Source: Polaribacter dokdonensis (GTDB taxonomy: Bacteria > Bacteroidota > Bacteroidia > Flavobacteriales > Flavobacteriaceae). Taken from it: a stretch of DNA of 64,000 nucleotides. The notes under the pieces are model-generated. The model searched no databases. It was not told the DNA's origin and saw only the letters and a list, made by a program, of their open reading frames with translations. Location of the stretch: assembly GCF_024362345.1 (NCBI RefSeq), contig NZ_CP101505.1, forward strand, positions 2,749,501 to 2,813,500, read 5' to 3'. Each line of letters starts with the position of its first letter. Within the stretch, counting starts at the first letter, position 1. The position numbers and the translations under genes are program-made. Below, piece by piece: positions 1-64,000 of the stretch.

Positions 1-1
1 T

Positions 2-67
2 CAAATTTTAGAATTGAGTGCGAAGAATAAAAATTTAGAAATGCTTTTTAGAGAAATTACAGCTTAA
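2..67 (+). CDS. C-terminal end of an unidentified protein, cut by the window start
   Basis: An open frame runs from the window edge to a TAA at 65-67 and encodes about 21 residues ending LEMLFREITA. The end resembles the tail of ABC-transporter ATPases, which often finish with a motif such as SLEELFLELT, and a GldA-like gliding ATPase is possible. The match is too short to assign. The stop overlaps the dnaE stop on the other strand by a few bases, so the two genes converge without a spacer. Confidence 0.4.
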   Translation, partial: QILELSAKNKNLEMLFREITA

Positions 68-3000
68 TTCAATTTATAATTTATTTGTTGTTTATCTAAG
101 GTTGCCAAAAGTTCTGATGAAATTTTAATTTTTGTATTTCTACTAGGTAAACTTAGTTCTATTTTCTCTTTTGCATCCCAAATTGTAAAGTTCAAACTTT
201 GAGTTCCATTTACATTTCTTAAAATACTTTCTAGGTTTAAAATACTTTCTTCATTTACATCATCTACAGACATTTTAATGGTAATTTTTTTACAAAGTGT
301 ATCCATAATGTCATGCAATAATTTAAACTCGGTAAACTTAATTCTTGGCTCACCTTGCACACCTTCTTTGTTTGTCCATCCAGCCTGAATTGTTGCACGC
401 ACAAATAAGAAAGAATTAGGTACTAGAAAATGTTTGAACTTAAGATAATCCTCTCCAAAAACACGAAATTCATTACTATCTCCATAATCTTCTATAAAGA
501 AAGAAGCCCAACCTTTACCTGCTTTAGAAACTCTGTGTTGTACTTCTGTAATAATACCTGCAAAAGATAAATTCATACCCACGTATTTTGCTAAATCTCC
601 TTTAAAATATTTTAAAGAAGCATTACAAAAAATCATTTCGTTTTTAAAATCATCTAAAGGATGTGCAGAAATATAAATACCAATGACTTCTTTTTCTTGA
701 GATAAAAGCTCCATGGTTCCCCAAGTTTCACATTCAGGAATATCTGGTTCAGGAAACTGAACTGTAGAGGTCTCACCAAACATAGAAACCTGTGCAGAAT
801 TCTCATTTTCTTGGTATTTACTACCAAATTTCATGGCACGTTCTAAAAAGGTAATCCCTTTTTCATCAGTAGCAAAATATTGAGCTCTGTGTGTATCAGA
901 AAAAGAATCAAAAGCACCTGCTTTAATTAAACTATCAAAAGATTTTTTATTGGCAGCTCTTAAATCTACACGTTTTGCTAAATCAAAAATAGAAGTGTAA
1001 TTACCATTTTCTTTACGTTCTGCAATAATAGCTCTTACAGCTGCAGCACCAACACCTTTAACAGCAGCCATTCCAAAACGAACAGCACCTTCTTGATTTA
1101 CCGAAAATTTTAAATAAGATTCATTAATATCTGGCCCTAAAACCTCTAATCCCATTCGTTTACATTCTTCCATAAAGAAAGAAACAGCTTTAATATCTTT
1201 CATATTATTAGAAAGTACAGAAGCCATATATTCTGCAGGATAATGTGCTTTTAAATAAGCAGTTTGATAGGCAATCCAAGCATAACAAGTAGAGTGAGAT
1301 TTGTTAAAAGCGTAACTCGCAAAGGCTTCCCAATCTTTCCAGATTTTTTCTAGCTTTTCTTCATCATGACCATTTTTACCTGCTTGCTCAATGAATTTTG
1401 GTTTCATTTTATCAAGAACCGCAATTTGCTTTTTACCCATTGCTTTACGTAAAACATCGGCTTCACCTTTGGTAAAATCTGCCAGTTTTTGCGAGAGTAA
1501 CATTACCTGCTCTTGGTAAACTGTAATTCCGTAAGTTTCTGCCAAATACTCTTCCATTGCTGGTAAATCGTACTCAATATCTTCTGTTCCGTGTTTTCTG
1601 TTAATAAAACTCGGAATATATTCCATTGGTCCAGGTCTGTACAAAGCATTCATTGCAATTAAATCTGCAAAAACAGTTGGTTTTAAAGAACGCATGTGTT
1701 TTTGCATTCCTGGAGATTCATATTGAAAAATACCTACAGTTTCTCCTCTTTGGAATAATTCATAGGTTTTTTCATCATCTAAAGGAAAATTCTCAGGATC
1801 TAAATCTACATCATGTTTTGCCTTTACAATTTTTACAGTGTCCTTAATTAAAGTCAGTGTTTTTAATCCTAAGAAATCCATTTTTAACAAACCTGCAGAT
1901 TCTACTACAGAGTTGTCAAATTGAGTAACATACATATCAGAGTCCTTTGCTAAAGCAACAGGAACGTAATTGGTAATATCACCAGGAGTAATAATTACAC
2001 CACAAGCATGTATACCTGTGTTTCTTACAGAACCTTCTAAAATTGTGGCTTTGTTAATGGTTTCTGAAACAAGGTCTGACCCAAAAGACATGTTTCTTAG
2101 TTCTTCTACTAATTGTTTTTCTTCTGCACGTAAGCCATCAACTTTTCCTTTACTTTTTGGATCATCACCAAAAATGTTTTTTAGTTTAATTCCAGGTATA
2201 AGTTTGGCAATTCTATCTGCTTCAAAAAGTGGTAAATCTAAAACTCTGGCTGTATCTCTAATAGATGATTTTGCAGCCATTGTTCCATAAGTGATAATTT
2301 GTGCAACTTGATTTGCACCATATTTATCAATTACGTAATCCATAACTCGACCTCGACCTTCATCATCAAAATCAATATCAATATCGGGCATGGAAACACG
2401 CTCAGGATTTAAAAAACGCTCAAAAAGTAAATCGTATTTAATAGGATCTATATTTGTAATCCAAAGACAATAGGCAACCACAGAACCAGCTGCAGAACCA
2501 CGACCTGGACCAACAGCAACGTCCATTTTTCTGGCTTCCCGAATAAAATCTTCTACAATTAAAAAATAACCGGGATACCCTGTTTTTTCAATTACTTCTA
2601 ACTCAAAATCTAAACGTTCTTTAATTTCTTGAGTAATTTCTCCATATCTAATCTTGGCACCCTCAAAAGTTAAGTGTTTTAAGAAATTATTTTCTCCACG
2701 TTTTCCTCCATCTTCATCATCTTTTGCATCTTTAAATTCATCAGGAATATCAAATGCAGGTAATAAAACGTCTCTAGCTAACGTGAATATTTCTACCTTA
2801 TCTACAATTTCTTGAATATTAATAATAGCTTCTGGCAAATCTGCAAAAAGCGTTTTCATTTCATCTGAAGACTTAAAATAGTATTCTTCATTAGGTAAAC
2901 CATATCTATAACCACGACCTTTACCTTTTGGTGTAGCTTGCTTTTCACCATCTTTCACACACAATAAAATATCGTGTGCATTTGCATCTTTTTTCTCTAA

Positions 3001-4401
3001 ATAAAAGGTATTGTTGGTAGCAACAATTTTTACATTGTGCTTTTTAGAAAATTTTAATAAGGTTTCATTTACAATTTTTTCATCTTGTTGATTATGCCTC
3101 ATCAACTCAATGTAAAAATCATCTTTAAATTCTTCTTTCCACCAAAGCAAAGCTTCTTCAGCTTGTTTTTCACCAAGATTTAAAATTTTACTTGGTACTT
3201 CTCCATACAAGTTACCCGTTAAAACAATAACATCATCTTTGTACTTTTTGATGATTTCTTTATCAATTCTTGGCACATAATAAAAACCATCAACAAAGGC
3301 TATAGAAGACATCTTAGCTAAATTATGGTAGCCTTTTTTATTTTTAGCCAGTAAAACTACTTGGTAACCATTGTCTTTTTGAGATTTGTTTTTATGGTCT
3401 TCACATACATTAAATTCACAACCAATAATTGGTTTCATTGGAGTTTCTGCTGATTTGTTATGATTTAATACTGCACTAACAAAATGGAAAGAAGCCATCA
3501 TGTTTGCAGTATCTGTCATAGCAACTGCAGGCATATTATCTTTAGCAGCTGCTTTTACAATGTTACCAATTTGCATGGTAGATTGTAATACAGAAAATTG
3601 TGTGTGATTGTGTAAATGCGCAAACTGTACATCTTTAAGTTCAGCTAAACCTTCAGAGGTTGATATGGTTTCTTTAGTGTCTTTTAATTTTTCTAGACGC
3701 TTACGAATTTTATCGCTCTCTTTTTTTAGGTTGATGTGTTTTAAACCAATTAATTGAATCGGTTTTGGATTTGCTTCAGAAAAGTTTTTAAAATAATCTG
3801 TATCTACATCTAATTGTTCTTTAGTAAATTCCCTAATTCGAATTAATTCTAAAAAACAACGAGTTGTAGCCTCAACATCTGCAGTTGCATTATGTGCTTC
3901 TGCAAAATCGATTCCAAATAAATGTTTGTGTAACTCTGTTAAAGTTGGCAGTTTAAATTTACCTCCTCTACCACCTGGAATTTGACATAGAAGTGCAGTT
4001 TTCTCTGTACAGGTGTCTAAAACAGGCAATTGGTTTAAGTTTGTTTTTGTGGCTAATCTATGAAACTCACAACCCATAATATTTAAATCGAACTCTACAT
4101 TTTGCCCAACAACAAATTTGGTTTTCTGTAAAACTTCATTAAATAAGCGCAAACCCTCTTCTAAAGAAATACCTTCTTTTTCTGCTAGTTCTGTAGAAAT
4201 TCCGTGAATTCTTTCTGCATCATAAGGAATGTTGAATCCATCAGGTTTAATTAAAAAATCATTATGTTCTAATACATTACCCATTTCATCATGCAATTGC
4301 CAAGCAATTTGTATGCATCTTGGCCAATTATCTGTGTCTGTAATTGGGGCATTCCAGCTTTTAGGTAAACCTGTAGTTTCAGTATCAAAAATTAAGTACA
4401 T
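64..4401 (-). CDS. dnaE: DNA polymerase III alpha subunit with fused 3'-5' proofreading exonuclease
   Basis: This is the replicative polymerase subunit, 1445 aa. Residues 1 to about 190 form a DnaQ-like DEDDh exonuclease, with FDTETTGL at the start and HNATADVEATT for the His/Asp pair. A PHP domain begins near residue 260 (HLHNHTQFSV). The C-family polymerase core follows, with GPGRGSAAGS near residue 628 and the catalytic aspartates in PDIDIDF near residue 670. C-terminal helix-hairpin-helix and OB-type regions complete it. Proteobacterial DnaE is about 1160 aa and takes its exonuclease from a separate DnaQ, so this chain carries polymerase and proofreading together. Long fused DnaE proteins are known in Flavobacteriia. 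The start is an ATG directly before the exonuclease motif. Confidence 0.96.
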   Translation of the reverse strand: MYLIFDTETTGLPKSWNAPITDTDNWPRCIQIAWQLHDEMGNVLEHNDFLIKPDGFNIPYDAERIHGISTELAEKEGISLEEGLRLFNEVLQKTKFVVGQNVEFDLNIMGCEFHRLATKTNLNQLPVLDTCTEKTALLCQIPGGRGGKFKLPTLTELHKHLFGIDFAEAHNATADVEATTRCFLELIRIREFTKEQLDVDTDYFKNFSEANPKPIQLIGLKHINLKKESDKIRKRLEKLKDTKETISTSEGLAELKDVQFAHLHNHTQFSVLQSTMQIGNIVKAAAKDNMPAVAMTDTANMMASFHFVSAVLNHNKSAETPMKPIIGCEFNVCEDHKNKSQKDNGYQVVLLAKNKKGYHNLAKMSSIAFVDGFYYVPRIDKEIIKKYKDDVIVLTGNLYGEVPSKILNLGEKQAEEALLWWKEEFKDDFYIELMRHNQQDEKIVNETLLKFSKKHNVKIVATNNTFYLEKKDANAHDILLCVKDGEKQATPKGKGRGYRYGLPNEEYYFKSSDEMKTLFADLPEAIINIQEIVDKVEIFTLARDVLLPAFDIPDEFKDAKDDEDGGKRGENNFLKHLTFEGAKIRYGEITQEIKERLDFELEVIEKTGYPGYFLIVEDFIREARKMDVAVGPGRGSAAGSVVAYCLWITNIDPIKYDLLFERFLNPERVSMPDIDIDFDDEGRGRVMDYVIDKYGANQVAQIITYGTMAAKSSIRDTARVLDLPLFEADRIAKLIPGIKLKNIFGDDPKSKGKVDGLRAEEKQLVEELRNMSFGSDLVSETINKATILEGSVRNTGIHACGVIITPGDITNYVPVALAKDSDMYVTQFDNSVVESAGLLKMDFLGLKTLTLIKDTVKIVKAKHDVDLDPENFPLDDEKTYELFQRGETVGIFQYESPGMQKHMRSLKPTVFADLIAMNALYRPGPMEYIPSFINRKHGTEDIEYDLPAMEEYLAETYGITVYQEQVMLLSQKLADFTKGEADVLRKAMGKKQIAVLDKMKPKFIEQAGKNGHDEEKLEKIWKDWEAFASYAFNKSHSTCYAWIAYQTAYLKAHYPAEYMASVLSNNMKDIKAVSFFMEECKRMGLEVLGPDINESYLKFSVNQEGAVRFGMAAVKGVGAAAVRAIIAERKENGNYTSIFDLAKRVDLRAANKKSFDSLIKAGAFDSFSDTHRAQYFATDEKGITFLERAMKFGSKYQENENSAQVSMFGETSTVQFPEPDIPECETWGTMELLSQEKEVIGIYISAHPLDDFKNEMIFCNASLKYFKGDLAKYVGMNLSFAGIITEVQHRVSKAGKGWASFFIEDYGDSNEFRVFGEDYLKFKHFLVPNSFLFVRATIQAGWTNKEGVQGEPRIKFTEFKLLHDIMDTLCKKITIKMSVDDVNEESILNLESILRNVNGTQSLNFTIWDAKEKIELSLPSRNTKIKISSELLATLDKQQINYKLN

Positions 4402-4490
4402 AGAAGATTTTATCTGATAAATTTGGAAGGTTAAAAGTACAAAATCAACAAATATTTTAAACTACGAAGTTGTGCAGACTTATCAACAAA

Positions 4491-4520
4491 AAAAGTCAAC
4501 CCAATTAAGGATTGACTTTT
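4491..4520 (-). terminator. Rho-independent terminator of the 4546-4992 gene
   Basis: A 9-bp perfect stem, AAAAGTCAA/TTGACTTTT, surrounds a 12-nt loop. On the minus strand it is followed by a run of T. It lies 26 bp past the stop of the DUF2383 gene and before dnaE. Confidence 0.7.
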
Positions 4521-4545
4521 TAAAATTAATTCAAATAATTTATTT

Positions 4546-4992
4546 TTATGCTAACTCTTCTTCTACCATTAATGAGTTAATTGCAGACTGAATTTTAATT
4601 TTCTGTCTATCTAACAATTTCTCTGTACTTGGTGCGAATTCGTTGTCTTTTAATATTTCACAATATTCGTCATAATTTGCTTTTTCACCTCTAATGGCTT
4701 CTTCTAAAATGGCTTCTTCATCATTTGAGCTGAATAACGATTTTAAAGACATCCAGTTTCTGTGCATAGATCCTGTAAAGGTTCCACTATCTTCTGGAAT
4801 TTGTCCATAAGATAAAATTTCGGTTCTTAAGTTTTTGGCAAACTCACTTCTTTCTGAAGCTCTATTTTTAAAGAATATTTTTAATCTTGTACTATCTACA
4901 TTTTCTGCAGCGTTTAAATACCCTTTTTCTGCATCATAATTCTTCTCTAACAATTCGTTTAATTGATTCGAAACTTTTTCACTATACTTCAT
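4546..4992 (-). CDS. PA2169-like four-helix ferritin-like protein (DUF2383)
   Basis: A 148-aa soluble, all-helical protein of the PA2169/DUF2383 ferritin-like family, whose biochemical role is not established. It contains YDAEKGYLNAAENV, a Glu-rich helix (EEAILEEAIRGEKANYDEY) and HRNWMSLKSL. It is clearly a paralogue of the protein encoded at 19384-19833 (both have LLE..YDAEKG, a TGS/TGT.HR.WM block and EEA/S.RGEK). It is transcribed alone and has its own terminator. Its promoter shares the two-repeat geometry seen before the stress-island genes 10-15 kb away, so co-regulation with its paralogue is likely. Confidence 0.85.
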   Translation of the reverse strand: MKYSEKVSNQLNELLEKNYDAEKGYLNAAENVDSTRLKIFFKNRASERSEFAKNLRTEILSYGQIPEDSGTFTGSMHRNWMSLKSLFSSNDEEAILEEAIRGEKANYDEYCEILKDNEFAPSTEKLLDRQKIKIQSAINSLMVEEELA

Positions 4993-5056
4993 AATATCAT
5001 TTTCATTTTAAATTTCAACAATTTATTTTAAGATGCTTATTGTTTAACATCTGATA

Positions 5057-5114
5057 CAAAAGTAGTTAAGATATATAGTTTGCATTTGTTCAAATGATTT
5101 GATTGTTAACGCTA
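5057..5114 (-). promoter_or_regulatory. Two-repeat activator promoter (member E of the shared set)
   Basis: Read on the minus strand, a distal element TAGCGTTAAC starts at 5114. A proximal element TTGAACAAATGCAAAC starts at 5093, 21 bp on. A -7 box TACTTTTG starts at 5064, 29 bp after the proximal element. The stretch CATTTGAACAAA with CAAAC close behind is nearly the same as at 19252-19270, before the paralogous gene. It drives the gene that starts at 4992. Confidence 0.7.
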
Positions 5115-5197
5115 TCACTATTTTAGTGTTTTTTAATAATTGCTGATACTGAATATTTTATCTTCTTTTTTATTAGTTTTTATCAAAAAGAAAATCG

Positions 5198-5205
5198 TAA
5201 ATTTG
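5198..5205 (+). promoter_or_regulatory. -7 promoter element of rpsP-rimM
   Basis: TAAATTTG matches the Bacteroidetes -7 consensus TAnnTTTG and lies 69 bp before the rpsP start. It implies a leader of about 60 nt. No clear TTG at -33 is seen. Confidence 0.6.
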
Positions 5206-5211
5206 CGGTCG

Positions 5212-5230
5212 CTTATTACGAGATAATAAG
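5212..5230 (+). promoter_or_regulatory. Hairpin in the rpsP leader
   Basis: A perfect 7-bp stem (CTTATTA/TAATAAG) with a 5-nt loop lies just downstream of the predicted transcription start and 43 nt before the rpsP ATG. It is not followed by a T-run, so it is not a terminator. A role in message stability or S16 autoregulation is possible but not shown. Confidence 0.4.
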
Positions 5231-5273
5231 AGTTTTAATAACCAAGGTCGAGAACCTTAAAAAATTAATAAGT

Positions 5274-5837
5274 ATGCCAGTAAAGATTAGATTACAAAGA
5301 CATGGTAAAAAAGGAAAACCTTTTTATTGGATTGTTGCTGCAGATTCACGTGCAAAGAGAGATGGACGCTATTTAGAGAAAATAGGTACCTATAATCCAA
5401 ATGTAAACCCAGCTGAAATTAACTTAGATGTTGATGGTGCTGTAAAATGGTTACAGAATGGTGCTCAGCCAACTGACACTGCAAAAGCAATTTTATCTTA
5501 CAAAGGAGCTATGCTAAAAAATCATTTAGCAGGTGGAGTAAGAAAAGGAGCTTTAACTGAAGAGCAAGCAGAAGAGAAATTTAAAGCTTGGTTAGAAGAA
5601 AAAGAAGGAAAAGTTTCTACTAAAGAAGAAAAATTAGCAAAAGCAGAAGCTGATGCTAAAGCAAAAGCTTTAGAAGCTGAAAAAGCAGTTAACGAAGCAA
5701 GAATTGCTGCTAATACTCCAGAAGTAGAAGAAGCAGGTGATGCTACTGAAGAAGTTGAAGCTTTAGAAGTTGCTGCTGAAGAAGGAGTTGCTGCTGCAGA
5801 TTCTGAGGTTGCAGAAGAAGAAAAATCAGCTGAGTAA
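5274..5837 (+). CDS. rpsP: 30S ribosomal protein S16 with long acidic/basic tail
   Basis: The first 80 or so residues are a standard S16 (MPVKIRLQRHGKKGKPFYWI, then DSRAKRDGRYLEKIGTYNP), which binds 16S rRNA early in 30S assembly. The protein is 187 aa, about twice the length of E. coli S16. The extra part is rich in Ala, Glu and Lys and becomes strongly acidic at the end, so it is probably helical or disordered. Long S16 tails are common in Bacteroidetes. rimM follows 14 bp later, the usual pairing of S16 with the 30S maturation factor. Confidence 0.97.
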   Translation: MPVKIRLQRHGKKGKPFYWIVAADSRAKRDGRYLEKIGTYNPNVNPAEINLDVDGAVKWLQNGAQPTDTAKAILSYKGAMLKNHLAGGVRKGALTEEQAEEKFKAWLEEKEGKVSTKEEKLAKAEADAKAKALEAEKAVNEARIAANTPEVEEAGDATEEVEALEVAAEEGVAAADSEVAEEEKSAE

Positions 5838-5851
5838 AACTTTTATACGAT

Positions 5852-6382
5852 ATGCGTAAAGAAGAATGTTTTTACTTAGGCAGAATCGTAACAAAATATA
5901 GTTTTAAGGGTGAGGTTGTTATCAAATTAGATACAGACGAACCTGAGTTGTACAAAAATATGGAATCAGTTTACGTCGAATTTGGCAGTAATCTGGTTCC
6001 ATTTTTTATTGAAAAAAGTTCGCTGCATAAAGGAAATCAATTACGTGTTCAGTTTGAAGATGTCTACTCAGAAGAAGAAGCAGATTCCATTTTAAAATGC
6101 GGTATTTATTTACCTTTAGATTTATTACCTAAATTATCTGGAGATAAATTTTATTTCCATGAAGTAATTGGTTTTAATGTTCTAGATGCCAATTATGGTG
6201 ATGTTGGTAAAATTGTACATATTAATGATAAAGCTGCACAGCCATTATTTGAAATAGATAATAATGGTAAAGAGGTATTTATACCAATGATAGATGATTT
6301 TATCAAAAAAGTAGATAGAGCAAACAAAACAATAGAAGTCGAAACTCCAGAAGGCTTAATAGAATTGTATTTAAATAGCTAA
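5852..6382 (+). CDS. rimM: 16S rRNA processing/maturation protein RimM
   Basis: A 176-aa protein of normal length for RimM. The N-terminal beta-barrel (YLGRIVTKYSFKGEVVIKLD) and the C-terminal PRC-barrel (FYFHEVIGFNVLD, then PLFEIDNNGKEVFIPMIDDF) are both present. RimM binds S19 and helps mature the 30S head. It sits 14 bp after rpsP, in the same operon. No trmD or rplS follows; the next gene is a convergent lipoprotein, so the classical rpsP-rimM-trmD-rplS operon is broken here. Confidence 0.96.
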   Translation: MRKEECFYLGRIVTKYSFKGEVVIKLDTDEPELYKNMESVYVEFGSNLVPFFIEKSSLHKGNQLRVQFEDVYSEEEADSILKCGIYLPLDLLPKLSGDKFYFHEVIGFNVLDANYGDVGKIVHINDKAAQPLFEIDNNGKEVFIPMIDDFIKKVDRANKTIEVETPEGLIELYLNS

Positions 6383-6396
6383 TAAGTTATTTACTC

Positions 6397-6825
6397 TTAA
6401 GGAATATCAAAACTAAAGTTTACTCTAGCAAATTCATTTGCGTTTCCATTACTAGCTCTTTCTAGTAATAGTTCACCTTCAACAAATACTTGCACCTTTA
6501 GCTCTGATGTACTAAAGTTATTTCTAAAGGCTTCACCATCTAAAAAGTCATATTTGTAATTATCAAAAATTAACTTTAATGGTAAAGGATTACCATCTGT
6601 ATCGTACTTAAATACGTATGCTTCTGCAACATCTGTAGCTAAATCAATATCATAATACGTAATCATGGCCTCATCATAATTTGGCTCTGTAGTAGTAAAA
6701 ATAATTTCAATATCGTTTGTAGATGCTTCTTCTTGAGCTGCAATATCAGCAGCAGTAACTTCATCACAGGTACAACTACAAGAATACAAGATGGCTAACA
6801 TAAAAATGGCTACAATTTTCTTCAT
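6397..6825 (-). CDS. Small lipoprotein of unknown function
   Basis: A 142-aa protein with a typical lipoprotein signal: MKKIVAIFMLAILYSCSCTC, where the first Cys after LYS is the likely lipidated residue. After the signal comes an acidic region and then a beta-rich domain with alternating hydrophobic residues (LKVQVFVEGELLLERASNG). I do not recognise a family. The gene is isolated, converges on rimM with a 14-bp gap, and is divergent from trmN. It is probably a periplasmic or outer-membrane-anchored protein. Confidence 0.75.
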   Translation of the reverse strand: MKKIVAIFMLAILYSCSCTCDEVTAADIAAQEEASTNDIEIIFTTTEPNYDEAMITYYDIDLATDVAEAYVFKYDTDGNPLPLKLIFDNYKYDFLDGEAFRNNFSTSELKVQVFVEGELLLERASNGNANEFARVNFSFDIP

Positions 6826-6878
6826 AAATGTGATGTTTACTTTTCTAAAAATTTAATTTTTGATAGTACAATATTAGT

Positions 6879-6886
6879 TAATTTTG
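6879..6886 (+). promoter_or_regulatory. -7 promoter element of trmN
   Basis: TAATTTTG matches TAnnTTTG. Transcription would begin near 6893, about 13 nt before the ATT codon at 6906 and about 67 nt before the first ATG at 6960. A TTG lies 16 bp upstream, at 6860-6862. Confidence 0.55.
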
Positions 6887-6905
6887 CTGTAACTAAAAAC
6901 TTACG

Positions 6906-7628
6906 ATTATCAAACCTTTTAATTTTAAACAATTTACAGTTCATCAAGATAAAACAGCTATGAAAGTTGGTACAGATGGTGTTCTTTTGGGTGCTTGGTG
7001 TTCTGTTACTAATAATGTTGAATCTATACTTGATATTGGTTCAGGTACAGGAGTTATTAGTTTAATGATGGCTCAACGTTCTGAAGCTTTTACAATTGAT
7101 GCAGTAGAACTTGATGATGAAGCTTATGAGCAAACTGTAGAGAATTTTGAAGGTTCAGATTGGGGTGATCGCCTGTTTTGTTATCATTCTGATTTTACTG
7201 ATTTTGCTAATGAAATTGCAGAGGAAGAGGAAAGTTATGATTTGGTTATATCTAATCCTCCTTTTTATTCTGATGATTTTGAAACGGATAATGAGTCTAG
7301 AAACAAAGCAAGATTCACTTCTTCTTTACCATTTGAAGATTTATTAAAAGGTGTTGCAATGATATTGAGTGATGGTGGATGTTTTTCTACCATAATTCCT
7401 AAAAAAGAGGAAAACGCATTTATAGAATTAGCAAAAAAACAAGGTTTATATGTTAATCGAATTTGTCATGTAAAGGGCAATGAGACATCTGCTGTTAAGC
7501 GCAGTTTACTAGAATTCTCTTTTCACGAAAGTATCATCGATATTCAAGAGCTAATTATAGAAACTGAAAGACATAAATACACAGAAGCCTATGTATCTTT
7601 AACAAAAGAGTTTTATTTAAAAATGTAA
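6906..7628 (+). CDS. trmN: tRNA1(Val) A37 N6-methyltransferase, probable ATT start
   Basis: A class I SAM-dependent N6-adenine methyltransferase (YfiC/TrmN family). It has the SAM loop DIGSGTGVISL, the acidic VELDD and the catalytic NPPF motif (ISNPPFYSDDF). The first ATG is at 6960 (MKVGTDGVLLGAW), but homologues start 15-18 residues earlier with a conserved KPFxFKQFxVxQDxxAM block. That block is present here in frame (KPFNFKQFTVHQDKTAM). Between the in-frame stop at 6894-6896 and 6960 there is no ATG, GTG or TTG, so the start is probably ATT at 6906, giving 240 aa. Using 6960 would drop conserved residues. A local sequence error is the other explanation. Confidence 0.85.
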   Translation: MIKPFNFKQFTVHQDKTAMKVGTDGVLLGAWCSVTNNVESILDIGSGTGVISLMMAQRSEAFTIDAVELDDEAYEQTVENFEGSDWGDRLFCYHSDFTDFANEIAEEEESYDLVISNPPFYSDDFETDNESRNKARFTSSLPFEDLLKGVAMILSDGGCFSTIIPKKEENAFIELAKKQGLYVNRICHVKGNETSAVKRSLLEFSFHESIIDIQELIIETERHKYTEAYVSLTKEFYLKM

Positions 7629-8996
7629 TTAACCCCTAACATGATTAGGATTATAGCCTAAATAAGGAACTTCTCTTTCTTTAAAAATTATGCCATAATT
7701 CTCGAGCTCTTTTAAAATTGGTTCATAAACTTCTTTAAGAATTGGCAATTGAACACCAGGAGTTTTTATTTCTCCTTTTAATATTTTTAAAGCAGCAATA
7801 GCAACAGGTAAACCCACAGTTTTAGCCATTGCTGTATAGGTTTGATTTTCTCCTTTAACAACCAAACTGCTCTCTATCTGTTTTTTATTATTATTTAATT
7901 CGTAGCCAAATAAATGCTGCATAACAATCATGTCTTTGTCATCACTTTTTAGGGTCCAAGAATCTTCTAATATTTTTTGAAGGATTTGAGCAGGAGTTGC
8001 ATTTTTGAGTTTCACTTTTTTCTTTGGATTAAATAAATCCAATTCAACTAATTTTTCCCACATAATATCATCTTGATCAATCTTTAAGTAAGAGCGCAAT
8101 TTTAGTTCTACAGAATCAGAAGGCGAATAAGCTAAGAACAAGTTTACAAAATCACGATAACTCATGTTTTCAGAATCTTCTATGGTGTAAGAATCATCTG
8201 TCATGCCTAATTGAACAAAAATGTTCCATGCTCTAGAAAAACCAATCTTTCTAATAGTACCTCTATACATGGTTGGTATATTGTCTAAACCATACACACT
8301 TCTATATTTTAACGAATCTCTATTGGCATATGCTTCATATCTATTATTTTCTATTTTTAAGAATTCAGTTCTTCTAAATAATTTATGATAAGGAATGTAT
8401 TTATAAGTACTTTCTTGAATAAACATAGCAGCTCCTCCTTGACCCGCTAAAACTACATTTCTAGGATTCCAAGTAAATTTATAGTTCCATAGGTTGGTAT
8501 CACTTTCAGGAGCAACCAATCCTCCACAAAAAGATTCGAATAATAACATTTTACCTTTATTATTTCTAATAGAATCGATTACTTTCATGGCACTCATATG
8601 ATCTAAACCAGGATCTAGACCTATCTCATTCATAAAAACAAGATTGTTTTCTTTGGCTTGTTCATTCAATGCTTGCATCTCTTTAGAAATGTAAGATGCA
8701 GTTACCATATGTTTTTTAAGTGTAATACAATCTTTTGCTACTTCTATATGAAATCTTGCAGGCAACATAGAAATTACTAAATCACAATTTTTAATTTCAA
8801 GCTGTCTTTGGTTATCGTTAAATACATCAAACTGAATAACATTGGTTTTTTTATGGTTGTTAACCAATTGCTTGGCATTGTTAATGTCTAAATCTCCAAT
8901 CGTTAAAAACAGATTTTCTATATCTGCTTTGTCTAATAAGTATTTAATAAGAGATGAGCTTGATTTTCCAGCACCAATAATCAGAATGTTTTTCAT
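7629..8996 (-). CDS. Saccharopine dehydrogenase family protein (LYS9-like)
   Basis: A 455-aa protein with an N-terminal Rossmann fold (IGAGKSSSSLIKYLL, then TIGDLDINNAKQLV) and the family's C-terminal domain (EIGLDPGLDHMSA, FCGGLVAPESDTNLWNYKFTW). Homologues reduce or oxidise saccharopine in lysine metabolism or related imino acids. The N-terminal part binds NAD(P), the rest closes over the substrate. No lysine-degradation neighbour is present, so the substrate is not established. Its stop abuts the trmN stop directly. It is divergent from the DUF423 gene. Confidence 0.85.
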   Translation of the reverse strand: MKNILIIGAGKSSSSLIKYLLDKADIENLFLTIGDLDINNAKQLVNNHKKTNVIQFDVFNDNQRQLEIKNCDLVISMLPARFHIEVAKDCITLKKHMVTASYISKEMQALNEQAKENNLVFMNEIGLDPGLDHMSAMKVIDSIRNNKGKMLLFESFCGGLVAPESDTNLWNYKFTWNPRNVVLAGQGGAAMFIQESTYKYIPYHKLFRRTEFLKIENNRYEAYANRDSLKYRSVYGLDNIPTMYRGTIRKIGFSRAWNIFVQLGMTDDSYTIEDSENMSYRDFVNLFLAYSPSDSVELKLRSYLKIDQDDIMWEKLVELDLFNPKKKVKLKNATPAQILQKILEDSWTLKSDDKDMIVMQHLFGYELNNNKKQIESSLVVKGENQTYTAMAKTVGLPVAIAALKILKGEIKTPGVQLPILKEVYEPILKELENYGIIFKEREVPYLGYNPNHVRG

Positions 8997-9068
8997 GAAA
9001 TAAAACGTATTTTTGATAGATAAACGAAGATACTATAATTGTTTAAAATTTAACAGAAACACAAAAAA

Positions 9069-9449
9069 ATGTTTAAAAATTTAATTATTACTTGTTTTTT
9101 GGGATTGTCAGCTGTTATTCTAGGTGCTTTTGGAGCACACGCTTTAAAGGAAACTTTAAGTCCAGAAAATTTACAGAGTTTTGAAACTGCAGTTCGTTAT
9201 CAAATGTATCATGTAATAGTGCTCCTTATTATAAACCTCTATGATGGATTTACAGAAAAGCAAAAAAACACTATAAGTTATCTTTTATTCTCAGGTATTA
9301 TATTGTTCTCAGGATCTATCTATTGCATTCAGTTAACCTCTATAACTGCAAAATCTATTTGGTTTACAACACCTTTAGGAGGTTTGTTTTTTATAATTGC
9401 TTGGCTTTCAATGATTGTAATATTCGTAAAAAAAATAAGAAAGAATTAA
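9069..9449 (+). CDS. DUF423 (YgdD/YwdK) family membrane protein
   Basis: A 126-aa protein with four predicted membrane segments. It begins with the diagnostic pattern of the family, a first helix followed by GAFGAHALKETL, with later segments around HVIVLLIINLY, FSGIILFSGSIY and PLGGLFFIIAWLSM. The family is widespread, inner-membrane and of unknown function. The gene is monocistronic and followed by pckA 84 bp later with its own promoter. Confidence 0.88.
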   Translation: MFKNLIITCFLGLSAVILGAFGAHALKETLSPENLQSFETAVRYQMYHVIVLLIINLYDGFTEKQKNTISYLLFSGIILFSGSIYCIQLTSITAKSIWFTTPLGGLFFIIAWLSMIVIFVKKIRKN

Positions 9450-9497
9450 ATAATTCGTAAATCTTTTCTGATAATCACGTTGTTTTAAAATATTCAT

Positions 9498-9505
9498 TAG
9501 TTTTG
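9498..9505 (+). promoter_or_regulatory. -7 promoter element of pckA
   Basis: TAGTTTTG fits TAnnTTTG and lies 28 bp before the pckA ATG. A TTG is found at 9480-9482, a spacing slightly short of the usual one. Confidence 0.55.
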
Positions 9506-9533
9506 TTACTTATAAAAATCAAAAAATATTGAT

Positions 9534-11144
9534 ATGGTAGATACAAATACGAAATCGATTTCGTTAAATAGTCTAGGAATCAAAAATGCAACAATTCGTT
9601 ATCAATTAACTTCTAACGAATTACATCAAGTAACTTTAGAGAAAGAACAAGGAGTAGAATCATCTTTAGGCGCAATTGCTGTAAATACAGGTGAATTTAC
9701 AGGTCGTTCACCTATGGATCGTTTTATTGTAAAAGATGAAATTACCAAAGACGAAGTTTGGTGGAGTAACATTAATTTACCTTTTGATGAAAATAAATTC
9801 GATAGTCTTTATAATAAGGTTGTAGATTATTTATCTGAAAAAGAAATCTTTGTAAGAGATAGTTATGCTTGTGCAGACGAAAATTACAAATTAAATATTA
9901 GAGTGGTTAATGAATATCCTTGGAGCAACATGTTTGCTTACAATATGTTCTTAAGGCCAACTGAAGATGAGTTACAAAATTTCACTCCTGAATGGACAGT
10001 AATTAATGCACCAGGTTTTATGGCAGATGCTGCTGTAGATGGAACTCGTCAGCACAATTTTGCAATTTTAAATTTTTCTAAGAAAATTGCTTTAATTGGT
10101 GGTACTGGTTATACAGGTGAAATTAAAAAAGGTATTTTTTCTGCTCTTAACTTTATATTACCAGTTTATAAAAATACACTACCTATGCATTGTTCTGCAA
10201 ACGTAGGTAAGGAAGGAGATACAGCTATTTTCTTTGGTTTATCTGGTACAGGTAAAACTACGTTATCTACAGATCCAAATAGAAGTTTAATTGGAGATGA
10301 TGAACATGGTTGGACAGCAGAAAACACAGTTTTTAATTTTGAAGGAGGTTGTTATGCAAAAGTGATTAATTTATCACAAGAGCAAGAACCAGAAATCTTT
10401 TCTGCAATTAAAAAAGGCGCAATTTTAGAGAATGTAATTATGGATGATAATGGAGTAGTCGATTTTACAGACACTTCAATTACCCAAAATACAAGAGTTA
10501 GTTATCCTATTTATCATATAGATAATATTCAGAAACCATCAATAGGTAAAAACCCAAAAAACATCTTCTTTTTAACAGCAGATGCATTTGGCGTATTGCC
10601 TCCAATATCTAAATTAACACCTAGTCAAGCAGCTTATCACTTTATCTCTGGTTATACAGCAAAAGTGGCAGGTACAGAGGCAGGTGTAACAGAACCAGTA
10701 CCAAGTTTTTCAGCTTGTTTTGGAGCACCATTTATGCCTTTGCATCCTACTAGATATGCAGAAATGCTTAGTAAGAAAATGACAGATGCAGGTGTAAACG
10801 TTTGGTTAGTAAACACAGGTTGGTCTGGAGGTAAATATGGTGTAGGTAGAAGAATGCCATTAAAATATACTAGAGCAATGATTACTGCAGTTTTAAATGG
10901 AGATTTAAAAGATTATACTTACGAAGATTACCATATTCACTCAGTATTTGGAGTTGCACAACCAAGATCTTGTCCTGGAGTGCCAACAGAATTATTAAGT
11001 CCGCGAGCAACTTGGAATAATGATGATGCTTATTACGAAACTGCTTTTAAATTATCGAATGCATTTAGAAATAACTTTAAACAGTTTGAAGAATTTGCAA
11101 GCGAAGAAATTAGAAGAGGTGGTCCTCAAAGATATGCTTATTAG
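9534..11144 (+). CDS. pckA: Phosphoenolpyruvate carboxykinase (ATP)
   Basis: A 536-aa enzyme that converts oxaloacetate and ATP to phosphoenolpyruvate, CO2 and ADP, the first committed step of gluconeogenesis. It has GRSPMDRF (oxaloacetate site), the PEPCK-specific kinase loop GLSGTGKTTLS near residue 240, the metal-binding IGDDEHGW, and the C-terminal GWSGGKYGVGRRM. The length is normal for the ATP-dependent family. It is transcribed alone, with a -7 element 28 bp upstream and a strong terminator 27 bp downstream. It fits growth on amino acids, including the hydroxyproline route encoded later in the window. Confidence 0.97.
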   Translation: MVDTNTKSISLNSLGIKNATIRYQLTSNELHQVTLEKEQGVESSLGAIAVNTGEFTGRSPMDRFIVKDEITKDEVWWSNINLPFDENKFDSLYNKVVDYLSEKEIFVRDSYACADENYKLNIRVVNEYPWSNMFAYNMFLRPTEDELQNFTPEWTVINAPGFMADAAVDGTRQHNFAILNFSKKIALIGGTGYTGEIKKGIFSALNFILPVYKNTLPMHCSANVGKEGDTAIFFGLSGTGKTTLSTDPNRSLIGDDEHGWTAENTVFNFEGGCYAKVINLSQEQEPEIFSAIKKGAILENVIMDDNGVVDFTDTSITQNTRVSYPIYHIDNIQKPSIGKNPKNIFFLTADAFGVLPPISKLTPSQAAYHFISGYTAKVAGTEAGVTEPVPSFSACFGAPFMPLHPTRYAEMLSKKMTDAGVNVWLVNTGWSGGKYGVGRRMPLKYTRAMITAVLNGDLKDYTYEDYHIHSVFGVAQPRSCPGVPTELLSPRATWNNDDAYYETAFKLSNAFRNNFKQFEEFASEEIRRGGPQRYAY

Positions 11145-11170
11145 TTAGCATAGTTTTTAGTTTAAATCAG

Positions 11171-11199
11171 AAACACCTCATTTATATGAGGTGTTTTTT
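11171..11199 (+). terminator. Rho-independent terminator of pckA
   Basis: A 10-bp stem (AACACCTCAT/ATGAGGTGTT) with a 4-nt loop, followed by T6, lies 27 bp after the pckA stop. Confidence 0.85.
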
Positions 11200-11239
11200 G
11201 ATTTAAAAAAGTATCTTTAGTTCATAAAACTTGTTTTGA

Positions 11240-12466
11240 ATGATTAAAAAATGGTTTCAGAATATTGGTCCAGGAACTTTGGTTGCAGCTGCTTTTATTG
11301 GTCCAGGAACTGTTACATTATGCACAACAGCAGGTGTAAATTTCGGTTTCAATTTACTTTGGGCAATGTTACTTTCTATAATTGCAACCATTGTTTTACA
11401 AGAAATGGCTGCAAGGTTGGGAATCATAGCGCAAAAAGGTTTGTCTGAAGTAATCAGAGAAGAAATTAAAGTTCCATTTTTAAAACAATTTATCACCTTA
11501 TTAATTTTATCAGCAATTGTAATTGGTAATGCCTCTTATGAAGCAGGTAATATTAGTGGGGGAATTCTTGGCTTAGAAACTATTCTTGGAGAAATCTCTT
11601 ATAACATAGGCGAATTATCTATTAATTTTCTAAGTATCGCTATTGGTATCATTGCATTTGTACTTTTATATATTGGGAATTACAAGTTCCTAGAAAAAGC
11701 ATTGGTAACCTTAGTGATTTTAATGAGTTTTTCATTTGTAGTTACAGCAATTATTACTCAGCCAAATATAGGAGAAGTACTAAATGGCTTGTTAGTTCCT
11801 AAATTTCCAGAAAAAAGTTTACTTACCATAATTGGTTTAATAGGTACAACAGTTGTTCCTTATAATTTATTTTTACATGCCTCGCTTGTTAAAGAAAGAT
11901 GGTCTCAAAAAGAAGATTTAAAACTTGCAAAAAAAGATACAATAGTATCCATTATTTTAGGAGGTTTAGTCTCTATAGCTATTATCATTTCAGCAGCTTC
12001 AATTCCTTCAAAAGATATTTTAAATGCAGCAGATTTAGCAAAAGGTTTAGCGCCTTTATATGGAGAATTTGCAAAATATTTTCTGGCACTAGGTTTGTTT
12101 GCAGCAGGTATTACTTCTGCAATTACAGCTCCTTTAGCAGCTGCTTATGTAGCTAAAGGTTGCTTAGGCTTTAAAGGAGGCTTGCAATCTAAATGGTTTA
12201 GATTGGTATGGATGATTATTCTGTTTTTAGGTGTTTTGTTTTCGTCAATAGGAATAAAACCTATAGAAATTATAAAATTTGCTCAAATTGCAAATGGCAT
12301 GCTTTTGCCAATTATAGCTGGTATTTTACTGTGGATAATGAATAAGAAAAATGTTCTTGGAATTCATGTAAATAGCAAAACACAAAATGTTTTTGGATTT
12401 ATAATTTTGCTAGTCTCAATTTTTCTTGGAGCTAAAGGAATTCTAAAGGTTTTTAATTTTATTTAA
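11240..12466 (+). CDS. Nramp family divalent metal/solute transporter
   Basis: A 408-aa membrane protein with about 11 transmembrane segments. It opens with the Nramp signature GPGTLVAAAFIGPGTV in helix 1 and has the helix-6 region TTVVPYNLFLHASL. Canonical Mn/Fe Nramps carry DPGN in helix 1 and MPH in helix 6. Here these read GPGT and VPYNLF, so the usual metal ligands Asp, Asn and Met are missing and a different cargo is likely. pxpA starts on the base after its stop, so it is the first gene of the 5-oxoprolinase operon. Bacillus subtilis has the same pairing (ycsG with ycsF-kipIA). Confidence 0.9.
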   Translation: MIKKWFQNIGPGTLVAAAFIGPGTVTLCTTAGVNFGFNLLWAMLLSIIATIVLQEMAARLGIIAQKGLSEVIREEIKVPFLKQFITLLILSAIVIGNASYEAGNISGGILGLETILGEISYNIGELSINFLSIAIGIIAFVLLYIGNYKFLEKALVTLVILMSFSFVVTAIITQPNIGEVLNGLLVPKFPEKSLLTIIGLIGTTVVPYNLFLHASLVKERWSQKEDLKLAKKDTIVSIILGGLVSIAIIISAASIPSKDILNAADLAKGLAPLYGEFAKYFLALGLFAAGITSAITAPLAAAYVAKGCLGFKGGLQSKWFRLVWMIILFLGVLFSSIGIKPIEIIKFAQIANGMLLPIIAGILLWIMNKKNVLGIHVNSKTQNVFGFIILLVSIFLGAKGILKVFNFI

Positions 12467-13198
12467 ATGAAGATTGATATAAATTGTGATGTTGGAGAAG
12501 GAGAAGGTAATGAGCAGTTTCTAATGCCTTATATTTCTTCTTGTAATATTGCTTGTGGAGGTCATTTTGGTAATGTAAATACTATTGATAAAACCATACA
12601 ATTGGCAATTGAGAATCAAGTTAAAATTGGTGCTCATCCTTCTTTTCCAGATAAAGAAAATTTTGGTAGAAAACTGATGAATATTTCTGATGAGGAATTA
12701 AAAGAAAGTATCAATTCTCAACTCAATTTATGTAAAGAAAGAATGTCTTTAGTTGGTGCAAAATTACATCACATAAAACCACATGGAGCATTGTATAATG
12801 CAATTGCTGTTAATGAAAAGTTGGCTGTTTTTTTTGCTAATCTTGTAAAACCATATTTAAAAGAAGCATATTTATATGTGCCCTATAATTCTGTAATAGC
12901 GAAAGTAGCTTTGAAGAAAAATATCACTATAAAATATGAAGCTTTTGCAGATAGAAATTATAATGATGATTTAACCCTTGTTTCTCGGACTAAAAATAAC
13001 GCTTTGTTGGTTGATAAAAATGAAGTTTTAAATCATACTTTACATATGATTAAATATCAAAATGTGAAAACAATTTCTGATTTAGAAATACCAATAAAAG
13101 CAGATACTTTTTGCGTTCATGGAGATACAAAGAATGCTATAGAAATTGTAAAATTTATAAATAAACAACTTACCGAAAAAGGTTTTTCTATTGGTTAA
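12467..13198 (+). CDS. pxpA: 5-oxoprolinase subunit A (LamB/YcsF family)
   Basis: A 243-aa protein of full family length that, with PxpB and PxpC, hydrolyses 5-oxoproline to glutamate using ATP. The LamB/YcsF signatures are clear: DINCDVGEGEGN at the N-terminus, NIACGGHFGN, and HHIKPHGALYNA in the middle. It starts immediately after the transporter stop and overlaps pxpB by 8 bp, so the four genes form a tightly coupled operon. 5-Oxoproline forms spontaneously from glutamine and glutamyl peptides, and this set recycles it. Confidence 0.95.
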   Translation: MKIDINCDVGEGEGNEQFLMPYISSCNIACGGHFGNVNTIDKTIQLAIENQVKIGAHPSFPDKENFGRKLMNISDEELKESINSQLNLCKERMSLVGAKLHHIKPHGALYNAIAVNEKLAVFFANLVKPYLKEAYLYVPYNSVIAKVALKKNITIKYEAFADRNYNDDLTLVSRTKNNALLVDKNEVLNHTLHMIKYQNVKTISDLEIPIKADTFCVHGDTKNAIEIVKFINKQLTEKGFSIG

Positions 13199-13922
13199 AC
13201 AAATATCATACAAGCAATTTGGAGCCAAAGCAATTCTTATTGAGTGGCAGTCTATTATTAGTGATGAAATATTACAAGACATCTTGCTTTTTAAATCTAA
13301 AATCAACTTAGATAAAAATATAGCAATTATTGATTTGGTTCAGGGCTATAATTCTTTAACTGTCGTTTATAAAAATGATATAATCAAATTTGAAGAAAAA
13401 GTAAATCAACTAAAAGCTATTTACCAATTACCAACCCAATTAGTGAAGCAACAATTTTATCAATGGGAAATTCCTGTATGTTATGATTTGCAATTTGGTA
13501 TAGATTTAGAAGAAATGGCTACGAGTTCTAAACTTGATTTAGAAGAGATTATTCGTTTACACTCAGAAGCTTTATATCGTGTTTACTTTATTGGCTTTTT
13601 ACCAGGGTTTCTGTATTTAGGAGGATTAAATTCAAACATTTTTTTTGATAGAAGACCAAACCCTAGATTAAATGTACCTAAAGGAACTGTGGCTATTGGA
13701 GGCAAACAAACAGGTATTTATCCTAATGCTTCTGCAGGTGGTTGGAATATTATTGGCAGAACTCCTATTCATTTTTTTGATGCAGAAAATGAAAACCCTT
13801 GTTTTGCAAAAGCAGGTGATTATATTAAGTTTAAAAGTATTTCAATTGAGGAATTTAAAGAATTAGAAATTGCAATTAATGAGAAGAACCATCAACCCTT
13901 AAAGACTTTATATAATGCTTAA
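13191..13922 (+). CDS. pxpB: 5-oxoprolinase subunit B (KipI family)
   Basis: A 243-aa protein of the KipI/PxpB family, which forms the carboxyltransferase-like complex with PxpC. The diagnostic motif GFLPGFLYLGGL is present, followed by PRLNVPKGTVAIGGKQTGIY. Translation most likely begins at a TTG at 13191 that overlaps the end of pxpA by 8 bp. This is consistent with translational coupling, and no ATG lies nearby before conserved sequence. The B. subtilis homologue was first described as an inhibitor of kinase KinA; the metabolic role is now established. Confidence 0.93.
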   Translation: MVKQISYKQFGAKAILIEWQSIISDEILQDILLFKSKINLDKNIAIIDLVQGYNSLTVVYKNDIIKFEEKVNQLKAIYQLPTQLVKQQFYQWEIPVCYDLQFGIDLEEMATSSKLDLEEIIRLHSEALYRVYFIGFLPGFLYLGGLNSNIFFDRRPNPRLNVPKGTVAIGGKQTGIYPNASAGGWNIIGRTPIHFFDAENENPCFAKAGDYIKFKSISIEEFKELEIAINEKNHQPLKTLYNA

Positions 13923-14766
13923 AATTTTAAAGACGGGTTTTTTAAGCTCTATTCAAGATAAAGGTAGATTTGGTTTTGCTTCTAAAGGTGTACCAATTTC
14001 AGGAGCTATGGATGCTTATTCTGCAGATTTAGCAAATGCTATATTGAATAATGCAGAAACAGATGCAGTTATAGAAGTAACTCTAGGCAATTGTACGTTT
14101 CAGTTCTTAGCAGATACTACAATTTGCATTACAGGTGGAGATTTTACGCCAAAATTAAATGGAACTACAATTCAATTAAATAAAATTATACCTATTTTTA
14201 AAACCGATATTTTAACTTTTCAAAAAGTAAATTATGGTGTACGATGTTATTTAGCTGTTAAAGGTGGTTTTTTAACTGACCAAATATTGGGAAGTAAAAG
14301 TTATTACTCTATTATTACAAATAGCAATAGCATTCATAAAGGTGATTTATTACCTTACCATGAATTAAGAGAGATAAGTTCAAAGATTCAATCATCAATA
14401 AAAATTAATAAAAATCATTATAAAGAAACTGAAATAGCATGTTATAAAGGTCCTGAGTTTCATTCGTTAGACGATGAACAAAAGAAGTTTCTACTAGAAA
14501 CAACCTTTACAATATCTAAAGATAATTCTAGAATGGGGTATAAGTTGAATGAACTTTTAGTAAATGAGTTGCCTCAATTATTAACATCGTCTGTTTTTCC
14601 TGGTACAGTTCAACTAACAAAATCGGGAACCTTAATTGTGTTAATGAGAGACTGCCAAACAACAGGTGGTTATCCTAGAATATTGCAATTAACAGAACAA
14701 GCAATTAATCAGTTAGCACAGAAAACGAGCTCAGATTCCTTTAAATTTAAGGTAAAACTCATTTGA
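13915..14766 (+). CDS. pxpC: 5-oxoprolinase subunit C (KipA, biotin-dependent carboxyltransferase family)
   Basis: A 283-aa protein whose family is also annotated as urea amidolyase-like or biotin-dependent carboxyltransferase. It has the start signature SIQDKGRFGFASKGVPISG, the central GGFLTDQILGSKSYY and the late DCQTTGGYPRI. It overlaps pxpB by 8 bp and is the last gene of the operon. It is slightly shorter than the usual 300-330 aa. No clear terminator follows. The next promoter, for the YtxH operon, begins at its stop codon. Confidence 0.93.
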   Translation: MLKILKTGFLSSIQDKGRFGFASKGVPISGAMDAYSADLANAILNNAETDAVIEVTLGNCTFQFLADTTICITGGDFTPKLNGTTIQLNKIIPIFKTDILTFQKVNYGVRCYLAVKGGFLTDQILGSKSYYSIITNSNSIHKGDLLPYHELREISSKIQSSIKINKNHYKETEIACYKGPEFHSLDDEQKKFLLETTFTISKDNSRMGYKLNELLVNELPQLLTSSVFPGTVQLTKSGTLIVLMRDCQTTGGYPRILQLTEQAINQLAQKTSSDSFKFKVKLI

Positions 14767-14820
14767 GTTAAGATTTCGTTTTTATGAGTTAAAGGCAAAA
14801 TCGGTTCTCGTATATCTTTG
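14763..14820 (+). promoter_or_regulatory. Two-repeat activator promoter of the YtxH operon (member A)
   Basis: A distal repeat TTGAGTTAAG begins at 14763. A proximal repeat ATGAGTTAAAGG begins at 14784, 21 bp on. The -7 box TATCTTTG begins at 14813, 29 bp after the proximal repeat. The -7 context TATATCTTTGCAGTGT is the same as at 19282-19297 except for one base. The proximal repeat overlaps the expected -33 region, the usual place for a class II AraC-type activator. Confidence 0.75.
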
Positions 14821-14875
14821 CAGTGTGCTTGAGCAAATGCAAAAAAATAAGTTTAACAATTAAAAATCATAAACC

Positions 14876-15232
14876 ATGAGTAATTTATCAAATTTTATAT
14901 TAGGTGCTGCAGTAGGTAGCGTTTTAGGTATTCTATATGCTCCAGATAAAGGAGAAGAAACTAGAAAAAAATTATTAGCAGAGGCTTTAGTAGCTAAAGA
15001 TAAGCTAGCAGAATCTGCAGAAGAAATTAAAGATAAAGTTGGTTCTACAGTAACGAATCAAAAACAAAATTTAGAATCTCAATTAGAAAATGTAATGTCT
15101 AATGTAAGTTACAAAGCAGAAGATGTTATTACTACTTTAGAGAGAAAATTGAGTGAATTAAAAGAGAAAAACAAGCATCTTCAAAAAAACACAGTTGAAG
15201 ATTTAGAAGATAAATTTAACCAAACTGTATAA
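14876..15232 (+). CDS. YtxH domain-containing protein
   Basis: A 118-aa protein with one N-terminal membrane segment rich in Gly/Ala (FILGAAVGSVLGILYAPDKG). This is the hallmark of YtxH proteins, followed by ETRKKL and a long charged helical tail suited to a coiled coil. YtxH is a general-stress gene in Bacillus; the molecular role is unknown. It is first in a four-gene operon with a holin-like protein, a DUF6327-like protein and a lipoprotein. The two-repeat promoter lies upstream. Confidence 0.88.
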   Translation: MSNLSNFILGAAVGSVLGILYAPDKGEETRKKLLAEALVAKDKLAESAEEIKDKVGSTVTNQKQNLESQLENVMSNVSYKAEDVITTLERKLSELKEKNKHLQKNTVEDLEDKFNQTV

Positions 15233-15237
15233 TATAA

Positions 15238-15633
15238 ATGTTAGGTCAAGAAACTAAAAGTAGCACTTCAGATAGTACTATAGATATAGCAAAGAGATAT
15301 TCAGAAACTTCTTACAAGTATATTAAACTTAAGATTTTTCACTTGCTTACTTCTAATATAGCTTTATTAGCTAAGGTGTTTGTAATTGGTGTCTTGTTTT
15401 TAATATCAATATTATTTTTATCAATTTCAGGAGCTTTAGCAATTGGTGAAGAATTAAAAAGTATGCCATTAGGATTTTTAAGTATTTTCTTAATTTACTT
15501 AATATTAACCTTAATTGCTTATTTATTAAGAAAGAAAATTAATAAATCTGTTATTACCTCTTTTGCAGATAAGTTTTTCAGTCAAGAAGAACCAATCAAG
15601 CCAAATGAAATTGCAAAAAAACAATCAAACTAA
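15238..15633 (+). CDS. Phage holin family (Phage_holin_3_6-like) membrane protein
   Basis: A 131-aa protein with two strong hydrophobic segments (AKVFVIGVLFLISILFLSIS and MPLGFLSIFLIYLILTLIAY) followed by a Lys-rich cytoplasmic tail. This pattern matches the so-called phage-holin family 3_6, which despite its name is mostly chromosomal and associated with stress genes. It starts 5 bp after the YtxH gene. No lysis gene or other phage gene is nearby, so a prophage origin is unlikely. Confidence 0.8.
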   Translation: MLGQETKSSTSDSTIDIAKRYSETSYKYIKLKIFHLLTSNIALLAKVFVIGVLFLISILFLSISGALAIGEELKSMPLGFLSIFLIYLILTLIAYLLRKKINKSVITSFADKFFSQEEPIKPNEIAKKQSN

Positions 15634-15640
15634 ACTACTA

Positions 15641-15841
15641 ATGAAACCATATCAAAATTTCGAGCAGATAGAATATGATCTAAAGGTTTTAAACCTAGAA
15701 AGAAAAATTGCCTTCGAGGAATTAAAAAGTGTAAAACAAGATTTTGAAGAAACACTTAAGCCTATGAATATTTTAGGAGGAGCTTTAAAGTTCTTAGGTA
15801 AATATGGAGCTTTATTATTAGTAAAAAAGTTCTTCAAATAG
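15641..15841 (+). CDS. Small DUF6327-like protein
   Basis: A 66-aa protein starting with MKPYQNFEQIEYDLKVLNLE, then a charged helix and a hydrophobic C-terminal segment (ILGGALKFLGKYGALLLVKK). The beginning resembles the DUF6327 family of Bacteroidetes, which is often found beside YtxH and holin-like genes; this is from memory and not tested. An in-frame ATG at 15563 would overlap the holin-like gene by more than 70 bp. The ATG at 15641, 7 bp after that gene's stop, is therefore preferred. Confidence 0.65.
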   Translation: MKPYQNFEQIEYDLKVLNLERKIAFEELKSVKQDFEETLKPMNILGGALKFLGKYGALLLVKKFFK

Positions 15842-15866
15842 AATTAATTAAACTAAAAAAAATATT

Positions 15867-16451
15867 ATGAAAAAAGTAATTATGACAATTATGACAGCTG
15901 CTGTATTAGTAAGTTGTGATGTAGACCAAACTAAAGAAACTAAATTACCAGAAGTAGATGTAGAAATCGAAACTGAAGCAGGACAATTACCAGCTTTTGA
16001 TGTAGATTGGGCAGAAGTAAATGTTGGTACAACAACAAAAACTGTAACTGTACCTAAAGTGGTTGTAGTAATGGAAGAAGTAGAGGTAGAAGTACCTTAT
16101 GTAGATGTAGATATGCCAGATGATATAAATGGTGAAAAAGAGGAGCAAACTTTAATGGTAGAAGCAGAGGTTTCTGATAAAGAACATGCTATTAAAATTA
16201 AAGAAATAAGAGCAATGAATAATAACTTAATTGTAATTTCTGAATTAACAGAAATGACATCAAGTTTAGGAGATAAAAAAATTAGAATATCTGATCAAGT
16301 AACTTTAAATGCACCAGATATGAACGTTAAATATTACGTTGTTGGTGAAAGACCAGATAGAGTATTTAATACAAAATATAAGTACTATTCAGATATGAAT
16401 ACCTTAAATGAAAAATTAGGAAAAGATTATAAAGTTATTTATAAGAAGTAA
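15867..16451 (+). CDS. Lipoprotein of unknown function, last gene of the YtxH operon
   Basis: A 194-aa protein with a short lipoprotein signal (MKKVIMTIMTAAVLVSCDVD). After the lipidated Cys comes an unusual acidic stretch made of alternating Val/Glu/Asp units (VDVEIETEAG, EVEVEVPYVDVDMPDD) and then a mixed alpha/beta domain of about 90 residues. I recognise no family. It follows the previous gene by 25 bp and is closed by a strong terminator, so it probably belongs to the same stress operon and acts in the periplasm. Confidence 0.72.
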   Translation: MKKVIMTIMTAAVLVSCDVDQTKETKLPEVDVEIETEAGQLPAFDVDWAEVNVGTTTKTVTVPKVVVVMEEVEVEVPYVDVDMPDDINGEKEEQTLMVEAEVSDKEHAIKIKEIRAMNNNLIVISELTEMTSSLGDKKIRISDQVTLNAPDMNVKYYVVGERPDRVFNTKYKYYSDMNTLNEKLGKDYKVIYKK

Positions 16452-16474
16452 TTTTATAATGGTTGGTTGATTTT

Positions 16475-16510
16475 AAAGCCTTGATATTCTTAGAATATCA
16501 AGGCTTTTTT
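16475..16510. terminator. Bidirectional terminator between the YtxH operon and the AraC gene
   Basis: A long stem of about 14 bp (AAAGCCTTGATATTC/GAATATCAAGGCTTT) with a tiny loop is flanked by T-runs on both strands. It ends the plus-strand operon and the minus-strand regulator gene, which stops at 16512. The 12-mer GGTTGGTTGATT stands just upstream at 16461. Confidence 0.85.
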
Positions 16511-16511
16511 A

Positions 16512-17537
16512 TTACGCTACTTTTTTTAAATTTTTTTTAAAACTATTTGGAGTTATGTTATATTTCTCTTTAAAAATTTTAGAAAAATAACTTCTACTAC
16601 TAAACCCAATACTGTAAACAATTTGAGAGATATTTAGGTCTGAGTTTTTAAGCATTTCTCTAGCGCTTTCTAATCGTATATGTCTTATATACTCTGTAAC
16701 TGTTCTCTTATAAAAGTATTTAAACCCTTCTTGTAATTTAGCTTGTGTTAAACCAGATTTAAATGATAATTGGTTTAATGAATATTCCTTTGCAGGATTT
16801 TTTAAAATATCATTTCCAATTTTTCTTATTATTTTTAAATCGCTCTTATTAATACCTTCAGGTAATTTAGTTCCAGATAAAATTCTGTTATGTTGCTGAA
16901 TGTGCATAGATAAAATCTCATAAATTCTAGCTTCAATTTTCAGAATTCTTAACATTCCTTTTGCTTTAATCTTATGCATACCATTTATAAGATCTGCCAT
17001 TTTAAGATTTAAAGTTCCATAACTAGAAAATCTATTTTCATGATCAGTATCAACAAAAACTTCATAAAGTTTAGAATTTAATGTAGAAACATTTGTAGTT
17101 CTCTTCTTTAAGAAATGTTTTCTAACAATTTGAATGATGTTAACCTCCAGTTTTTCATCCTTTGGAAAAATAATATCATTATAACCTCCATCTTTATTGG
17201 TGAAAATTAAAGACTGAAATTGCCCAACTTCTTTTATGGTATTATGAATTCCGAATTTATGTTTTAGACTTCCCAAAGAAGGGTATATAAAACGAATAGG
17301 ATTAAAATCTTCTTGAGACTCTACATGTAAAAAAAGTTCTTTATGAAATTTAATACTAAAATCTAATAAATTTACACCCCAATCAAAAGGGATATATCTA
17401 ATTGTGCCAATTGCATTTTCGTTGTTAATAGTAAGTACAAACTCGCTCCATTGTTCAGTGACTTCACCACCAATTTCTTTTTGTAATTGATCTAAAAAGT
17501 CTTTAGGACTATCAGCATTAATTTCAATATTTATCAT
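16512..17537 (-). CDS. AraC family transcriptional regulator, candidate controller of the stress island
   Basis: A 341-aa regulator. The last 100 residues are a canonical AraC double helix-turn-helix, with YSLNQLSFKSGLTQAKLQ as the first helix pair and the second around LNISQIVYSIGFSSRSYFSK, followed by ITPNSFKK. The N-terminal 230 residues resemble the ligand/signal domain of PchR-type regulators in Bacteroidetes but no ligand is evident. It is divergent from the hemerythrin gene, and the 161-bp spacer holds one of the two-repeat promoters. Its position inside the set of genes carrying these promoters makes it the best candidate activator. This is inference. Confidence 0.88.
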   Translation of the reverse strand: MINIEINADSPKDFLDQLQKEIGGEVTEQWSEFVLTINNENAIGTIRYIPFDWGVNLLDFSIKFHKELFLHVESQEDFNPIRFIYPSLGSLKHKFGIHNTIKEVGQFQSLIFTNKDGGYNDIIFPKDEKLEVNIIQIVRKHFLKKRTTNVSTLNSKLYEVFVDTDHENRFSSYGTLNLKMADLINGMHKIKAKGMLRILKIEARIYEILSMHIQQHNRILSGTKLPEGINKSDLKIIRKIGNDILKNPAKEYSLNQLSFKSGLTQAKLQEGFKYFYKRTVTEYIRHIRLESAREMLKNSDLNISQIVYSIGFSSRSYFSKIFKEKYNITPNSFKKNLKKVA

Positions 17538-17619
17538 AATATAATTGTATTATTTAGCTAATAATTAACGAAAAACGAATATCGGTAAAGGTAGCTTAAA
17601 AATATATACGCAAGCCTGA

Positions 17620-17677
17620 TTAGATTAATCTTAAGTTGAAATGAGTTAATAATACCTTCCGTTTAAAATTATTTTTG
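17620..17677 (+). promoter_or_regulatory. Two-repeat activator promoter of hemerythrin-topIB (member D)
   Basis: A weak distal element TTAGATTAAT starts at 17620. The proximal element ATGAGTTAAT starts at 17641, 21 bp on. The -7 box TATTTTTG starts at 17670, 29 bp further. The in-frame TTG at 17675 is part of this -7 box, so it cannot serve as a start codon for the downstream gene. Confidence 0.68.
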
Positions 17678-17698
17678 ATTAAATCAATAAAAAATTCT

Positions 17699-18133
17699 AT
17701 GAACATTTTTGAGCAAATAAGAAAAGATCATGATACTCAAAGAGATCTTTTAGACAAGTTAGTAAAGACATCTGGTGATACAGAAAAAAGAAATGAAATT
17801 TACACATGTTTAAAGAAGGAGTTAGAGATACATGCAGATGCAGAAGAAAGGCATTTTTACAAACCTTTAATTAGTAATGATATGATGCAAGAAAAAGCCA
17901 GACATGGTATTGCAGAACATCATGAAATAGATGAATTGATAGAGCAATTAGATGAAACAGATTACGATTCTTCTGCTTGGTTAAAAATTGCCAAACAACT
18001 AAAAGAAAAGGTAGAGCATCATTTAGAAGATGAAGAGCATAAGTTTTTTCAATTGGCAGGTAAGGTTTTTACAGAAAAAGAGAAAACTTCTTTAGCTAAA
18101 GAATATACCAATTATATGGAGCAAAATCTATAA
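17699..18133 (+). CDS. Hemerythrin-like (HHE) cation-binding protein
   Basis: A 144-aa four-helix protein. The His and Glu residues expected to hold a di-iron centre are present: RKDHD in helix 1, EIHADAEERHFY in helix 2, IAEHHEIDELI in helix 3 and EHHLEDEEHKFF in helix 4. Such proteins bind O2 or NO or store iron, and are often stress-induced. The ATG at 17699 is chosen because the more upstream TTG lies inside the promoter. The topoisomerase gene starts 4 bp after its stop, in one operon. Confidence 0.88.
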   Translation: MNIFEQIRKDHDTQRDLLDKLVKTSGDTEKRNEIYTCLKKELEIHADAEERHFYKPLISNDMMQEKARHGIAEHHEIDELIEQLDETDYDSSAWLKIAKQLKEKVEHHLEDEEHKFFQLAGKVFTEKEKTSLAKEYTNYMEQNL

Positions 18134-18137
18134 TATT

Positions 18138-19223
18138 ATGATGAAGGTAATAGATAAATCGATTGTAAAAAGCATATTAACCAAGCCAGAAGATTCTTTG
18201 AGTTATTTTGATTTGGTTTATGTAAATGATTTCAATTTATCTATTAGCCGAATTAAAAAAGGAGAAACATTTAGTTATCAAAAAGGCAAAACGTTTGTTT
18301 CCGATAAAAACATATTAAATAGAATAGAAACGTTGGTGATACCTCCAATGTGGAAAAAAGTGCGCATTTCTGATTTAGATAATGGTCATTTACAAGCTGT
18401 AGGCAGAGATGCTAAAGGTAGAAAACAATACAGATATCACCCAAAATGGAATGCTGTTAGAAATAAAACCAAGTTTGTTAAGATGATAGATTTTGGAAAG
18501 AATCTACCGAAAATAAGAGCAAGAGTTACAAGTGATTTAAATCAGAAAAATTGGACGAAAACCAAAGTCCTAGCATTAATTGTTAAGTTATTAGAAGAAA
18601 CTCATATTAGAATTGGTAACACCCAATATGCAAAGCGTAATAAAACCTATGGCATTACTACATTAAGAACAAGGCACATTAATAAAGAAAATAATAAAAT
18701 TAGATTCGAGTTTGTTGGCAAAAGAGGCAAAGAACATAAGATTACTTTAAGAAATAAAAAATTGATAAAACTGGTGAATCAGTGTCAAGAAATTCCTGGT
18801 TGGAAATTGTTTCAATATTATGATGAAGATGGTGTGAAGAAAGAAATTGACAGCAGTTCAGTTAATGACTACATACATGCTATTAGTGGTGAATTATTTA
18901 CAGCTAAAGATTTTAGAACCTGGTCAGCTTCACTAATTAGTTTTAATACGTTGATGGATTTTGGTATTGAGCATGATGATAATCAAAATAAAAAAAACAG
19001 ATTATCTGCCATAGATATTACAGCTAAGGAGTTAGGGAATACCAGAAATGTATCTCGCAAATATTACATCCATCCTCATATATTAAAAACATATGAAGAT
19101 TCTACAATTGATAAATATTTTCAGAAGGCTGAAAACGATGAGAATACTTATGCTCATTTTTCACATTCAGAAAATGCACTTATGGCTTTGTTAGAAGATT
19201 ATAGTCCTGTTATAAATATGTAA
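18138..19223 (+). CDS. DNA topoisomerase IB (poxvirus/bacterial type)
   Basis: A 361-aa single-chain topoisomerase that relaxes supercoils through a 3'-phosphotyrosine intermediate. It has the N-terminal DNA clamp (RIETLVIPPMWKKVRIS, GRDAKGRKQYRYHPKW) and the catalytic domain (RIGNTQYAKRNKTYGITTL, KDFRTWSAS). The probable active-site Tyr lies in NVSRKYYIHP. Bacterial TopIB is non-essential and patchily distributed, and in alphaproteobacteria it often belongs to the general stress regulon. The operon with a hemerythrin and the two-repeat promoter suggests the same here. ATG at 18138 or 18141 would both work. Confidence 0.93.
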   Translation: MMKVIDKSIVKSILTKPEDSLSYFDLVYVNDFNLSISRIKKGETFSYQKGKTFVSDKNILNRIETLVIPPMWKKVRISDLDNGHLQAVGRDAKGRKQYRYHPKWNAVRNKTKFVKMIDFGKNLPKIRARVTSDLNQKNWTKTKVLALIVKLLEETHIRIGNTQYAKRNKTYGITTLRTRHINKENNKIRFEFVGKRGKEHKITLRNKKLIKLVNQCQEIPGWKLFQYYDEDGVKKEIDSSSVNDYIHAISGELFTAKDFRTWSASLISFNTLMDFGIEHDDNQNKKNRLSAIDITAKELGNTRNVSRKYYIHPHILKTYEDSTIDKYFQKAENDENTYAHFSHSENALMALLEDYSPVINM

Positions 19224-19233
19224 CTAAAATCAT

Positions 19234-19291
19234 ATGAGTCAAGGTCAATTTCATTTGAACAAAGACAAACCTTCTAAAGCCTATATCTTTG
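19234..19291 (+). promoter_or_regulatory. Two-repeat activator promoter of the second DUF2383 gene (member B)
   Basis: A distal element ATGAGTCAAGG starts at 19234. A proximal element TTGAACAAAGACAAAC starts at 19255, 21 bp on. The -7 box TATCTTTG starts at 19284, 29 bp on. The -7 context TATATCTTTGTAGTGT differs by one base from member A. Confidence 0.75.
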
Positions 19292-19383
19292 TAGTGTAAG
19301 AAAAAGAAAGCAAAAAATTGCTAGATGTTAAATGTTTCACATCTATAAAATAAATGAAGCAATCACGTAAAAATTTAAATGAG

Positions 19384-19833
19384 ATGAGTACTTATACAGA
19401 AGAAGTTGGAAAAAAATTAAACGGATTATTAGAAAGAACATATGATGCTGAAAAAGGTTTTAAAAACGCAGCAGAAAATATTAGTAACCCAGCATTAAAG
19501 AATTATTTTAATTCAAAGGCCAAAGAAAGATATAATTTTGGGCATGAGTTAAAAGACGAAATTAAATCATTTAATCAAGAAATTGATAAAGGTGGTAGTT
19601 TAACAGGAACTGCACACAGAGCATGGATGGATATTAAAGCATTATTGTCTTTAGATAATGAAGAATCTATGTTAGAAGAATCTATTAGAGGAGAAAAAAC
19701 TGCTATTGCTGATTATGATGAAGTTTTAAATGAAACTACATTACCAAGTAGTACAAAAACAGTGTTAGAAGCACAGAAAAATAAAATCCAAACAGGATTG
19801 GAAAATATTAAGTCTTTAGAGGATATACACTAG
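19384..19833 (+). CDS. PA2169-like four-helix ferritin-like protein (DUF2383), second copy
   Basis: A protein of about 149 aa and a paralogue of the gene at 4546-4992. Shared blocks are YDAEKGFKNAAENI, LTGTAHRAWMDIKALLS and the Glu-rich EESMLEESIRGEKTAIADYD. The start at 19384 (MSTYTEEVGKKLN) aligns with the paralogue's start. An in-frame ATG at 19354 would add ten residues and is the alternative. The family is a stress-associated helical bundle of unknown function. It has its own two-repeat promoter and terminator. Confidence 0.86.
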   Translation: MSTYTEEVGKKLNGLLERTYDAEKGFKNAAENISNPALKNYFNSKAKERYNFGHELKDEIKSFNQEIDKGGSLTGTAHRAWMDIKALLSLDNEESMLEESIRGEKTAIADYDEVLNETTLPSSTKTVLEAQKNKIQTGLENIKSLEDIH

Positions 19834-19858
19834 AGATTTAAGGTTGGTTGATTGATTT

Positions 19859-19885
19859 AGGTTGTCTGAAAAGACAACCTTTTTC
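19859..19885 (+). terminator. Terminator of the second DUF2383 gene
   Basis: A 9-bp stem (AGGTTGTCT/AGACAACCT) with a GAAA tetraloop is followed by T5. The 12-mer GGTTGGTTGATT precedes it at 19842, as it does before the terminator at 16475. Confidence 0.88.
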
Positions 19886-19905
19886 TATTTTAAAAACCTA
19901 CTTAA

Positions 19906-19963
19906 TTGAGTTAAGATTAACTTTGTAAGAGTTAATAACCTCTTTAGAAAAGAGTTAATTTTA
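19906..19963 (+). promoter_or_regulatory. Two-repeat activator promoter of the DUF1328 gene (member C)
   Basis: A distal repeat TTGAGTTAAGATT starts at 19906, the same 13-mer as in member A. A proximal repeat AAGAGTTAAT starts at 19927, 21 bp on. A -7-like TAATTTTA starts at 19956, 29 bp further; its last base differs from the consensus. A third GAGTTAA at 19952 overlaps the -7 box. Confidence 0.68.
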
Positions 19964-20020
19964 CTGTAAGAGAGATAGTTATAGCAACTATTTAAATATT
20001 AACTAAAAAAACTTTAAATT

Positions 20021-20182
20021 ATGTTACGTTGGGCAATCATTTTTATAATAATCGCATTAATTGCTGGAGTTTTAGGCTTTGGTGGAATAGCAGGTGCTGC
20101 AGCTGGAATAGCTAAAATAGTATTTGTTGTGTTTATTATTTTATTCTTAATATCATTAATTACTGGAAGAAAGAAAGTATAA
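20021..20182 (+). CDS. DUF1328 (YtjA-like) small membrane protein
   Basis: A 53-aa protein starting [20 protein letters not shown], then [20 protein letters not shown] and a short basic tail RKKV. This is the DUF1328/YtjA pattern: two hydrophobic segments joined by a Gly/Ala-rich turn. The family is small, inner-membrane and common in stress regulons, with no known biochemical role. It has its own two-repeat promoter and a strong terminator. Confidence 0.9.
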
Positions 20183-20210
20183 ATATATATATAGAGAAAA
20201 AGAAAAAGTA

Positions 20211-20246
20211 AAACTACTTAATCTGATAGATTAAGTAGTTTTTTTT
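20211..20246. terminator. Bidirectional terminator between the DUF1328 and App1 genes
   Basis: A perfect 14-bp stem (AAACTACTTAATCT/AGATTAAGTAGTTT) with a 3-nt loop is followed by T-runs. It reaches the App1 stop codon and serves both convergent genes. Confidence 0.88.
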
Positions 20247-21246
20247 ATGCAATAAAGTTATGCTTCTTAGCATGTGCAATTGCTTCATTACTGTTGTCTA
20301 ATAGTAAAAAAGCAGTATCTGTGTAGTTTTTAACTAAGTCTTTTATTCTTTGATTATTTTGATCTTTACCAACACTTCTTACATAAATCGCTTTAATTCT
20401 GTTAGGAAATTGAGTTACAGTTTCCATATAAATATCAGCATCATGTTCACCTGCATCACCAATTAAAATAAAAGGCATGTCTGTATAAGTTTTAAGGATA
20501 TTTATGATTTCTTTTTGTTTCTGAGGTTTATCATTTTTCTTTTTGGAAAACATATTTCTCATAGTTCTTAGTAAAATAGCGCCTTTAGGAAAGTTGTTTT
20601 TATTCAAGAAGTATTCTAAATATCGATACATGTTCCATGGACTATGGCTTACATAAAAAAACGGATTTGCATTATCACCCGATTTTCCTGCATGCAGCAA
20701 AGTGTATAAGTTAGAGGAACCTTCTAATGCCTTTCTATTGTAGGGTGATTTAAATAACGTATTAATTAATAATTTCCATTTTAATTTAGATACGACTCCT
20801 GTATGTAAAATGGTGTCATCAATATCACTAATTACACCAAATTCGGCTTTTTTAGAAGGTATTAAAACTTCTCCTTCAAAATTATTATTGTTATTAATTT
20901 TTTGTTTAATAGCAGAATCTGTAAAAGAGATGCTGTACTTAAGCCATCCTTCTGAAGTGGTTAGCTTGTTTAAGTTTTCAATCTTTTCATCCACCAGAAA
21001 ATACCCATCTTTGTCAGTTTTTGTTTTAATTTCTTGATGATTTGGTAAAGTTATAGTAAGTGTTGTGTTTTTTATTTCATCGCTCTCAAAGCGTTTATAA
21101 GAATTGACTAATAATCCAAAAACATTTTTTCTGTCTAGAGATATATTTTCATCTTCTAAAGCTCTTCCTCTAGCATAAAAATGATTATGAGTTCCATAGC
21201 TTTGAAACACTATAATTTGTAATGGATCTTTGGTGAAAATTGACAT
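20245..21246 (-). CDS. App1-type phosphatidate phosphatase family protein (DUF2183)
   Basis: A 333-aa protein. The HAD-type phosphatase motif DIDDTILHTGV (DxDxT) sits near residue 140, and the later motifs FYVSHSPWNMYRYLEYF and FILIGDAGEHDADIY complete the conserved App1 catalytic domain. The first 110 residues form a beta-rich domain. Yeast App1 dephosphorylates phosphatidic acid; bacterial members are uncharacterised. The gene closes the stress-like island. A TTGAGTTAA on its strand at 21315 hints that it may belong to the same regulon, but with an off-by-one spacing. Confidence 0.86.
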   Translation of the reverse strand: MSIFTKDPLQIIVFQSYGTHNHFYARGRALEDENISLDRKNVFGLLVNSYKRFESDEIKNTTLTITLPNHQEIKTKTDKDGYFLVDEKIENLNKLTTSEGWLKYSISFTDSAIKQKINNNNNFEGEVLIPSKKAEFGVISDIDDTILHTGVVSKLKWKLLINTLFKSPYNRKALEGSSNLYTLLHAGKSGDNANPFFYVSHSPWNMYRYLEYFLNKNNFPKGAILLRTMRNMFSKKKNDKPQKQKEIINILKTYTDMPFILIGDAGEHDADIYMETVTQFPNRIKAIYVRSVGKDQNNQRIKDLVKNYTDTAFLLLDNSNEAIAHAKKHNFIA

Positions 21247-21276
21247 TTTTTTGTTTTAAAGGTACATATACTGCAT

Positions 21277-21308
21277 AAAAAAAGCCACATCTAAATGTGG
21301 CTTTTTTT
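21277..21308. terminator. Terminator downstream of hppA
   Basis: A stem AAAAGCCACAT/ATGTGGCTTTT with a 4-nt loop is flanked by A7 and T7, so it works on both strands. It follows the hppA stop by about 20 bp and lies in the upstream region of the App1 gene. Confidence 0.85.
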
Positions 21309-21326
21309 AACTCAAATACGCAAGAA

Positions 21327-23762
21327 TTAGTCTTTATCGTTAATGATAATTTTTACTTCTTTCGTTTTTGTTTCTTTATTTTTATTGACATCCATAGAAA
21401 CTATTTTACCAGATTTTTCTGCTTTAGCTTCAATTTCCTCAATTGTACCATTAAATGTTTCTGTTTCAGTAACAGTTTCACCATTTACGGTTTTAGTTGT
21501 AATAATAGTAGCTGCAATTAAATCGTTATTGTTAGTAGCAGTTACTTCTACATTTACTTCACTTTTAATTTCATTTAAATTAGCACCTTCTTCTGAGTGA
21601 CCTCCTAAAATAGGCGCAATTACTAAACCAATTAAACAAGTTAATTTAATTAAAATGTTCATTGATGGACCAGAAGTGTCTTTAAAAGGATCTCCTACAG
21701 TATCTCCAGTCACTGCTGCTTTGTGAGCATCTGAACCTTTGTAAGTCATTTCACCATTAATTTCTACACCAGCCTCAAAAGATTTTTTAGCATTATCCCA
21801 AGCACCACCAGCATTGTTTTGAAAGATAGCCCATAATACACCAGAAACAGTAACACCAGCCATATAACCACCTAACATTTCTGCGATAGCTAACTTATCC
21901 ATACCAAAAGCTAAAGGAGCAAATGCTATAATTAAAGGAAAGCCGATAGTTAATAAACCTGGTAACATCATTTCTTTTAACGATGCTTGTGTAGAGATTG
22001 CTACACATTTATCATATTCAGGTTTACCTGTTCCTTCCATAATTCCAGGAATATCTCTAAACTGTCTTCTTACTTCTTGTACCATTTCCATAGCAGCTTT
22101 ACCAACAGCGTTCATTGCTAAAGCAGAAAATACTACAGGTACCATTCCTCCAACAAATAACATAGCTAAAACAGGAGCTTTAAAGATGTTGATTCCGTCA
22201 ATTCCTGTAAAAGTTACATAAGCAGCAAATAGAGCCAAAGATGTTAAAGCAGCAGAAGCAATAGCAAAACCTTTACCTGTTGCAGCAGTTGTATTACCTA
22301 CAGAATCTAAAATATCTGTACGTTCTCTTACAATTGGTTCTTGCTCACTCATTTCTGCGATACCACCTGCATTGTCAGAAATTGGTCCAAATGCATCAAT
22401 TGCTAATTGCATAGCAGTTGTTGCCATCATTGCAGAAGCTGCAAGTGCAACACCATAAAAACCAGCAAAAGCATAAGAAGCCCAAATTGCACCTGCAAAT
22501 AATAATACCGATGGAAAAGTAGAAATCATACCAGTGGCTAAACCTGCAATAATATTTGTTCCTGCTCCTGTACTAGATTGTTGAACTATTTTTAAAATTG
22601 GAGATTTACCTAGACCTGTATAATATTCTGTTACAGATGATATTACAGCACCAACAACTAAACCAACTAAAGTAGCTGCAAATACTCTCATTGATGATAT
22701 TTCTTGTAAACCTTCTCCAAAGAATTCCATTTGCATGGTTTCTGGTAACATCCACGTTACAAGACCATAACATGATAAACCTACTAATACAATAGATGTC
22801 CAGTTACCTTTATTTAATGCACCCATTACTTGTGCTTCTTTAGCATCATTAGAATTAATTTTTACTAACATTGTTCCAATAATAGAAATTATAATTCCTG
22901 CTCCAGCAATTGCCATTGGTAATAAAATTGGACCAATTCCACCAAAATTATCGGTAATTGCACCACCCATATCTTTAATTACATAATTTCCTAAAACCAT
23001 TGCAGCTAAAACTGTAGCAACATAAGAACCAAACAAATCTGCTCCCATACCTGCAACATCTCCTACATTGTCACCAACATTATCTGCAATTGTAGCAGGG
23101 TTTCTTGGGTCATCTTCAGGAATACCAGCCTCAACTTTACCAACTAAATCTGCTCCAACATCTGCTGCTTTTGTGTAGATACCTCCACCAACTCTAGCAA
23201 AAAGAGCAATAGATTCTGCACCTAAAGAAAAACCAGCTAAAGTTTCTAAAACTACAGTCATATCCATAGTATTTGTCCATGTGCTATCCATAAAGAAATA
23301 AAAGAAAAATATAAAGAATGCAGTTAAACCTAAAACTGCTAAACCAGCAACTCCTAAGCCCATAACTGTACCACCACCAAAAGATATTTTTAGTGCATTT
23401 GGTAAACTTGTTCTTGCTGCTTGTGTAGTTCTTACATTAGTTTTGGTTGCAATTTTCATTCCGATATTACCTGCGAATGCAGAGAATATAGCACCAAAAA
23501 TAAAGGCTACAACAATTAAAATATGTGTAGTTGGTACTATAAAAGAAACAGCTGCTAGAGCTAAACTTACAACAAATACAAAGATGGCTAATAGTTTATA
23601 TTCAGCACTTAAGAATGCTAAAGCTCCTTCATAAATGTAATCTGAAATTTCTTTCATTTTACCATCACCTGCATCTTGTTTCATTACCCAAGATTGTTTA
23701 ATCCACATGTAGATTAAACCTAAAATAGCCATTACAATTGGCATCCAAATCATTAATTCCAT
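21327..23762 (-). CDS. hppA: Membrane-bound (probably Na+-pumping, K+-dependent) pyrophosphatase
   Basis: An 811-aa integral membrane enzyme with about 16 helices that couples PPi hydrolysis to ion pumping. Motifs include [37 protein letters not shown] and a late [14 protein letters not shown]. The sequence [10 protein letters not shown] near residue 490 has Ala at the position where K+-independent forms have Lys, so it is the K+-dependent subfamily, mostly Na+ pumps. Most homologues end near 700-750 aa. Here about 85 hydrophilic residues follow the last helix ([18 protein letters not shown]). A soluble pyrophosphatase gene lies next upstream. Confidence 0.95.
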
Positions 23763-23820
23763 ATAATATTTAAATTTGATTAGTTTAAAACGGTCGCTAA
23801 AATAGGGAAATCAATGTGAT

Positions 23821-23851
23821 AAAAAAAACCACCTTTAATTTAAAGATGGTT
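23821..23851 (-). terminator. Terminator of ppa
   Basis: A 12-bp stem with one G-T wobble (AAACCACCTTTA/TAAAGATGGTTT) is followed on the minus strand by a T7 run. It lies 34 bp after the ppa stop. Confidence 0.7.
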
Positions 23852-23884
23852 TATAATTTATGGTTTATTTTATCAATATGATAA

Positions 23885-24412
23885 TTATATGGTAAAAGTG
23901 CGTTTCTTTTTATGCTCACTATTGTCATAACGTTCAATACACTCGTGGTAAATTCTAATGGCATCTTCTGCATTTCCCCAACCACCTGTATCTACTTTTT
24001 TCTCTTCTAAATCTTTGTATACTTGAAAAAAGTGTTCTATTTCTTTTAGTCTATGTGGGTTAATATCAGAGATATCTCTCTTTTTACTCCATATAGGATC
24101 TGAAACTGGTACACAGATAATTTTTTCATCTGGCCCTTTTTCATCAGTCATATAAAATACTCCAATTGGTCTAACCTCCATAACTACCATTGGGTAAGTT
24201 GGTTGATGACCTAAAACTAAAATATCTAGTGGATCTGAATCTAAAGCTAAAGTTTCTGGAATAAATCCATAATCTCCAGGGTACATCATAGATGAGAATA
24301 ACATTCTATCAAAACGTATTTTATTCAGGGTAAAGTCGTACTCGTATTTATTCCTACTTCCTTTAGGAATCTCAATTAAAACATCAAAAGTTAATGATTT
24401 ATTTTCGCTCAT
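23885..24412 (-). CDS. ppa: Inorganic pyrophosphatase, soluble family I
   Basis: A 175-aa cytosolic enzyme that hydrolyses PPi to two phosphates. It has the family I signatures YPGDYGFIPETL and the metal site DSDPLDILVLG, where the second position is Ser instead of the usual Gly. KEIEHFFQVYKDLE and GWGNAEDA are typical of the C-terminal part. It lies directly before hppA in the same orientation but with a terminator between them, so the two pyrophosphatases are neighbours and not clearly one operon. Confidence 0.95.
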   Translation of the reverse strand: MSENKSLTFDVLIEIPKGSRNKYEYDFTLNKIRFDRMLFSSMMYPGDYGFIPETLALDSDPLDILVLGHQPTYPMVVMEVRPIGVFYMTDEKGPDEKIICVPVSDPIWSKKRDISDINPHRLKEIEHFFQVYKDLEEKKVDTGGWGNAEDAIRIYHECIERYDNSEHKKKRTFTI

Positions 24413-24528
24413 AGTGTTCTTTATTATATAAGTATTATAATATCTGCAAAAGTAGTGAAAGTGCTAGTTTATATGAAGGAATTGCTATGTTAATTTTACG
24501 CAAAGGTTTTCGGTTTTAAGCACAAAAA

Positions 24529-24557
24529 AAACCTTTTTGAAAAAATCAAAAAGGTTT
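24529..24557 (-). terminator. Terminator of pdhB
   Basis: A 12-bp stem (AAACCTTTTTGA/TCAAAAAGGTTT) with an A5 loop, followed on the minus strand by T8, lies 24 bp past the pdhB stop. Confidence 0.82.
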
Positions 24558-24580
24558 AAATACTTATAAGCTAGTTAAAA

Positions 24581-25558
24581 TTAAATATACATAACTTCTT
24601 TAACAGCCTTAATTACATCTTCATGATTAGGAATCCACTTTTCTAATAAAACAGGAGAATAAGGTGCAGGTGTATCTGCAGTTGTAATTCTCTTGATTGG
24701 AGCGTCTAAATAGTCAAATGCTTCATCTTGAATTCTGTAAGTAATTTCAGAAGCAACACTAGCAAATGGCCAAGCTTCTTCTAGAACTACTAATCTATTT
24801 GTTTTTTTAACTGATGCTAAAATAGCTGCATGATCCATAGGTCTTACAGTTCTTAAATCAATAATTTCTACAGAAATATTTTCTTTTGCTAATTCATCAG
24901 CAGCTTTATAAGCTTCCTTAATTATTTTACCAAAAGATACAATAGTAACATCTGTACCTTCTCTTTTAATGTCTGCAACTCCAATAGGGATAATGTATTC
25001 TCCTTCAGGAATTTCCATTTTATCACCATACATCTGTTCAGATTCCATAAAAATTACTGGATCATCATCTCTAATTGCAGCTTTTAATAAACCTTTTGCG
25101 TCATAAGGATTTGATGGTACAATAACCTTTAAACCAGGAGTATTTGCAAACCAGTTTTCAAAAGCCTGAGAGTGAGTAGCTCCTAATTGACCTGCAGAAG
25201 CAGTAGGTCCTCTAAATACAATTGGACAATTGAACTGACCACCAGACATTTGTCTGATTTTTGCAGCATTGTTTATAATTTGATCAATTCCAACCAAAGA
25301 AAAGTTAAATGTCATATATTCTACAATTGGTCTATTACCATTCATGGCAGAACCAATAGCAACACCAGCAAAACCAAGTTCAGCAATAGGAGTATCAATT
25401 ACTCTTTTTTCACCAAACTCATCTAGCATACCTTTACTAGCTTTGTAAGCACCATTATATTCAGCAACTTCTTCACCCATTAAATAAATGCTTTCATCTC
25501 TTCGCATTTCTTCGCTCATTGCTTCGCAAATAGCTTCTCTAAATTGAACTGTTTTCAT
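24581..25558 (-). CDS. pdhB: Pyruvate dehydrogenase E1 component, beta subunit
   Basis: A 325-aa protein of the transketolase-like beta subunit family. Diagnostic parts are RDESIYLMGEEVAEYNGAYK, RVIDTPIAELGFAGVAIG, FRGPTASAGQLGATHSQ and IDLRTVRPMD. With the alpha subunit it decarboxylates pyruvate and acetylates the lipoyl E2, giving acetyl-CoA. E1-alpha and E2 are not adjacent; in flavobacteria they are usually a separate pair. It is monocistronic with its own terminator. A branched-chain 2-oxoacid E1-beta is possible from the fold, but the sequence looks like pyruvate E1. Confidence 0.92.
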   Translation of the reverse strand: MKTVQFREAICEAMSEEMRRDESIYLMGEEVAEYNGAYKASKGMLDEFGEKRVIDTPIAELGFAGVAIGSAMNGNRPIVEYMTFNFSLVGIDQIINNAAKIRQMSGGQFNCPIVFRGPTASAGQLGATHSQAFENWFANTPGLKVIVPSNPYDAKGLLKAAIRDDDPVIFMESEQMYGDKMEIPEGEYIIPIGVADIKREGTDVTIVSFGKIIKEAYKAADELAKENISVEIIDLRTVRPMDHAAILASVKKTNRLVVLEEAWPFASVASEITYRIQDEAFDYLDAPIKRITTADTPAPYSPVLLEKWIPNHEDVIKAVKEVMYI

Positions 25559-25768
25559 TTGTTTTTAGCGTATATTAAAATGAAAAACAAAAGTAAGAAA
25601 TTTTGCTGTAAACAAACTACAACTTTTATTGATATCTATAGAATTATAGAGAACGCAACAAATTGTAATTTTTACCAACAATCTTTATTAATTATGGAAT
25701 AATTCTTTAAAAAATATGGTATCTTTAAATTGATGAAATGTTTAATTCCTTCAACAAATTATTAAAAG

Positions 25769-26545
25769 ATGTTTATCAAATTTAATTTAATCAGTTTAAA
25801 GAGTACATTTTTTATTGTGTATGCCTTTTTTAATCTGACTGTAGGTTATGGTCAAAAAGACACCGTAAATTGTGAAATAAAGCCTGGAGATATCGAAAAA
25901 TTCAATAAGGCCTTAGTTGATGCTAAACTCCATTATTATACAAATCAAGGTAAAACAAAACTAGATTTAAAAAAGGCAGAAGAACTTTGTAATAAAGACT
26001 ATTTCTATGCATTAGATGGAAAAATGATTTTAATTTCTCCAGGGCAAAAAAGTGATAGAATCGAAATTAGACAAGAAAAAGATTTAGATTTAAATACTAG
26101 AAGCGCTATGTATTTTGTTGCAACATTTGAAGATGTGCCAGATGAAAGATCTAATAAAGGTGTTACCATTGGTCAAATACATAATGACACAAAAGGAGTT
26201 AAAAGGCCTTTGTTAAGAGTTGAAATTGCTGGAGGAAATGAAATAAGAGTTATAGTTACAGAAAGTTATTTAAAAAACGAAGGAGATGTTGAAAATGATT
26301 TTTTCACCTCTTTTGACGAAAAAGATAAGATAGAATGTATCATTGAAATACTTGGTGATGGAGATGAGTTAGCTGTAGGGATTAAAAACTTAACAAAAAA
26401 TGAAGCAAGAGTTATAACTTATAATGTTAGTGATTTATGGAAAACTATGGATGGAAACTTTTACTTTAAAGCAGGAGCATACACTCAAGTTGCAGGGCCA
26501 AAAACAAAAGTATCTTATGAGCAATTTAAGTTCATTTACAAATAA
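25769..26545 (+). CDS. Secreted polysaccharide lyase family 7-like protein
   Basis: A 258-aa protein with an N-terminal signal-type segment (STFFIVYAFFNLTVGYGQ). Three motifs match the alginate lyase 2 (PL7) jelly-roll: RIEIRQ for the usual R(S/T)E(L/V)R, GQIHNDTKG with the catalytic Gln and His, and FYFKAGAYTQ with the catalytic Tyr. The four residues expected in the PL7 active site (Arg, Gln, His, Tyr) all appear to be kept. The surrounding sequence is divergent. No SusC/SusD, other lyase or alginate uptake gene is nearby, so it is an orphan. Alginate or a related uronan is the likely but untested substrate. Confidence 0.72.
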   Translation: MFIKFNLISLKSTFFIVYAFFNLTVGYGQKDTVNCEIKPGDIEKFNKALVDAKLHYYTNQGKTKLDLKKAEELCNKDYFYALDGKMILISPGQKSDRIEIRQEKDLDLNTRSAMYFVATFEDVPDERSNKGVTIGQIHNDTKGVKRPLLRVEIAGGNEIRVIVTESYLKNEGDVENDFFTSFDEKDKIECIIEILGDGDELAVGIKNLTKNEARVITYNVSDLWKTMDGNFYFKAGAYTQVAGPKTKVSYEQFKFIYK

Positions 26546-26570
26546 TACATCTGTTTATTAAGAATTACTT

Positions 26571-26608
26571 AAAATAAATCTCAGAAACTTACGAGATTTA
26601 TTTTTTTA
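26571..26608 (+). terminator. Terminator of the PL7-like gene
   Basis: A perfect 12-bp, AT-rich stem (AAAATAAATCTC/GAGATTTATTTT) with a 10-nt loop is followed by T residues. It lies 26 bp after the stop. Confidence 0.7.
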
Positions 26609-26654
26609 ACATAAAATTTATTATGCATGCATAGTATTTTTTAAAAAAAAACCT

Positions 26655-26662
26655 TAATTTTG
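26655..26662 (+). promoter_or_regulatory. -7 promoter element of etfBA
   Basis: TAATTTTG matches TAnnTTTG and lies 31 bp before the etfB ATG. Confidence 0.55.
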
Positions 26663-26693
26663 TAGGAGTTAATAATGATAAATAATAGATTTT

Positions 26694-27440
26694 ATGAAAA
26701 TATTGGTTTGTATTAGTCACGTTCCTGATACTACTTCTAAGATTAATTTTACAGAAGGAGATACAAAATTCGATACGAATGGAGTACAATTTGTAATCAA
26801 TCCTTATGATGAGTTCAGTTTAACAAGAGCAATGTGGTTTAAAGAAAAGCAAGGAGCAAGTGTAACTGTTGTTAATGTTGGTAATGCAACTACAGAACCA
26901 ACTTTACGTAAAGCCTTGGCAATTGGTGCAGATGGTGCTATTCGTGTAAATACAGATGCTACAGATGGTTTATCTGTTGCAAAACAATTAGCAGAGGTTG
27001 TTAAGAATGGAGGTTATGATTTAGTTTTAGCAGGTAGAGAATCAATAGATTATAATGGAGGTATGGTTCCTGGAATGTTAGCTGCGTTAGTAGATTTTAA
27101 TTTTGTAAACGGTTGTGTAGGTATGGAAGTAGATGGTACTTCAGTAACTGCTGTTAGAGAAATTGATGGAGGAAACGAAACTTTAAGCACTTCATTACCA
27201 TTAGTTATTGGTGGTCAAAAAGGAATTGTAGAAGAAAAAGATTTACGTATACCTAATATGCGTGGAATTATGATGGCTCGTAAAAAACCATTAAATGTTG
27301 TAGAGCCTGTTTCAGCAGAAGACGCAACATCTATTCAATCTTTTGAAAAACCAGCACCAAAAGGTGCAGTTAAATTAATTGATGCAGATAATGTAGATGA
27401 GTTAATCAACTTGTTACACAATGAAGCTAAAGTAATTTAA
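26694..27440 (+). CDS. etfB: Electron transfer flavoprotein, beta subunit
   Basis: A 248-aa subunit of the FAD/AMP heterodimer that carries electrons from acyl-CoA and other dehydrogenases to the quinone pool. It has KILVCISHVPDTTSKI, the AMP-binding VLAGRESIDYNGGMVPGML, and the recognition loop near RIPNMRGIMMARKKPL that docks partner dehydrogenases. It is followed 98 bp later by etfA in the same direction and has its own -7 element. Confidence 0.96.
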   Translation: MKILVCISHVPDTTSKINFTEGDTKFDTNGVQFVINPYDEFSLTRAMWFKEKQGASVTVVNVGNATTEPTLRKALAIGADGAIRVNTDATDGLSVAKQLAEVVKNGGYDLVLAGRESIDYNGGMVPGMLAALVDFNFVNGCVGMEVDGTSVTAVREIDGGNETLSTSLPLVIGGQKGIVEEKDLRIPNMRGIMMARKKPLNVVEPVSAEDATSIQSFEKPAPKGAVKLIDADNVDELINLLHNEAKVI

Positions 27441-27538
27441 ACATAAAATTATCCGAAGTTTTAAAATCGGAACAAATAAAAAATAATCTTGTTGGTTTAT
27501 TAGTTTGATAAAAAATCAACATATAAAACTTAAAATAT

Positions 27539-28498
27539 ATGTCAGTTTTAGTTTTCGCAGATTCAACAGAAGGGAAATTTAAGAAAAGTGCATTTGAAGT
27601 TGTTTCTTATGCCAAAAAAGTTGCTGAGCAATTAGGTAGTAATGTTGTTGCTATAACAATAAACGCCAACAATAATGAAGAGTTGTATACATATGGTGCT
27701 GAAAAAATACTTTCAGTAACTAATGATGCATTATCAACTTTTAATGCAAAAAAGTATGCTTCTGTAATTGAACAAGCAGCTTCATCAGTAGGAGCATCAG
27801 TAGTTGTTTTAGATTCAAGTATTGATACTTTACATACAGCACCATTATTAGCAGTAGCTTTAGATGCAGGTTATGCATCAAATGTAGTAGAATTACCAAG
27901 TTCAACAGCTCCTTTTACAGTAAAAAGAAAAGCTTTTTCAAATAAAGGTTTTAGTAACACAGTAATTGCTACAGATAATAAAATTATTGGGGTAGCTAAA
28001 AATTCTTATGGTGTGCATGAGAATGCAGTTTCAGGATCAACAGAAAGTTTTGATGCAGCAATTGCAGATTCAGGTGTTACTTCAGAAAAATTAGAAAGAG
28101 TAACAGGTAAAGTTACTATTGCAGATGCAGAGGTTGTGGTTTCTGCAGGTAGAGGTTTAAAAGGACCAGAAAATTGGGGAATGGTAGAAGAATTAGCTGA
28201 TGTTTTAGGAGCAGCAACTGCATGCTCTAAACCAGTTTCAGATTTAGGATGGAGACCTCATGGAGAACACGTAGGTCAAACAGGTAAGCCTGTTGCATCT
28301 AACTTATATATTGCTATAGGTATTTCTGGAGCAATACAGCATTTAGCAGGTATTAATGCATCAAAAGTAAAAGTAGTTATTAACACAGATCCAGAAGCAC
28401 CTTTCTTTAAAGCTGCAGATTATGGTATTGTTGGTGATGCTTTTGAAGTTGTACCAAAGTTAATAGAAAAATTAAAAGCTTTTAAACAAGCATCTTAG
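27539..28498 (+). CDS. etfA: Electron transfer flavoprotein, alpha subunit
   Basis: A 319-aa partner of EtfB. The C-terminal FAD domain is well kept: [47 protein letters not shown] and [10 protein letters not shown]. It sits 98 bp after etfB and is followed by a terminator. The gap contains an imperfect GTTGGTTT/AAATCAAC inverted repeat of unclear meaning. The pair supports fatty-acid and amino-acid oxidation. Confidence 0.96.
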
Positions 28499-28523
28499 TT
28501 TTAAAAATAAAAAAGTTCATTAG

Positions 28524-28553
28524 AAAACCTACTATTCATTTAGTAGGTTTTTA
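28524..28553 (+). terminator. Terminator of etfBA
   Basis: An 11-bp stem (AAAACCTACTA/TAGTAGGTTTT) with a 6-nt loop and T-rich tail lies 26 bp after etfA. Confidence 0.82.
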
Positions 28554-28660
28554 CTTTTTATAAAAACTGATAAAATAAAAGTTCTCAATCTATTATTTTT
28601 ATTAAATTGTGCCCTCTTAAAAAAGGCTTCAAGGCCTATTTTATTTATGTTGATTGATAT

Positions 28661-29272
28661 ATGAGTTTAATACTACTTACTATTAAAGGAATTTCTTACA
28701 GTCAAACACAAAGTGGTGCTTATGCATTGGTTTTGAGTGAGATAGAAGGAACAAGAACTTTGCCTATTATTATTGGAGCCTTTGAAGCACAATCTATTGC
28801 AATAGCTTTAGAAACAGAGATAAGACCTCCAAGACCTCTTACTCACGATTTATTTAAGACCTTCTCAGATACTTTTAATATCAATATTAAAGAAGTAATT
28901 ATACATAAATTAGTAGATGGTGTATTCTTTTCTAGCCTAATTTGTGAAAAAGATGGTAAAGAAGAAGTAATAGATACACGTACATCAGATGCAATTGCAA
29001 TTGCAGTTCGTTTCAATGCACCAATCTATACTTACGAAAATATTTTAGATAAAGCAGGTATTTACTTAAAAGTAGAAGAAGAGCTGGCAATTGAAAATAA
29101 TTTAGAGCCAAAACAAGAAGCAACTACCACTTTAGAATTTGAAGAGGAAGAAAAGATCAATTATTCAGATCTATCTTTAAAAGAATTAAATGAACAACTA
29201 GATACTGCTGTTGCTGATGAAAATTACGAATTAGCTGCAACTATTAGAGACGAAATTAGCAAGCGCTCTTAA
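28661..29272 (+). CDS. Bifunctional nuclease family protein (DUF151) with UVR motif
   Basis: A 203-aa protein. Residues 1 to about 130 match the DUF151/bifunctional nuclease domain (LPIIIGAFEAQSIAIALE, then DTRTSDAIAIAVRFNAPIY). The C-terminus carries a UvrB/UvrC-type helical hairpin (LKELNEQLDTAVADENYELA, then IRDEI). Plant homologues show RNase and DNase activity; the role in bacteria is unknown. It sits 18 bp before the nucleoside transporter gene, in one operon, a pairing that could link nucleic acid turnover to nucleoside uptake. Confidence 0.88.
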   Translation: MSLILLTIKGISYSQTQSGAYALVLSEIEGTRTLPIIIGAFEAQSIAIALETEIRPPRPLTHDLFKTFSDTFNINIKEVIIHKLVDGVFFSSLICEKDGKEEVIDTRTSDAIAIAVRFNAPIYTYENILDKAGIYLKVEEELAIENNLEPKQEATTTLEFEEEEKINYSDLSLKELNEQLDTAVADENYELAATIRDEISKRS

Positions 29273-29290
29273 AAACTTTATACTCATATT

Positions 29291-30694
29291 ATGAAAAAAA
29301 TACTCATTGTATTTTTCTGTATTTTCTCAATGTCAATTTTTTCACAGAATACAGAAACTGTGGTTGCAACTGCTGAAATTGTACCAAGTCAAGGTTTTTC
29401 TTTTAATAGTTTATGGAGAGGTGTCTTAGGTATGTTCTCTTTAATTGTAATTGCATTTTTATTTAGTAGTAATAAAAAAGCAATCGATTGGAAAAAAGTA
29501 GGTATAGGTTTATCAATTCAATTGTTAATTGCAATTGGTGTACTAAAAGTTGCTTTTATTCAAAAAGTATTTGAATTTATAGGTGGAATTTTCATCGAAA
29601 TTTTAGAATATACCAAAGCAGGAAGTGAGTTTTTATTTTCAGGTATGGTAGGTGATGTAAATACTTTCGGATATATTTTTGCATTTCAAGTTTTACCAAC
29701 TATAATTTTCTTTTCGGCTTTAACATCACTTTTATTTTATTTGGGAATTATTCAAAAAGTAGTAAAATTACTTGCATTAGCATTAAGTAAAGTATTGGGA
29801 ATTTCTGGTATGGAAAGTTTATCTGTTGCAGGTAATATATTTTTAGGTCAAACAGAAGCACCATTATTAATAAAGGCTTATTTAGATAAGATGAATAGGT
29901 CAGAAATGTTGTTAGTAATGATTGGTGGTATGGCTACTGTTGCTGGTGCTGTTTTAGCAGCTTATATTGGCTTTTTAGGAGGTGGAGATAAAGCTTTAGA
30001 ATTAGTATTTGCAAAGCATTTATTAGCAGCTTCAGTTATGGCAGCTCCAGGTGCAATTGTAATATCAAAAATTTTATATCCACAAACTGAAGCTGTAAAT
30101 ACAGATGTATCAGTATCACAAGAAAAAATTGGATCTAATATTTTAGACGCCATTGCTAATGGTACAACAGAAGGTTTAAGATTAGCAGTAAATGTAGGTG
30201 CAATGCTTTTAGTATTTGTAGCTGTAATAGCAATGATTAACGGGATCTTAGGTTGGGTAGGAGATATAACCACTTTAAATTCTTGGATGGCTACGAATAC
30301 AGCTTACAATAGTTTTTCTTTAGAAGCTATTTTAGGTTATTTATTTGCTCCTCTAATGTGGATGATTGGTGTTGCTTCTGAAGATATGGCTTTAATGGGG
30401 CAACTACTGGGAATTAAATTAGCAGCAAGCGAATTTGTGGGTTATATACAATTAGCAGAATTAAAAGACGTTGCAAGTGCAACTCATTTAACTTTTAATA
30501 AGTCTATAATTATGGCTACTTATATGCTTTGTGGTTTTGCCAACTTTGCATCTATTGGTATTCAAATTGGTGGAATTGGATCGTTAGCTCCTAGTCAGCG
30601 TAAAACATTATCAGAATTTGGTATTAAAGCTTTAATAGGTGGTACAATAGCATCATTAATGTCTGCAACCATTGCAGGTATGATTATTGGATAA
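29291..30694 (+). CDS. Concentrative nucleoside transporter (CNT/NupC family)
   Basis: A 467-aa membrane protein that imports nucleosides with H+ or Na+. Conserved CNT parts are PTIIFFSALTSLLFYLGI, the substrate motif GQTEAPLLIKAYL and the late FANFASIGIQIGGIG. It has an additional N-terminal signal-like segment (MKKILIVFFCIFSMSIFSQN) before the first transport helix, as in other Bacteroidetes CNT proteins. It is followed by a terminator and then thyA, so salvage and thymidylate synthesis are neighbours. Confidence 0.93.
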   Translation: MKKILIVFFCIFSMSIFSQNTETVVATAEIVPSQGFSFNSLWRGVLGMFSLIVIAFLFSSNKKAIDWKKVGIGLSIQLLIAIGVLKVAFIQKVFEFIGGIFIEILEYTKAGSEFLFSGMVGDVNTFGYIFAFQVLPTIIFFSALTSLLFYLGIIQKVVKLLALALSKVLGISGMESLSVAGNIFLGQTEAPLLIKAYLDKMNRSEMLLVMIGGMATVAGAVLAAYIGFLGGGDKALELVFAKHLLAASVMAAPGAIVISKILYPQTEAVNTDVSVSQEKIGSNILDAIANGTTEGLRLAVNVGAMLLVFVAVIAMINGILGWVGDITTLNSWMATNTAYNSFSLEAILGYLFAPLMWMIGVASEDMALMGQLLGIKLAASEFVGYIQLAELKDVASATHLTFNKSIIMATYMLCGFANFASIGIQIGGIGSLAPSQRKTLSEFGIKALIGGTIASLMSATIAGMIIG

Positions 30695-30761
30695 TTAAAA
30701 ATCAATATAATATTGAAAGGTTTTTTATCTTCAATTAGTTAATAACTTTTAAACATTTTTT

Positions 30762-30794
30762 AAAAAGCTTCAACTTTTATAGTTGAAGCTTTTT
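30762..30794 (+). terminator. Terminator of the nucleoside transporter operon
   Basis: A 14-bp stem (AAAAAGCTTCAACT/AGTTGAAGCTTTTT) with a 4-5 nt loop lies 68 bp after the transporter stop. Confidence 0.85.
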
Positions 30795-30823
30795 ATATTT
30801 TTACACAAAGTCGAAAAAAGAAT

Positions 30824-31648
30824 ATGAAGCAGTATCATGATTTAGTAAAACACGTTTTAGAAAACGGAAATGAAAAAGGAGATAGAACAGGAACAGGTAC
30901 TAAAAGTGTTTTTGGATATCAAATGCGATTTGATTTAAGTGAGGGTTTTCCAATGGTAACCACTAAAAAGCTACATTTAAAAAGTATTGTTTATGAATTG
31001 CTATGGTTTATAAAAGGAGATACTAATGTTAATTATCTACAAGAAAATGGCGTTAGAATCTGGAATGAATGGGCAGATGAAAATGGAGATTTAGGACCTG
31101 TTTATGGTCATCAATGGCGTAATTGGAATAGTGATGAGGTAGATCAATTAAAAGAAGTTATTGCAACTTTAAAGAGTAACCCAAATTCAAGAAGAATGTT
31201 GGTTTCTGCTTGGAATCCTTCTGTTTTACCAGATACATCTAAATCTTTCTCAGAAAACGTAGCTAATGGAAAAGCAGCATTACCTCCTTGTCATGCATTT
31301 TTTCAGTTCTATGTTTCTGATGGAAAATTATCTTGCCAATTATACCAAAGAAGTGCAGATATATTTTTAGGTGTGCCTTTTAATATAGCTTCTTATGCCT
31401 TATTTACAATGATGATGGCACAAGTTTGTGGTTATGAAGCAGGTGAATTCATTCACACTTTTGGAGATGCTCATATCTATAATAATCATGTAGAACAATT
31501 AGAACTGCAATTGTCTAGAGATATAAGACCTTTGCCAAAAATGAAGTTAAATTCTGCTATTACAAATATTGAAGATTTTACTTTCGATGATTTTGAATTA
31601 CAAGATTATAATCCTCATCCTCATATAAAAGGTAAGGTAGCAGTATAA
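30824..31648 (+). CDS. thyA: Thymidylate synthase
   Basis: A 274-aa enzyme that methylates dUMP to dTMP using methylene-tetrahydrofolate. It has [18 protein letters not shown] at the N-terminus, the catalytic Cys in [12 protein letters not shown], and [18 protein letters not shown] short insertion ([13 protein letters not shown]) before the catalytic motif makes it slightly longer than the 264-aa E. coli enzyme. folA, which regenerates the folate cofactor, is under 1 kb downstream with one small gene between. It is monocistronic. Confidence 0.97.
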
Positions 31649-31659
31649 TATAGTTGCAA

Positions 31660-31700
31660 AACAAAAAGAGCCTTCAATTAAATTTGAAGGCTCTTTTTGT
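31660..31700. terminator. Bidirectional terminator after thyA
   Basis: A long stem of about 17 bp (ACAAAAAGAGCCTTCAA/TTGAAGGCTCTTTTTGT) with a short AT loop separates the convergent thyA and 31717 genes and is T-rich on both strands. Confidence 0.88.
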
Positions 31701-31716
31701 TTTTCATAGTAGTATA

Positions 31717-32013
31717 TTATAAACTTAAAACGCTATTTTCAGCATTAGCATAATCGTTCCAAGCAAAAGCATCTGCTTCTTGATCGTTTAAATACTTACC
31801 ATCAACTACATATCTAAATTCATAAGAATTACCAGATTCTAAATCAACAGTGCCTTTAAAAGATCCGTTTTTTAATTTTTTTAATGGAGTTGCTTCTGTA
31901 TTCCACTCGTTAAAGTTACCAACAACTGCAGCACTTTGTGCTTCTTCAGCAGGTAAAGTAAAGGTTACTTTACAAACTGGTTTCGTTTTCAAAAATTTCT
32001 TTTTAATAGACAT
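31717..32013 (-). CDS. Isoamylase early-set / glycogen-binding-type domain protein
   Basis: A 98-aa protein that is a single AMPK-type (CBM48-like) domain: VGNFNEWNTEATPLKKL, then GSFKGTVDLESGNSYEFRYV and VVDGKYLNDQEADAF. Such domains bind glycogen or starch-like glucans, but here no catalytic domain is attached. The start at 32013 (MSIKKKFLKTKP) is preferred over an ATG seven codons upstream because homologues start there. It is monocistronic, between thyA and folA. The 300 bp upstream of it hold only the folA promoter. Confidence 0.82.
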   Translation of the reverse strand: MSIKKKFLKTKPVCKVTFTLPAEEAQSAAVVGNFNEWNTEATPLKKLKNGSFKGTVDLESGNSYEFRYVVDGKYLNDQEADAFAWNDYANAENSVLSL

Positions 32014-32287
32014 AATTATCAGATTAAATTTCATTGTAAAAGTATATAAGTAGTTTTTAAGTACAAATTAAATTTACGTTAAGCCCACAGTTTTATCACT
32101 TTAATAAAATGTTGGCGAATTAAATTCATTTTTAAGAAAATTCGGGCCTATATATTAAGGGAGTGCTAAAATAAAATAGCTTTCTTAAGTGTTGATTATC
32201 AGTAAATTTACTCCGAAAACGTATTCGTGATATTTCTGTTTCCGCGAAAAAACTATAAAAACGTCAGCATAAACTGTCTTTTTAGAT

Positions 32288-32295
32288 TATTTTTG
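32288..32295 (+). promoter_or_regulatory. -7 promoter element of folA
   Basis: TATTTTTG matches TAnnTTTG, 19 bp before the folA ATG. The rest of the 32014-32287 spacer shows no gene, tRNA or clear hairpin. Confidence 0.5.
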
Positions 32296-32314
32296 TTTTA
32301 AACGATTTTAGTAT

Positions 32315-32809
32315 ATGATTACAATTATAGCAGCAATTGCAAAAAATAATGCACTTGGTAAAAACAACGATTTAATTTGGCATTTACCTGCAGATTTAAA
32401 ACGGTTTAAAAAAGTTACAACCGGTCATCATATATTAATGGGTAGAAATACATTTGAATCTATAGGTAGACCTTTACCAAACAGAACTACAATTATTATT
32501 ACTAAAAATGAAAATTACGTTCAAGAAGGTTGTTTAATAGCTAATAGTGTAGAGCAAGCTATAGAAATGGCTCATGAGGATAATCAAATTTTTATTATTG
32601 GAGGAGCTCAAGTATATGAATACGCAATGAAGCACGATTTTGCTGATGCTCTAGACATTACTTTAGTACATCATGAATTTGATGCAGATGTGTATTTTCC
32701 AGAAATTGATCCTTCAATTTGGGAAAGAGTAGAAAGAGAAGATTTTATTGCTGATGAGAAAAATAAATTTGATTATAGTTTTATCAGATATAAAAAAATA
32801 GCTAATTAA
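32315..32809 (+). CDS. folA: Dihydrofolate reductase
   Basis: A 164-aa enzyme that reduces dihydrofolate to tetrahydrofolate with NADPH. It has IAAIAKNNALGKNNDLIWHL, ADLKRFKKVTTGHHILMGR, and FIIGGAQVYEYAM, all standard for chromosomal DHFR. The acidic active-site residue is Asp in LPADLKRF. It overlaps the end of the convergent DUF6146-like gene by 8 bp. Together with thyA it forms the dTMP cycle. Confidence 0.96.
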   Translation: MITIIAAIAKNNALGKNNDLIWHLPADLKRFKKVTTGHHILMGRNTFESIGRPLPNRTTIIITKNENYVQEGCLIANSVEQAIEMAHEDNQIFIIGGAQVYEYAMKHDFADALDITLVHHEFDADVYFPEIDPSIWERVEREDFIADEKNKFDYSFIRYKKIAN

Positions 32810-33233
32810 TTCTAGCTCTAAAACCACCACCTAAACTCATTTTATATTTTCTTTGCGCAAATAAAAAATAGTTAAAAAGCTTGTAATTCACTTCATAGCC
32901 ATAATCTATGGTTGGTTGATAATCTATAATGTTCTCATAAATATTTGGATTAAACTGAAACGAATTTTGTGCTCGTTGATTCCAAGTAAATACCCAAGCT
33001 CTATTTCTAGCCTCCATATATTTTTGCGAGTAAAAGCCTTCTGGCTGAGCAATTGAGTTTAAAAACGTTGTAAAACCTGGGTCTATTATAATTACCTCAT
33101 ATTCTAGGCTATCATTTGCAATTACAACAGGTTCCTCTTTCTCTATCTCAGGATTATTTAAAGGCGATGATCCACATGCATAAAATACTATGCTAATTAT
33201 GCTCAAAAAGAAAAGACGTTTTATAAACTTCAT
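32802..33233 (-). CDS. DUF6146-like lipoprotein
   Basis: A 143-aa protein with a lipoprotein signal (MKFIKRLFFLSIISIVFYAC). The mature part has YEVIIIDPGFTTFLNS, EGFYSQKYMEARNR and VNYKLFNYFLFAQRKYKM. I believe this is the DUF6146 family, which is small and confined to Bacteroidetes, but this is from memory. The function is unknown. It overlaps the folA end by 8 bp and is divergent from the M24 peptidase gene. Confidence 0.72.
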   Translation of the reverse strand: MKFIKRLFFLSIISIVFYACGSSPLNNPEIEKEEPVVIANDSLEYEVIIIDPGFTTFLNSIAQPEGFYSQKYMEARNRAWVFTWNQRAQNSFQFNPNIYENIIDYQPTIDYGYEVNYKLFNYFLFAQRKYKMSLGGGFRARIN

Positions 33234-33334
33234 ATGTCTTAAAGATATTACTTTTAAACTTCATTTTAAAATATCTTTTCAAATCAAACAGATTTACAGC
33301 TATAAATCTTAATTTTAAAAAATAATTTTAGGTC

Positions 33335-34684
33335 ATGAAACACTATTTAATTTTAGCAGTCATTTTTATCACTTTTGGCGCTTGTCAAAAAGAAGCAGTA
33401 ATAACAAAAAAGGATTACAGTATTTTAAATGAACAAGCAAGAGCAACTTTAAAAGATGAAATTTTGGAAGATAGGTTTACAAATTTACTTCCAGAGTTAA
33501 TGGATAAAGCAGGTTTAGATATGTGGTTGCTTATATCAAGAGAGTATAATGAAGATCCTGTTTTAAAAACAATGTTGCCTGCAACTTGGCTAAATGCTAG
33601 AAGAAGAACAATTATAGTCTTTTATAGAAACAAGAAGAACAACACCTTAGAAAGGTTAGCAGTTGCAAGGTATGATATTGGGAAAAGCATAAAATCGGCT
33701 TGGAACAAAGAAGAAGAACCAAATCAATGGAAGGCTTTAGAAAAAATTATATCAGAAAGAAATCCGAATAAAATTGGCTTAAATTATTCTACACACTTTG
33801 CTTTAGCAGATGGTTTGGTAAAAACAGATTTTGATGAACTGAGTAAAGCAATGCCAGAAACTATCACTTCAAAATTTGTTTCTGCAGAGAAACTGGGTAT
33901 TGCATGGATTGAAACAAGAACCAAAAAAGAAATGCAGTTGTTTCAAAAACTGGTAAAAATAACGCATGATATTATTGATGAAGCTTTTTCAGCAAAAACA
34001 ATTGAGCCAGGAAAAACATCAACTGAAGATGTAGTTTGGTTTTTAAGACAAAAAGTTACAGATTTAGGTTTAGAAACTTGGTTTCATCCCACAATTGATG
34101 TACAGAGAAATAATGAAGCTTTAAAATCTCATATCGAATCTTTTTCAAAAGGAAAGGATGAGAAAATAATTCAGAAAGGAGATTTATTACATTGCGATTT
34201 TGGAATAACTTATATTGGGTTAAATACAGATTGCCAGCAACATGCATATGTTTTAAGAGATGATGAAACAGAAGTTCCAAGTTTTTTAAAAGAAGCTTTC
34301 GTTAAAGGAAATAGAGTACAAGATATTTTAACTTCTAATATGAAAGAAGGTTTAACAGGAAATCAAATTTTGGCAAATTCACTAAATCAAGGTAAAGAAG
34401 AAGGATTAAGACCATCAATATATACACATCCTTTAGGTAAATATGGGCACAGTACAGGTACTACAATTGGTATGTGGGATTCTCAAGATGGTGTACCATT
34501 TAATGGCGATTATCCTCTACAAAAAAATACAGCTTATGCCATTGAATTAAATACCACTGTTTTTGTTGAAGAATGGAATAAGGATATTAGAATTATGTTA
34601 GAGGAAGCTGGTTTTTTTGGAGACAATACTTTTAACTATGTCAACGAAAGACAAACAGCTATTAAACCCATTAAAATTAAATAA
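33335..34684 (+). CDS. M24 family metallopeptidase lipoprotein (Xaa-Pro aminopeptidase-like)
   Basis: A 449-aa protein with a lipoprotein signal (LILAVIFITFGACQKEA). The C-terminal half is a pita-bread M24 domain, with probable metal ligands in LLHCDFGITYIGLNTDCQQH, PLGKYGHSTGTTIG, AIELNTTVF and RIMLEEAGF. The N-terminal half is the non-catalytic domain of aminopeptidase P. Members cleave N-terminal residues next to proline, which would fit the use of collagen-type peptides. tag begins on the base after its stop. Confidence 0.86.
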   Translation: MKHYLILAVIFITFGACQKEAVITKKDYSILNEQARATLKDEILEDRFTNLLPELMDKAGLDMWLLISREYNEDPVLKTMLPATWLNARRRTIIVFYRNKKNNTLERLAVARYDIGKSIKSAWNKEEEPNQWKALEKIISERNPNKIGLNYSTHFALADGLVKTDFDELSKAMPETITSKFVSAEKLGIAWIETRTKKEMQLFQKLVKITHDIIDEAFSAKTIEPGKTSTEDVVWFLRQKVTDLGLETWFHPTIDVQRNNEALKSHIESFSKGKDEKIIQKGDLLHCDFGITYIGLNTDCQQHAYVLRDDETEVPSFLKEAFVKGNRVQDILTSNMKEGLTGNQILANSLNQGKEEGLRPSIYTHPLGKYGHSTGTTIGMWDSQDGVPFNGDYPLQKNTAYAIELNTTVFVEEWNKDIRIMLEEAGFFGDNTFNYVNERQTAIKPIKIK

Positions 34685-35242
34685 ATGAAACATCGTTGTT
34701 TTTGGGTTACAGATAGTAAACTGTATCAAGATTATCATGATTTTGAGTGGGGTGTTCCTGTTTATGATGATGAGACTCTGTTTGAGTTTTTGCTTTTGGA
34801 AACGTTTCAAGCTGGTTTAAGCTGGATTACTATTCTTAATAAAAGAGAAAATTTTAGAGCTGCTTTTGATGATTTTGACTATCAGAAAATTGCAAAATAT
34901 TCAGAAGCTAAATATAATGAGTTGCTTCAAAATGCAGGTATTATTAGAAACAAACTAAAAATTAGAAGTGCAATTACAAATGCTCAATTATTTATTGAAA
35001 TTCAAAAAGAGTATGGGTCTTTCTCCAATTATATTTGGAATTTTGTAAATCATGAACCCATTATAAACAAGTTTCATAACAAGAAAGATGTGCCTGCAAC
35101 TACAGAATTATCAGATACAATTTCTAAAGCTTTAAAGAAAAAAGGTTTTAAATTTGTAGGCTCAACAGTTATGTATGCTTTTATGCAGGCAATTGGTATG
35201 GTTAATGATCACACCACAAATTGTTTTAAATATCCTAATTAA
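34685..35242 (+). CDS. tag: DNA-3-methyladenine glycosylase I
   Basis: A 185-aa base-excision repair enzyme that removes 3-methyladenine. It has the N-terminal zinc ligand in RCFWVTDS, WGVPVYDDETLFEFLLLE with the catalytic Glu, AGLSWITILNKRENFRAAF, and the C-terminal zinc ligands in DHTTNCFKYP. It starts immediately after the M24 gene stop and its own stop overlaps the start of the next gene, so the three genes are one operon. Confidence 0.95.
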   Translation: MKHRCFWVTDSKLYQDYHDFEWGVPVYDDETLFEFLLLETFQAGLSWITILNKRENFRAAFDDFDYQKIAKYSEAKYNELLQNAGIIRNKLKIRSAITNAQLFIEIQKEYGSFSNYIWNFVNHEPIINKFHNKKDVPATTELSDTISKALKKKGFKFVGSTVMYAFMQAIGMVNDHTTNCFKYPN

Positions 35243-35997
35243 TGCAAATATTACAAATACCTAAACAAGATTTAAAAGAAATTATATCAATCTTTAATAG
35301 AGAAATTGGTCGATTTGTATTTTTTGTTTTTGTCCTTTTTTTTGATAGTATTTATTTTGCTGAAAATATTTCAGATTCTCAAATTTGGATAAATATTTTG
35401 ATGCTTGCTGGCTTTTTTAAAATGTATTTTAGATCTACACCAAGAGTTAAAGAGCTTATGATTTATGCAGTAATTTTAGGTTTTTTAGGGGAATATTTCT
35501 TCTCAAGGTTTTTAGGTATGTATACTTACAGATTAGAGAATGTACCTTTATACGTTCCTATTGGTCATGCAGCTTTATATGGTAGAATATTTATGTTTAG
35601 TAAAGCATCAGTGGTAAGGAAACATCATAAAGCTATAGAACAATTGTTTGCAATTACAATTGGTCTTTTTGCAACTATATACCTTGCCTTTTTTACAGAC
35701 GTTTTTGGTTTTGTAATGACAGTTTGTGTATTTCTGTTGCTGCTAAAAAGACCTAAAGACAGATTGTTCTTTTATGCTATGTATATTTTAGTAGCTATTT
35801 TAGAAATAGGAGGTACTGCATTTGGGTGTTGGAAATGGCCAGAAACTGCATTTGGTGTTTTTGATTTTTTGCCTAGCAACAATCCTCCAAGTGGAATAAG
35901 TTTGTTTTACTTTTTGTTAGATGTTAGTTGTTTCTTTATTTACATTCAAGTACATAAAAAAGCTTGGAATCGTTTAAAAAGATCTCGTAAAAATTAA
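35242..35997 (+). CDS. Integral membrane protein of unknown function
   Basis: A 251-aa protein with about seven hydrophobic segments (FVFFVFVLFFDSIYF, LMIYAVILGFLGEYFFSRF, LFATIYLAFFTDVFGFVMTV, LFYFLLDVSCFFIYIQV). GTAFGCWKWPETAFGVFDFL is a likely family signature, but I cannot name the family. It starts at the last base of tag and is translated with it. It ends just inside the next convergent gene. Confidence 0.75.
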   Translation: MQILQIPKQDLKEIISIFNREIGRFVFFVFVLFFDSIYFAENISDSQIWINILMLAGFFKMYFRSTPRVKELMIYAVILGFLGEYFFSRFLGMYTYRLENVPLYVPIGHAALYGRIFMFSKASVVRKHHKAIEQLFAITIGLFATIYLAFFTDVFGFVMTVCVFLLLLKRPKDRLFFYAMYILVAILEIGGTAFGCWKWPETAFGVFDFLPSNNPPSGISLFYFLLDVSCFFIYIQVHKKAWNRLKRSRKN

Positions 35998-36200
35998 TTG
36001 CCGAAAATTAACCTTATTGCAGTAAAAATAGCAATAATAAGTCCTCCATAAATTAATACTTTTTTTCCTGCACCTTTATAATAACGATTGTGGTTTCCTG
36101 TATCTTTCTTGTAGCTTAGGTAAATTAAAATACCAAAAGCTAACACAAAAAATACCATAAACATAATTCTGCCAGTAGTAAAGTAAGCATTAAAAATCAT
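35994..36200 (-). CDS. Small two-helix membrane protein of unknown function
   Basis: A 68-aa protein with two hydrophobic segments (IMFMVFFVLAFGILIYLSY and VLIYGGLIIAIFTAIRLIFG) separated by a hydrophilic loop (KKDTGNHNRYYKGAGKK). It is divergent from the pyrophosphohydrolase gene and overlaps the end of the preceding gene by 4 bp. The codon use looks normal. I recognise no family. Confidence 0.65.
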   Translation of the reverse strand: MIFNAYFTTGRIMFMVFFVLAFGILIYLSYKKDTGNHNRYYKGAGKKVLIYGGLIIAIFTAIRLIFGN

Positions 36201-36349
36201 GAGGTTTATCTTTATAAGTTTTGTAAATAATAGATAATTTAGAGCTTCTTATATAAATAAGAATTTCTATATTGTTACTTGCAAAATTACAAAATTATAT
36301 ACCAATTCTAATCCTTTATGGATACAGAACTTTAAAACAAACCAACAAA

Positions 36350-36736
36350 ATGAAAAATAAAATAGCTGCTGTACATGCATTTCACAGTGCATTTAAATTA
36401 AATATTCAAAATTCACCAACTGTAAATATTTCTGATGATAGAAAACAATTGCGATATGAATTAATGAAAGAAGAAAATGAAGAGTATTTAGAGGCTGCTA
36501 AAAATAATGATTTGGTAGAGGTTGCAGATGCTTTAGGAGATATGCTTTATATCCTATGTGGTACCATTATAGAACATGGAATGCAAGATAAAATTGAAGA
36601 GGTTTTTAACGAAATACAAAACTCTAACATGAGTAAATTGGGTGAAGATGGAGAGCCAATATATAGAGAAGATGGTAAAGTTTTAAAAGGGCCAAATTAC
36701 TTTAAGCCTAATATTTCTAAAATTTTAGAAAAATAA
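36350..36736 (+). CDS. MazG-like nucleoside triphosphate pyrophosphohydrolase
   Basis: A 128-aa all-alpha NTP pyrophosphohydrolase. The metal-binding EExxE motif is seen in LMKEENEEYLEAA and the second acidic helix in VEVADALGDMLYILCG. The C-terminus (LGEDGEPIYREDGKVLKGPN) is typical of the family. It probably removes non-canonical or excess NTPs. The ATG at 36350 is preferred because it begins the conserved sequence; an in-frame ATG about 26 codons earlier lacks similarity. Confidence 0.85.
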   Translation: MKNKIAAVHAFHSAFKLNIQNSPTVNISDDRKQLRYELMKEENEEYLEAAKNNDLVEVADALGDMLYILCGTIIEHGMQDKIEEVFNEIQNSNMSKLGEDGEPIYREDGKVLKGPNYFKPNISKILEK

Positions 36737-36737
36737 A

Positions 36738-37193
36738 TTAGTTTCTTGTAACGTAAATTTTATTGGTTATTCTCCAGCTATTATTAATTTTTTCTAAAGA
36801 TAAAATATCAATGTAGGTGATGTCTTCTACTTTCATGCTAATTTTAGAACTAGCGATAGTAGCATCAACAATATCAATATTTAAAATAGTTAAGGCACAA
36901 TTTTCTAAAATACGATTTTCAAGTTTTTTTCGATTTCCCCAAATTGGAAGAATATCTTTAAAATAAACGTTTTTGTAACCTGTAATATTATTGTTTTGTT
37001 TTATAGGAACTTTCATTGTTCCATGAACTGTATCAAAGGCTTTGTTTAATTTACTAATATCTCTGTAAATATACCCATCATAATAATTTTGGACTGTTTT
37101 CGTAATTTCTACAACTTCATTTTCTTCATTCTGACTCATTAGAGAAATTGACAAGAAAAGAGCAATAAAAAGTGTAAATTTAAAACGATACAT
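36738..37193 (-). CDS. Secreted NTF2-like (lumazine-binding-type) protein
   Basis: A 151-aa protein with a signal peptide (MYRFKFTLFIALFLSISLMS). The mature part is a cone-shaped NTF2-like fold (TVQNYYDGYIYRDISKLNKA, then VDATIASSKISMKV and YIDILSLEKINNSWRITNK), close to the lumazine-binding-like family 2. The role is unknown. The start at 37193 is preferred to an ATG 13 codons upstream since the signal peptide begins there. It stops 1 bp after the pyrophosphohydrolase gene and converges on it. Confidence 0.78.
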   Translation of the reverse strand: MYRFKFTLFIALFLSISLMSQNEENEVVEITKTVQNYYDGYIYRDISKLNKAFDTVHGTMKVPIKQNNNITGYKNVYFKDILPIWGNRKKLENRILENCALTILNIDIVDATIASSKISMKVEDITYIDILSLEKINNSWRITNKIYVTRN

Positions 37194-37218
37194 ACTATTA
37201 TATTTGATTGAAATGTAC

Positions 37219-37250
37219 AAAAAAAGCATCAATTTTATTGATGCTTTTTA
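37219..37250 (-). terminator. Terminator of ilvE
   Basis: A stem AAAAGCATCAAT/ATTGATGCTTTT with a short T-rich loop is A-rich on the plus side and so T-rich on the minus strand. It lies 22 bp past the ilvE stop. Confidence 0.82.
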
Positions 37251-37271
37251 TATTTATGAGATTAAGATAAA

Positions 37272-38327
37272 CTATACCATAACTCTCCATCCATAAGGAT
37301 CTTCAGTTTTGTTAGTTTGAATATCTGTAATTAATTTTTTCAATTGCTGTGCATATGGATTTTCTAATTCAGGTAAATCAAAATCATTTTCTTGATATCC
37401 AAAACCAGCAATTGGAGAAATAACTGCAGCAGTTCCTGCTCCAAACATTTCTTTTAAGTTACCATTCTTGGCAGCTTCTACAACTTCACCAACAGAAATT
37501 TTTCTAACCTCTGTTTGTATTCCATTATCTTCTGCAATCTGTAAAATACTTTTACGAGTAATACCATCTAAGATTCTATCACTAGTTGGGCTTGTAATTA
37601 AAGTATCATTAATTCTAACAAAAATGTTCATTGCACCAGCTTCTTCTATAAATTGGTGTGTGTTATCATCTGTCCAAATTACTTGATTGTATCCTTTTTC
37701 TATTGCTAATTGAGTTGGGTAAAATTGTGCAGCATAGTTACCACCTGCTTTTGCATAACCAACACCACCATTTGCAGCTCTGGCATATTTTTCCTCAATT
37801 AATACTTTTACTTTACCAGCAAAATAAGCACCAGAAGGTGCAGTACAAATAACAAACTTGTAAGCATCTGCAGGAGATGCATGAAAACCATTACCAGTTG
37901 CAAACATAAATGGTCTAATATATAATGAACTACCTTCGTTTGTAGGTATCCAAGCACTATCTATTTCTAAAAGTTTCTTTAAACCATCCATGAAAATATC
38001 CTCAGGAATTTGAGGTATAACCAAACGTTCAGCAGATTTGTTTAAACGTTTACAATTTTCTAAAGGTCTAAAAAGCATCATGTTTCCATCAGCATCTTTG
38101 TAGGCTTTCATCCCCTCAAAAATAGATTGTCCATAATGAAAAATCTTAGCTGAAGGATCTAATGAAATTGGTGCAAAAGGCTCAACTTTTGGAGTTTGCC
38201 ATTTACCATCTACAAAATCACAGGTTAACATATGATCAGAATATACGCTTCCAAAAGGTAAGTTATTAAAATCAACAGAGTCAATCTTTGATTTTTCTAC
38301 GCGTTGAATTTCTATATTTGAAGTCAT
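37272..38327 (-). CDS. ilvE: Branched-chain amino acid aminotransferase (class IV)
   Basis: A 351-aa PLP enzyme that interconverts Val, Leu and Ile with their 2-oxoacids. It is the longer BCAT2-like form (RLNKSAERLVIPQIP, LYIRPFMFATGNGFHASPAD, then the PLP-Lys region GYAKAGGNYAAQFYPTQ and a late EMFGAGTAAVISPIAG). The ATG at 38327 is chosen over one eight codons upstream, since MTSNIEIQRVEKSKI is the usual beginning. A -7 box TACATTTG is seen at 38349-38356 on its strand. Confidence 0.94.
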   Translation of the reverse strand: MTSNIEIQRVEKSKIDSVDFNNLPFGSVYSDHMLTCDFVDGKWQTPKVEPFAPISLDPSAKIFHYGQSIFEGMKAYKDADGNMMLFRPLENCKRLNKSAERLVIPQIPEDIFMDGLKKLLEIDSAWIPTNEGSSLYIRPFMFATGNGFHASPADAYKFVICTAPSGAYFAGKVKVLIEEKYARAANGGVGYAKAGGNYAAQFYPTQLAIEKGYNQVIWTDDNTHQFIEEAGAMNIFVRINDTLITSPTSDRILDGITRKSILQIAEDNGIQTEVRKISVGEVVEAAKNGNLKEMFGAGTAAVISPIAGFGYQENDFDLPELENPYAQQLKKLITDIQTNKTEDPYGWRVMV

Positions 38328-38348
38328 TTTAAGTTGAATTTTAGACTG

Positions 38349-38356
38349 CAAATGTA
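38349..38356 (-). promoter_or_regulatory. -7 promoter element of ilvE
   Basis: On the minus strand TACATTTG matches TAnnTTTG, 21 bp before the preferred ilvE ATG. Confidence 0.5.
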
Positions 38357-38405
38357 CATAATTTATTTATCCAATTCTTATACAAAGACCTAGTTTTGTT
38401 GTTAA

Positions 38406-38427
38406 ATTTGTTACTTTTGTAACAAAT
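38406..38427. promoter_or_regulatory. 22-bp palindromic operator over the DUF4920 promoter
   Basis: A perfect 9-bp inverted repeat, ATTTGTTAC-N4-GTAACAAAT. It contains the -7 box TACTTTTG (38412-38419) of the lipoprotein gene and lies in the intergenic region shared with ilvE. A dimeric regulator, perhaps of the Crp/Fnr type, is likely to bind here and would block the promoter. Confidence 0.55.
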
Positions 38428-38445
38428 ATGTTAAATAATTATAAG

Positions 38446-38955
38446 ATGAAAAATATAATTCAATTATGTGTTGTTCTTTTGTTAGTAGCAACTGCCTGTA
38501 AGAGTGAAAAAACAGATAAATCTGAAACAAAAAATGCAGAGGTTGTAGCAGAAAATTACAGTTTTTTTGGTGATAAAATAAATGATGAATCAGTAATGAC
38601 TTCTGATGAGATGTTAGCCAAGTTCGAAAACATGAATGTTGGAGACACTATTAACGCAAAATTTGCATCAACAATTAACGAAGTTTGTTCTAAAAAAGGT
38701 TGTTGGATGAAGTTACCTTTAGGTTCAGAAACTGAAACTATGGTTCGTTTTAAAGATTACGGATTTTTTATGCCTTTAGATTCAGCAGAGAAAGAAGTTA
38801 TAGTTGCTGGTAAAGCATTTGTAAAAGAAACTTCTGTAGATGAGTTAAGACATTATGCAGAAGATGCAGGTAAAACTGAAGAAGAAATTGCATTAATTAC
38901 TGAGCCAAAAAAAGAATTTGCTTTTGAAGCAAATGGCGTTTTAATGAAGAAATAA
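38446..38955 (+). CDS. DUF4920 lipoprotein
   Basis: A 169-aa protein with a lipoprotein signal (VVLLLVATACKSEKTD). The DUF4920 domain is recognised by NEVCSKKGCWMKLPLG, then MVRFKDYGFFMPLDSA and VDELRHYAEDAGKTEEEI. The paired Cys residues in CSKKGCWM could hold a metal or form a disulphide. The role is unknown; homologues are common in Bacteroidetes. The ATG at 38446 begins the signal peptide; another lies six codons earlier. mnmD follows 6 bp later. Its promoter lies under a palindromic operator. Confidence 0.84.
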   Translation: MKNIIQLCVVLLLVATACKSEKTDKSETKNAEVVAENYSFFGDKINDESVMTSDEMLAKFENMNVGDTINAKFASTINEVCSKKGCWMKLPLGSETETMVRFKDYGFFMPLDSAEKEVIVAGKAFVKETSVDELRHYAEDAGKTEEEIALITEPKKEFAFEANGVLMKK

Positions 38956-38961
38956 TTTCTT

Positions 38962-39633
38962 TTGAAGAGAGAAATTATTATTACATCTGATGGTTCAACT
39001 AGTATTCACCTTCCAGATTGGGATGAACAATACCATTCCAAACATGGTGCAATACAAGAGGCAAAACACGTTTTTATAAAAACGGGTTTGTATAAATATA
39101 TAGAAAAACCAGTACAGCAATTAGCAATTCTAGAAATTGGTTTTGGTACTGGTTTAAATGCATTTATAACGTCTTTAGAAGCTAAGGAGAAAAATATATC
39201 TGTTTCATATGTTGGTGTAGAAGCCTATCCAGTATCTGAAAACGAAATAGAAAGTTTAAATTATGTGTCTGAATTAAATGCCTTAGCATTTAAAAAGGAT
39301 TTTGAACATATACATAAAGTTGCTTGGGAAGAAAAACATACAATTTCTGATAATTTTCAACTTTTAAAAAGAAAGCAATTTTTTGAAGATATTGATGATG
39401 TAAATGCATTTGACCTAATTTATTTTGATGCTTTTGGTGCTAAAAATCAACCGGAATTATGGACAGAAAGCATTTTTAAAAAAATGTATATTGCTTTAAA
39501 AAAAGGTGGAATTTTAACTACTTATTCTGCTAAGGGCAGTGTTAGAAGAGCTATGCAAGCAGTAGGTTTTACAGTAGAAAGATTAGAAGGGCCACCAGGA
39601 AAAAGAGAAATGCTTAGAGCAACTAAAAGCTAA
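38962..39633 (+). CDS. mnmD: tRNA 5-methylaminomethyl-2-thiouridine methyltransferase
   Basis: A 223-aa SAM-dependent methyltransferase (DUF752) that finishes mnm5s2U at the wobble position. It has the SAM motif LEIGFGTGLNAF, FDAFGAKNQPELW and TYSAKGSVRRAMQAVGF. It lacks the MnmC oxidase domain, so it is a stand-alone MnmD. Translation most likely begins at a TTG at 38962, 6 bp after the lipoprotein stop. No ATG lies before conserved sequence. Confidence 0.9.
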   Translation: MKREIIITSDGSTSIHLPDWDEQYHSKHGAIQEAKHVFIKTGLYKYIEKPVQQLAILEIGFGTGLNAFITSLEAKEKNISVSYVGVEAYPVSENEIESLNYVSELNALAFKKDFEHIHKVAWEEKHTISDNFQLLKRKQFFEDIDDVNAFDLIYFDAFGAKNQPELWTESIFKKMYIALKKGGILTTYSAKGSVRRAMQAVGFTVERLEGPPGKREMLRATKS

Positions 39634-39641
39634 ATAAAACA

Positions 39642-39776
39642 ATGGAGTTTAAAAGAAAATTTGGTAGAAAAAAAGAATCGAAACCCAAAAAAGGACTGTT
39701 TTTAGTGTTACTATTGGCTATCATTCTATTTTTATGGTTTAATGCAGAATCTCTTTTAAATTCTTTATTCAATTAA
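39642..39776 (+). CDS. Small single-pass membrane protein between mnmD and ruvC
   Basis: A 44-aa protein starting MEFKRKFGRKKESKPKKG, then one membrane segment (LFLVLLLAIILFLWF) and a short polar end. The basic head and single helix suggest an inner-membrane protein with its N-terminus in the cytoplasm. The gene begins 8 bp after mnmD and ends 3 bp before the ruvC start, inside a tight operon, which supports its being real. Function unknown. Confidence 0.65.
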   Translation: MEFKRKFGRKKESKPKKGLFLVLLLAIILFLWFNAESLLNSLFN

Positions 39777-39779
39777 TAT

Positions 39780-40334
39780 TTGGCAACTGAAAAAATTATT
39801 TTAGGTATAGATCCAGGAACAACAATTATGGGATTTGGTCTCATAAAAATTGTGGGTAAAAAAATGGAATTTATTCAGATGAATGAATTAATTCTAAAGA
39901 AGTACGATGATCATTACTTAAAGCTTAAGTTAATTTTTGAACGAACTATAGAACTTATAGATACCTATCATCCAGATGAGATTGCAATTGAAGCGCCTTT
40001 TTTTGGTAAGAATGTGCAGTCTATGTTAAAGTTAGGTAGAGCACAAGGTGTAGCAATGGCTGCTGGTTTATCTAGAGAAGTGCCCATAACAGAATATCTA
40101 CCGAAAAAAATTAAAATGGCAATTACAGGTAATGGTAATGCCAGTAAAGAGCAAGTGGCTTTAATGTTAAAATCTCTTTTAAACCTTAAAACATTGCCCA
40201 AAAATTTAGATGCAACAGATGGTTTAGCTGCAGCAGTTTGTCACTATTATAATTCAGGTAAAGTTGTGGGTGGTAAAAATTATTCTGGCTGGGCAAGCTT
40301 TGTAAAACAGAATGAAAAAAGGGTAAAGAAATGA
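39780..40334 (+). CDS. ruvC: Crossover junction endodeoxyribonuclease RuvC
   Basis: A 184-aa Holliday-junction resolvase. The acidic catalytic residues are in LGIDPGTTIMGFG, IAIEAPFFGKN and NLDATDGLAAAVCHYY. The start is a TTG at 39780, one codon before MATEKI-type beginnings in homologues. It overlaps hemW by 4 bp (ATGA), so the two are translationally coupled. ruvA and ruvB are not in this window. Confidence 0.95.
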   Translation: MATEKIILGIDPGTTIMGFGLIKIVGKKMEFIQMNELILKKYDDHYLKLKLIFERTIELIDTYHPDEIAIEAPFFGKNVQSMLKLGRAQGVAMAAGLSREVPITEYLPKKIKMAITGNGNASKEQVALMLKSLLNLKTLPKNLDATDGLAAAVCHYYNSGKVVGGKNYSGWASFVKQNEKRVKK

Positions 40335-41464
40335 GTGGAATATACATACATATCCCATTTTGTAAACAAGCTTGTTATTACTGCAACTTTTATTTTTCTA
40401 CATCCTTAAAAAAGAAAACAGAACTTTTAGATTGTTTGGTTAAAGAAATTGAGTTGCGTAAATCTGAACTGAATAATGATATTGTAGAAACCATTTATTT
40501 TGGAGGTGGAACTCCAAGTATTTTATCAACTGAAGAAATAAATAGGCTAATTGAAGCTGTTTACAGTAATTTTGATGTTGTTGAGCATCCTGAAATTACT
40601 TTAGAAGCCAATCCTGATGATTTATCAGAAGAAAAAATAAAAGAATTGGCAGCTTCAAAAATTAATAGATTAAGTATTGGTGTACAGTCTTTTTTTGAGA
40701 GAGACTTAAAGCTAATGAACAGAGCACACAATGCAGCAGAATCTAAAAAATGCCTGCAAATTGCCACTCAATACTTTACTAATATTTCTGTAGATTTAAT
40801 TTACGGAATTCCTGATTGTTCTAATGAACAATGGCAAAAAAATATTCAAACAGCTTTAAGTTATGGTGTTCCTCATATATCTAGCTATGCATTAACTGTA
40901 GAGCCAAATACGGCTTTAGAACGTTTTATAGATAAAGGTGTCATTAAAAATGTAGATGATGATAAAGCAGAAGAACAATTTCTAATTCTTACAGACGAAT
41001 TAAATGCAGCTGGTTTTATTCATTATGAACTTTCTAACTTTGGTAAAGAGAATTTTTTTAGTAAAAATAACTCAGCTTATTGGTTAGGTAAATCGTATTT
41101 AGGTATTGGTCCAGCAGCTCATTCTTTTGATGGTGTTCAACGTAGTTGGAATGTGCAGAATAATACAAAATACATTAAAGATATTGTAGAAAATAAATTA
41201 CCAATTCAAAGAGAAACACTTTCTGTTATTGATAGGTATAATGAATATGTTATGACTGGTTTACGCACAATTTGGGGCGTATCTTTTCCAAGAATTGAAT
41301 CAGATTTTGGTAATAATTATGCAAAATACCTTAAAATGCAAGCACAGAAATATATAGATCAAGAACTGCTGTGTGTGGAAAACGATACTTTAAAAACTAC
41401 TAGAAAAGGAAAGTTTTTATCAGATGGTTTGGCTTCAGATTTATTTATGCTAAACTTAAAATAA
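40331..41464 (+). CDS. hemW: Radical SAM heme chaperone HemW
   Basis: A 377-aa protein. The radical-SAM cluster motif CKQACYYC (CxxxCxxC) stands near residue 10, followed by the Gly-rich ETIYFGGGTPSIL and LSIGVQSFFERDLKLMNRAH. The C-terminal HemN-type domain is present (YNEYVMTGLRTIWG). HemW inserts heme into respiratory proteins and was formerly called coproporphyrinogen oxidase-like. The CNFYF sequence after the cluster is typical of HemW. It is coupled to ruvC. Confidence 0.94.
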   Translation: MSGIYIHIPFCKQACYYCNFYFSTSLKKKTELLDCLVKEIELRKSELNNDIVETIYFGGGTPSILSTEEINRLIEAVYSNFDVVEHPEITLEANPDDLSEEKIKELAASKINRLSIGVQSFFERDLKLMNRAHNAAESKKCLQIATQYFTNISVDLIYGIPDCSNEQWQKNIQTALSYGVPHISSYALTVEPNTALERFIDKGVIKNVDDDKAEEQFLILTDELNAAGFIHYELSNFGKENFFSKNNSAYWLGKSYLGIGPAAHSFDGVQRSWNVQNNTKYIKDIVENKLPIQRETLSVIDRYNEYVMTGLRTIWGVSFPRIESDFGNNYAKYLKMQAQKYIDQELLCVENDTLKTTRKGKFLSDGLASDLFMLNLK

Positions 41465-41501
41465 TCATCAAATAAAAAATACAGAATTACAAGCAGTAAT
41501 T

Positions 41502-42251
41502 ATGAAAGCAATAATAGAATACAATTCAAGAAAAATAGAAATAGATGTTTCTAAACCTATAGATATTTCGATTGCAATAGATGTTAACAAACAAAATGTA
41601 AATGCTTGGTATTTAGAAGAGCCAAAGATTTTTCCTGAAGAGGTTGAAGGCGAAAATATATCTGTAGAAAATGGAGCAGTTGTTAATTTCAACTCTATTC
41701 ATTTTAATCCTCATTCTCATATTACACACACAGAATGTGTTGGTCATATTACAAAAAAAGTACATTCTGTAAATCAAAATTTAAAGCATTATTTTCATTT
41801 AGCAGAACTAATTACAATTGCACCTATAGAGGTTGATGGTGATATGGTTATAGCAACAAAGCAGCTAAAAATGGCCTTAAGAAATAAAAAAAGAGATGCT
41901 GTGATTATTAGAACTTTGCCAAATTTAAACGATAAAAAAAGCATGCAGTATTCTAATACAAATCCTACTTATTTGTTAGAGGAAACAGCTGTGTTTTTAA
42001 AGGATAAAGGCATTAAGCATTTGTTGGTAGATCTTCCTTCTGTAGATAAAGAAAAAGATGAAGGTAAATTGTTAGCACATAATGCATTTTGGAATACAGA
42101 TGGACCTTTAAGAATGGATGCTACAATTACAGAATTCATTTACGTACCAAATGATGTTGCAGATGGTGAGTATTTATTAAACCTAATGGTTGCACCTTTT
42201 GAGAATGATGCTACACCAAGCAAACCTATTTTATATAAAATTAACAAGTAA
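41502..42251 (+). CDS. Cyclase family protein (kynurenine formamidase-like)
   Basis: A 249-aa protein of the cyclase fold. The usual metal motif HxGTHxDxP is replaced by PHSHITHTECVGHI, so the catalytic metal arrangement differs from true kynurenine formamidases. Further landmarks are LVDLPSVDKEKDEGKLLAH and FWNTDGPLRMDATITEF. Its substrate is unknown and no tryptophan-degradation gene is nearby. The alpha/beta hydrolase gene starts on the base after its stop, so the two are co-expressed. Confidence 0.84.
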   Translation: MKAIIEYNSRKIEIDVSKPIDISIAIDVNKQNVNAWYLEEPKIFPEEVEGENISVENGAVVNFNSIHFNPHSHITHTECVGHITKKVHSVNQNLKHYFHLAELITIAPIEVDGDMVIATKQLKMALRNKKRDAVIIRTLPNLNDKKSMQYSNTNPTYLLEETAVFLKDKGIKHLLVDLPSVDKEKDEGKLLAHNAFWNTDGPLRMDATITEFIYVPNDVADGEYLLNLMVAPFENDATPSKPILYKINK

Positions 42252-43199
42252 ATGAAATCCAAATCATCTAAGAAAAAATACTGGTTATATACGCTTTTAA
42301 TTGCTTTAATTCTTGCAATAAATAGTGCAGTGTATTCAGATATTTCTGTTGATGATTTAAAGGTTGAATATGCCAATGAACACTCTAAGTTTATAGAGAT
42401 TGATGGTATGCAAGTACATTACAGAATAGAAGGAGAAGGTTTTCCAATCGTTTTAATTCATGGCACAGCATCTTCTTTACATACTTGGAATGCTTGGACT
42501 AAAGAATTAAAGAAAACCAACACCATAATTAGAATGGATTTGCCTGCTTTTGGTTTAACAGGCCCAAATAAATCTGCAGATTACTCTATAAAATCATACA
42601 CCACCTTTTTAGATCAATTTTTGAACCAAATAGCAATTGATAGTTTTCATTTGGCAGGTAATTCTTTAGGAGGAAATATTGCTTGGAATTATGCAGCAGA
42701 ACATCCTAATAAAGTTGATAAACTAATTTTGGTAGACGCTAGTGGATTGCCAACCAATAAACCACAACCAGCTGTGTTTAAAATGGCAAAAACGCCAGTT
42801 GTAAGTAATTTGTTTTTATATGTAACTCCAAAGTTTTTTATTAAGAAGAACATGAAAGAGGTTTATGCAGATGACACAAAAATTGCAAATGATTTAGTTA
42901 GTAGATATCATAAAATGGCATTAAGAAAAGGCAACAGACAAGCCTTTATAGATAGAGCAAGAATGGATTTTAAATTGGGCTCTAAAGCAAATATTGATAA
43001 GCTAAAAAGCATACAAAATTCAACCTTATTAATTTGGGGTGCACAAGACAATTGGATTCCTTTAGATAATGGAAAACGTATGGATAGTGTTATGCAAAAC
43101 TCTAAATTGGTAGTTTTAGAAAATTCTGGCCATTTACCTATGGAAGAAAACCCAGAAGAAAGTGTAGCGATTTTAAAAGATTTTATAGAAATACGATAA
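42252..43199 (+). CDS. Membrane-anchored alpha/beta hydrolase
   Basis: A 315-aa protein with an N-terminal hydrophobic anchor (YWLYTLLIALILAINSAVYS) and a hydrolase domain. It has the oxyanion region IVLIHGTASSLHTWNAW, the nucleophile elbow LAGNSLGGNIAW (Ser in GNSLGG), the acid in LIWGAQDNWIPLDNG and the catalytic His in ENSGHLPMEENP. The substrate is not known. It is directly joined to the cyclase gene. Its TAA stop at 43197-43199 forms the first bases of the attC-like palindrome, so the palindrome begins inside the stop codon. Confidence 0.87.
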   Translation: MKSKSSKKKYWLYTLLIALILAINSAVYSDISVDDLKVEYANEHSKFIEIDGMQVHYRIEGEGFPIVLIHGTASSLHTWNAWTKELKKTNTIIRMDLPAFGLTGPNKSADYSIKSYTTFLDQFLNQIAIDSFHLAGNSLGGNIAWNYAAEHPNKVDKLILVDASGLPTNKPQPAVFKMAKTPVVSNLFLYVTPKFFIKKNMKEVYADDTKIANDLVSRYHKMALRKGNRQAFIDRARMDFKLGSKANIDKLKSIQNSTLLIWGAQDNWIPLDNGKRMDSVMQNSKLVVLENSGHLPMEENPEESVAILKDFIEIR

Positions 43200-43325
43200 C
43201 GTGTTTATATATGGTTTGTTGCGTGGTTTAAGCATTAAAGTTAGCAAATAAATCACAGATAGAAAGTCCGCTAGGACTTTCGTTAATAAACAAAAACCAG
43301 CAATTAATTTTATACTGTGTTAGCC
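43197..43325. repeat. attC-like imperfect palindrome
   Basis: A stretch of about 130 bp has outer ends TAACGTGTTTAT and GTTAGCC that pair imperfectly, inner pairs (TTGCGTGGTTT against AAACCAGCAA) and a perfect central 8-bp hairpin GAAAGTCC/GGACTTTC with loop GCTA at 43262-43281. GTTAGCC is one base from the attC core GTTRRRY. This is the shape of an integron attC or a related foldable intergenic repeat. No integrase gene is in the window, so the assignment is tentative. Confidence 0.5.
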
Positions 43326-43371
43326 ACTGATTTTTTAAATTCTAATTAATTCTTGTTATTCTCAAAATGTT

Positions 43372-43400
43372 AAGTTAACTTTACGTCAAGTAAACTTTAC
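43372..43400. promoter_or_regulatory. Direct-repeat operator before the membrane protein/XRE pair
   Basis: Two 13-mers, AAGTTAACTTTAC (43372) and AAGTAAACTTTAC (43388), differ by one base and are spaced 16 bp apart. The first contains the perfect palindrome AAGTTAACTT. They end 12 bp before the ATG at 43413, so a protein bound there could block the promoter. Autoregulation by the XRE protein encoded at 43849 is the natural guess. Confidence 0.55.
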
Positions 43401-43412
43401 AAAAATAATATT

Positions 43413-43859
43413 ATGTTTAAACTTTTACCACATCGTTTCAAAAGAATAGGATTGATAATTGCTCCTTCTGGTTTTTTTCTCTGGATATTAATGCAAATAG
43501 GATGGATAACTGAATTTTCTCAATTTATTGGACTTTCAAACCCAAAAATTTTAAATGTAAGTTCAGCTATTCTTGGTTTTTTCTCTTTCCTATTTGGTAC
43601 TTATGCCTTAGCATTTTCTAAAGAAAAGATTGAAGATGAAATGATAAAAAATATTCGATTAAAATCATTTCAATTTGCTGCTTTTTTACAAATTTTATTT
43701 CTCATTGTAGGTTTAGCCTGGATAGGTTTTATGAAAAATCCTCCAAGAGATTCAGGTTTGATGCTATTTTTCATTTTGGCGATTTTCATTTTTTGGATTA
43801 TATATATAATTCGCTTTAATTATATTATTCATATTCAAATTTATAAGTATGAAAAATAA
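43413..43859 (+). CDS. Four-helix membrane protein paired with an XRE regulator
   Basis: A 148-aa protein with four hydrophobic segments (IGLIIAPSGFFLWILMQIGW, ILNVSSAILGFFSFLFGTYA, AAFLQILFLIVGLAWIGFM, LFFILAIFIFWIIYIIRF). A charged loop KEKIEDEMIKNIRLKSF separates the pairs. Similar small membrane proteins of unknown function are encoded next to short XRE regulators in many bacteria. The next gene begins 11 bp before its stop. The pair lies behind an attC-like repeat and could be a mobile insertion. Confidence 0.75.
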   Translation: MFKLLPHRFKRIGLIIAPSGFFLWILMQIGWITEFSQFIGLSNPKILNVSSAILGFFSFLFGTYALAFSKEKIEDEMIKNIRLKSFQFAAFLQILFLIVGLAWIGFMKNPPRDSGLMLFFILAIFIFWIIYIIRFNYIIHIQIYKYEK

Positions 43860-44076
43860 TGTAAAAGCAATAAGAAGAGTTAAAGGATTAACTCAAGAAG
43901 AACTTGCTCAATTACTTGGTGTATCTAGACAGACAGTAATTTCTATTGAGTCGAGTCGTTATGTTCCGTCTACAGTTTTATCTCTTAAGATTTCCAAATT
44001 TCTAGATAAGAATGTTGAAGAACTTTTCGAGCTAGAAAAAAGTGATTTTGATTCGAAACCAAGTAAGTCGCGCTAA
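43849..44076 (+). CDS. XRE-family helix-turn-helix regulator
   Basis: A 75-aa protein that is almost entirely one HTH domain. It has AIRRVKGLTQEELAQLLGVS, RQTVISIESSRYVPSTVLSL and the tail KNVEELFELEKSD. It belongs to the short YozG-like XRE class that usually controls an adjacent membrane protein gene. It overlaps that gene by 11 bp, so they are coupled. The likely operators are the direct repeats at 43372-43400. Confidence 0.88.
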   Translation: MKNNVKAIRRVKGLTQEELAQLLGVSRQTVISIESSRYVPSTVLSLKISKFLDKNVEELFELEKSDFDSKPSKSR

Positions 44077-44081
44077 TTTGT

Positions 44082-44130
44082 GCCCAACGTGTTTACGAAT
44101 ATGCATCATATTTGTTATAATTTATATTCG
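44082..44130. repeat. Left half of a second attC-like element
   Basis: GCCCAAC at 44082-44088 fits the core RYYYAAC and is followed by GTGTTTACG. The 10-mer AACGTGTTTA repeats the one at 43198, 888 bp away. A weak stem CGAATAT/ATATTCG follows (from 44096). No matching GTTRRRY right end is seen before corA, so the element is truncated or decayed. Confidence 0.35.
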
Positions 44131-44171
44131 AATTTATATTTTTAAAGCTTAGAAACAAGCTAAATTAGGAT

Positions 44172-45152
44172 TTAAAACCACTTCTTTTTCTTAAAATACC
44201 AAACTGCACCCATAGTAACTAATACCATAATACCTAAAAGAATAAAATAGCCATATTTTATTTTTAACTCTGGTATGTATTCGAAATTCATACCATAAAT
44301 TCCTGCTAAAAATGTTAATGGAATAAATATTACAGATAGAATTGTAAGTGTTTTCATTACCTCATTTAAACGATGTCCTTGTATGCTAAAAATCAAATTT
44401 ATTTTGCTTTCTAGCTCTTGCAATTCAAAATCAATATTAGAAATAAGGTTATTGGTTTGTTCTTTTAACTCGCTAAAATATTTAATATCAAAATCGTTAA
44501 TTTTTATTTTCTCTAATTTAATAATTGTGTCTTTTAAGCTTAAAGTCGCTTTCTTAAAATTAAACAATTCTTGTTTTCTTTTTTCAACCTTAGCAGTAAA
44601 TTCTGGAGTAGGTTTTATATTTTCTGCTTCTAAAATTGTAGCACTTAATTCAGCATTTTTTTGATAAGTATCTTCGTAATTATCTACAATAGATTCCAAT
44701 ATTAAAAACAATAAGTAATCTGCTTTTTTTCTACGAACAATACCTTTATTGTTCTCAATTCTTTCACGAATCCAATTAAAATAATCACCATCCTTTTCTT
44801 GTATACTCCATAAAAAACCAGAAGAAATAATAAAAAACATTTGCTCTGAGTCTAATGTTCTACTTTCTGTTTTTAAAACTCTTGTACTTATAAAAACCAA
44901 ATCATTCAATAAAATTACTTTATTAGAATGTTCTTTATCCATAAATAACTTTATCAAAAAATCATCTAATTTATTATTGGCTATTATTTTTTTAAAAATT
45001 TCTCTAAAGGCTAATCCATAAGTATTTAACCACTCAGTAGAAGGTGTTGTGTTGGTTAAAATAACATCAGAAATAGAGGTGTAGCAAGATTTTTCATAGC
45101 TTTTTTTAGAGTAGCTAATTAAAGAGGTTTGCTTTAAAAATTCACTTTCCAT
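44172..45152 (-). CDS. corA: CorA-type magnesium/cobalt transporter
   Basis: A 326-aa protein. The long N-terminal part is soluble and helical. The two membrane helices are at the end, with the signature GMNFEYIPEL between them (GMN is the CorA selectivity motif) and the basic tail KKKKWF. Preceding it is MKTLTILSVIFIPLTFLAGI, typical of CorA helix 1. It is divergent from the YjbR gene with 46 bp between starts. Confidence 0.93.
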   Translation of the reverse strand: MESEFLKQTSLISYSKKSYEKSCYTSISDVILTNTTPSTEWLNTYGLAFREIFKKIIANNKLDDFLIKLFMDKEHSNKVILLNDLVFISTRVLKTESRTLDSEQMFFIISSGFLWSIQEKDGDYFNWIRERIENNKGIVRRKKADYLLFLILESIVDNYEDTYQKNAELSATILEAENIKPTPEFTAKVEKRKQELFNFKKATLSLKDTIIKLEKIKINDFDIKYFSELKEQTNNLISNIDFELQELESKINLIFSIQGHRLNEVMKTLTILSVIFIPLTFLAGIYGMNFEYIPELKIKYGYFILLGIMVLVTMGAVWYFKKKKWF

Positions 45153-45166
45153 GAAAAAAATAATTG

Positions 45167-45174
45167 TAGATTTG
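45167..45174 (+). promoter_or_regulatory. -7 promoter element of the YjbR gene
   Basis: TAGATTTG matches TAnnTTTG and lies 24 bp before the ATG at 45199. Confidence 0.5.
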
Positions 45175-45198
45175 GTAATATAAAGATACTTTTTAAAA

Positions 45199-45567
45199 AT
45201 GAATATACAGCAATTAAGAGATTATTGTATCTCTAAAAAAGGGGTAACAGAACATTTTCCTTTTGATGATGTGACTCTAGTTTTTAAAGTTATGAATAAG
45301 ATGTTTGCTCTTTCTGGTTTAGATAAATGGGAAAGAGGAGAAGAAAGTATCAACTTAAAATGTGATCCAGAAAGAGCAGAAGAATTACGAGGAGAATTTG
45401 AGGGGATCATTGCAGGTTTTCATATGAGTAAAAAACACTGGAATACAGTTACAATAAATACAAGCGATGTTTCAGATAATTTGGTAATAGAGCTCATCAA
45501 TAATTCTTATGATTTGGTTGTAAACGGTTTGACTAAAAAAGCTCAAAAAGAATTAAAAGAGCTATAA
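45199..45567 (+). CDS. MmcQ/YjbR family DNA-binding-like protein
   Basis: A 122-aa protein of the CyaY-like fold. It has IQQLRDYCISKKGVTEHFPF, then VFKVMNKMFALSGLDKW, INLKCDPERAEELRGEF and MSKKHWNTVTIN, all characteristic of MmcQ/YjbR. Family members are described as DNA-binding but no role is established. It is monocistronic, with its stop overlapping the end of the convergent AraC gene by 6 bp. Confidence 0.9.
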   Translation: MNIQQLRDYCISKKGVTEHFPFDDVTLVFKVMNKMFALSGLDKWERGEESINLKCDPERAEELRGEFEGIIAGFHMSKKHWNTVTINTSDVSDNLVIELINNSYDLVVNGLTKKAQKELKEL

Positions 45568-46401
45568 TTTTTTATATTTTAAAGGAGTAATCTTTTTAAT
45601 CTCTTTAAACTTTCTATTGAAATTAGATATATTTTGAAATCCAACTTTATATGCGATATCAGCAATAGAAATTTCTTCTTTAGATTGTATCAACTTGCAT
45701 GCATTTTCAATTCGTAGTTCAGTTAAAAAGCTGATATATGTTTTATTAGTTCTTCTTTTAAAATATTTACAAAAAGCATTTTTAGTCATATTAGCTACAC
45801 TAGCTATATCTTCTAAATTAATAGGTTTGTGATAATTTTCTATAGTATATTCAAATACATTACGCATTTTTTTACCTTCTACGTCTGAATAATTTTTGTT
45901 GTACACAAAGTTAGAAAGTGGTTCAGTTTTCGATTTTGAAATCAATTTTAAGATTTGCAATAACAGAATAAAACGTTCTAATCTAGAGGCATGTTTTAAT
46001 TTTTTAAAAAACTCAATAATTACTTTTTTGTGATTCTTTACAAGAAGACCTTGCAATGATTTTGAAAAAAAAGATTTAATTTCAGACAACTCGTCCAAAT
46101 CAAAAAAAGCATTACCAAAAGAAGTTTCCGTAAAAAATAAACTCAACATTTTAGATTCACTTTTGCTATTGGGTTCACTTTTAAAAGCATGAGGTAGATT
46201 ACTTCCTATAACTATAATGTCATTTTCTGTATAACTAGAAATGCTGTCACCCACTAATAAAGTACCATTGCCTTTTTCAATAAAACTTATTTGAATTTCA
46301 TCATGTTGATGTAATTTGTCATAAAAAACAAATTCAATATCTTCTTGATATATCAATGCGTTGTTTTCTGGTTTTGGTATTTTAAAAGGATATACTTTCA
46401 T
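45562..46401 (-). CDS. AraC family regulator, probable controller of the hydroxyproline operon
   Basis: A 279-aa regulator. The N-terminal cupin-like domain (HQHDEIQISFIEKGNGTLLV, then YTENDIIVIGSNLPHAF) is the sensor. The C-terminal double HTH is standard (INLEDIASVANMTKNAFCKY and SIADIAYKVGFQNISNFNRK). It is divergent from the dapA-like gene with a 203-bp spacer, and no other operon lies between. Hydroxyproline or a pathway intermediate is therefore the likely inducer. This is inferred from position. Confidence 0.87.
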   Translation of the reverse strand: MKVYPFKIPKPENNALIYQEDIEFVFYDKLHQHDEIQISFIEKGNGTLLVGDSISSYTENDIIVIGSNLPHAFKSEPNSKSESKMLSLFFTETSFGNAFFDLDELSEIKSFFSKSLQGLLVKNHKKVIIEFFKKLKHASRLERFILLLQILKLISKSKTEPLSNFVYNKNYSDVEGKKMRNVFEYTIENYHKPINLEDIASVANMTKNAFCKYFKRRTNKTYISFLTELRIENACKLIQSKEEISIADIAYKVGFQNISNFNRKFKEIKKITPLKYKKL

Positions 46402-46604
46402 TTAAGTAAAACTATTAGTGCTTAATTTATTTCAAAAATTCAGCAATTACTGAAGCAATTTACTTTACATCTTAGTAATACAAAAATATTCATAATTAAT
46501 TTATTTTTTTCGTAAATGGATAATATACTATTAAAATTGAGTAATTTCTTCTTATTTTAATAGAATTAGGATTCATAATTTTATATCAATCAAAATAGAA
46601 GAAG

Positions 46605-47561
46605 ATGAAAAGTAATTGGAATGGTGTAATGCCTGCAGTGTTTACTTGGCTAAAAGAATCAAAATCTGGCACTTTAGAAATTGATTTTGATGAAACACAA
46701 AAACAGGCAGCAAATATTTTAAAAACTCAAGGAAAAAATGGAAGCAGAATGAACGGACTTGTTGGTTCTGGTACTCTTGGCGAGAATAGCTATCTTAATA
46801 CTAACCAGCGCCTTTCTTTACTTAAATCTCTATCTGAAGTTGCTAAAGAATATAGTGTTCCGTTAATTAGTGGAGCTTCATCAGAAACTAAAGAAGAACT
46901 TGCTAAAATTATTGAAGGGCTTGCAACAGTTGGTGTAGATACAGTAATGGTTATGCCTCCAAAAACTAAGACAGTTCCGTCTGAAAAAGAAATGTATGAG
47001 TACTATGCACTTTCTGAGGCAACTGCCAAAGATGTTGGTGTAACAATTATGCCATATAACAATCCTGATGCAGCTGGTTATCATGCGCTTTCAACTGAAC
47101 TTCTTATGAAACTCTCTGTACTTCCTAATGTAACTGCTCTAAAAATATCTACGATAGATGTATCAATTATTGAAACACTGATGTTAGAGAACAAAAATTT
47201 AAAAATTTTAGCAGGTGTAGACACAGTTACTGTACATGCAGGGTTAGCTGGAGCTTGTGGTGGAATTACAGGTGTTGGTTGTATTTTTCCAAAAGCAAGT
47301 GTTACCATGCAAGAGTATGTTTCAAATGGAGAGTGGGCTAAAGCAAACAAAATTTCTCAAGCTTTAAATTCTTTATCTTATTTAGATGCCCAGCCACTTC
47401 TTATGGAGTATCTTAAGCTTGCAATGGGAATTCATTATAATGATGTTGCTGGTGGGTTACGTACTTTTGGAAAGAAATTATCAAAACAACAGATTGATGA
47501 TGTTCATTCAAGATATTTGCTGGCAAAAGAAAGACTTGAAGTATTAGATTTAATAAATTGA
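46605..47561 (+). CDS. Pyrroline-4-hydroxy-2-carboxylate deaminase-type DapA family lyase
   Basis: A 318-aa DapA-fold protein. The Schiff-base Lys is in VTALKISTID and the conserved Tyr in IMPYNNPDAAGYH. GLVGSGTLGENSYL replaces the usual GTTGE motif. In this operon it probably turns 1-pyrroline-4-hydroxy-2-carboxylate into 2-oxoglutarate semialdehyde and ammonia (HypD-like). The alternative, a sialic acid or dihydrodipicolinate lyase, is less likely because the epimerase, oxidase and semialdehyde dehydrogenase of the hydroxyproline route follow. Confidence 0.85.
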   Translation: MKSNWNGVMPAVFTWLKESKSGTLEIDFDETQKQAANILKTQGKNGSRMNGLVGSGTLGENSYLNTNQRLSLLKSLSEVAKEYSVPLISGASSETKEELAKIIEGLATVGVDTVMVMPPKTKTVPSEKEMYEYYALSEATAKDVGVTIMPYNNPDAAGYHALSTELLMKLSVLPNVTALKISTIDVSIIETLMLENKNLKILAGVDTVTVHAGLAGACGGITGVGCIFPKASVTMQEYVSNGEWAKANKISQALNSLSYLDAQPLLMEYLKLAMGIHYNDVAGGLRTFGKKLSKQQIDDVHSRYLLAKERLEVLDLIN

Positions 47562-47621
47562 TTCTTTTAAACTATAAAAAAGAAGTTTACAAACAGGTAA
47601 ATAAAATATACATAAATAAAG

Positions 47622-49205
47622 ATGATTACAGGTAAAAACTATATAGGTAAATTATTGTCAAACAAAGGAAGTAAAAAATACCAAACCTTTAACCCAGAAT
47701 TAAATCAAGAAAATCCTGTTGAATTTACAGAAGCTTCTTCAGAAGAAATTGAAGAAGCAGTTAATTTAGCATCAAAGGCTTTTCAAGAGTTCAGATTTAT
47801 TTCTGGAACTAAAAAAGCTGAGTTTTTAAATGCAATTGCAGACGAAATTTTAGCTCTAGATGATAAATTAGTAGAAATGTATTGCTCAGAAACAGGTTTG
47901 CCAGAAGGAAGAGCAAAAGGAGAAAGAGGAAGAACAATTGGGCAATTAAGAAGTTTTGCAAACTTAGTTGAAGAAGGTTCTTGGGTAGAAGCAACCATAG
48001 ATAAAGCGCAACCCAATAGAGAGCCAATGCCAAGGTTAGATATTCGTAAAATGAATATTCCTTTAGGACCAGTTGTGGTTTTTGGAGCTAGTAATTTTCC
48101 TTTAGCCTATTCAACTGCTGGTGGAGATACAGCAGCTGCTTTAGCAGCTGGTTGCACAGTAATTGTAAAATCTCACCCAATGCATTCAGGTACAGGTGAA
48201 TTGGTGGCTTCTGCAATTATAAAGGCTGCAGAAAAAACGGGAATGCCAAATGGTGTTTTTTCAAATCTGAATTCTAGTGGAATTGAAGTAGGGCAACAAT
48301 TGGTTGCCAATCCAAAAGTAAAAGCAGTTGGTTTTACAGGAAGTATAAAAGGAGGTAGAGCTTTGTTAGATTTATCAGCAAAAAGAGAAGAACCTATTCC
48401 TGTCTTTGCAGAAATGGGTAGTATCAACCCTGTTGTTATTTTACCTGAAGCTTTAGCCAATAGAAATGCTGAAATAGCAAAAACGTATGCAGGTTCCATC
48501 ACTTTAGGAACTGGACAGTTTTGTACAAACCCTGGTTTAATTTTAGGGGTTAAAAGTGATGCTTTAAGCGCGTTTGTAAATCATTTATCACAAGAAATTT
48601 TAGAGATTGATCCTACTTGCATGTTACATCCAAATATTAAAAAAGGATACAATGCCAATAAAGAAAAAGTAGCTTCTCAAGAAAATGTTACTATAACAGC
48701 CAATTACGAGTCTGATGTTGCTTATAATCATGCGCAACAAGCAGTTGTTTCTGTTGATGGAAAAACGTTTCTAGAAAATTCAACTTTACATTTAGAAGTA
48801 TTTGGCCCTTTTTCTATGGTAGTTCAATGTAAGAATAAAGCTGAATTAGAACAAGTAATTACAAGTTTAGAAGGACAATTAACAGGAACTATTATTTCTG
48901 ATAATGATGAAATTTCGAATTATACGAATGTAATTGCAGCACTACAAAATAGGGTAGGAAGAATTATTTTTAATGGGGTTCCTACAGGGGTTGAGGTTTG
49001 TGAATCTATGGTTCATGGAGGGCCTTATCCTGCATCTACAGATAGTCGTTTTTCTGCTGTAGGTATAACATCCATAAAACGTTGGGTTCGCCCTTTTAGT
49101 TATCAAAGTTGGCCAAATAATTTATTACCAAATGAATTAAAAAATGAAAATCCACTAAACATTTTTAGAACTATAGATGGAGAAAGAACTAAAGAAAAAT
49201 TATAA
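47622..49205 (+). CDS. 2-oxoglutarate semialdehyde dehydrogenase (class III type)
   Basis: A 527-aa NAD(P)-dependent aldehyde dehydrogenase. It has FGASNFPLAYSTAGGDTAAA, VGFTGSIKGG, the catalytic Glu in AEMGSINPVVIL and the catalytic Cys in GTGQFCTNPGL. The EMGSINP pattern marks the bacterial KGSA dehydrogenase group. It would turn 2-oxoglutarate semialdehyde into 2-oxoglutarate, the last step of hydroxyproline breakdown. It lies 60 bp after the deaminase gene and 3 bp before the DUF885 gene. Confidence 0.9.
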   Translation: MITGKNYIGKLLSNKGSKKYQTFNPELNQENPVEFTEASSEEIEEAVNLASKAFQEFRFISGTKKAEFLNAIADEILALDDKLVEMYCSETGLPEGRAKGERGRTIGQLRSFANLVEEGSWVEATIDKAQPNREPMPRLDIRKMNIPLGPVVVFGASNFPLAYSTAGGDTAAALAAGCTVIVKSHPMHSGTGELVASAIIKAAEKTGMPNGVFSNLNSSGIEVGQQLVANPKVKAVGFTGSIKGGRALLDLSAKREEPIPVFAEMGSINPVVILPEALANRNAEIAKTYAGSITLGTGQFCTNPGLILGVKSDALSAFVNHLSQEILEIDPTCMLHPNIKKGYNANKEKVASQENVTITANYESDVAYNHAQQAVVSVDGKTFLENSTLHLEVFGPFSMVVQCKNKAELEQVITSLEGQLTGTIISDNDEISNYTNVIAALQNRVGRIIFNGVPTGVEVCESMVHGGPYPASTDSRFSAVGITSIKRWVRPFSYQSWPNNLLPNELKNENPLNIFRTIDGERTKEKL

Positions 49206-49208
49206 GGC

Positions 49209-50942
49209 ATGAGAATTTATAAAACGTTACTGGTAGTTATTTTGTTAACTTGTTTTTACACAAATGGGCAAAATAATTGTAAAAACTCATCAGTTGAATT
49301 AGCGACATTAATTAAAATTCATCAAGATAGAAGGTCTTTTGATAGAGGTGAATATCCTTTAGGATTATATACAAGAGAATATTATAAATCGGAAGCCGAT
49401 TATGCTCAAGGTCAATTACAAAATTTTGGTTGTATTAAAATGGAGGACCTTTCTGAAACTGAACAAATTTCAGCAGAATTATTAAAATTTGTATTGCAAG
49501 ATAAAGTTGATTATTACAAATTTGAGCGTTTTTTAAATCCGCTATTATCAGACTCAGGTTTTCACAGTAGTTTAAATTATCAAATAAGGCCTCTCAATAA
49601 TTCTTGGGCAGTAAAAGAATACTTGAAAAAGCTGAATAGCTTACCAGAATTTGTAAATCAACATTTTAAAAATTTAAGAGAAGGTTTAGAAAAAGGAGTT
49701 TCACAGCCCAAGGTAATATTTAAAGGATATGAGACTACTTATGATGATCATATTGTAGGCGATTATAATAAGAGTCCATTTTACAAACCTTTTCAGAATC
49801 TACCATCAAGTTTAAATCAAACTCAAAAAGATTCTGTTTTGAGTGCTGCAAAAGAAGTAATTGAAAAAACTGTGGTACCTCAGTTTAAAAGGATTAAAAC
49901 TTTTTTTGAAACTGAATACTTACCAAACACTAGAACTACTCTAGGAGTTTCAGAAACTCCAAATGGAGCTGCTTATTATCAAAACAGAATTAACTTTTAT
50001 ACAACAAGTACCCAATATACTGCAGAAGATATTCATCAAATTGGATTAAAAGAAGTTGCTAGAATTAAGGCAGAAATGCAAAAAATAATTAAGGAATTAA
50101 ATTTTAAAGGTTCTTTTGCAGACTTTTTTAAATTTTTAAGAACAGATGAGCAGTTTTACGCAAAAACACCTAAAGAGCTATTAATGATAGCAAGAGATAT
50201 GGCAAAAAGAGTAGACGCTCAATTGCCAAAATTCTTTAAAACGTTACCAAGAAAACCATATGGAGTTGCTCCAGTACCAGATGCAATTGCGCCAAAATAT
50301 ACTGCAGGACGTTACATAGGAACATATAAAGAGAGCACAGAACCTGGTTATTATTGGGTAAATACTTATGATTTACCAAGTAGAACTTTATATACTTTAC
50401 CTGCTTTAACTGTTCATGAAGCAGTTCCTGGACATCATTTACAAGGAAGTTTAAATAATGAATTGGGTGATTCTATTCCACAATTTCGTAAAAATTTATA
50501 CTTATCTGCCTATGGAGAAGGTTGGGGATTGTATTCAGAATTTCTAGCAGATGAAATGAACATGTACACAACTCCTTATGAAAAATTCGGAAAGTTCACT
50601 TACGAAATGTGGAGAGCCTGCAGATTGGTAGTGGATACTGGAATTCATGCAAAAGGTTGGACAAGAGAACGGGTTGTAAAATACATGTCTGAAAACACTG
50701 CACTTTCTATCCTAGAAATTAATACAGAAACTGACAGGTATATTTCTTGGCCTGGGCAAGCTTTGTCTTATAAAATAGGTGAAATAAAAATTAGAGAACT
50801 TCGTAAAAAGGCAGAACTTGAATTAAAAGAGAAATTTGATATTCGAGAATTTCATGAAATTGTTTTAGAACAAGGCACAGTAACCTTAGCAATTTTAGAA
50901 AAAAGAGTCAATAATTATATTAAGAGATTAAAAAATGAGTAA
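49209..50942 (+). CDS. Secreted DUF885 metallopeptidase-like protein
   Basis: A 577-aa protein with a signal peptide (MRIYKTLLVVILLTCFYTNG). The gluzincin-type zinc motif is in TVHEAVPGHHLQGSL (HExxxGHH), and a downstream Glu-rich region (YGEGWGLYSEFLADEM) supplies the third ligand. DUF885 proteins are thought to be peptidases or dipeptidases. It lies between two hydroxyproline enzymes and overlaps the epimerase gene by 8 bp. It could free hydroxyproline from collagen-type peptides in the periplasm. The link is from context. Confidence 0.86.
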   Translation: MRIYKTLLVVILLTCFYTNGQNNCKNSSVELATLIKIHQDRRSFDRGEYPLGLYTREYYKSEADYAQGQLQNFGCIKMEDLSETEQISAELLKFVLQDKVDYYKFERFLNPLLSDSGFHSSLNYQIRPLNNSWAVKEYLKKLNSLPEFVNQHFKNLREGLEKGVSQPKVIFKGYETTYDDHIVGDYNKSPFYKPFQNLPSSLNQTQKDSVLSAAKEVIEKTVVPQFKRIKTFFETEYLPNTRTTLGVSETPNGAAYYQNRINFYTTSTQYTAEDIHQIGLKEVARIKAEMQKIIKELNFKGSFADFFKFLRTDEQFYAKTPKELLMIARDMAKRVDAQLPKFFKTLPRKPYGVAPVPDAIAPKYTAGRYIGTYKESTEPGYYWVNTYDLPSRTLYTLPALTVHEAVPGHHLQGSLNNELGDSIPQFRKNLYLSAYGEGWGLYSEFLADEMNMYTTPYEKFGKFTYEMWRACRLVVDTGIHAKGWTRERVVKYMSENTALSILEINTETDRYISWPGQALSYKIGEIKIRELRKKAELELKEKFDIREFHEIVLEQGTVTLAILEKRVNNYIKRLKNE

Positions 50943-51945
50943 GCATACGTTTGTTTGTATTGATGCACATACTTGTGGTAACCCAGTAAGAGTTATTAAA
51001 AACGGTGGCCCTGAATTAACAGGGAAAACTATGAATGAAAAGCGTTTACATTTTTTAAAAGAATACGATTGGATAAGAAAAGGATTGATGTTTGAACCTA
51101 GAGGTCATGATATGATGAGTGGTTCTATTTTGTATCCTGCTCATAACCCAGACAATGATTTTGCCATTTTATTTATAGAAACTTCAGGTTGCTTGCCAAT
51201 GTGTGGTCATGGAACAATTGGAACCATAACTATAGCTGTTGAAGAAGGTTTGATACAACCAAGAGTAGCTGGAAAAATTAAAATGGAAGCTCCTGCTGGT
51301 TTAGTAGAAATTGAATATTCTGAAAAAAATAGTAAAGTAGAATGGGTAAAATTGACTAATGTAAAAAGTTATCTAGCAGCAGAAAACTTAACTGTTGATT
51401 GTCCTGAATTAGGAGAACTTACTTTTGATGTTGCTTATGGTGGTAATTTTTATGCAATTGTAGATCCTCAGAAAAACTTTAGTGGAATTCAAGATTTTAC
51501 TGCAGCAAAAATCATACAGTATTCACAAGTAATCAGAGAAAGAATAAACAAGAAATATCCTAATAAATTTATTCATCCAGAAAACGAATCGATTAAAAAT
51601 GTAACTCATTTATTGTGGACAGGAAATACGATTAATAAAAATTCAGATGGAAGAAATGCTGTTTTTTATGGAGATAAAGCTATCGATAGAAGCCCTTGTG
51701 GAACAGGTACATCAGCAAGATTAGCACAATTACATGCAAAAGGGAAACTAAGAGTTGGGCAAGAATTTATCCACGAAAGTTTTATAGGAAGTACTTTTAT
51801 AGGTAAAGTTGAAAAAGAAACTACAATTGGAAATCAAAAAGCAATTATACCTAGTATAAAAGGTTGGGCAAAGGTTTATGGTCAGAATACCATTACTATA
51901 GATACTGAAGATGATCCTTATGCTTATGGTTTTAGTGTGATTTAG
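50935..51945 (+). CDS. 4-hydroxyproline 2-epimerase (proline racemase family)
   Basis: A 336-aa enzyme. Both catalytic cysteines are kept: the first in CLPMCGHGTIG and the second in DRSPCGTGTSAR. Two Cys indicate an epimerase or racemase; the related trans-3-hydroxyproline dehydratases have another residue at the first site. It converts trans-4-hydroxy-L-proline to cis-4-hydroxy-D-proline, the substrate of the oxidase encoded next. It begins 8 bp inside the peptidase gene and is followed by the oxidase 27 bp later. Confidence 0.93.
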   Translation: MSKHTFVCIDAHTCGNPVRVIKNGGPELTGKTMNEKRLHFLKEYDWIRKGLMFEPRGHDMMSGSILYPAHNPDNDFAILFIETSGCLPMCGHGTIGTITIAVEEGLIQPRVAGKIKMEAPAGLVEIEYSEKNSKVEWVKLTNVKSYLAAENLTVDCPELGELTFDVAYGGNFYAIVDPQKNFSGIQDFTAAKIIQYSQVIRERINKKYPNKFIHPENESIKNVTHLLWTGNTINKNSDGRNAVFYGDKAIDRSPCGTGTSARLAQLHAKGKLRVGQEFIHESFIGSTFIGKVEKETTIGNQKAIIPSIKGWAKVYGQNTITIDTEDDPYAYGFSVI

Positions 51946-51972
51946 TTAATTTTATTTACAGAAATTATTAAT

Positions 51973-53220
51973 ATGAGTAAAAGTGTAATAATTGTTGGAG
52001 GAGGAATTGTAGGTTTATGTTCTGCATATTACTTACAAAAAGAAGGGCATAAGGTAACTGTAATCGATAAATCCGATTTTTCATCAGGGGCATCTTATGT
52101 TAATGCAGGTTATATTACACCTAGTCACATTATCTCTTTAGCTGCTCCAGGAATGATTAATAAAGGTGTTAAATGGATGTTTAATTCATCAAGCCCTTTT
52201 TACGTAAAGCCAAGACTGAATTACGATTTTTTAAAATGGAGTTTAAATTTTAAAAAATCTGCAACCGTTCAGAAAGTACAAAAATCAATTCCTATAATTA
52301 AAGATATAAATATTTTAAGTAGAGAATTGTATCAAGATTTAAAGAATAGCAATGAGTTTGATTTTTTTTATCAACATAAAGGTTTGTTGATGTGTTATCA
52401 AACAGATGAAGCTGGAGAAGAAGAATGGGATACAGGAAAAATAGCAATAAAAGAAGGTTTAAAAGTTGAACATCTATCTAGAGAACAAGTACATAAAATA
52501 GAACCAAATGCAGGTTTAAATATTAAAGGTGCTGTGTATTATCAATCTGATGCACATATGACCCCTAACAATTTTATGCAGCAATTAAAGACCTATTTAC
52601 AAAAGAAAGGGGTTAGTATTTTAGGAAATGAAGAGGTTACAGATATAGTTACTGCAAATAATAAAGTTACATCAATTAAAACTACAAATTTAGATATTAA
52701 ATCAGATGAATTTGTTTTTGCAACTGGAGCTTGGTCTCAAAATTTTGCTAAGAAATTAGGGATTAAAATTCCAATTCAAGCAGGAAAAGGATATAGTATT
52801 AATGTTAAAAAGGAAACCAATATTACATTACCAGCTATTTTAATAGAAGCAAAAGTTGCTGTAACACCAATGGATGGTTTTACAAGATTTGCAGGAACAA
52901 TGGAAATTGGAGGGATTAATCATAAGATTAATAAAAAAAGGGTTGATGCAATTGCAACTGCTGCAGAAAAATACTATTCTAACCTAAAAATTGATTCAAA
53001 AGAAAAAGAAGCAACAAAATGTGGATTACGTCCTCTTTCACCTGATGGATTACCATTTATTGGCAAATCATCTAAATGTAAAAATGTAACTTTTGCAACT
53101 GGACATGCAATGATGGGTTGGAGCTTAGGCCCTGCTACTGGTAAATTGGTTTCTGAAATTATAGGTGATAAAGAATATTCATTGAATATTTATCCTTTTG
53201 CTGTGGATCGTTTTTCTTAA
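51973..53220 (+). CDS. D-hydroxyproline dehydrogenase (DadA-type FAD oxidoreductase)
   Basis: A 415-aa flavoprotein. The FAD-binding IVGGGIVGLCSAYYLQ at the start, FATGAWSQNFAKKLGI in the middle and LRPLSPDGLPFIG with GHAMMGWSLGPATG at the end match DadA-like D-amino acid dehydrogenases. In this operon it should oxidise cis-4-hydroxy-D-proline to 1-pyrroline-4-hydroxy-2-carboxylate, passing electrons to the respiratory chain. It is the last enzyme needed for the route to 2-oxoglutarate. D-amino acid dehydrogenase is the alternative. Confidence 0.88.
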   Translation: MSKSVIIVGGGIVGLCSAYYLQKEGHKVTVIDKSDFSSGASYVNAGYITPSHIISLAAPGMINKGVKWMFNSSSPFYVKPRLNYDFLKWSLNFKKSATVQKVQKSIPIIKDINILSRELYQDLKNSNEFDFFYQHKGLLMCYQTDEAGEEEWDTGKIAIKEGLKVEHLSREQVHKIEPNAGLNIKGAVYYQSDAHMTPNNFMQQLKTYLQKKGVSILGNEEVTDIVTANNKVTSIKTTNLDIKSDEFVFATGAWSQNFAKKLGIKIPIQAGKGYSINVKKETNITLPAILIEAKVAVTPMDGFTRFAGTMEIGGINHKINKKRVDAIATAAEKYYSNLKIDSKEKEATKCGLRPLSPDGLPFIGKSSKCKNVTFATGHAMMGWSLGPATGKLVSEIIGDKEYSLNIYPFAVDRFS

Positions 53221-53230
53221 TTTTGATATA

Positions 53231-53782
53231 ATGTTAAAATCAGACTTAAGAAAAATATACAAACAAAAACGAAACGATTTGACTTTTGAGGAAATTAAAT
53301 GTTTACAAGAAAACATCTATGCTCAAGTTTATGATTTAGATATTTCTGAAATTCAAACTGTGCATCTTTTTCTAACGCTTGTAAAATTTAAAGAGATTGA
53401 TACCAATCCTATTATCAATTATTTTAGAAGTCAAAATAAAAAAATTGTAGTTTCTAAAAGTGATTTTAAAAATAGTTCCTTAACCCATTTTTATTTAGAA
53501 AAAGATACAGAAATAGAATTGAACAAATACGGAATTCCAGAACCCGTAAATGCAGTACAAGTTTCTGAAAGTAATATAGATTTAATTTTTGTGCCACTTT
53601 TAATTTCAGATGAAAGGTATTATAGAGTAGGTTATGGAAAAGGTTTTTACGATCGGTTTTTAGCAAACTGTAGAGAAGATTGCAAAAAAATAGGTTTAAA
53701 TTTCTTTAAACCTATTTTTAAAATTTCTGATGTTAATGAATTTGATATTGCTTTGGATGAAGTGATTTATCCAAAATTATAA
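53231..53782 (+). CDS. 5-formyltetrahydrofolate cyclo-ligase
   Basis: A 183-aa enzyme that converts 5-formyl-THF to methenyl-THF with ATP. The N-terminal KSDLRKIYKQKRNDLT and the late FVPLLISDERYYRVGYGKGF, with FYDRFL, identify it. The start at 53231 is used because it begins the conserved part. An in-frame ATG 11 codons earlier lies in the end of the oxidase gene. It follows that gene by 10 bp and may be read with it by chance. It complements thyA and folA in folate metabolism. Confidence 0.9.
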   Translation: MLKSDLRKIYKQKRNDLTFEEIKCLQENIYAQVYDLDISEIQTVHLFLTLVKFKEIDTNPIINYFRSQNKKIVVSKSDFKNSSLTHFYLEKDTEIELNKYGIPEPVNAVQVSESNIDLIFVPLLISDERYYRVGYGKGFYDRFLANCREDCKKIGLNFFKPIFKISDVNEFDIALDEVIYPKL

Positions 53783-53790
53783 TTATCTTT

Positions 53791-56700
53791 TTAATGACAA
53801 CTACAAGTTGGGGTTGTAAAACTATTAGTTTTTAGATTTACAGGAGTTCCTTGATTATAACCCTCCATTTCAAAGTAGAATTTACTTCTTTTTTTGTTAT
53901 AATTACCAATTTCGTTCATCGTGTTTACATCATATAGACGTCCATTAATCATTGTATAAATTACAGAATTAGAGTTTTTAATATCTTCTAAAGGATTTTT
54001 ATCCATGATAATTAAATCTGCTAATTTGCCTTTTTCTAAAGAACCTATTTCATCAGCAGCACCAATATAATCAGCACCATTAATGGTAGCAGCTTTTAAT
54101 GCTTCATGATTGCTTAATCCTCCTTGTTGTAACATCCATAATTCCCAATGAGCACCTAAGCCTTGTAATTGTCCATGTGCACCTAAATTTACTTTAACAC
54201 CTTCTTTGGCTAAAGCTGTAACTGTTTCAGAAGTTAAAATATGTCCGTTTTTATATTCTTCTTCAGGAACCATAGTTCTGTGTCTAGAACGTGTGTCAAC
54301 CACATATCTAGGAGTATATTTTAATAAGGTCTCATTCTCCCAAACATTATATTTTTGATACCACTCAAACTCACCATTCATTCCTCCATAATTTACAATT
54401 AATGTAGGAGTGTAACCAGTTTTACTGTTTTTCCAAAGAGATAGTACATCTTTATAAACAGGATTAACAGGAATGTTGTGTTCTATACCTGTATGACCAT
54501 CAAAAATCATAGACATATTTGAGTAGAAATTAGATCCACCTTCGGGTACAACATTTACCCCCAATTCTCTTGCAGCTTGCATAATTTGCTGACGTTGTTC
54601 TCTTCTTGGTTGATTATAACTTTTAATAGACTTTGCCCCAAAAGCTTTTGTTCTTGCAATTGCAAAACGAGCATCCTCTAAGTTATTAACCACAGCTTTA
54701 AAATCTCCTTCAGCTCCATATAAAATAAAACCTGTAGAAAACATTCTAGGCCCTACTAATTGACCGCTTTTTTGTAATTCTTCTAAAGTAAAAGCAGCTG
54801 CAGTATGCACAGAAGGATCATGTGAAGTAGTAACACCAAAAGCTAAATTTGCATAGAATTGCCAATGTTTTTGTGTGCTTAAACCGTTTCTAAAAGCACC
54901 AACATGTGCATGAACATCAACAATACCAGGCATAATAGTTTTGCCATTCATTGCATACATTTTAGCATCAGAAGGTATTTTTATACTACTAGTTTTGCCT
55001 ATTTTCTCAATCTTATTATTGTGGATAATAATTGTACCATCTTCAATAACTTCATCTCCATTCATAGTAATAATTCTGGCATTTTTAAATGCTATTCTAC
55101 CTTCAGGAATATCTGAATTAGTTACTAATTTGATTTCGATACTAGATTCTGGGTTTTCAGCTAAATTGGTTTTTGCAAAGGGATCTGTTGAATTGTTTAC
55201 AATAGATTTTTGAATATAATTACCACCTAAAGTCCAAAATATTTTATCGTTTTGAGAAGACCAATGAAGATTTATTCCTGCATTTTTAGATAAGCTTTCT
55301 ACCTTAAAGGATTGTGTGTTATTGTCTAGATTTATTTCACTTCCATTAGTAACAAATGGAGCCATATACAATTTGTGTAAATGTATAAATGCAACCCATT
55401 TATTATCTGGACTTGGCACTAACCTATTTGCCAATTTAGAGGAAAAATGACTACGTTCTTCTTTTCCATTTAAATCAACACTTTTTAGTTTTTTTGTTAA
55501 ACCACCAAAAAATGATCCTCCTGTTTGATACAAAATTCGTTTATCATCAGAGGTAAAAGAAGGAAACTCTCCACCTTTAGTTATTCTCTTAGCATTTGTA
55601 CCATCTGCATTTGCCAAATAAATACCTGTTTTTTTAGTGTAATCATAACCTTGATCTCCATTTCCAGATTCCTTTCTATATGCAATTTTAGAGTTGTCAC
55701 TATTAAAAGCAGGAGTTCTGTAAATTCCTTTTTCATTGGTGATTTTCACCAAATTAGATCCATTTAAATTTACCTTGTAAATAGCTCCTAATTCTTCATC
55801 ATTCCATGTTACAAATAAAACTGATTTACCATCAGAAGAGAAATTTGGTTCAGCTTCGAAATCAGTTAATGTTGTTATTCTTGTAGGCGTTCCATTAGGT
55901 AATGTTTTTTTATAGATGTGACCTAGAGAAGTAAAAACGATGGTTTTTCCATCAGGAGATGTTTTTACATCCTTAATCATTTTAGATGCAAACTCAGGCT
56001 CAAACACTTTACGTTTTACGTGATGAGTTTTTGCCAATTTAATTTTTTCATTAATTTGGAAAGGAATATTAGTAATCTTTTTGGTGTCAATATTAATTCT
56101 ATTGATTTTACCTTCACTCCATATAACAATGTCTTTATTATTAGGCATCCAAGTAAAATGAGGATATACTCCAAAAACAGCCCAAGCTTCACTTTGATCT
56201 TTACTTAAATTCTCATAAATAGGATATTCTTTACCAGTTTCCAGTTCGTGAATGTATAAGACAGATTTTGTTCTAACTCTTTTAACAAAGGCTAATAATT
56301 TACCATCTTTAGAAACTACAGGTCTTGCAGCTCCTCCTGGACCACCTGTTATTTGGTCTATTTCTCCAGTCTCAAAATTGTACCTTTTAATAACATAAAT
56401 CTGTTTGTTTGGATCTTTGTTATATTGAAAAAAACCTCCTGGATACATGTCTTCAGCATAATATAAATATTTTCCATCAGGAGAAATAGATGGGTCATTT
56501 ACATCTTGCTGATCATTTTTTCTTTTCGTTAATCGTAAACCAGTTGAACCAGAAAGTGGATATTGCCACATTTCTCCTGCACCCACAGAACGTTGTGAAG
56601 TATAATGTTTTCTAGCTACTAAACTTTTACCATCTGGAGTCCAAACAGCATTGTTTAAAAGTCTAAATTTTTCTTTCGTAATTGATTTTGCATTTTCTCC

Positions 56701-57066
56701 ATTCGCTGTCATAACCCAAATATTATTTCCACCTTCAGCATCACTGGTAAAAGAAATATATTTTCCATTTGGGCTAAATCTTGGTTGAACTTCATAAGCT
56801 AATCCAGAGCGTAAAACTTCTGCATTTCCTCCAGATATTGGCATTTTATAAATGTTACCTAATAAGTCAAAAACAATGGTTTTTCCATCAGGAGAAACAT
56901 CAAGATTCATCCAAGTACCTTCGTCTGTTTTTAATTGAAATGTTTTATATGACCATTCTTTATGTGGGTTGTTTACATCCCATTTCTTGGATTTTTCTCT
57001 CTCTTTTTGCGCAAAAGTCTGCAAGGAAAGCATCATAAACAGTGCAAGTAAAATTTTTGTATACAT
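53791..57066 (-). CDS. Secreted amidohydrolase with N-terminal TolB-like beta-propeller
   Basis: A 1091-aa protein with a signal peptide (ILLALFMMLSLQTFAQ). Residues from about 40 to 640 are PD40/WD40-type propeller repeats (LDVSPDGKTIVFDLLGNIYK, SPNGKYISFTSDAEG, TSPDGKTIVFTSLGH). From about 680 the metal-dependent amidohydrolase follows, with MPGIVDVHAHVGAF holding the first HxH and GADYIGAADEIGSLEKGKLA near the end. The very C-terminus carries CSCH. Such fusions are common in Bacteroidetes; the substrate is unknown, perhaps a cyclic dipeptide or imide. Confidence 0.88.
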   Translation of the reverse strand: MYTKILLALFMMLSLQTFAQKEREKSKKWDVNNPHKEWSYKTFQLKTDEGTWMNLDVSPDGKTIVFDLLGNIYKMPISGGNAEVLRSGLAYEVQPRFSPNGKYISFTSDAEGGNNIWVMTANGENAKSITKEKFRLLNNAVWTPDGKSLVARKHYTSQRSVGAGEMWQYPLSGSTGLRLTKRKNDQQDVNDPSISPDGKYLYYAEDMYPGGFFQYNKDPNKQIYVIKRYNFETGEIDQITGGPGGAARPVVSKDGKLLAFVKRVRTKSVLYIHELETGKEYPIYENLSKDQSEAWAVFGVYPHFTWMPNNKDIVIWSEGKINRINIDTKKITNIPFQINEKIKLAKTHHVKRKVFEPEFASKMIKDVKTSPDGKTIVFTSLGHIYKKTLPNGTPTRITTLTDFEAEPNFSSDGKSVLFVTWNDEELGAIYKVNLNGSNLVKITNEKGIYRTPAFNSDNSKIAYRKESGNGDQGYDYTKKTGIYLANADGTNAKRITKGGEFPSFTSDDKRILYQTGGSFFGGLTKKLKSVDLNGKEERSHFSSKLANRLVPSPDNKWVAFIHLHKLYMAPFVTNGSEINLDNNTQSFKVESLSKNAGINLHWSSQNDKIFWTLGGNYIQKSIVNNSTDPFAKTNLAENPESSIEIKLVTNSDIPEGRIAFKNARIITMNGDEVIEDGTIIIHNNKIEKIGKTSSIKIPSDAKMYAMNGKTIMPGIVDVHAHVGAFRNGLSTQKHWQFYANLAFGVTTSHDPSVHTAAAFTLEELQKSGQLVGPRMFSTGFILYGAEGDFKAVVNNLEDARFAIARTKAFGAKSIKSYNQPRREQRQQIMQAARELGVNVVPEGGSNFYSNMSMIFDGHTGIEHNIPVNPVYKDVLSLWKNSKTGYTPTLIVNYGGMNGEFEWYQKYNVWENETLLKYTPRYVVDTRSRHRTMVPEEEYKNGHILTSETVTALAKEGVKVNLGAHGQLQGLGAHWELWMLQQGGLSNHEALKAATINGADYIGAADEIGSLEKGKLADLIIMDKNPLEDIKNSNSVIYTMINGRLYDVNTMNEIGNYNKKRSKFYFEMEGYNQGTPVNLKTNSFTTPTCSCH

Positions 57067-57103
57067 ATTGATGTTATTAGTTAGTTTCGTATAAATGTAA
57101 GAT

Positions 57104-57826
57104 TTATATTTTAGATAAATTTTCTAGTTTAAATAGCAAATTAGGGTCAGGACACAATTCTCTCCAAAAATCAATTTCACTTTCTAAGGCAACACCTGGA
57201 AAATCATCTTTATAATCTAATAAAGAAAGCAACACTTGAAAATGTAAATGAGGAACCCAAGACCCATTTTCTTTATAGGTGCCTAGAACACCAATTTTAT
57301 CACCTTTTTTTAATTGATTGCCAACAGTACAATTTTTTATACTTTCTTTAGAAAGATGACCATACAAAGTATAAAATTCTAAATTATCAATTTTATGTTT
57401 TAAAATCATAAAACCACCATATCCTTTAAGAGATTTTTGATGAACAGCACATACTATTTCTCCTTCTAAAAAAGCATGAATTGCAGTACCTTCTGCTAAC
57501 CAAAAGTCTACACCTAAATGTATGTTTCTTTTTGCAGTAGAATTTTCTGCATTGTAAATATCAGATGTATATAAAGAGCGTTTTTCTAAATAGCCACCAG
57601 TAATTATTGTGTCTGTATTTTTTTCTTGAATTTCAGTTAATTTACCTTCAAAAAATACAGGATTATTAAATTCAGCTTCAGTTCTTACAGTGGTATTTTC
57701 TTTACTTAAATCTATATGATAAACCTTAGTTTTGCCTATAGTTGGAAACAAGTCTAAGAGAGAAAACTGGTGTTTTTCTGCCCAGTTTTTAAACTTTTTG
57801 TATTGTAATTTTCTATCCATATTCAA
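57104..57826 (-). CDS. M23-family peptidase domain protein without signal peptide
   Basis: A 240-aa protein with an M23 (LytM/lysostaphin) domain. The zinc ligands are in NIHLGVDFWLAEG (HxxxD) and VPHLHFQVLLS (HxH), with FYTLYGHLSKESI between. The N-terminus (MNMDRKLQYKKFKNWAEKHQ) is charged and lacks a signal peptide. M23 enzymes normally cut peptidoglycan outside the membrane, so its location is puzzling. It is monocistronic and divergent from ade. Confidence 0.84.
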   Translation of the reverse strand: MNMDRKLQYKKFKNWAEKHQFSLLDLFPTIGKTKVYHIDLSKENTTVRTEAEFNNPVFFEGKLTEIQEKNTDTIITGGYLEKRSLYTSDIYNAENSTAKRNIHLGVDFWLAEGTAIHAFLEGEIVCAVHQKSLKGYGGFMILKHKIDNLEFYTLYGHLSKESIKNCTVGNQLKKGDKIGVLGTYKENGSWVPHLHFQVLLSLLDYKDDFPGVALESEIDFWRELCPDPNLLFKLENLSKI

Positions 57827-57875
57827 AAATAGAATTTTCTATTTATATTTTAAATAATCCTCTTTTTATTATTTG

Positions 57876-57883
57876 TAATTTTG
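57876..57883 (+). promoter_or_regulatory. -7 promoter element of ade
   Basis: TAATTTTG matches TAnnTTTG and lies 16 bp before the adenine deaminase ATG. Confidence 0.5.
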
Positions 57884-57899
57884 TGTAAAAGCATTTGTA

Positions 57900-59522
57900 A
57901 TGATAATTCAAGGTATTATAGTAGACATACAAAATCGTACTATTTTTAAAGGAGAAGTAGAGGTTAAAGGTGAAAAAATTGTAGAAATCCGTGAATCTAA
58001 TCATGATATTGAAACATATATTTTACCCGGTTTTGTAGATGCTCATATTCATATTGAAAGTTCTATGTTAGTGCCTTCTGAGTTTGCAAAAATTGCTGTA
58101 ACTCATGGTACAGTTGCTACTGTTTCAGATCCTCATGAAATTGCGAATGTTTTAGGAGTGGCAGGTGTAGATTTTATGATTGAAAACGGAAAAAAAGTTC
58201 CGTTAAAATTTAATTTTGGAGCACCAAGTTGTGTGCCAGCAACTTCTTTTGAAAGTGCAGGAGCCATTATTAACGCTGATGACATCAAAAAAATGATGGA
58301 AAATTCAGACATTAAATATTTGGCAGAAATGATGAACTATCCAGGTGTTTTGTTTGATGATAAGGAAGTTTTAGCTAAAATCCAACACGCAAAAAATAAC
58401 AACAAACCTATTGATGGTCATGCACCAGGTTTAAGAGGTGATGATATTACAAAATATATTGCAGCAGGTATTTCTACAGATCATGAATGTTTTTCTTTTG
58501 ATGAAGCCAAAGAGAAACTAGAAAAAGGAATGAAAGTAATTATTAGAGAAGGTTCTGCTGCCAAAAATTTTGAAGCTCTAATTGATCTTTTACCAGATAA
58601 TTTTGAAAATATGATGTTTTGTTCTGATGATAAACATCCAGATGATTTGTTGTTAGGGCACATTAATCAACTGTGTGAAAGAGCAATTGCAAAGGGAATT
58701 GACGTTTTTAAAGTATTGCAAGCAGCTTGTGTAAATCCTGTAAAACACTATAATTTAGATGTTGGTTTATTACAAAAAGATGATTTTGCTGATTTTATAG
58801 TTGTTGATAACCTAGAAAAATTCAACGTTTTAGAAACCTACATTAATGGTGAATTAGTTGCTAAAAATGGAAACTCGTTTGTAAATGATGTGAGTTTTAA
58901 AGTTTTGAATAATTTTAATACGGATATAAAGAACGTAGAAGATTTTAAATTCGAATCTTCATCAGCAAAAATTAAAGTTATAGAAGCTTTAGATGGAGAG
59001 TTAGTTACCAATAAAATTGAGGCAGATTCTTTAATCAAAAATGGAAATTTAGTTTCGAATATTGAGACTGATATTTTAAAAATGACAGTTGTTAATCGTT
59101 ATAAGAATGCTGAACCATCAATAGCATTTATCAAAAATTTTGGATTAAAAGAAGGCGCAATTGCAAGTTCTGTTGGTCATGATTCTCACAACATCATTGC
59201 AATTGGTGTCTCAGATGAAATGATTTGCAAAGCAGTAAATTTAATCATCGAAAATAGAGGTGGAGTTTGTGCTGTAACATCAACCCAAGAAAAAATAGTG
59301 TCTTTACCAGTTGCAGGAATTATGTCTGATAAACCAGCAAAAGAAATTGGTGCTGCTTATGCATCATTAGATAAAATGGCTAAAGAAATGGGTAGCCAAT
59401 TAAAAGCACCTTATATGAGTTTGTCTTTTATGGCTTTGCTTGTAATACCATCTTTAAAATTATCTGACAAAGGATTATTTGATGGAACAAGTTTTAAGTT
59501 TACATCCTTAGAAGTTAGTTAA
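57900..59522 (+). CDS. ade: Adenine deaminase
   Basis: A 540-aa amidohydrolase that turns adenine into hypoxanthine and ammonia in purine salvage. It has [20 protein letters not shown] with the HxH metal site, [33 protein letters not shown], and [12 protein letters not shown] in the C-terminal domain. The domains and length match the AdeC family. It converges on the FUSC gene, with the two stops abutting. Confidence 0.95.
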
Positions 59523-61727
59523 TTATACTTTACCAATTTTCTGAACCAAACTGTTAGATAAATTATACAACCATTTTACTTGCCCAAATACCAATTGAGT
59601 TTCGTGTAAAGCTATTTTTAGTTCATCAGAAATAGGTATGCCTTCTTGAATTTCTAAATCTCTAGTTGCAGATAAATCTCTGTAATAGTTGGTGTAGTTT
59701 TTTTCTGCAATTTTTAATTCATCAGTATTTAAATGCTTAGCAGTATTATTTGAAATTACCTGTTGTAAATTGGTAATTATATGTTTTACGTATATTTCAA
59801 ATTGCTCAGGAGCTAAACCTCTTTCATTATTTTTAATAAACATACTTAAGGCAGAAAGAGATGATAAAAAAGTATTGCTAATTGTAATTACATCGTAAAT
59901 AATAGCACTATTTTCTTGTTTAGATTTAGGCTCTTGTAATAACCTTTGATAAGCAGCATTTAAATTACCAACCTTTAAAAAGGCTTCTTTTCTAGACAGA
60001 TTATAGCTGGTTGCAGTTTCTCCTTTTTGATGATAGTACTTATTAATCTCTATTAAATATGCTTCAAAACCTTTTACAGCATCAATTAAAAAATCTTTAA
60101 TGTTTTTGGCTTCCCAAACAGGCCACAAAATATAATTACCAATAAATGCCAAAGTTGCACCTATTAAAGTATCAAAAACTCTAAATTGAATTACTTCTAA
60201 CACATTAGGAGAAATAAGGGCGTACATAAAGATAACATACAAGGTTATAAATGCAGCTCCATTTCTGTAATTCTGCTTTATTAGAGAGAATCCAATAACT
60301 AAAGATAGTAATGCAATACTAGCGTAAATAAAGGTGTTTTGCGTAAGTAATACAATTGCAACACCAATTAAAGCTCCTAAAATAGTACCAATTACTCTGC
60401 TCTTTACTCTATCTTTTGTTAAACTGTAACTAGGTCTCATAATTACAATAATGGTTAACAAAATCCAATAAGATTGTTGTAACTCTAAGAGGTTACCCAT
60501 TAAAAAGCCAATAATGGTAGTTATTGTTAAGCGTAAAGAATGTCTAAAAATGGGCGATTTTATATTGAAATTTACTTTTAGTTTTTTAAAATCATAATCT
60601 TGTGGCGTAATAAATTGCTCAGCATCTTTTATCCCCCTAATTTTGTCATTTTTATAATATTTGGTAAGTATTCTACCAATATCAACTAAATTCTGAATTT
60701 GCTTTTCTTGATACGTTTTGTAGTTTAATAATAGGATAACTTCTTCTCTAGATTCAGGCAAACCAACTTGAAGTTCATATAAAGCAACCTGGTTTTCAAT
60801 TTTTTTAAGAAGAATTTCAAAATTGGTATTAAAAGTTAGTTTTTCCTCTTTTAAAATTACTTTGGATAAGTGTGTTAAGTAATCTGAAATTTCATAAATA
60901 AGGACTTTAAATTCGTCTATTTTTTCAGGATGATTTTCAAATAGATGATCGAATTTTTTGTAATCGATAGCATTAGAAATGGCCAATTCATAAATTTCCA
61001 TAATTTTAGAAAACACCAATTGCTGACGTCGAATTCTATTGCTAAAACCAGCATTAGACCTTTTCTCTAGAATTACTTCTCTTAAGGTTTCATGTAGCTC
61101 GTTTATCTCTGTTTGTAAAGCAAAATTCTTTTCTAAAAGAGAAGTTCTGTCTTGTTTTGCTATTAGTAAATCGCCTCTTAATTTTATAAATTTTGCAGTT
61201 TTTTCTAATAGGTTTACAAATAAGTAATCTGTTTGTACTTGAGGAAACAAGATTGAGGTAGAAATAGTTAAAAATAAATACCAAATACCACCAACTGCAA
61301 TACATAAGGAGTGTTGTAAAATCGATATTTCTGAACTGTCATATGCAAATGCCAAAACTATACTTAGCAAACCTGCTAAAGATATTAATGATGCTCTAAA
61401 GCCAAATACAGAGATATAAGATACTACAAAAACAAGTGCAATTAAAAGAGGAAGTAATACAGGTAAAAAGCCACTAAAAGTACCCACTAACAAAGTAATG
61501 GTTGTACTAAGTAATATGGAAAATAAAATTCCGTAAAATTTATGGTTTAAACTTCCATTAGTGTCTGCAGGTACACAAAGAATTGAACCTAAGGCAATTC
61601 CAAAACCAATATCTATACTATCAAAAAAATATATAGAACTAAAAACAGGAATAGCCATAGCTATTGCAATTAGTAATGCCTTTAAAAATTGTAAACTCTT
61701 TATATATCTTAAAAATGCTTTTATCAT
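59523..61727 (-). CDS. FUSC/YccS-family membrane protein
   Basis: A 734-aa protein with two bundles of membrane helices (about residues 15-165 and 400-530) separated by a long charged helical region. The second bundle has SLRLTITTIIGFLMGNLLEL, then SYWILLTIIVIMRPSYSLTK and VIGTILGALIGVAIVLL, the FUSC signature. The C-terminal domain is cytoplasmic. YccS/FUSC proteins are linked to efflux of aromatic acids, but no substrate is known for this one. Confidence 0.87.
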   Translation of the reverse strand: MIKAFLRYIKSLQFLKALLIAIAMAIPVFSSIYFFDSIDIGFGIALGSILCVPADTNGSLNHKFYGILFSILLSTTITLLVGTFSGFLPVLLPLLIALVFVVSYISVFGFRASLISLAGLLSIVLAFAYDSSEISILQHSLCIAVGGIWYLFLTISTSILFPQVQTDYLFVNLLEKTAKFIKLRGDLLIAKQDRTSLLEKNFALQTEINELHETLREVILEKRSNAGFSNRIRRQQLVFSKIMEIYELAISNAIDYKKFDHLFENHPEKIDEFKVLIYEISDYLTHLSKVILKEEKLTFNTNFEILLKKIENQVALYELQVGLPESREEVILLLNYKTYQEKQIQNLVDIGRILTKYYKNDKIRGIKDAEQFITPQDYDFKKLKVNFNIKSPIFRHSLRLTITTIIGFLMGNLLELQQSYWILLTIIVIMRPSYSLTKDRVKSRVIGTILGALIGVAIVLLTQNTFIYASIALLSLVIGFSLIKQNYRNGAAFITLYVIFMYALISPNVLEVIQFRVFDTLIGATLAFIGNYILWPVWEAKNIKDFLIDAVKGFEAYLIEINKYYHQKGETATSYNLSRKEAFLKVGNLNAAYQRLLQEPKSKQENSAIIYDVITISNTFLSSLSALSMFIKNNERGLAPEQFEIYVKHIITNLQQVISNNTAKHLNTDELKIAEKNYTNYYRDLSATRDLEIQEGIPISDELKIALHETQLVFGQVKWLYNLSNSLVQKIGKV

Positions 61728-61867
61728 ATATCTTTTGATATTGCAAATTTAACAAGTAAATCTTGTTAGAAGTTTAGTTTGCGTTATTTAAATTAAAACT
61801 TTATAATTCAACAAGAAAGGCAGTAACTCAGTAGGTTTGTTTACTTTTACATCCTTAAAATTTTACA

Positions 61868-62458
61868 ATGAGTTTACAACAAGATTTAGAAAAGAGAAGT
61901 GGGAATCAATGTGAATTGTGTACTGCAAAGCAGAATTTGTCTATTTATGAGGTAAAACCAGTTTCTACAGGTGGTTTTGATGGTAGTATTCTAGCTTGCG
62001 AAGCTTGTATTAATCAAATTGAAAACCCAGAAGAGGTAAATGCAAATCATTGGCGTTGTTTAAATGATGCAATGTGGTCTGAGTTTACACCAGTAAAAGT
62101 TGTTGTTTGGAGAATGTTACATCGTTTAAAAAATGAAGGTTGGCCCACAGATTTGTTAGGTATGATGTATATGGAAGATGCTGAATTGGCTTATGCTAAA
62201 GAATCTGGAGATCATTTATCTGAAAGTGAAAAAATAATTCATAGAGATGTAAATGGTACAATTTTACAAGCAGGAGATAATGTAGTATTGATTAAAGATT
62301 TAAAAGTTAAAGGTTCTAGTATGGTTGCAAAACAAGGCACAGCAGTTCGTAGAATATCTTTAGATCATGAAAATGCAAAATACATAGAAGGTAAAGTTGG
62401 CCCAACACAAATAGTGATTATAACAGATTACGTAAAAAAAATGGCTGATAAAGAATAG
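61868..62458 (+). CDS. PhnA domain protein
   Basis: A 196-aa protein with an N-terminal zinc-ribbon-like segment (RSGNQCELCTAKQNLSIYEV and ILACEACINQIENP, four Cys) and a C-terminal PhnA SH3-like domain (RDVNGTILQAGDNVVLIKDL, then GSSMVAKQGTAVRRISL). Despite the name, PhnA is not needed for phosphonate use, and its function is unclear. It is monocistronic, ends with a clean terminator and has a -7-like TACTTTTA upstream. Confidence 0.9.
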   Translation: MSLQQDLEKRSGNQCELCTAKQNLSIYEVKPVSTGGFDGSILACEACINQIENPEEVNANHWRCLNDAMWSEFTPVKVVVWRMLHRLKNEGWPTDLLGMMYMEDAELAYAKESGDHLSESEKIIHRDVNGTILQAGDNVVLIKDLKVKGSSMVAKQGTAVRRISLDHENAKYIEGKVGPTQIVIITDYVKKMADKE

Positions 62459-62480
62459 CATTTTTTTTAAATAAAATAAG

Positions 62481-62513
62481 AAGCCTTTAATCCTTGTGAT
62501 TAAAGGCTTTTTT
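62481..62513 (+). terminator. Terminator of the PhnA gene
   Basis: A 12-bp stem (AAGCCTTTAATC/GATTAAAGGCTT) with a 5-nt loop and T-run lies 23 bp after the stop. Confidence 0.88.
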
Positions 62514-62544
62514 GATTTTTAACTACATCATTCTTAAATTTTTC

Positions 62545-62609
62545 AACTAAAAAATTAGTTTAAACTAAATATTTAGTTATATTTGTTTTGTTGAACTAAA
62601 ATATTAGTT
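62545..62609. promoter_or_regulatory. Three 16-bp BlaI-type operators and the blaI promoter
   Basis: AACTAAAAAATTAGTT (62545), AACTAAATATTTAGTT (62563, a perfect palindrome) and AACTAAAATATTAGTT (62594) share AACTAA...TTAGTT. A -7 box TATATTTG stands at 62578-62585, touching the second. The third ends 7 bp before the blaI ATG. Tight autorepression is expected. Confidence 0.72.
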
Positions 62610-62616
62610 GAAAATT

Positions 62617-62976
62617 ATGGCAAAACAATTAACAAAAGCTGAAGAGCAGATTATGCAAGTTTTATGGGATTTAGAAGAATCCTCTGTAAAAGATATTATT
62701 ACGCAATTACCAGAACCAAAACCAGCTTATAATACTGTATCTACTATTATTAGAATTTTAGAAACAAAAGAATTTGTTGCACACAAAACAGAAGGTAGAG
62801 GTTATGTTTATTATCCAATAATTGATAAAGATACCTATAGCAATCAAAGTTTACATAAGTTAATGAATGGGTATTTTCAAGGCTCATTTAAAAGTATGGT
62901 TTCATTTTTTGTAAAAGAAAATGATATGGATATTAAAGAGTTAGAGTCTATTTTAAAGGATGTAAATAAAAACTAA
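62617..62976 (+). CDS. BlaI/MecI/CopY-family transcriptional repressor
   Basis: A 119-aa winged-helix repressor (MAKQLTKAEEQIMQVLWDLE, then PKPAYNTVSTIIRILETKEF and VAHKTEGRGYVYYP). The DNA-reading helix is around YNTVSTIIRILE. It has the normal length for BlaI. It pairs with the M56 sensor peptidase starting 3 bp after its stop, as in BlaR-BlaI systems. In Bacteroidetes such pairs usually control genes other than beta-lactamase. The ATG at 62617 is used; a TTG three codons earlier lies in the third operator. Confidence 0.92.
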   Translation: MAKQLTKAEEQIMQVLWDLEESSVKDIITQLPEPKPAYNTVSTIIRILETKEFVAHKTEGRGYVYYPIIDKDTYSNQSLHKLMNGYFQGSFKSMVSFFVKENDMDIKELESILKDVNKN

Positions 62977-62979
62977 GCT

Positions 62980-64000
62980 ATGATTAATTATATAATACAA
63001 GTCATTCTGTTTCAAGTTTTATTCTTGGCTATTTATGACTTCTTTTTAAGCAAAGAAACCTTTTTTACTAAGAATAGATGGTATTTGTTAGGCACACCAA
63101 TACTCTCATTTTTTATCCCTTTAATTAAGATTCCAAATATAGAGAAAGCACTTCCACAAGAGTTTACAGTAAACCTGCCAGAGATTATACTCTCTCCAGA
63201 AAAAATGCTTTTACAAACGATATCTAGTGAAGATGTAATGATTTCTAACAATTATATTAATTTACTTTTTTGGGCTGGATTCGTTCTTTTTAGCATCTTG
63301 TTTTTGGTGAAATTATTTGGGATAATCACGCTCATAAAAAAACATAAAGCTCAAAAAATGGCCAATGTAAACTTGATTGTTATCCCAGCTGAAACCAAAG
63401 CATTTTCTTTCTTTAACTATATTTTTTTAGGTGAAAAAATTAAAGAAAGTAATAGAGCAAATATCATTCAGCATGAATTGGTACATAGCAACCAAAAACA
63501 TACATACGATTTATTACTATTCGAAATTTTAAAAATTGTTATGTGGTTTAATCCTATGATTTATTTCTTTCAAAAGAGAATAACACTAGTGCATGAATAT
63601 ATTTCTGATGCTGTAGTTGCTAAAACAGAAACTAAAGAAACGTACATCAATAATTTACTATCTAACTTTTTTCAAGTAGAGAATATTGCATTTATCAACC
63701 AGTTTTATAAACCCTCATTAATTAAAAAAAGAATTATTATGATGAAAAAGAAACAATCTAAAAAAATGAATCAACTTAAGTATTTACTCCTAATTCCTGT
63801 TTTGGCAAGTATGCTTTTTTATAGCTCTTGTGCTACAAAACCATTAAAAAATGAAATTAGTAATTTAGAAAATGCATTAAAGGAGCAAAAAGAAGCCAAT
63901 GAGAAACAAAAAGTTTTATTGGAGCAGCAACAGCAAGTTTTGCGTGATTCTATTACGCTTTTAAATAATCAAAAAGAAGCAAAAGAGAACGAGTTAAAGA
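62980..64000 (+). CDS. M56 (BlaR1-like) membrane metallopeptidase, cut by the window end
   Basis: The first 340 codons or so of an open gene that runs past the window. Four membrane helices are visible, and the cytoplasmic zinc site is IIQHELVHSNQKHTYD (HExxH) with the second part in LVHEYISDAVVAK. After the last helix (YLLLIPVLASMLFYSS) comes CATKPLK and a long Glu/Lys/Gln coiled coil at the end. The periplasmic part beyond the window is unknown. It is the sensor partner of the upstream BlaI repressor. Confidence 0.88.
   Translation, partial: MINYIIQVILFQVLFLAIYDFFLSKETFFTKNRWYLLGTPILSFFIPLIKIPNIEKALPQEFTVNLPEIILSPEKMLLQTISSEDVMISNNYINLLFWAGFVLFSILFLVKLFGIITLIKKHKAQKMANVNLIVIPAETKAFSFFNYIFLGEKIKESNRANIIQHELVHSNQKHTYDLLLFEILKIVMWFNPMIYFFQKRITLVHEYISDAVVAKTETKETYINNLLSNFFQVENIAFINQFYKPSLIKKRIIMMKKKQSKKMNQLKYLLLIPVLASMLFYSSCATKPLKNEISNLENALKEQKEANEKQKVLLEQQQQVLRDSITLLNNQKEAKENELK

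Follow-up and report, generated by a model that had tools for sequence, protein, structure and literature searches.

A cluster of stress-protein genes and its five promoters

The window, that is, the whole 64-kb stretch of DNA analysed here, contains a cluster of genes for two DUF2383 proteins, YtxH, a hemerythrin, topoisomerase IB and a small DUF1328/YtjA-type membrane protein, together with the gene for an AraC/XylS-family regulator (AraC-1) and five promoters that share one two-repeat arrangement (Table 1). The AraC-1 gene, which was absent from the preliminary description of this DNA, lies inside the cluster and is transcribed divergently from one of these promoters. For the second DUF2383 gene, the ATG at 19354 is a possible start in place of the position 19384 given earlier. 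Within the probable operon behind site B, the 131-aa membrane-like protein (earlier called holin-like) had no Pfam match and the 92-aa protein matched DUF6327 under the cut-off; comparison of the holin-like protein and three others with PHROGs was uninformative. The hemerythrin matched NF053874 at 4.8e-14, under the cut-off of that family.

Table 1. Promoter sites and genes of the cluster, with site scores from the matrix described in the text
Feature	Position	Strand	Description	Score or evidence
Site A	5057..5114	-	repeat 1 TAGCGTTAA 5114-5106, repeat 2 TTGAACAAA 5093-5085, -7 box TACTTTTG 5064-5057; upstream of DUF2383 gene 4546-4992	29.2 bits
Site B	14763..14820	+	repeats 14763, 14784; -7 box TATCTTTG 14813; upstream of YtxH gene 14876	34.8 bits
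Site C	17620..17677	+	repeats 17620 (weak, TTAGATTAA), 17641; -7 box TATTTTTG 17670; upstream of hemerythrin gene 17699 and topoisomerase IB	22.6 bits
Site D	19234..19291	+	repeats 19234, 19255; -7 box TATCTTTG 19284; upstream of second DUF2383 gene	32.7 bits
Site E	19906..19963	+	repeats 19906, 19927; -7 box TAATTTTA 19956; upstream of DUF1328 gene 20021	27.8 bits
DUF2383 protein	4546..4992	-	putative target of site A	PF09537 2.5e-40
YtxH, 131-aa membrane-like protein, 92-aa protein	14876..15841	+	probable operon behind site B	operon inferred from spacing
194-aa lipoprotein-like gene	15867..16451	+	own site not found in window	
AraC-1, 341-aa AraC/XylS-family regulator	16512..17537	-	proposed reader of the sites	HTH_18 5e-18, predicted fold, co-occurrence with sites
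Hemerythrin (PA2171-like) and topoisomerase IB	17699..19223	+	probable operon behind site C	PF01814, PF01028
Second DUF2383 protein	19354..19833	+	putative target of site D	PF09537 1.2e-37
DUF1328/YtjA-type small membrane protein	20021..20182	+	putative target of site E	PF07043 1.5e-14

The consensus of the site is WTGAGYWAA-N12-WTGAGYWAA-N20-TAnnTTTG. The geometry claimed in the preliminary description is exact at all five promoters, with repeat starts 21 bp apart and the second repeat starting 29 bp before the TAnnTTTG box. The irregularities it had named were also recovered, namely one imperfect -7 box (TAATTTTA, at the promoter of gene 20021) and weak distal repeats at two members (TTAGATTAA before gene 17699 and TAGCGTTAA before gene 4992), from which it follows that its member letters were ordered differently from A-E as used here.

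We scored sites with a matrix built from 191 non-Polaribacter sites only, and hence independent of the window's genus. In a scan of the window, the five promoters were the top five places (22.6-34.8 bits) and the sixth place scored 7.8 bits. At repeat spacings 1 to 4 shorter or longer, the highest score in the window was 12.6 bits, and sliding the -7 box instead gave 18.6 bits. Single TGAGTTAA 8-mers with at most one mismatch were not enriched in the window (112 observed against 130 expected), and the signal is therefore the paired, spaced arrangement. The site profile showed no separate TTG -33 element 17-23 bp from the -7 box, the spacing range used between these two elements.

Across the window's own genome, the pattern occurred 14 times at up to three mismatches, against none for the reversed control; two of these matches (G000:1071508 and 3007018) had no good -7 box. 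The regulon of this genome would comprise about 12 promoters, with Dps-MscS, Pmp3, the two DUF2383 genes, YtxH, hemerythrin-topoisomerase IB, DUF1328 and lipoproteins as targets. Overall, the targets include Dps, MscS, Pmp3, CsbD, YtxH, DUF1328, DUF2383 and hemerythrin, which are stress-protective families.

AraC-1 and the distribution of sites

AraC-1 carries a cupin-like effector/dimerization domain at its N-terminus and an AraC-type DNA-binding domain with two HTH motifs at its C-terminus. A structure predicted from 70 alignment rows, which superseded an earlier model (12 rows, pLDDT 67.7), displayed the AraC-type dimer and DNA-binding folds. AraC-1, encoded within the cluster, is the likely reader of the sites. 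It has no site of its own in the window, and it does not recur as a target in the 80 loci described below. One AraC paralog, in locus L144, does have a site at its own gene.

Analysis of the surroundings of AraC-1 relatives in 80 named genomes yielded 218 sites above 16 bits in 78 of the 80 loci, compared with at most two at each of eight alternative repeat spacings. Only 4 of the 218 sites fell within ORFs longer than 80 aa, and the median distance from the -7 box to the ORF start was 56 bp. Shifting the -7 box by 1-4 left 3-24 matches above 16 bits, indicating that the position of the -7 box is less constrained than the spacing between the repeats. The two loci with no site above 16 bits, from Robiginitalea and Flagellimonas, had best scores of 15.8 and 13.4 respectively. 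Homologs of the 194-aa lipoprotein-like gene carry a site in 11 of these loci. All 11 AraC-1 stretches of a first draw had sites (best 29.2-37.4 bits), and a separate order-wide draw gave a site above 16 bits in six of seven AraC-1-like loci (4 kb each) from genomes other than the window's, the seventh (L207) having none above this threshold.

We then compared 58 genomes of the genus, 23 with AraC-1 or its paralog AraC-2 and 35 with neither. Regulator-bearing genomes had 5-22 sites each, a total of 242 against 20 in the reversed-pattern control, while regulator-less genomes had a mean of 1.2 sites against 0.97 in the control (totals 43 and 34). Exact matches with a variable gap shared one geometry in 44 of 71 cases across the 58 genomes, the next class having 4. 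In phylogenetically independent pairs on supported branches of a single-protein tree (DNA polymerase III alpha, with 8 of the 60 rows shorter than 1400 residues), sites followed the regulator in about 9 of 10 pairs and did the opposite in none (p about 0.004). Two regulator-less genomes, G024 and G067, were counted as positives in the co-occurrence and pair statistics. They were rejected as exceptions, the seven hits in G024 being copies of short tandem repeats and the six in G067 having poor -7 box matches.

The target genes follow the same distribution. DUF2383 was found above cut-off in 23 of 23 regulator-bearing genomes and in none of the 35 others, one of which (G020) had a match under the cut-off (20.5 bits, 41/111 positions). 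A site was present at 24 of 30 DUF2383 genes examined, the other six having none within 300 bp. Close Dps orthologs occurred in 2 of 30 regulator-less genomes, both without a site. Since regulator-less genomes mostly lack the target genes too, the co-occurrence reflects a co-inherited module more than the loss of sites from retained genes. The all-or-none inheritance of DUF2383 suggests that such stress protection is accessory in this genus and linked to the niche. Two genomes, G035 and G066, keep the cluster and its sites with AraC-1 missing from its usual place; G066 is 88% complete, and a copy may lie elsewhere in it. AraC-1 alone therefore does not account for every genome, and substitution by AraC-2, or another binder, would be needed.

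The preliminary description had read the five promoters as a stress regulon under an AraC-type activator, and had noted that this reading would fail if the pattern were equally common before unrelated genes genome-wide. An excess over the reversed control was seen only with AraC-1 or its paralog, and the sites lay upstream of stress-family genes both inside and outside the cluster. At the level of sequence, the AraC-1 gene in the cluster, the regulator-linked site counts and the stress-family targets thus support that reading. Taken together, the joint gain and loss of the site, an AraC-type regulator gene and stress genes across many marine flavobacteria points to a general stress switch.

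Proposed mechanism and alternatives

We consider it about 80% probable that AraC-1 or AraC-2 activates a general stress regulon that includes the five promoters, by class II activation on the housekeeping sigma factor. A dimer of AraC-1 would bind a pair of direct half-sites spaced by 21 bp, equal to two helical turns. In some species, AraC-2 probably reads the same sites as AraC-1. If the TAnnTTTG box is placed at -12 to -5 (PMC9723704), the half-sites would start near -62 and -41. The proximal half-site would then replace the -33 element, lying over the -35/-33 region relative to an inferred transcription start, with 20 bp from repeat 2 to TAnnTTTG, and the protein would contact RNA polymerase bound to the housekeeping sigma. 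The input would be a stress signal, and the regulon would in effect be run by an AraC activator rather than by an alternative sigma factor.

It is possible, though unlikely, that AraC-2 or another co-occurring AraC paralog is the principal reader, with AraC-1 as a modulator or second input at the same operators. The recognition helices of the two proteins are nearly identical, and three genomes (G027, G035 and G066) have 9-11 sites with only AraC-2-like proteins at E<=1e-40. Beside AraC-2-like genes that have no close AraC-1, a DUF1328 gene (L226) is preceded by a site of 24.4 bits and a Pmp3-like gene (L225) by one of 28.2 bits. Of 19 AraC-2 stretches compared, 10 also encode a histidine kinase, response regulator and short AraC protein, among them 8 of the 9 from the window's genus, which gives AraC-2 an evident signal path. 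However, AraC-2 is missing at E<=1e-40 from 12 of the 20 genomes with AraC-1, and these 12 still carry 5-16 sites; sites above 16 bits were found in 2 of 8 AraC-2 stretches (L044 and L048 among L043-L050) as against all 11 AraC-1 stretches. Moreover, 11 of 12 AraC-2-like 4-kb loci of genus g21 had no site above 6 bits, the twelfth (L226) having two (30.2 and 24.4), and four 20-kb stretches of g21 (L232-L235) contained neither the stress cluster nor sites.

Since general stress regulons elsewhere are under sigma control, usually by alternative sigma factors, the repeats could be the -33-type element of one. This is very improbable, as the -7 box is the housekeeping TAnnTTTG (PMC9723704), the two repeats extend to about -62, past sigma contacts, and it is a transcription-factor gene that co-varies with the sites. 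The system is therefore not a SigB or RpoS system, though it may work like such a general stress regulon. Somewhat less improbable are repressor operators that cover the -33 region and are relieved under stress, since the proximal repeat spans the inferred -41 to -33 and could block polymerase. The position and direct repeats nevertheless fit AraC-type class II activation, and in the absence of a separate TTG -33 element the promoters look weak unless activated. An origin by chance, or from the base composition of an AT-rich genome, has a negligible probability; the unenriched single 8-mers would suit it, but the spacing controls, reversed-pattern controls and cross-genus conservation led us to reject it.

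Activation by AraC-1 may belong to a wider scheme, to which we give slightly less than even odds. The general stress response of marine Flavobacteriaceae could consist of two AraC-family activators on one operator, with AraC-2 at the end of a pathway of CHASE3-PAS histidine kinase, single-domain response regulator and short AraC protein. The regulator and its scattered targets would form one accessory module, gained or lost whole between close species, and a functional substitute for RpoS, SigB or EcfG would have been built from a one-component activator.

Comparison with known systems

In the open-licence PMC literature, covered mostly as titles and abstract beginnings, we found no description of a stress regulon of AraC type in Flavobacteriaceae, which is a weak absence. 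Flavobacterium psychrophilum, a member of the family with a genome-wide transcription start map, is listed with sigma-A, one sigma-54 and seven ECF factors (PMC9723704). For this one species, the list, in which the classical stress sigmas are missing, fits the earlier statement that flavobacteria lack RpoS, SigB and EcfG. The motifs SM1-SM6 given there are sigma motifs, unlike the AraC-type site described here, and the terms AraC, YtxH, Dps and hemerythrin are missing from its main text. How marine flavobacteria coordinate stress protection can be tested, given a named regulator gene, an exactly defined operator and a list of targets.

AraC at araI1-I2 and XylS at Pm are class II activators of the AraC/XylS family whose direct half-sites are spaced by 21 bp. 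For AggR, a further such activator, the distance from the sites to the downstream -10 element is 21-22 bp (PMC6392122). In the present system as in these activators, the C-terminal domain has two HTH motifs, the dimer domain is cupin-like, the half-sites are direct repeats 21 bp apart and the proximal one covers the -35/-33 region near the -10/-7 box; the present system differs in its Bacteroidota -7 box and in its putative targets, which are stress genes rather than sugar, aromatic or adhesin genes. The Bacillus subtilis SigB regulon has target families in common with it, with csbD, dps and ytxH in the SigB core set (PMC7824861), but is run by an alternative sigma factor, whereas here a housekeeping-type -7 box is combined with upstream activator-like repeats. 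Similarly, yjbJ/CsbD, ytjA/DUF1328 and yqaE/Pmp3 are among the RpoS-controlled small genes in PMC5437024, and these small-protein families are common to both systems; the enterobacterial regulon, however, is sigma-controlled, whereas an AraC-type protein is proposed here.

Two-repeat geometry in the window and across the genus

We aligned the five promoters of the window and found that, with repeat 1 taken as 0, repeat 2 lay at +21 and the -7 box (TAnnTTTG, the housekeeping type in Bacteroidota) at +50 in all of them. The last base of the box deviated at gene 20021 alone (TAATTTTA), and the weak distal repeats of genes 17699 and 4992 kept the offsets 21 and 50, as the preliminary description had stated. 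Single 8-mers were not over-represented in the window (112 seen, 130 expected), and a test on the paired geometry was therefore needed. We used an independent matrix of 191 sites from non-Polaribacter loci, themselves first found via a Polaribacter matrix. On scanning both strands, the five sites took the top five places (34.8, 32.7, 29.2, 27.8 and 22.6 bits; sixth place 7.8). Altering the repeat spacing by 1-4 bp gave a best place of 12.6 bits, and sliding the -7 box one of 18.6 bits. Alignment and ranking thus bear out one exact geometry at five promoters, and its extent proved larger than reported.

A fixed-spacing scan of the kind proposed earlier was run on 58 genomes of the genus, counting WTGAGYWAA-N12-WTGAGYWAA-N20-TANNTTTG with up to three mismatches and using the reversed pattern as control. 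The same genomes were searched for AraC-1, the regulator gene in the cluster, and grouped at E<=1e-90 (AraC-1) and E<=1e-40 (any relative). AraC-1 was present in 20 of the 58 (46-100% identity, E<=1e-90), with 5-22 sites each and 211 in total versus 19 for the control. Three genomes with a relative at 34-38% identity only (G027, G035 and G066) held 31 sites versus 1, and the 35 without AraC-1 or a relative held 43 versus 34. Site counts differed between regulator-bearing and regulator-less genomes with a Mann-Whitney p of 3e-10, uncorrected for kinship. A DNA polymerase III tree requires 13 or more changes of the regulator state; across 10 independent pairs on supported branches, with G024 and G067 kept as positives, sites followed the regulator in about nine, ran opposite in none and showed no difference in about one (p ~0.004). 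These two were the only regulator-less genomes of the 35 with more than three matches, owing to short tandem repeats in G024 and with poor -7 boxes in G067. When both gaps were left free (2-30 and 8-36), an exact-match search gave 71 matches versus 19 for the reversed control; 44 of the 71 had one gap pair, and the next class had 4.

In G024, AAGAGTA-type short tandem repeats mimicked the pattern on contigs 3, 24, 26, 44, 47, 54 and 56, several near contig ends. G017 has 9 sites and AraC-1, versus 0-1 sites and no regulator in G077, G022 and G026, at tree distances of ~0.01-0.04. Corresponding sites in the window's own genome (G000) and G064 have repeats 20 rather than 21 bp apart and an unchanged interval to TAGATTTG; they may represent a spacing variant.

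Coordinates of the features discussed
Feature	Location	Strand
AraC-1 gene	window 16512-17537	minus
Gene behind site	window 4992	minus
Gene behind site	window 14876	
Gene behind site	window 17699	
Gene behind site	window 19384	
Gene behind site	window 20021	
AraC-2 linked genes, own genome	L045:9474-14649 (G000:C1, ~1.559 Mb)	
20-bp repeat pair, own genome	G000:C1:2861761-2861816	
20-bp repeat pair, G064	G064:C1:2720906-2720961	
AraC-1 homolog stretch with in-frame stop	L124:10001-11005	

Conservation beyond the genus and target genes

We then scanned the best 80 of 464 confirmed AraC-1 relatives in named genomes, which are 49-83% identical and carry more than 20 genus names, including Polaribacter, Algibacter, Winogradskyella, Psychroserpens, Aquimarina, Cellulophaga, Maribacter and Muricauda. 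At the true geometry their stretches (1.59 Mb) yielded 218 sites above 16 bits, against 0-2 for any one of eight other repeat spacings and 3-24 with the -7 box shifted by 1-4. Among these best 80 of 464 loci, 78 had a site (67 of 69 outside Polaribacter), four of the 218 sites lay inside ORFs above 80 aa, and ORF starts lay a median of 56 bp from the -7 box. Across nine target groups the majority-base frequency was 0.78-0.92 in the repeats versus 0.48-0.69 in the spacers, a difference partly due to matrix-based site choice; in the compared sequences, the repeats are conserved while the spacers drift. An order-wide draw of 296 genomes gave a relative at E<=1e-40 in 27 and at E<=1e-100 in 8, the window's own genome included; the 4-kb loci of six of the other seven (L202-L206, L208) held a site above 16 bits, and L207 had none of that score. 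Together with the named genomes, this indicates a family-level, patchy system. The AraC-1 homolog stretch of Psychroserpens burtonensis (L124), which was excluded, has an in-frame stop: either the gene is a pseudogene, the sequencing erred, or the match crosses a frameshift.

An ORF started within 250 bp of 198 of the 218 sites in the best 80 of 464 loci. The first ORF encoded YtxH (38 sites), a DUF1328 group (28), DUF2383 (27), Dps (24), aldehyde dehydrogenase (12), lipoprotein (11), hemerythrin (9), GH3-like (9) or ArsC-like (6) proteins; the rest fell into smaller groups or were singletons, 13 in number, with CsbD among them. Nine of the 14 pattern matches in the window's own genome lay outside the window, and seven of these nine combined a complete -7 box with an ORF start no more than 68 bp away. 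They precede Dps-MscS (site also in G015, G013 and G001), Pmp3, a glyoxalase-fold protein, one protein of secreted type, two of lipoprotein type and one of 49 aa.

Co-inheritance and a possible second regulator

DUF2383 matches above the family cut-off occurred in 23 of 23 regulator-bearing versus 0 of 35 other genomes, 24 of the latter at least 90% complete; G020, regulator-less, had one sub-threshold match. Loci were available for 30 of 39 DUF2383 matches, and 24 of these had the site in exact geometry within 300 bp. Close Dps orthologs (81-83%) occurred in two of the 30 regulator-less genomes searched (of 35), both lacking the upstream site (L247 in G005, L248 in G011). This distribution indicates that the regulator was gained and lost together with targets scattered over several places in the chromosome, which supports a functional unit and also means that site counts mostly mirror gene content. 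Upstream of dps, L247 and L248 lack the repeat pair but have in common a TTGAC...TATATTA stretch and a loosely similar GAGATTCCGGAATTCC-like sequence, so dps there may be under different control.

In G035 and G066 the cluster and sites are kept and AraC-1 is absent from its usual place; a paralog, AraC-2, is present. Its HTH segments are nearly equal to those of AraC-1 (GLTQAKLQEGFK / GLTAAKLQEGFK or GLTAAKVQEGFK; IGFSSRSYFSKIFKEKY / LGFSSRSYFSKIFKEKY or LGFSSRSYFSKKFREMF), and in two other genera, at loci whose best match is an AraC-2-like gene, sites precede genes for a DUF1328 protein (L226) and a Pmp3-like protein (L225). The simplest reading would be an operator common to both regulators. 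Against it count the AraC-2 stretches lacking a site, six of eight in the window's genus (L043, L045-L047, L049, L050; cut-off >16 bits) and 11 of 12 loci of another genus (g21; >6 bits). AraC-2 shares its stretch with relatives of three proteins (histidine kinase, single-domain response regulator, 184-aa AraC protein) in 10 of 19 compared stretches (L044-L050, L237, L242, L245); L236 and L241 have the response regulator and 184-aa protein only, and L043, from G035, is not among the ten. The own-genome kinase, the one covered by the domain scan, has CHASE3, PAS, HisKA and HATPase domains. This linkage suggests an input path to AraC-2. The 184-aa AraC gene of L242 has a 24.7-bit site 382 bp upstream. 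DUF3095 accompanies the group in L045, L047, L049, L050 and L245, and in L044 and L237 a BLUF blue-light gene is close by. In stress clusters of other genera (L239 in G151, L240 in G135), four AraC-1/AraC-2-like genes are closely grouped with genes for DUF2383, hemerythrin and topoisomerase IB, which suggests that the regulator was duplicated repeatedly.

Proposed mechanism and comparison with known systems

AraC-1 is a member of the AraC/XylS family by sequence and predicted fold. Placing the -7 box between -12 and -5, as in PMC9723704, puts the starts of the half-sites near -62 and -41. They lie two helical turns apart, the proximal one over the -33 region, which is the arrangement seen in class II AraC-type activation, here putatively by bound AraC-1. 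AraC and XylS half-sites are likewise 21 bp apart. The proximal placement resembles that of AggR, whose sites overlap -35, being placed 21-22 bp upstream of the -10 box (PMC6392122).

Our searches of open-licence papers gave no description of such a regulon. Target families are held in common with the SigB core set of B. subtilis, which includes csbD, dps and ytxH (PMC7824861), and with RpoS-controlled small genes of Salmonella, among them CsbD/YjbJ, DUF1328/YtjA and YqaE (Pmp3) (PMC5437024). The regulon may work like a general stress regulon, presumably answering a stress signal; unlike SigB and RpoS systems, however, its promoters carry a housekeeping -7 box, and it is thus not a system of that kind.
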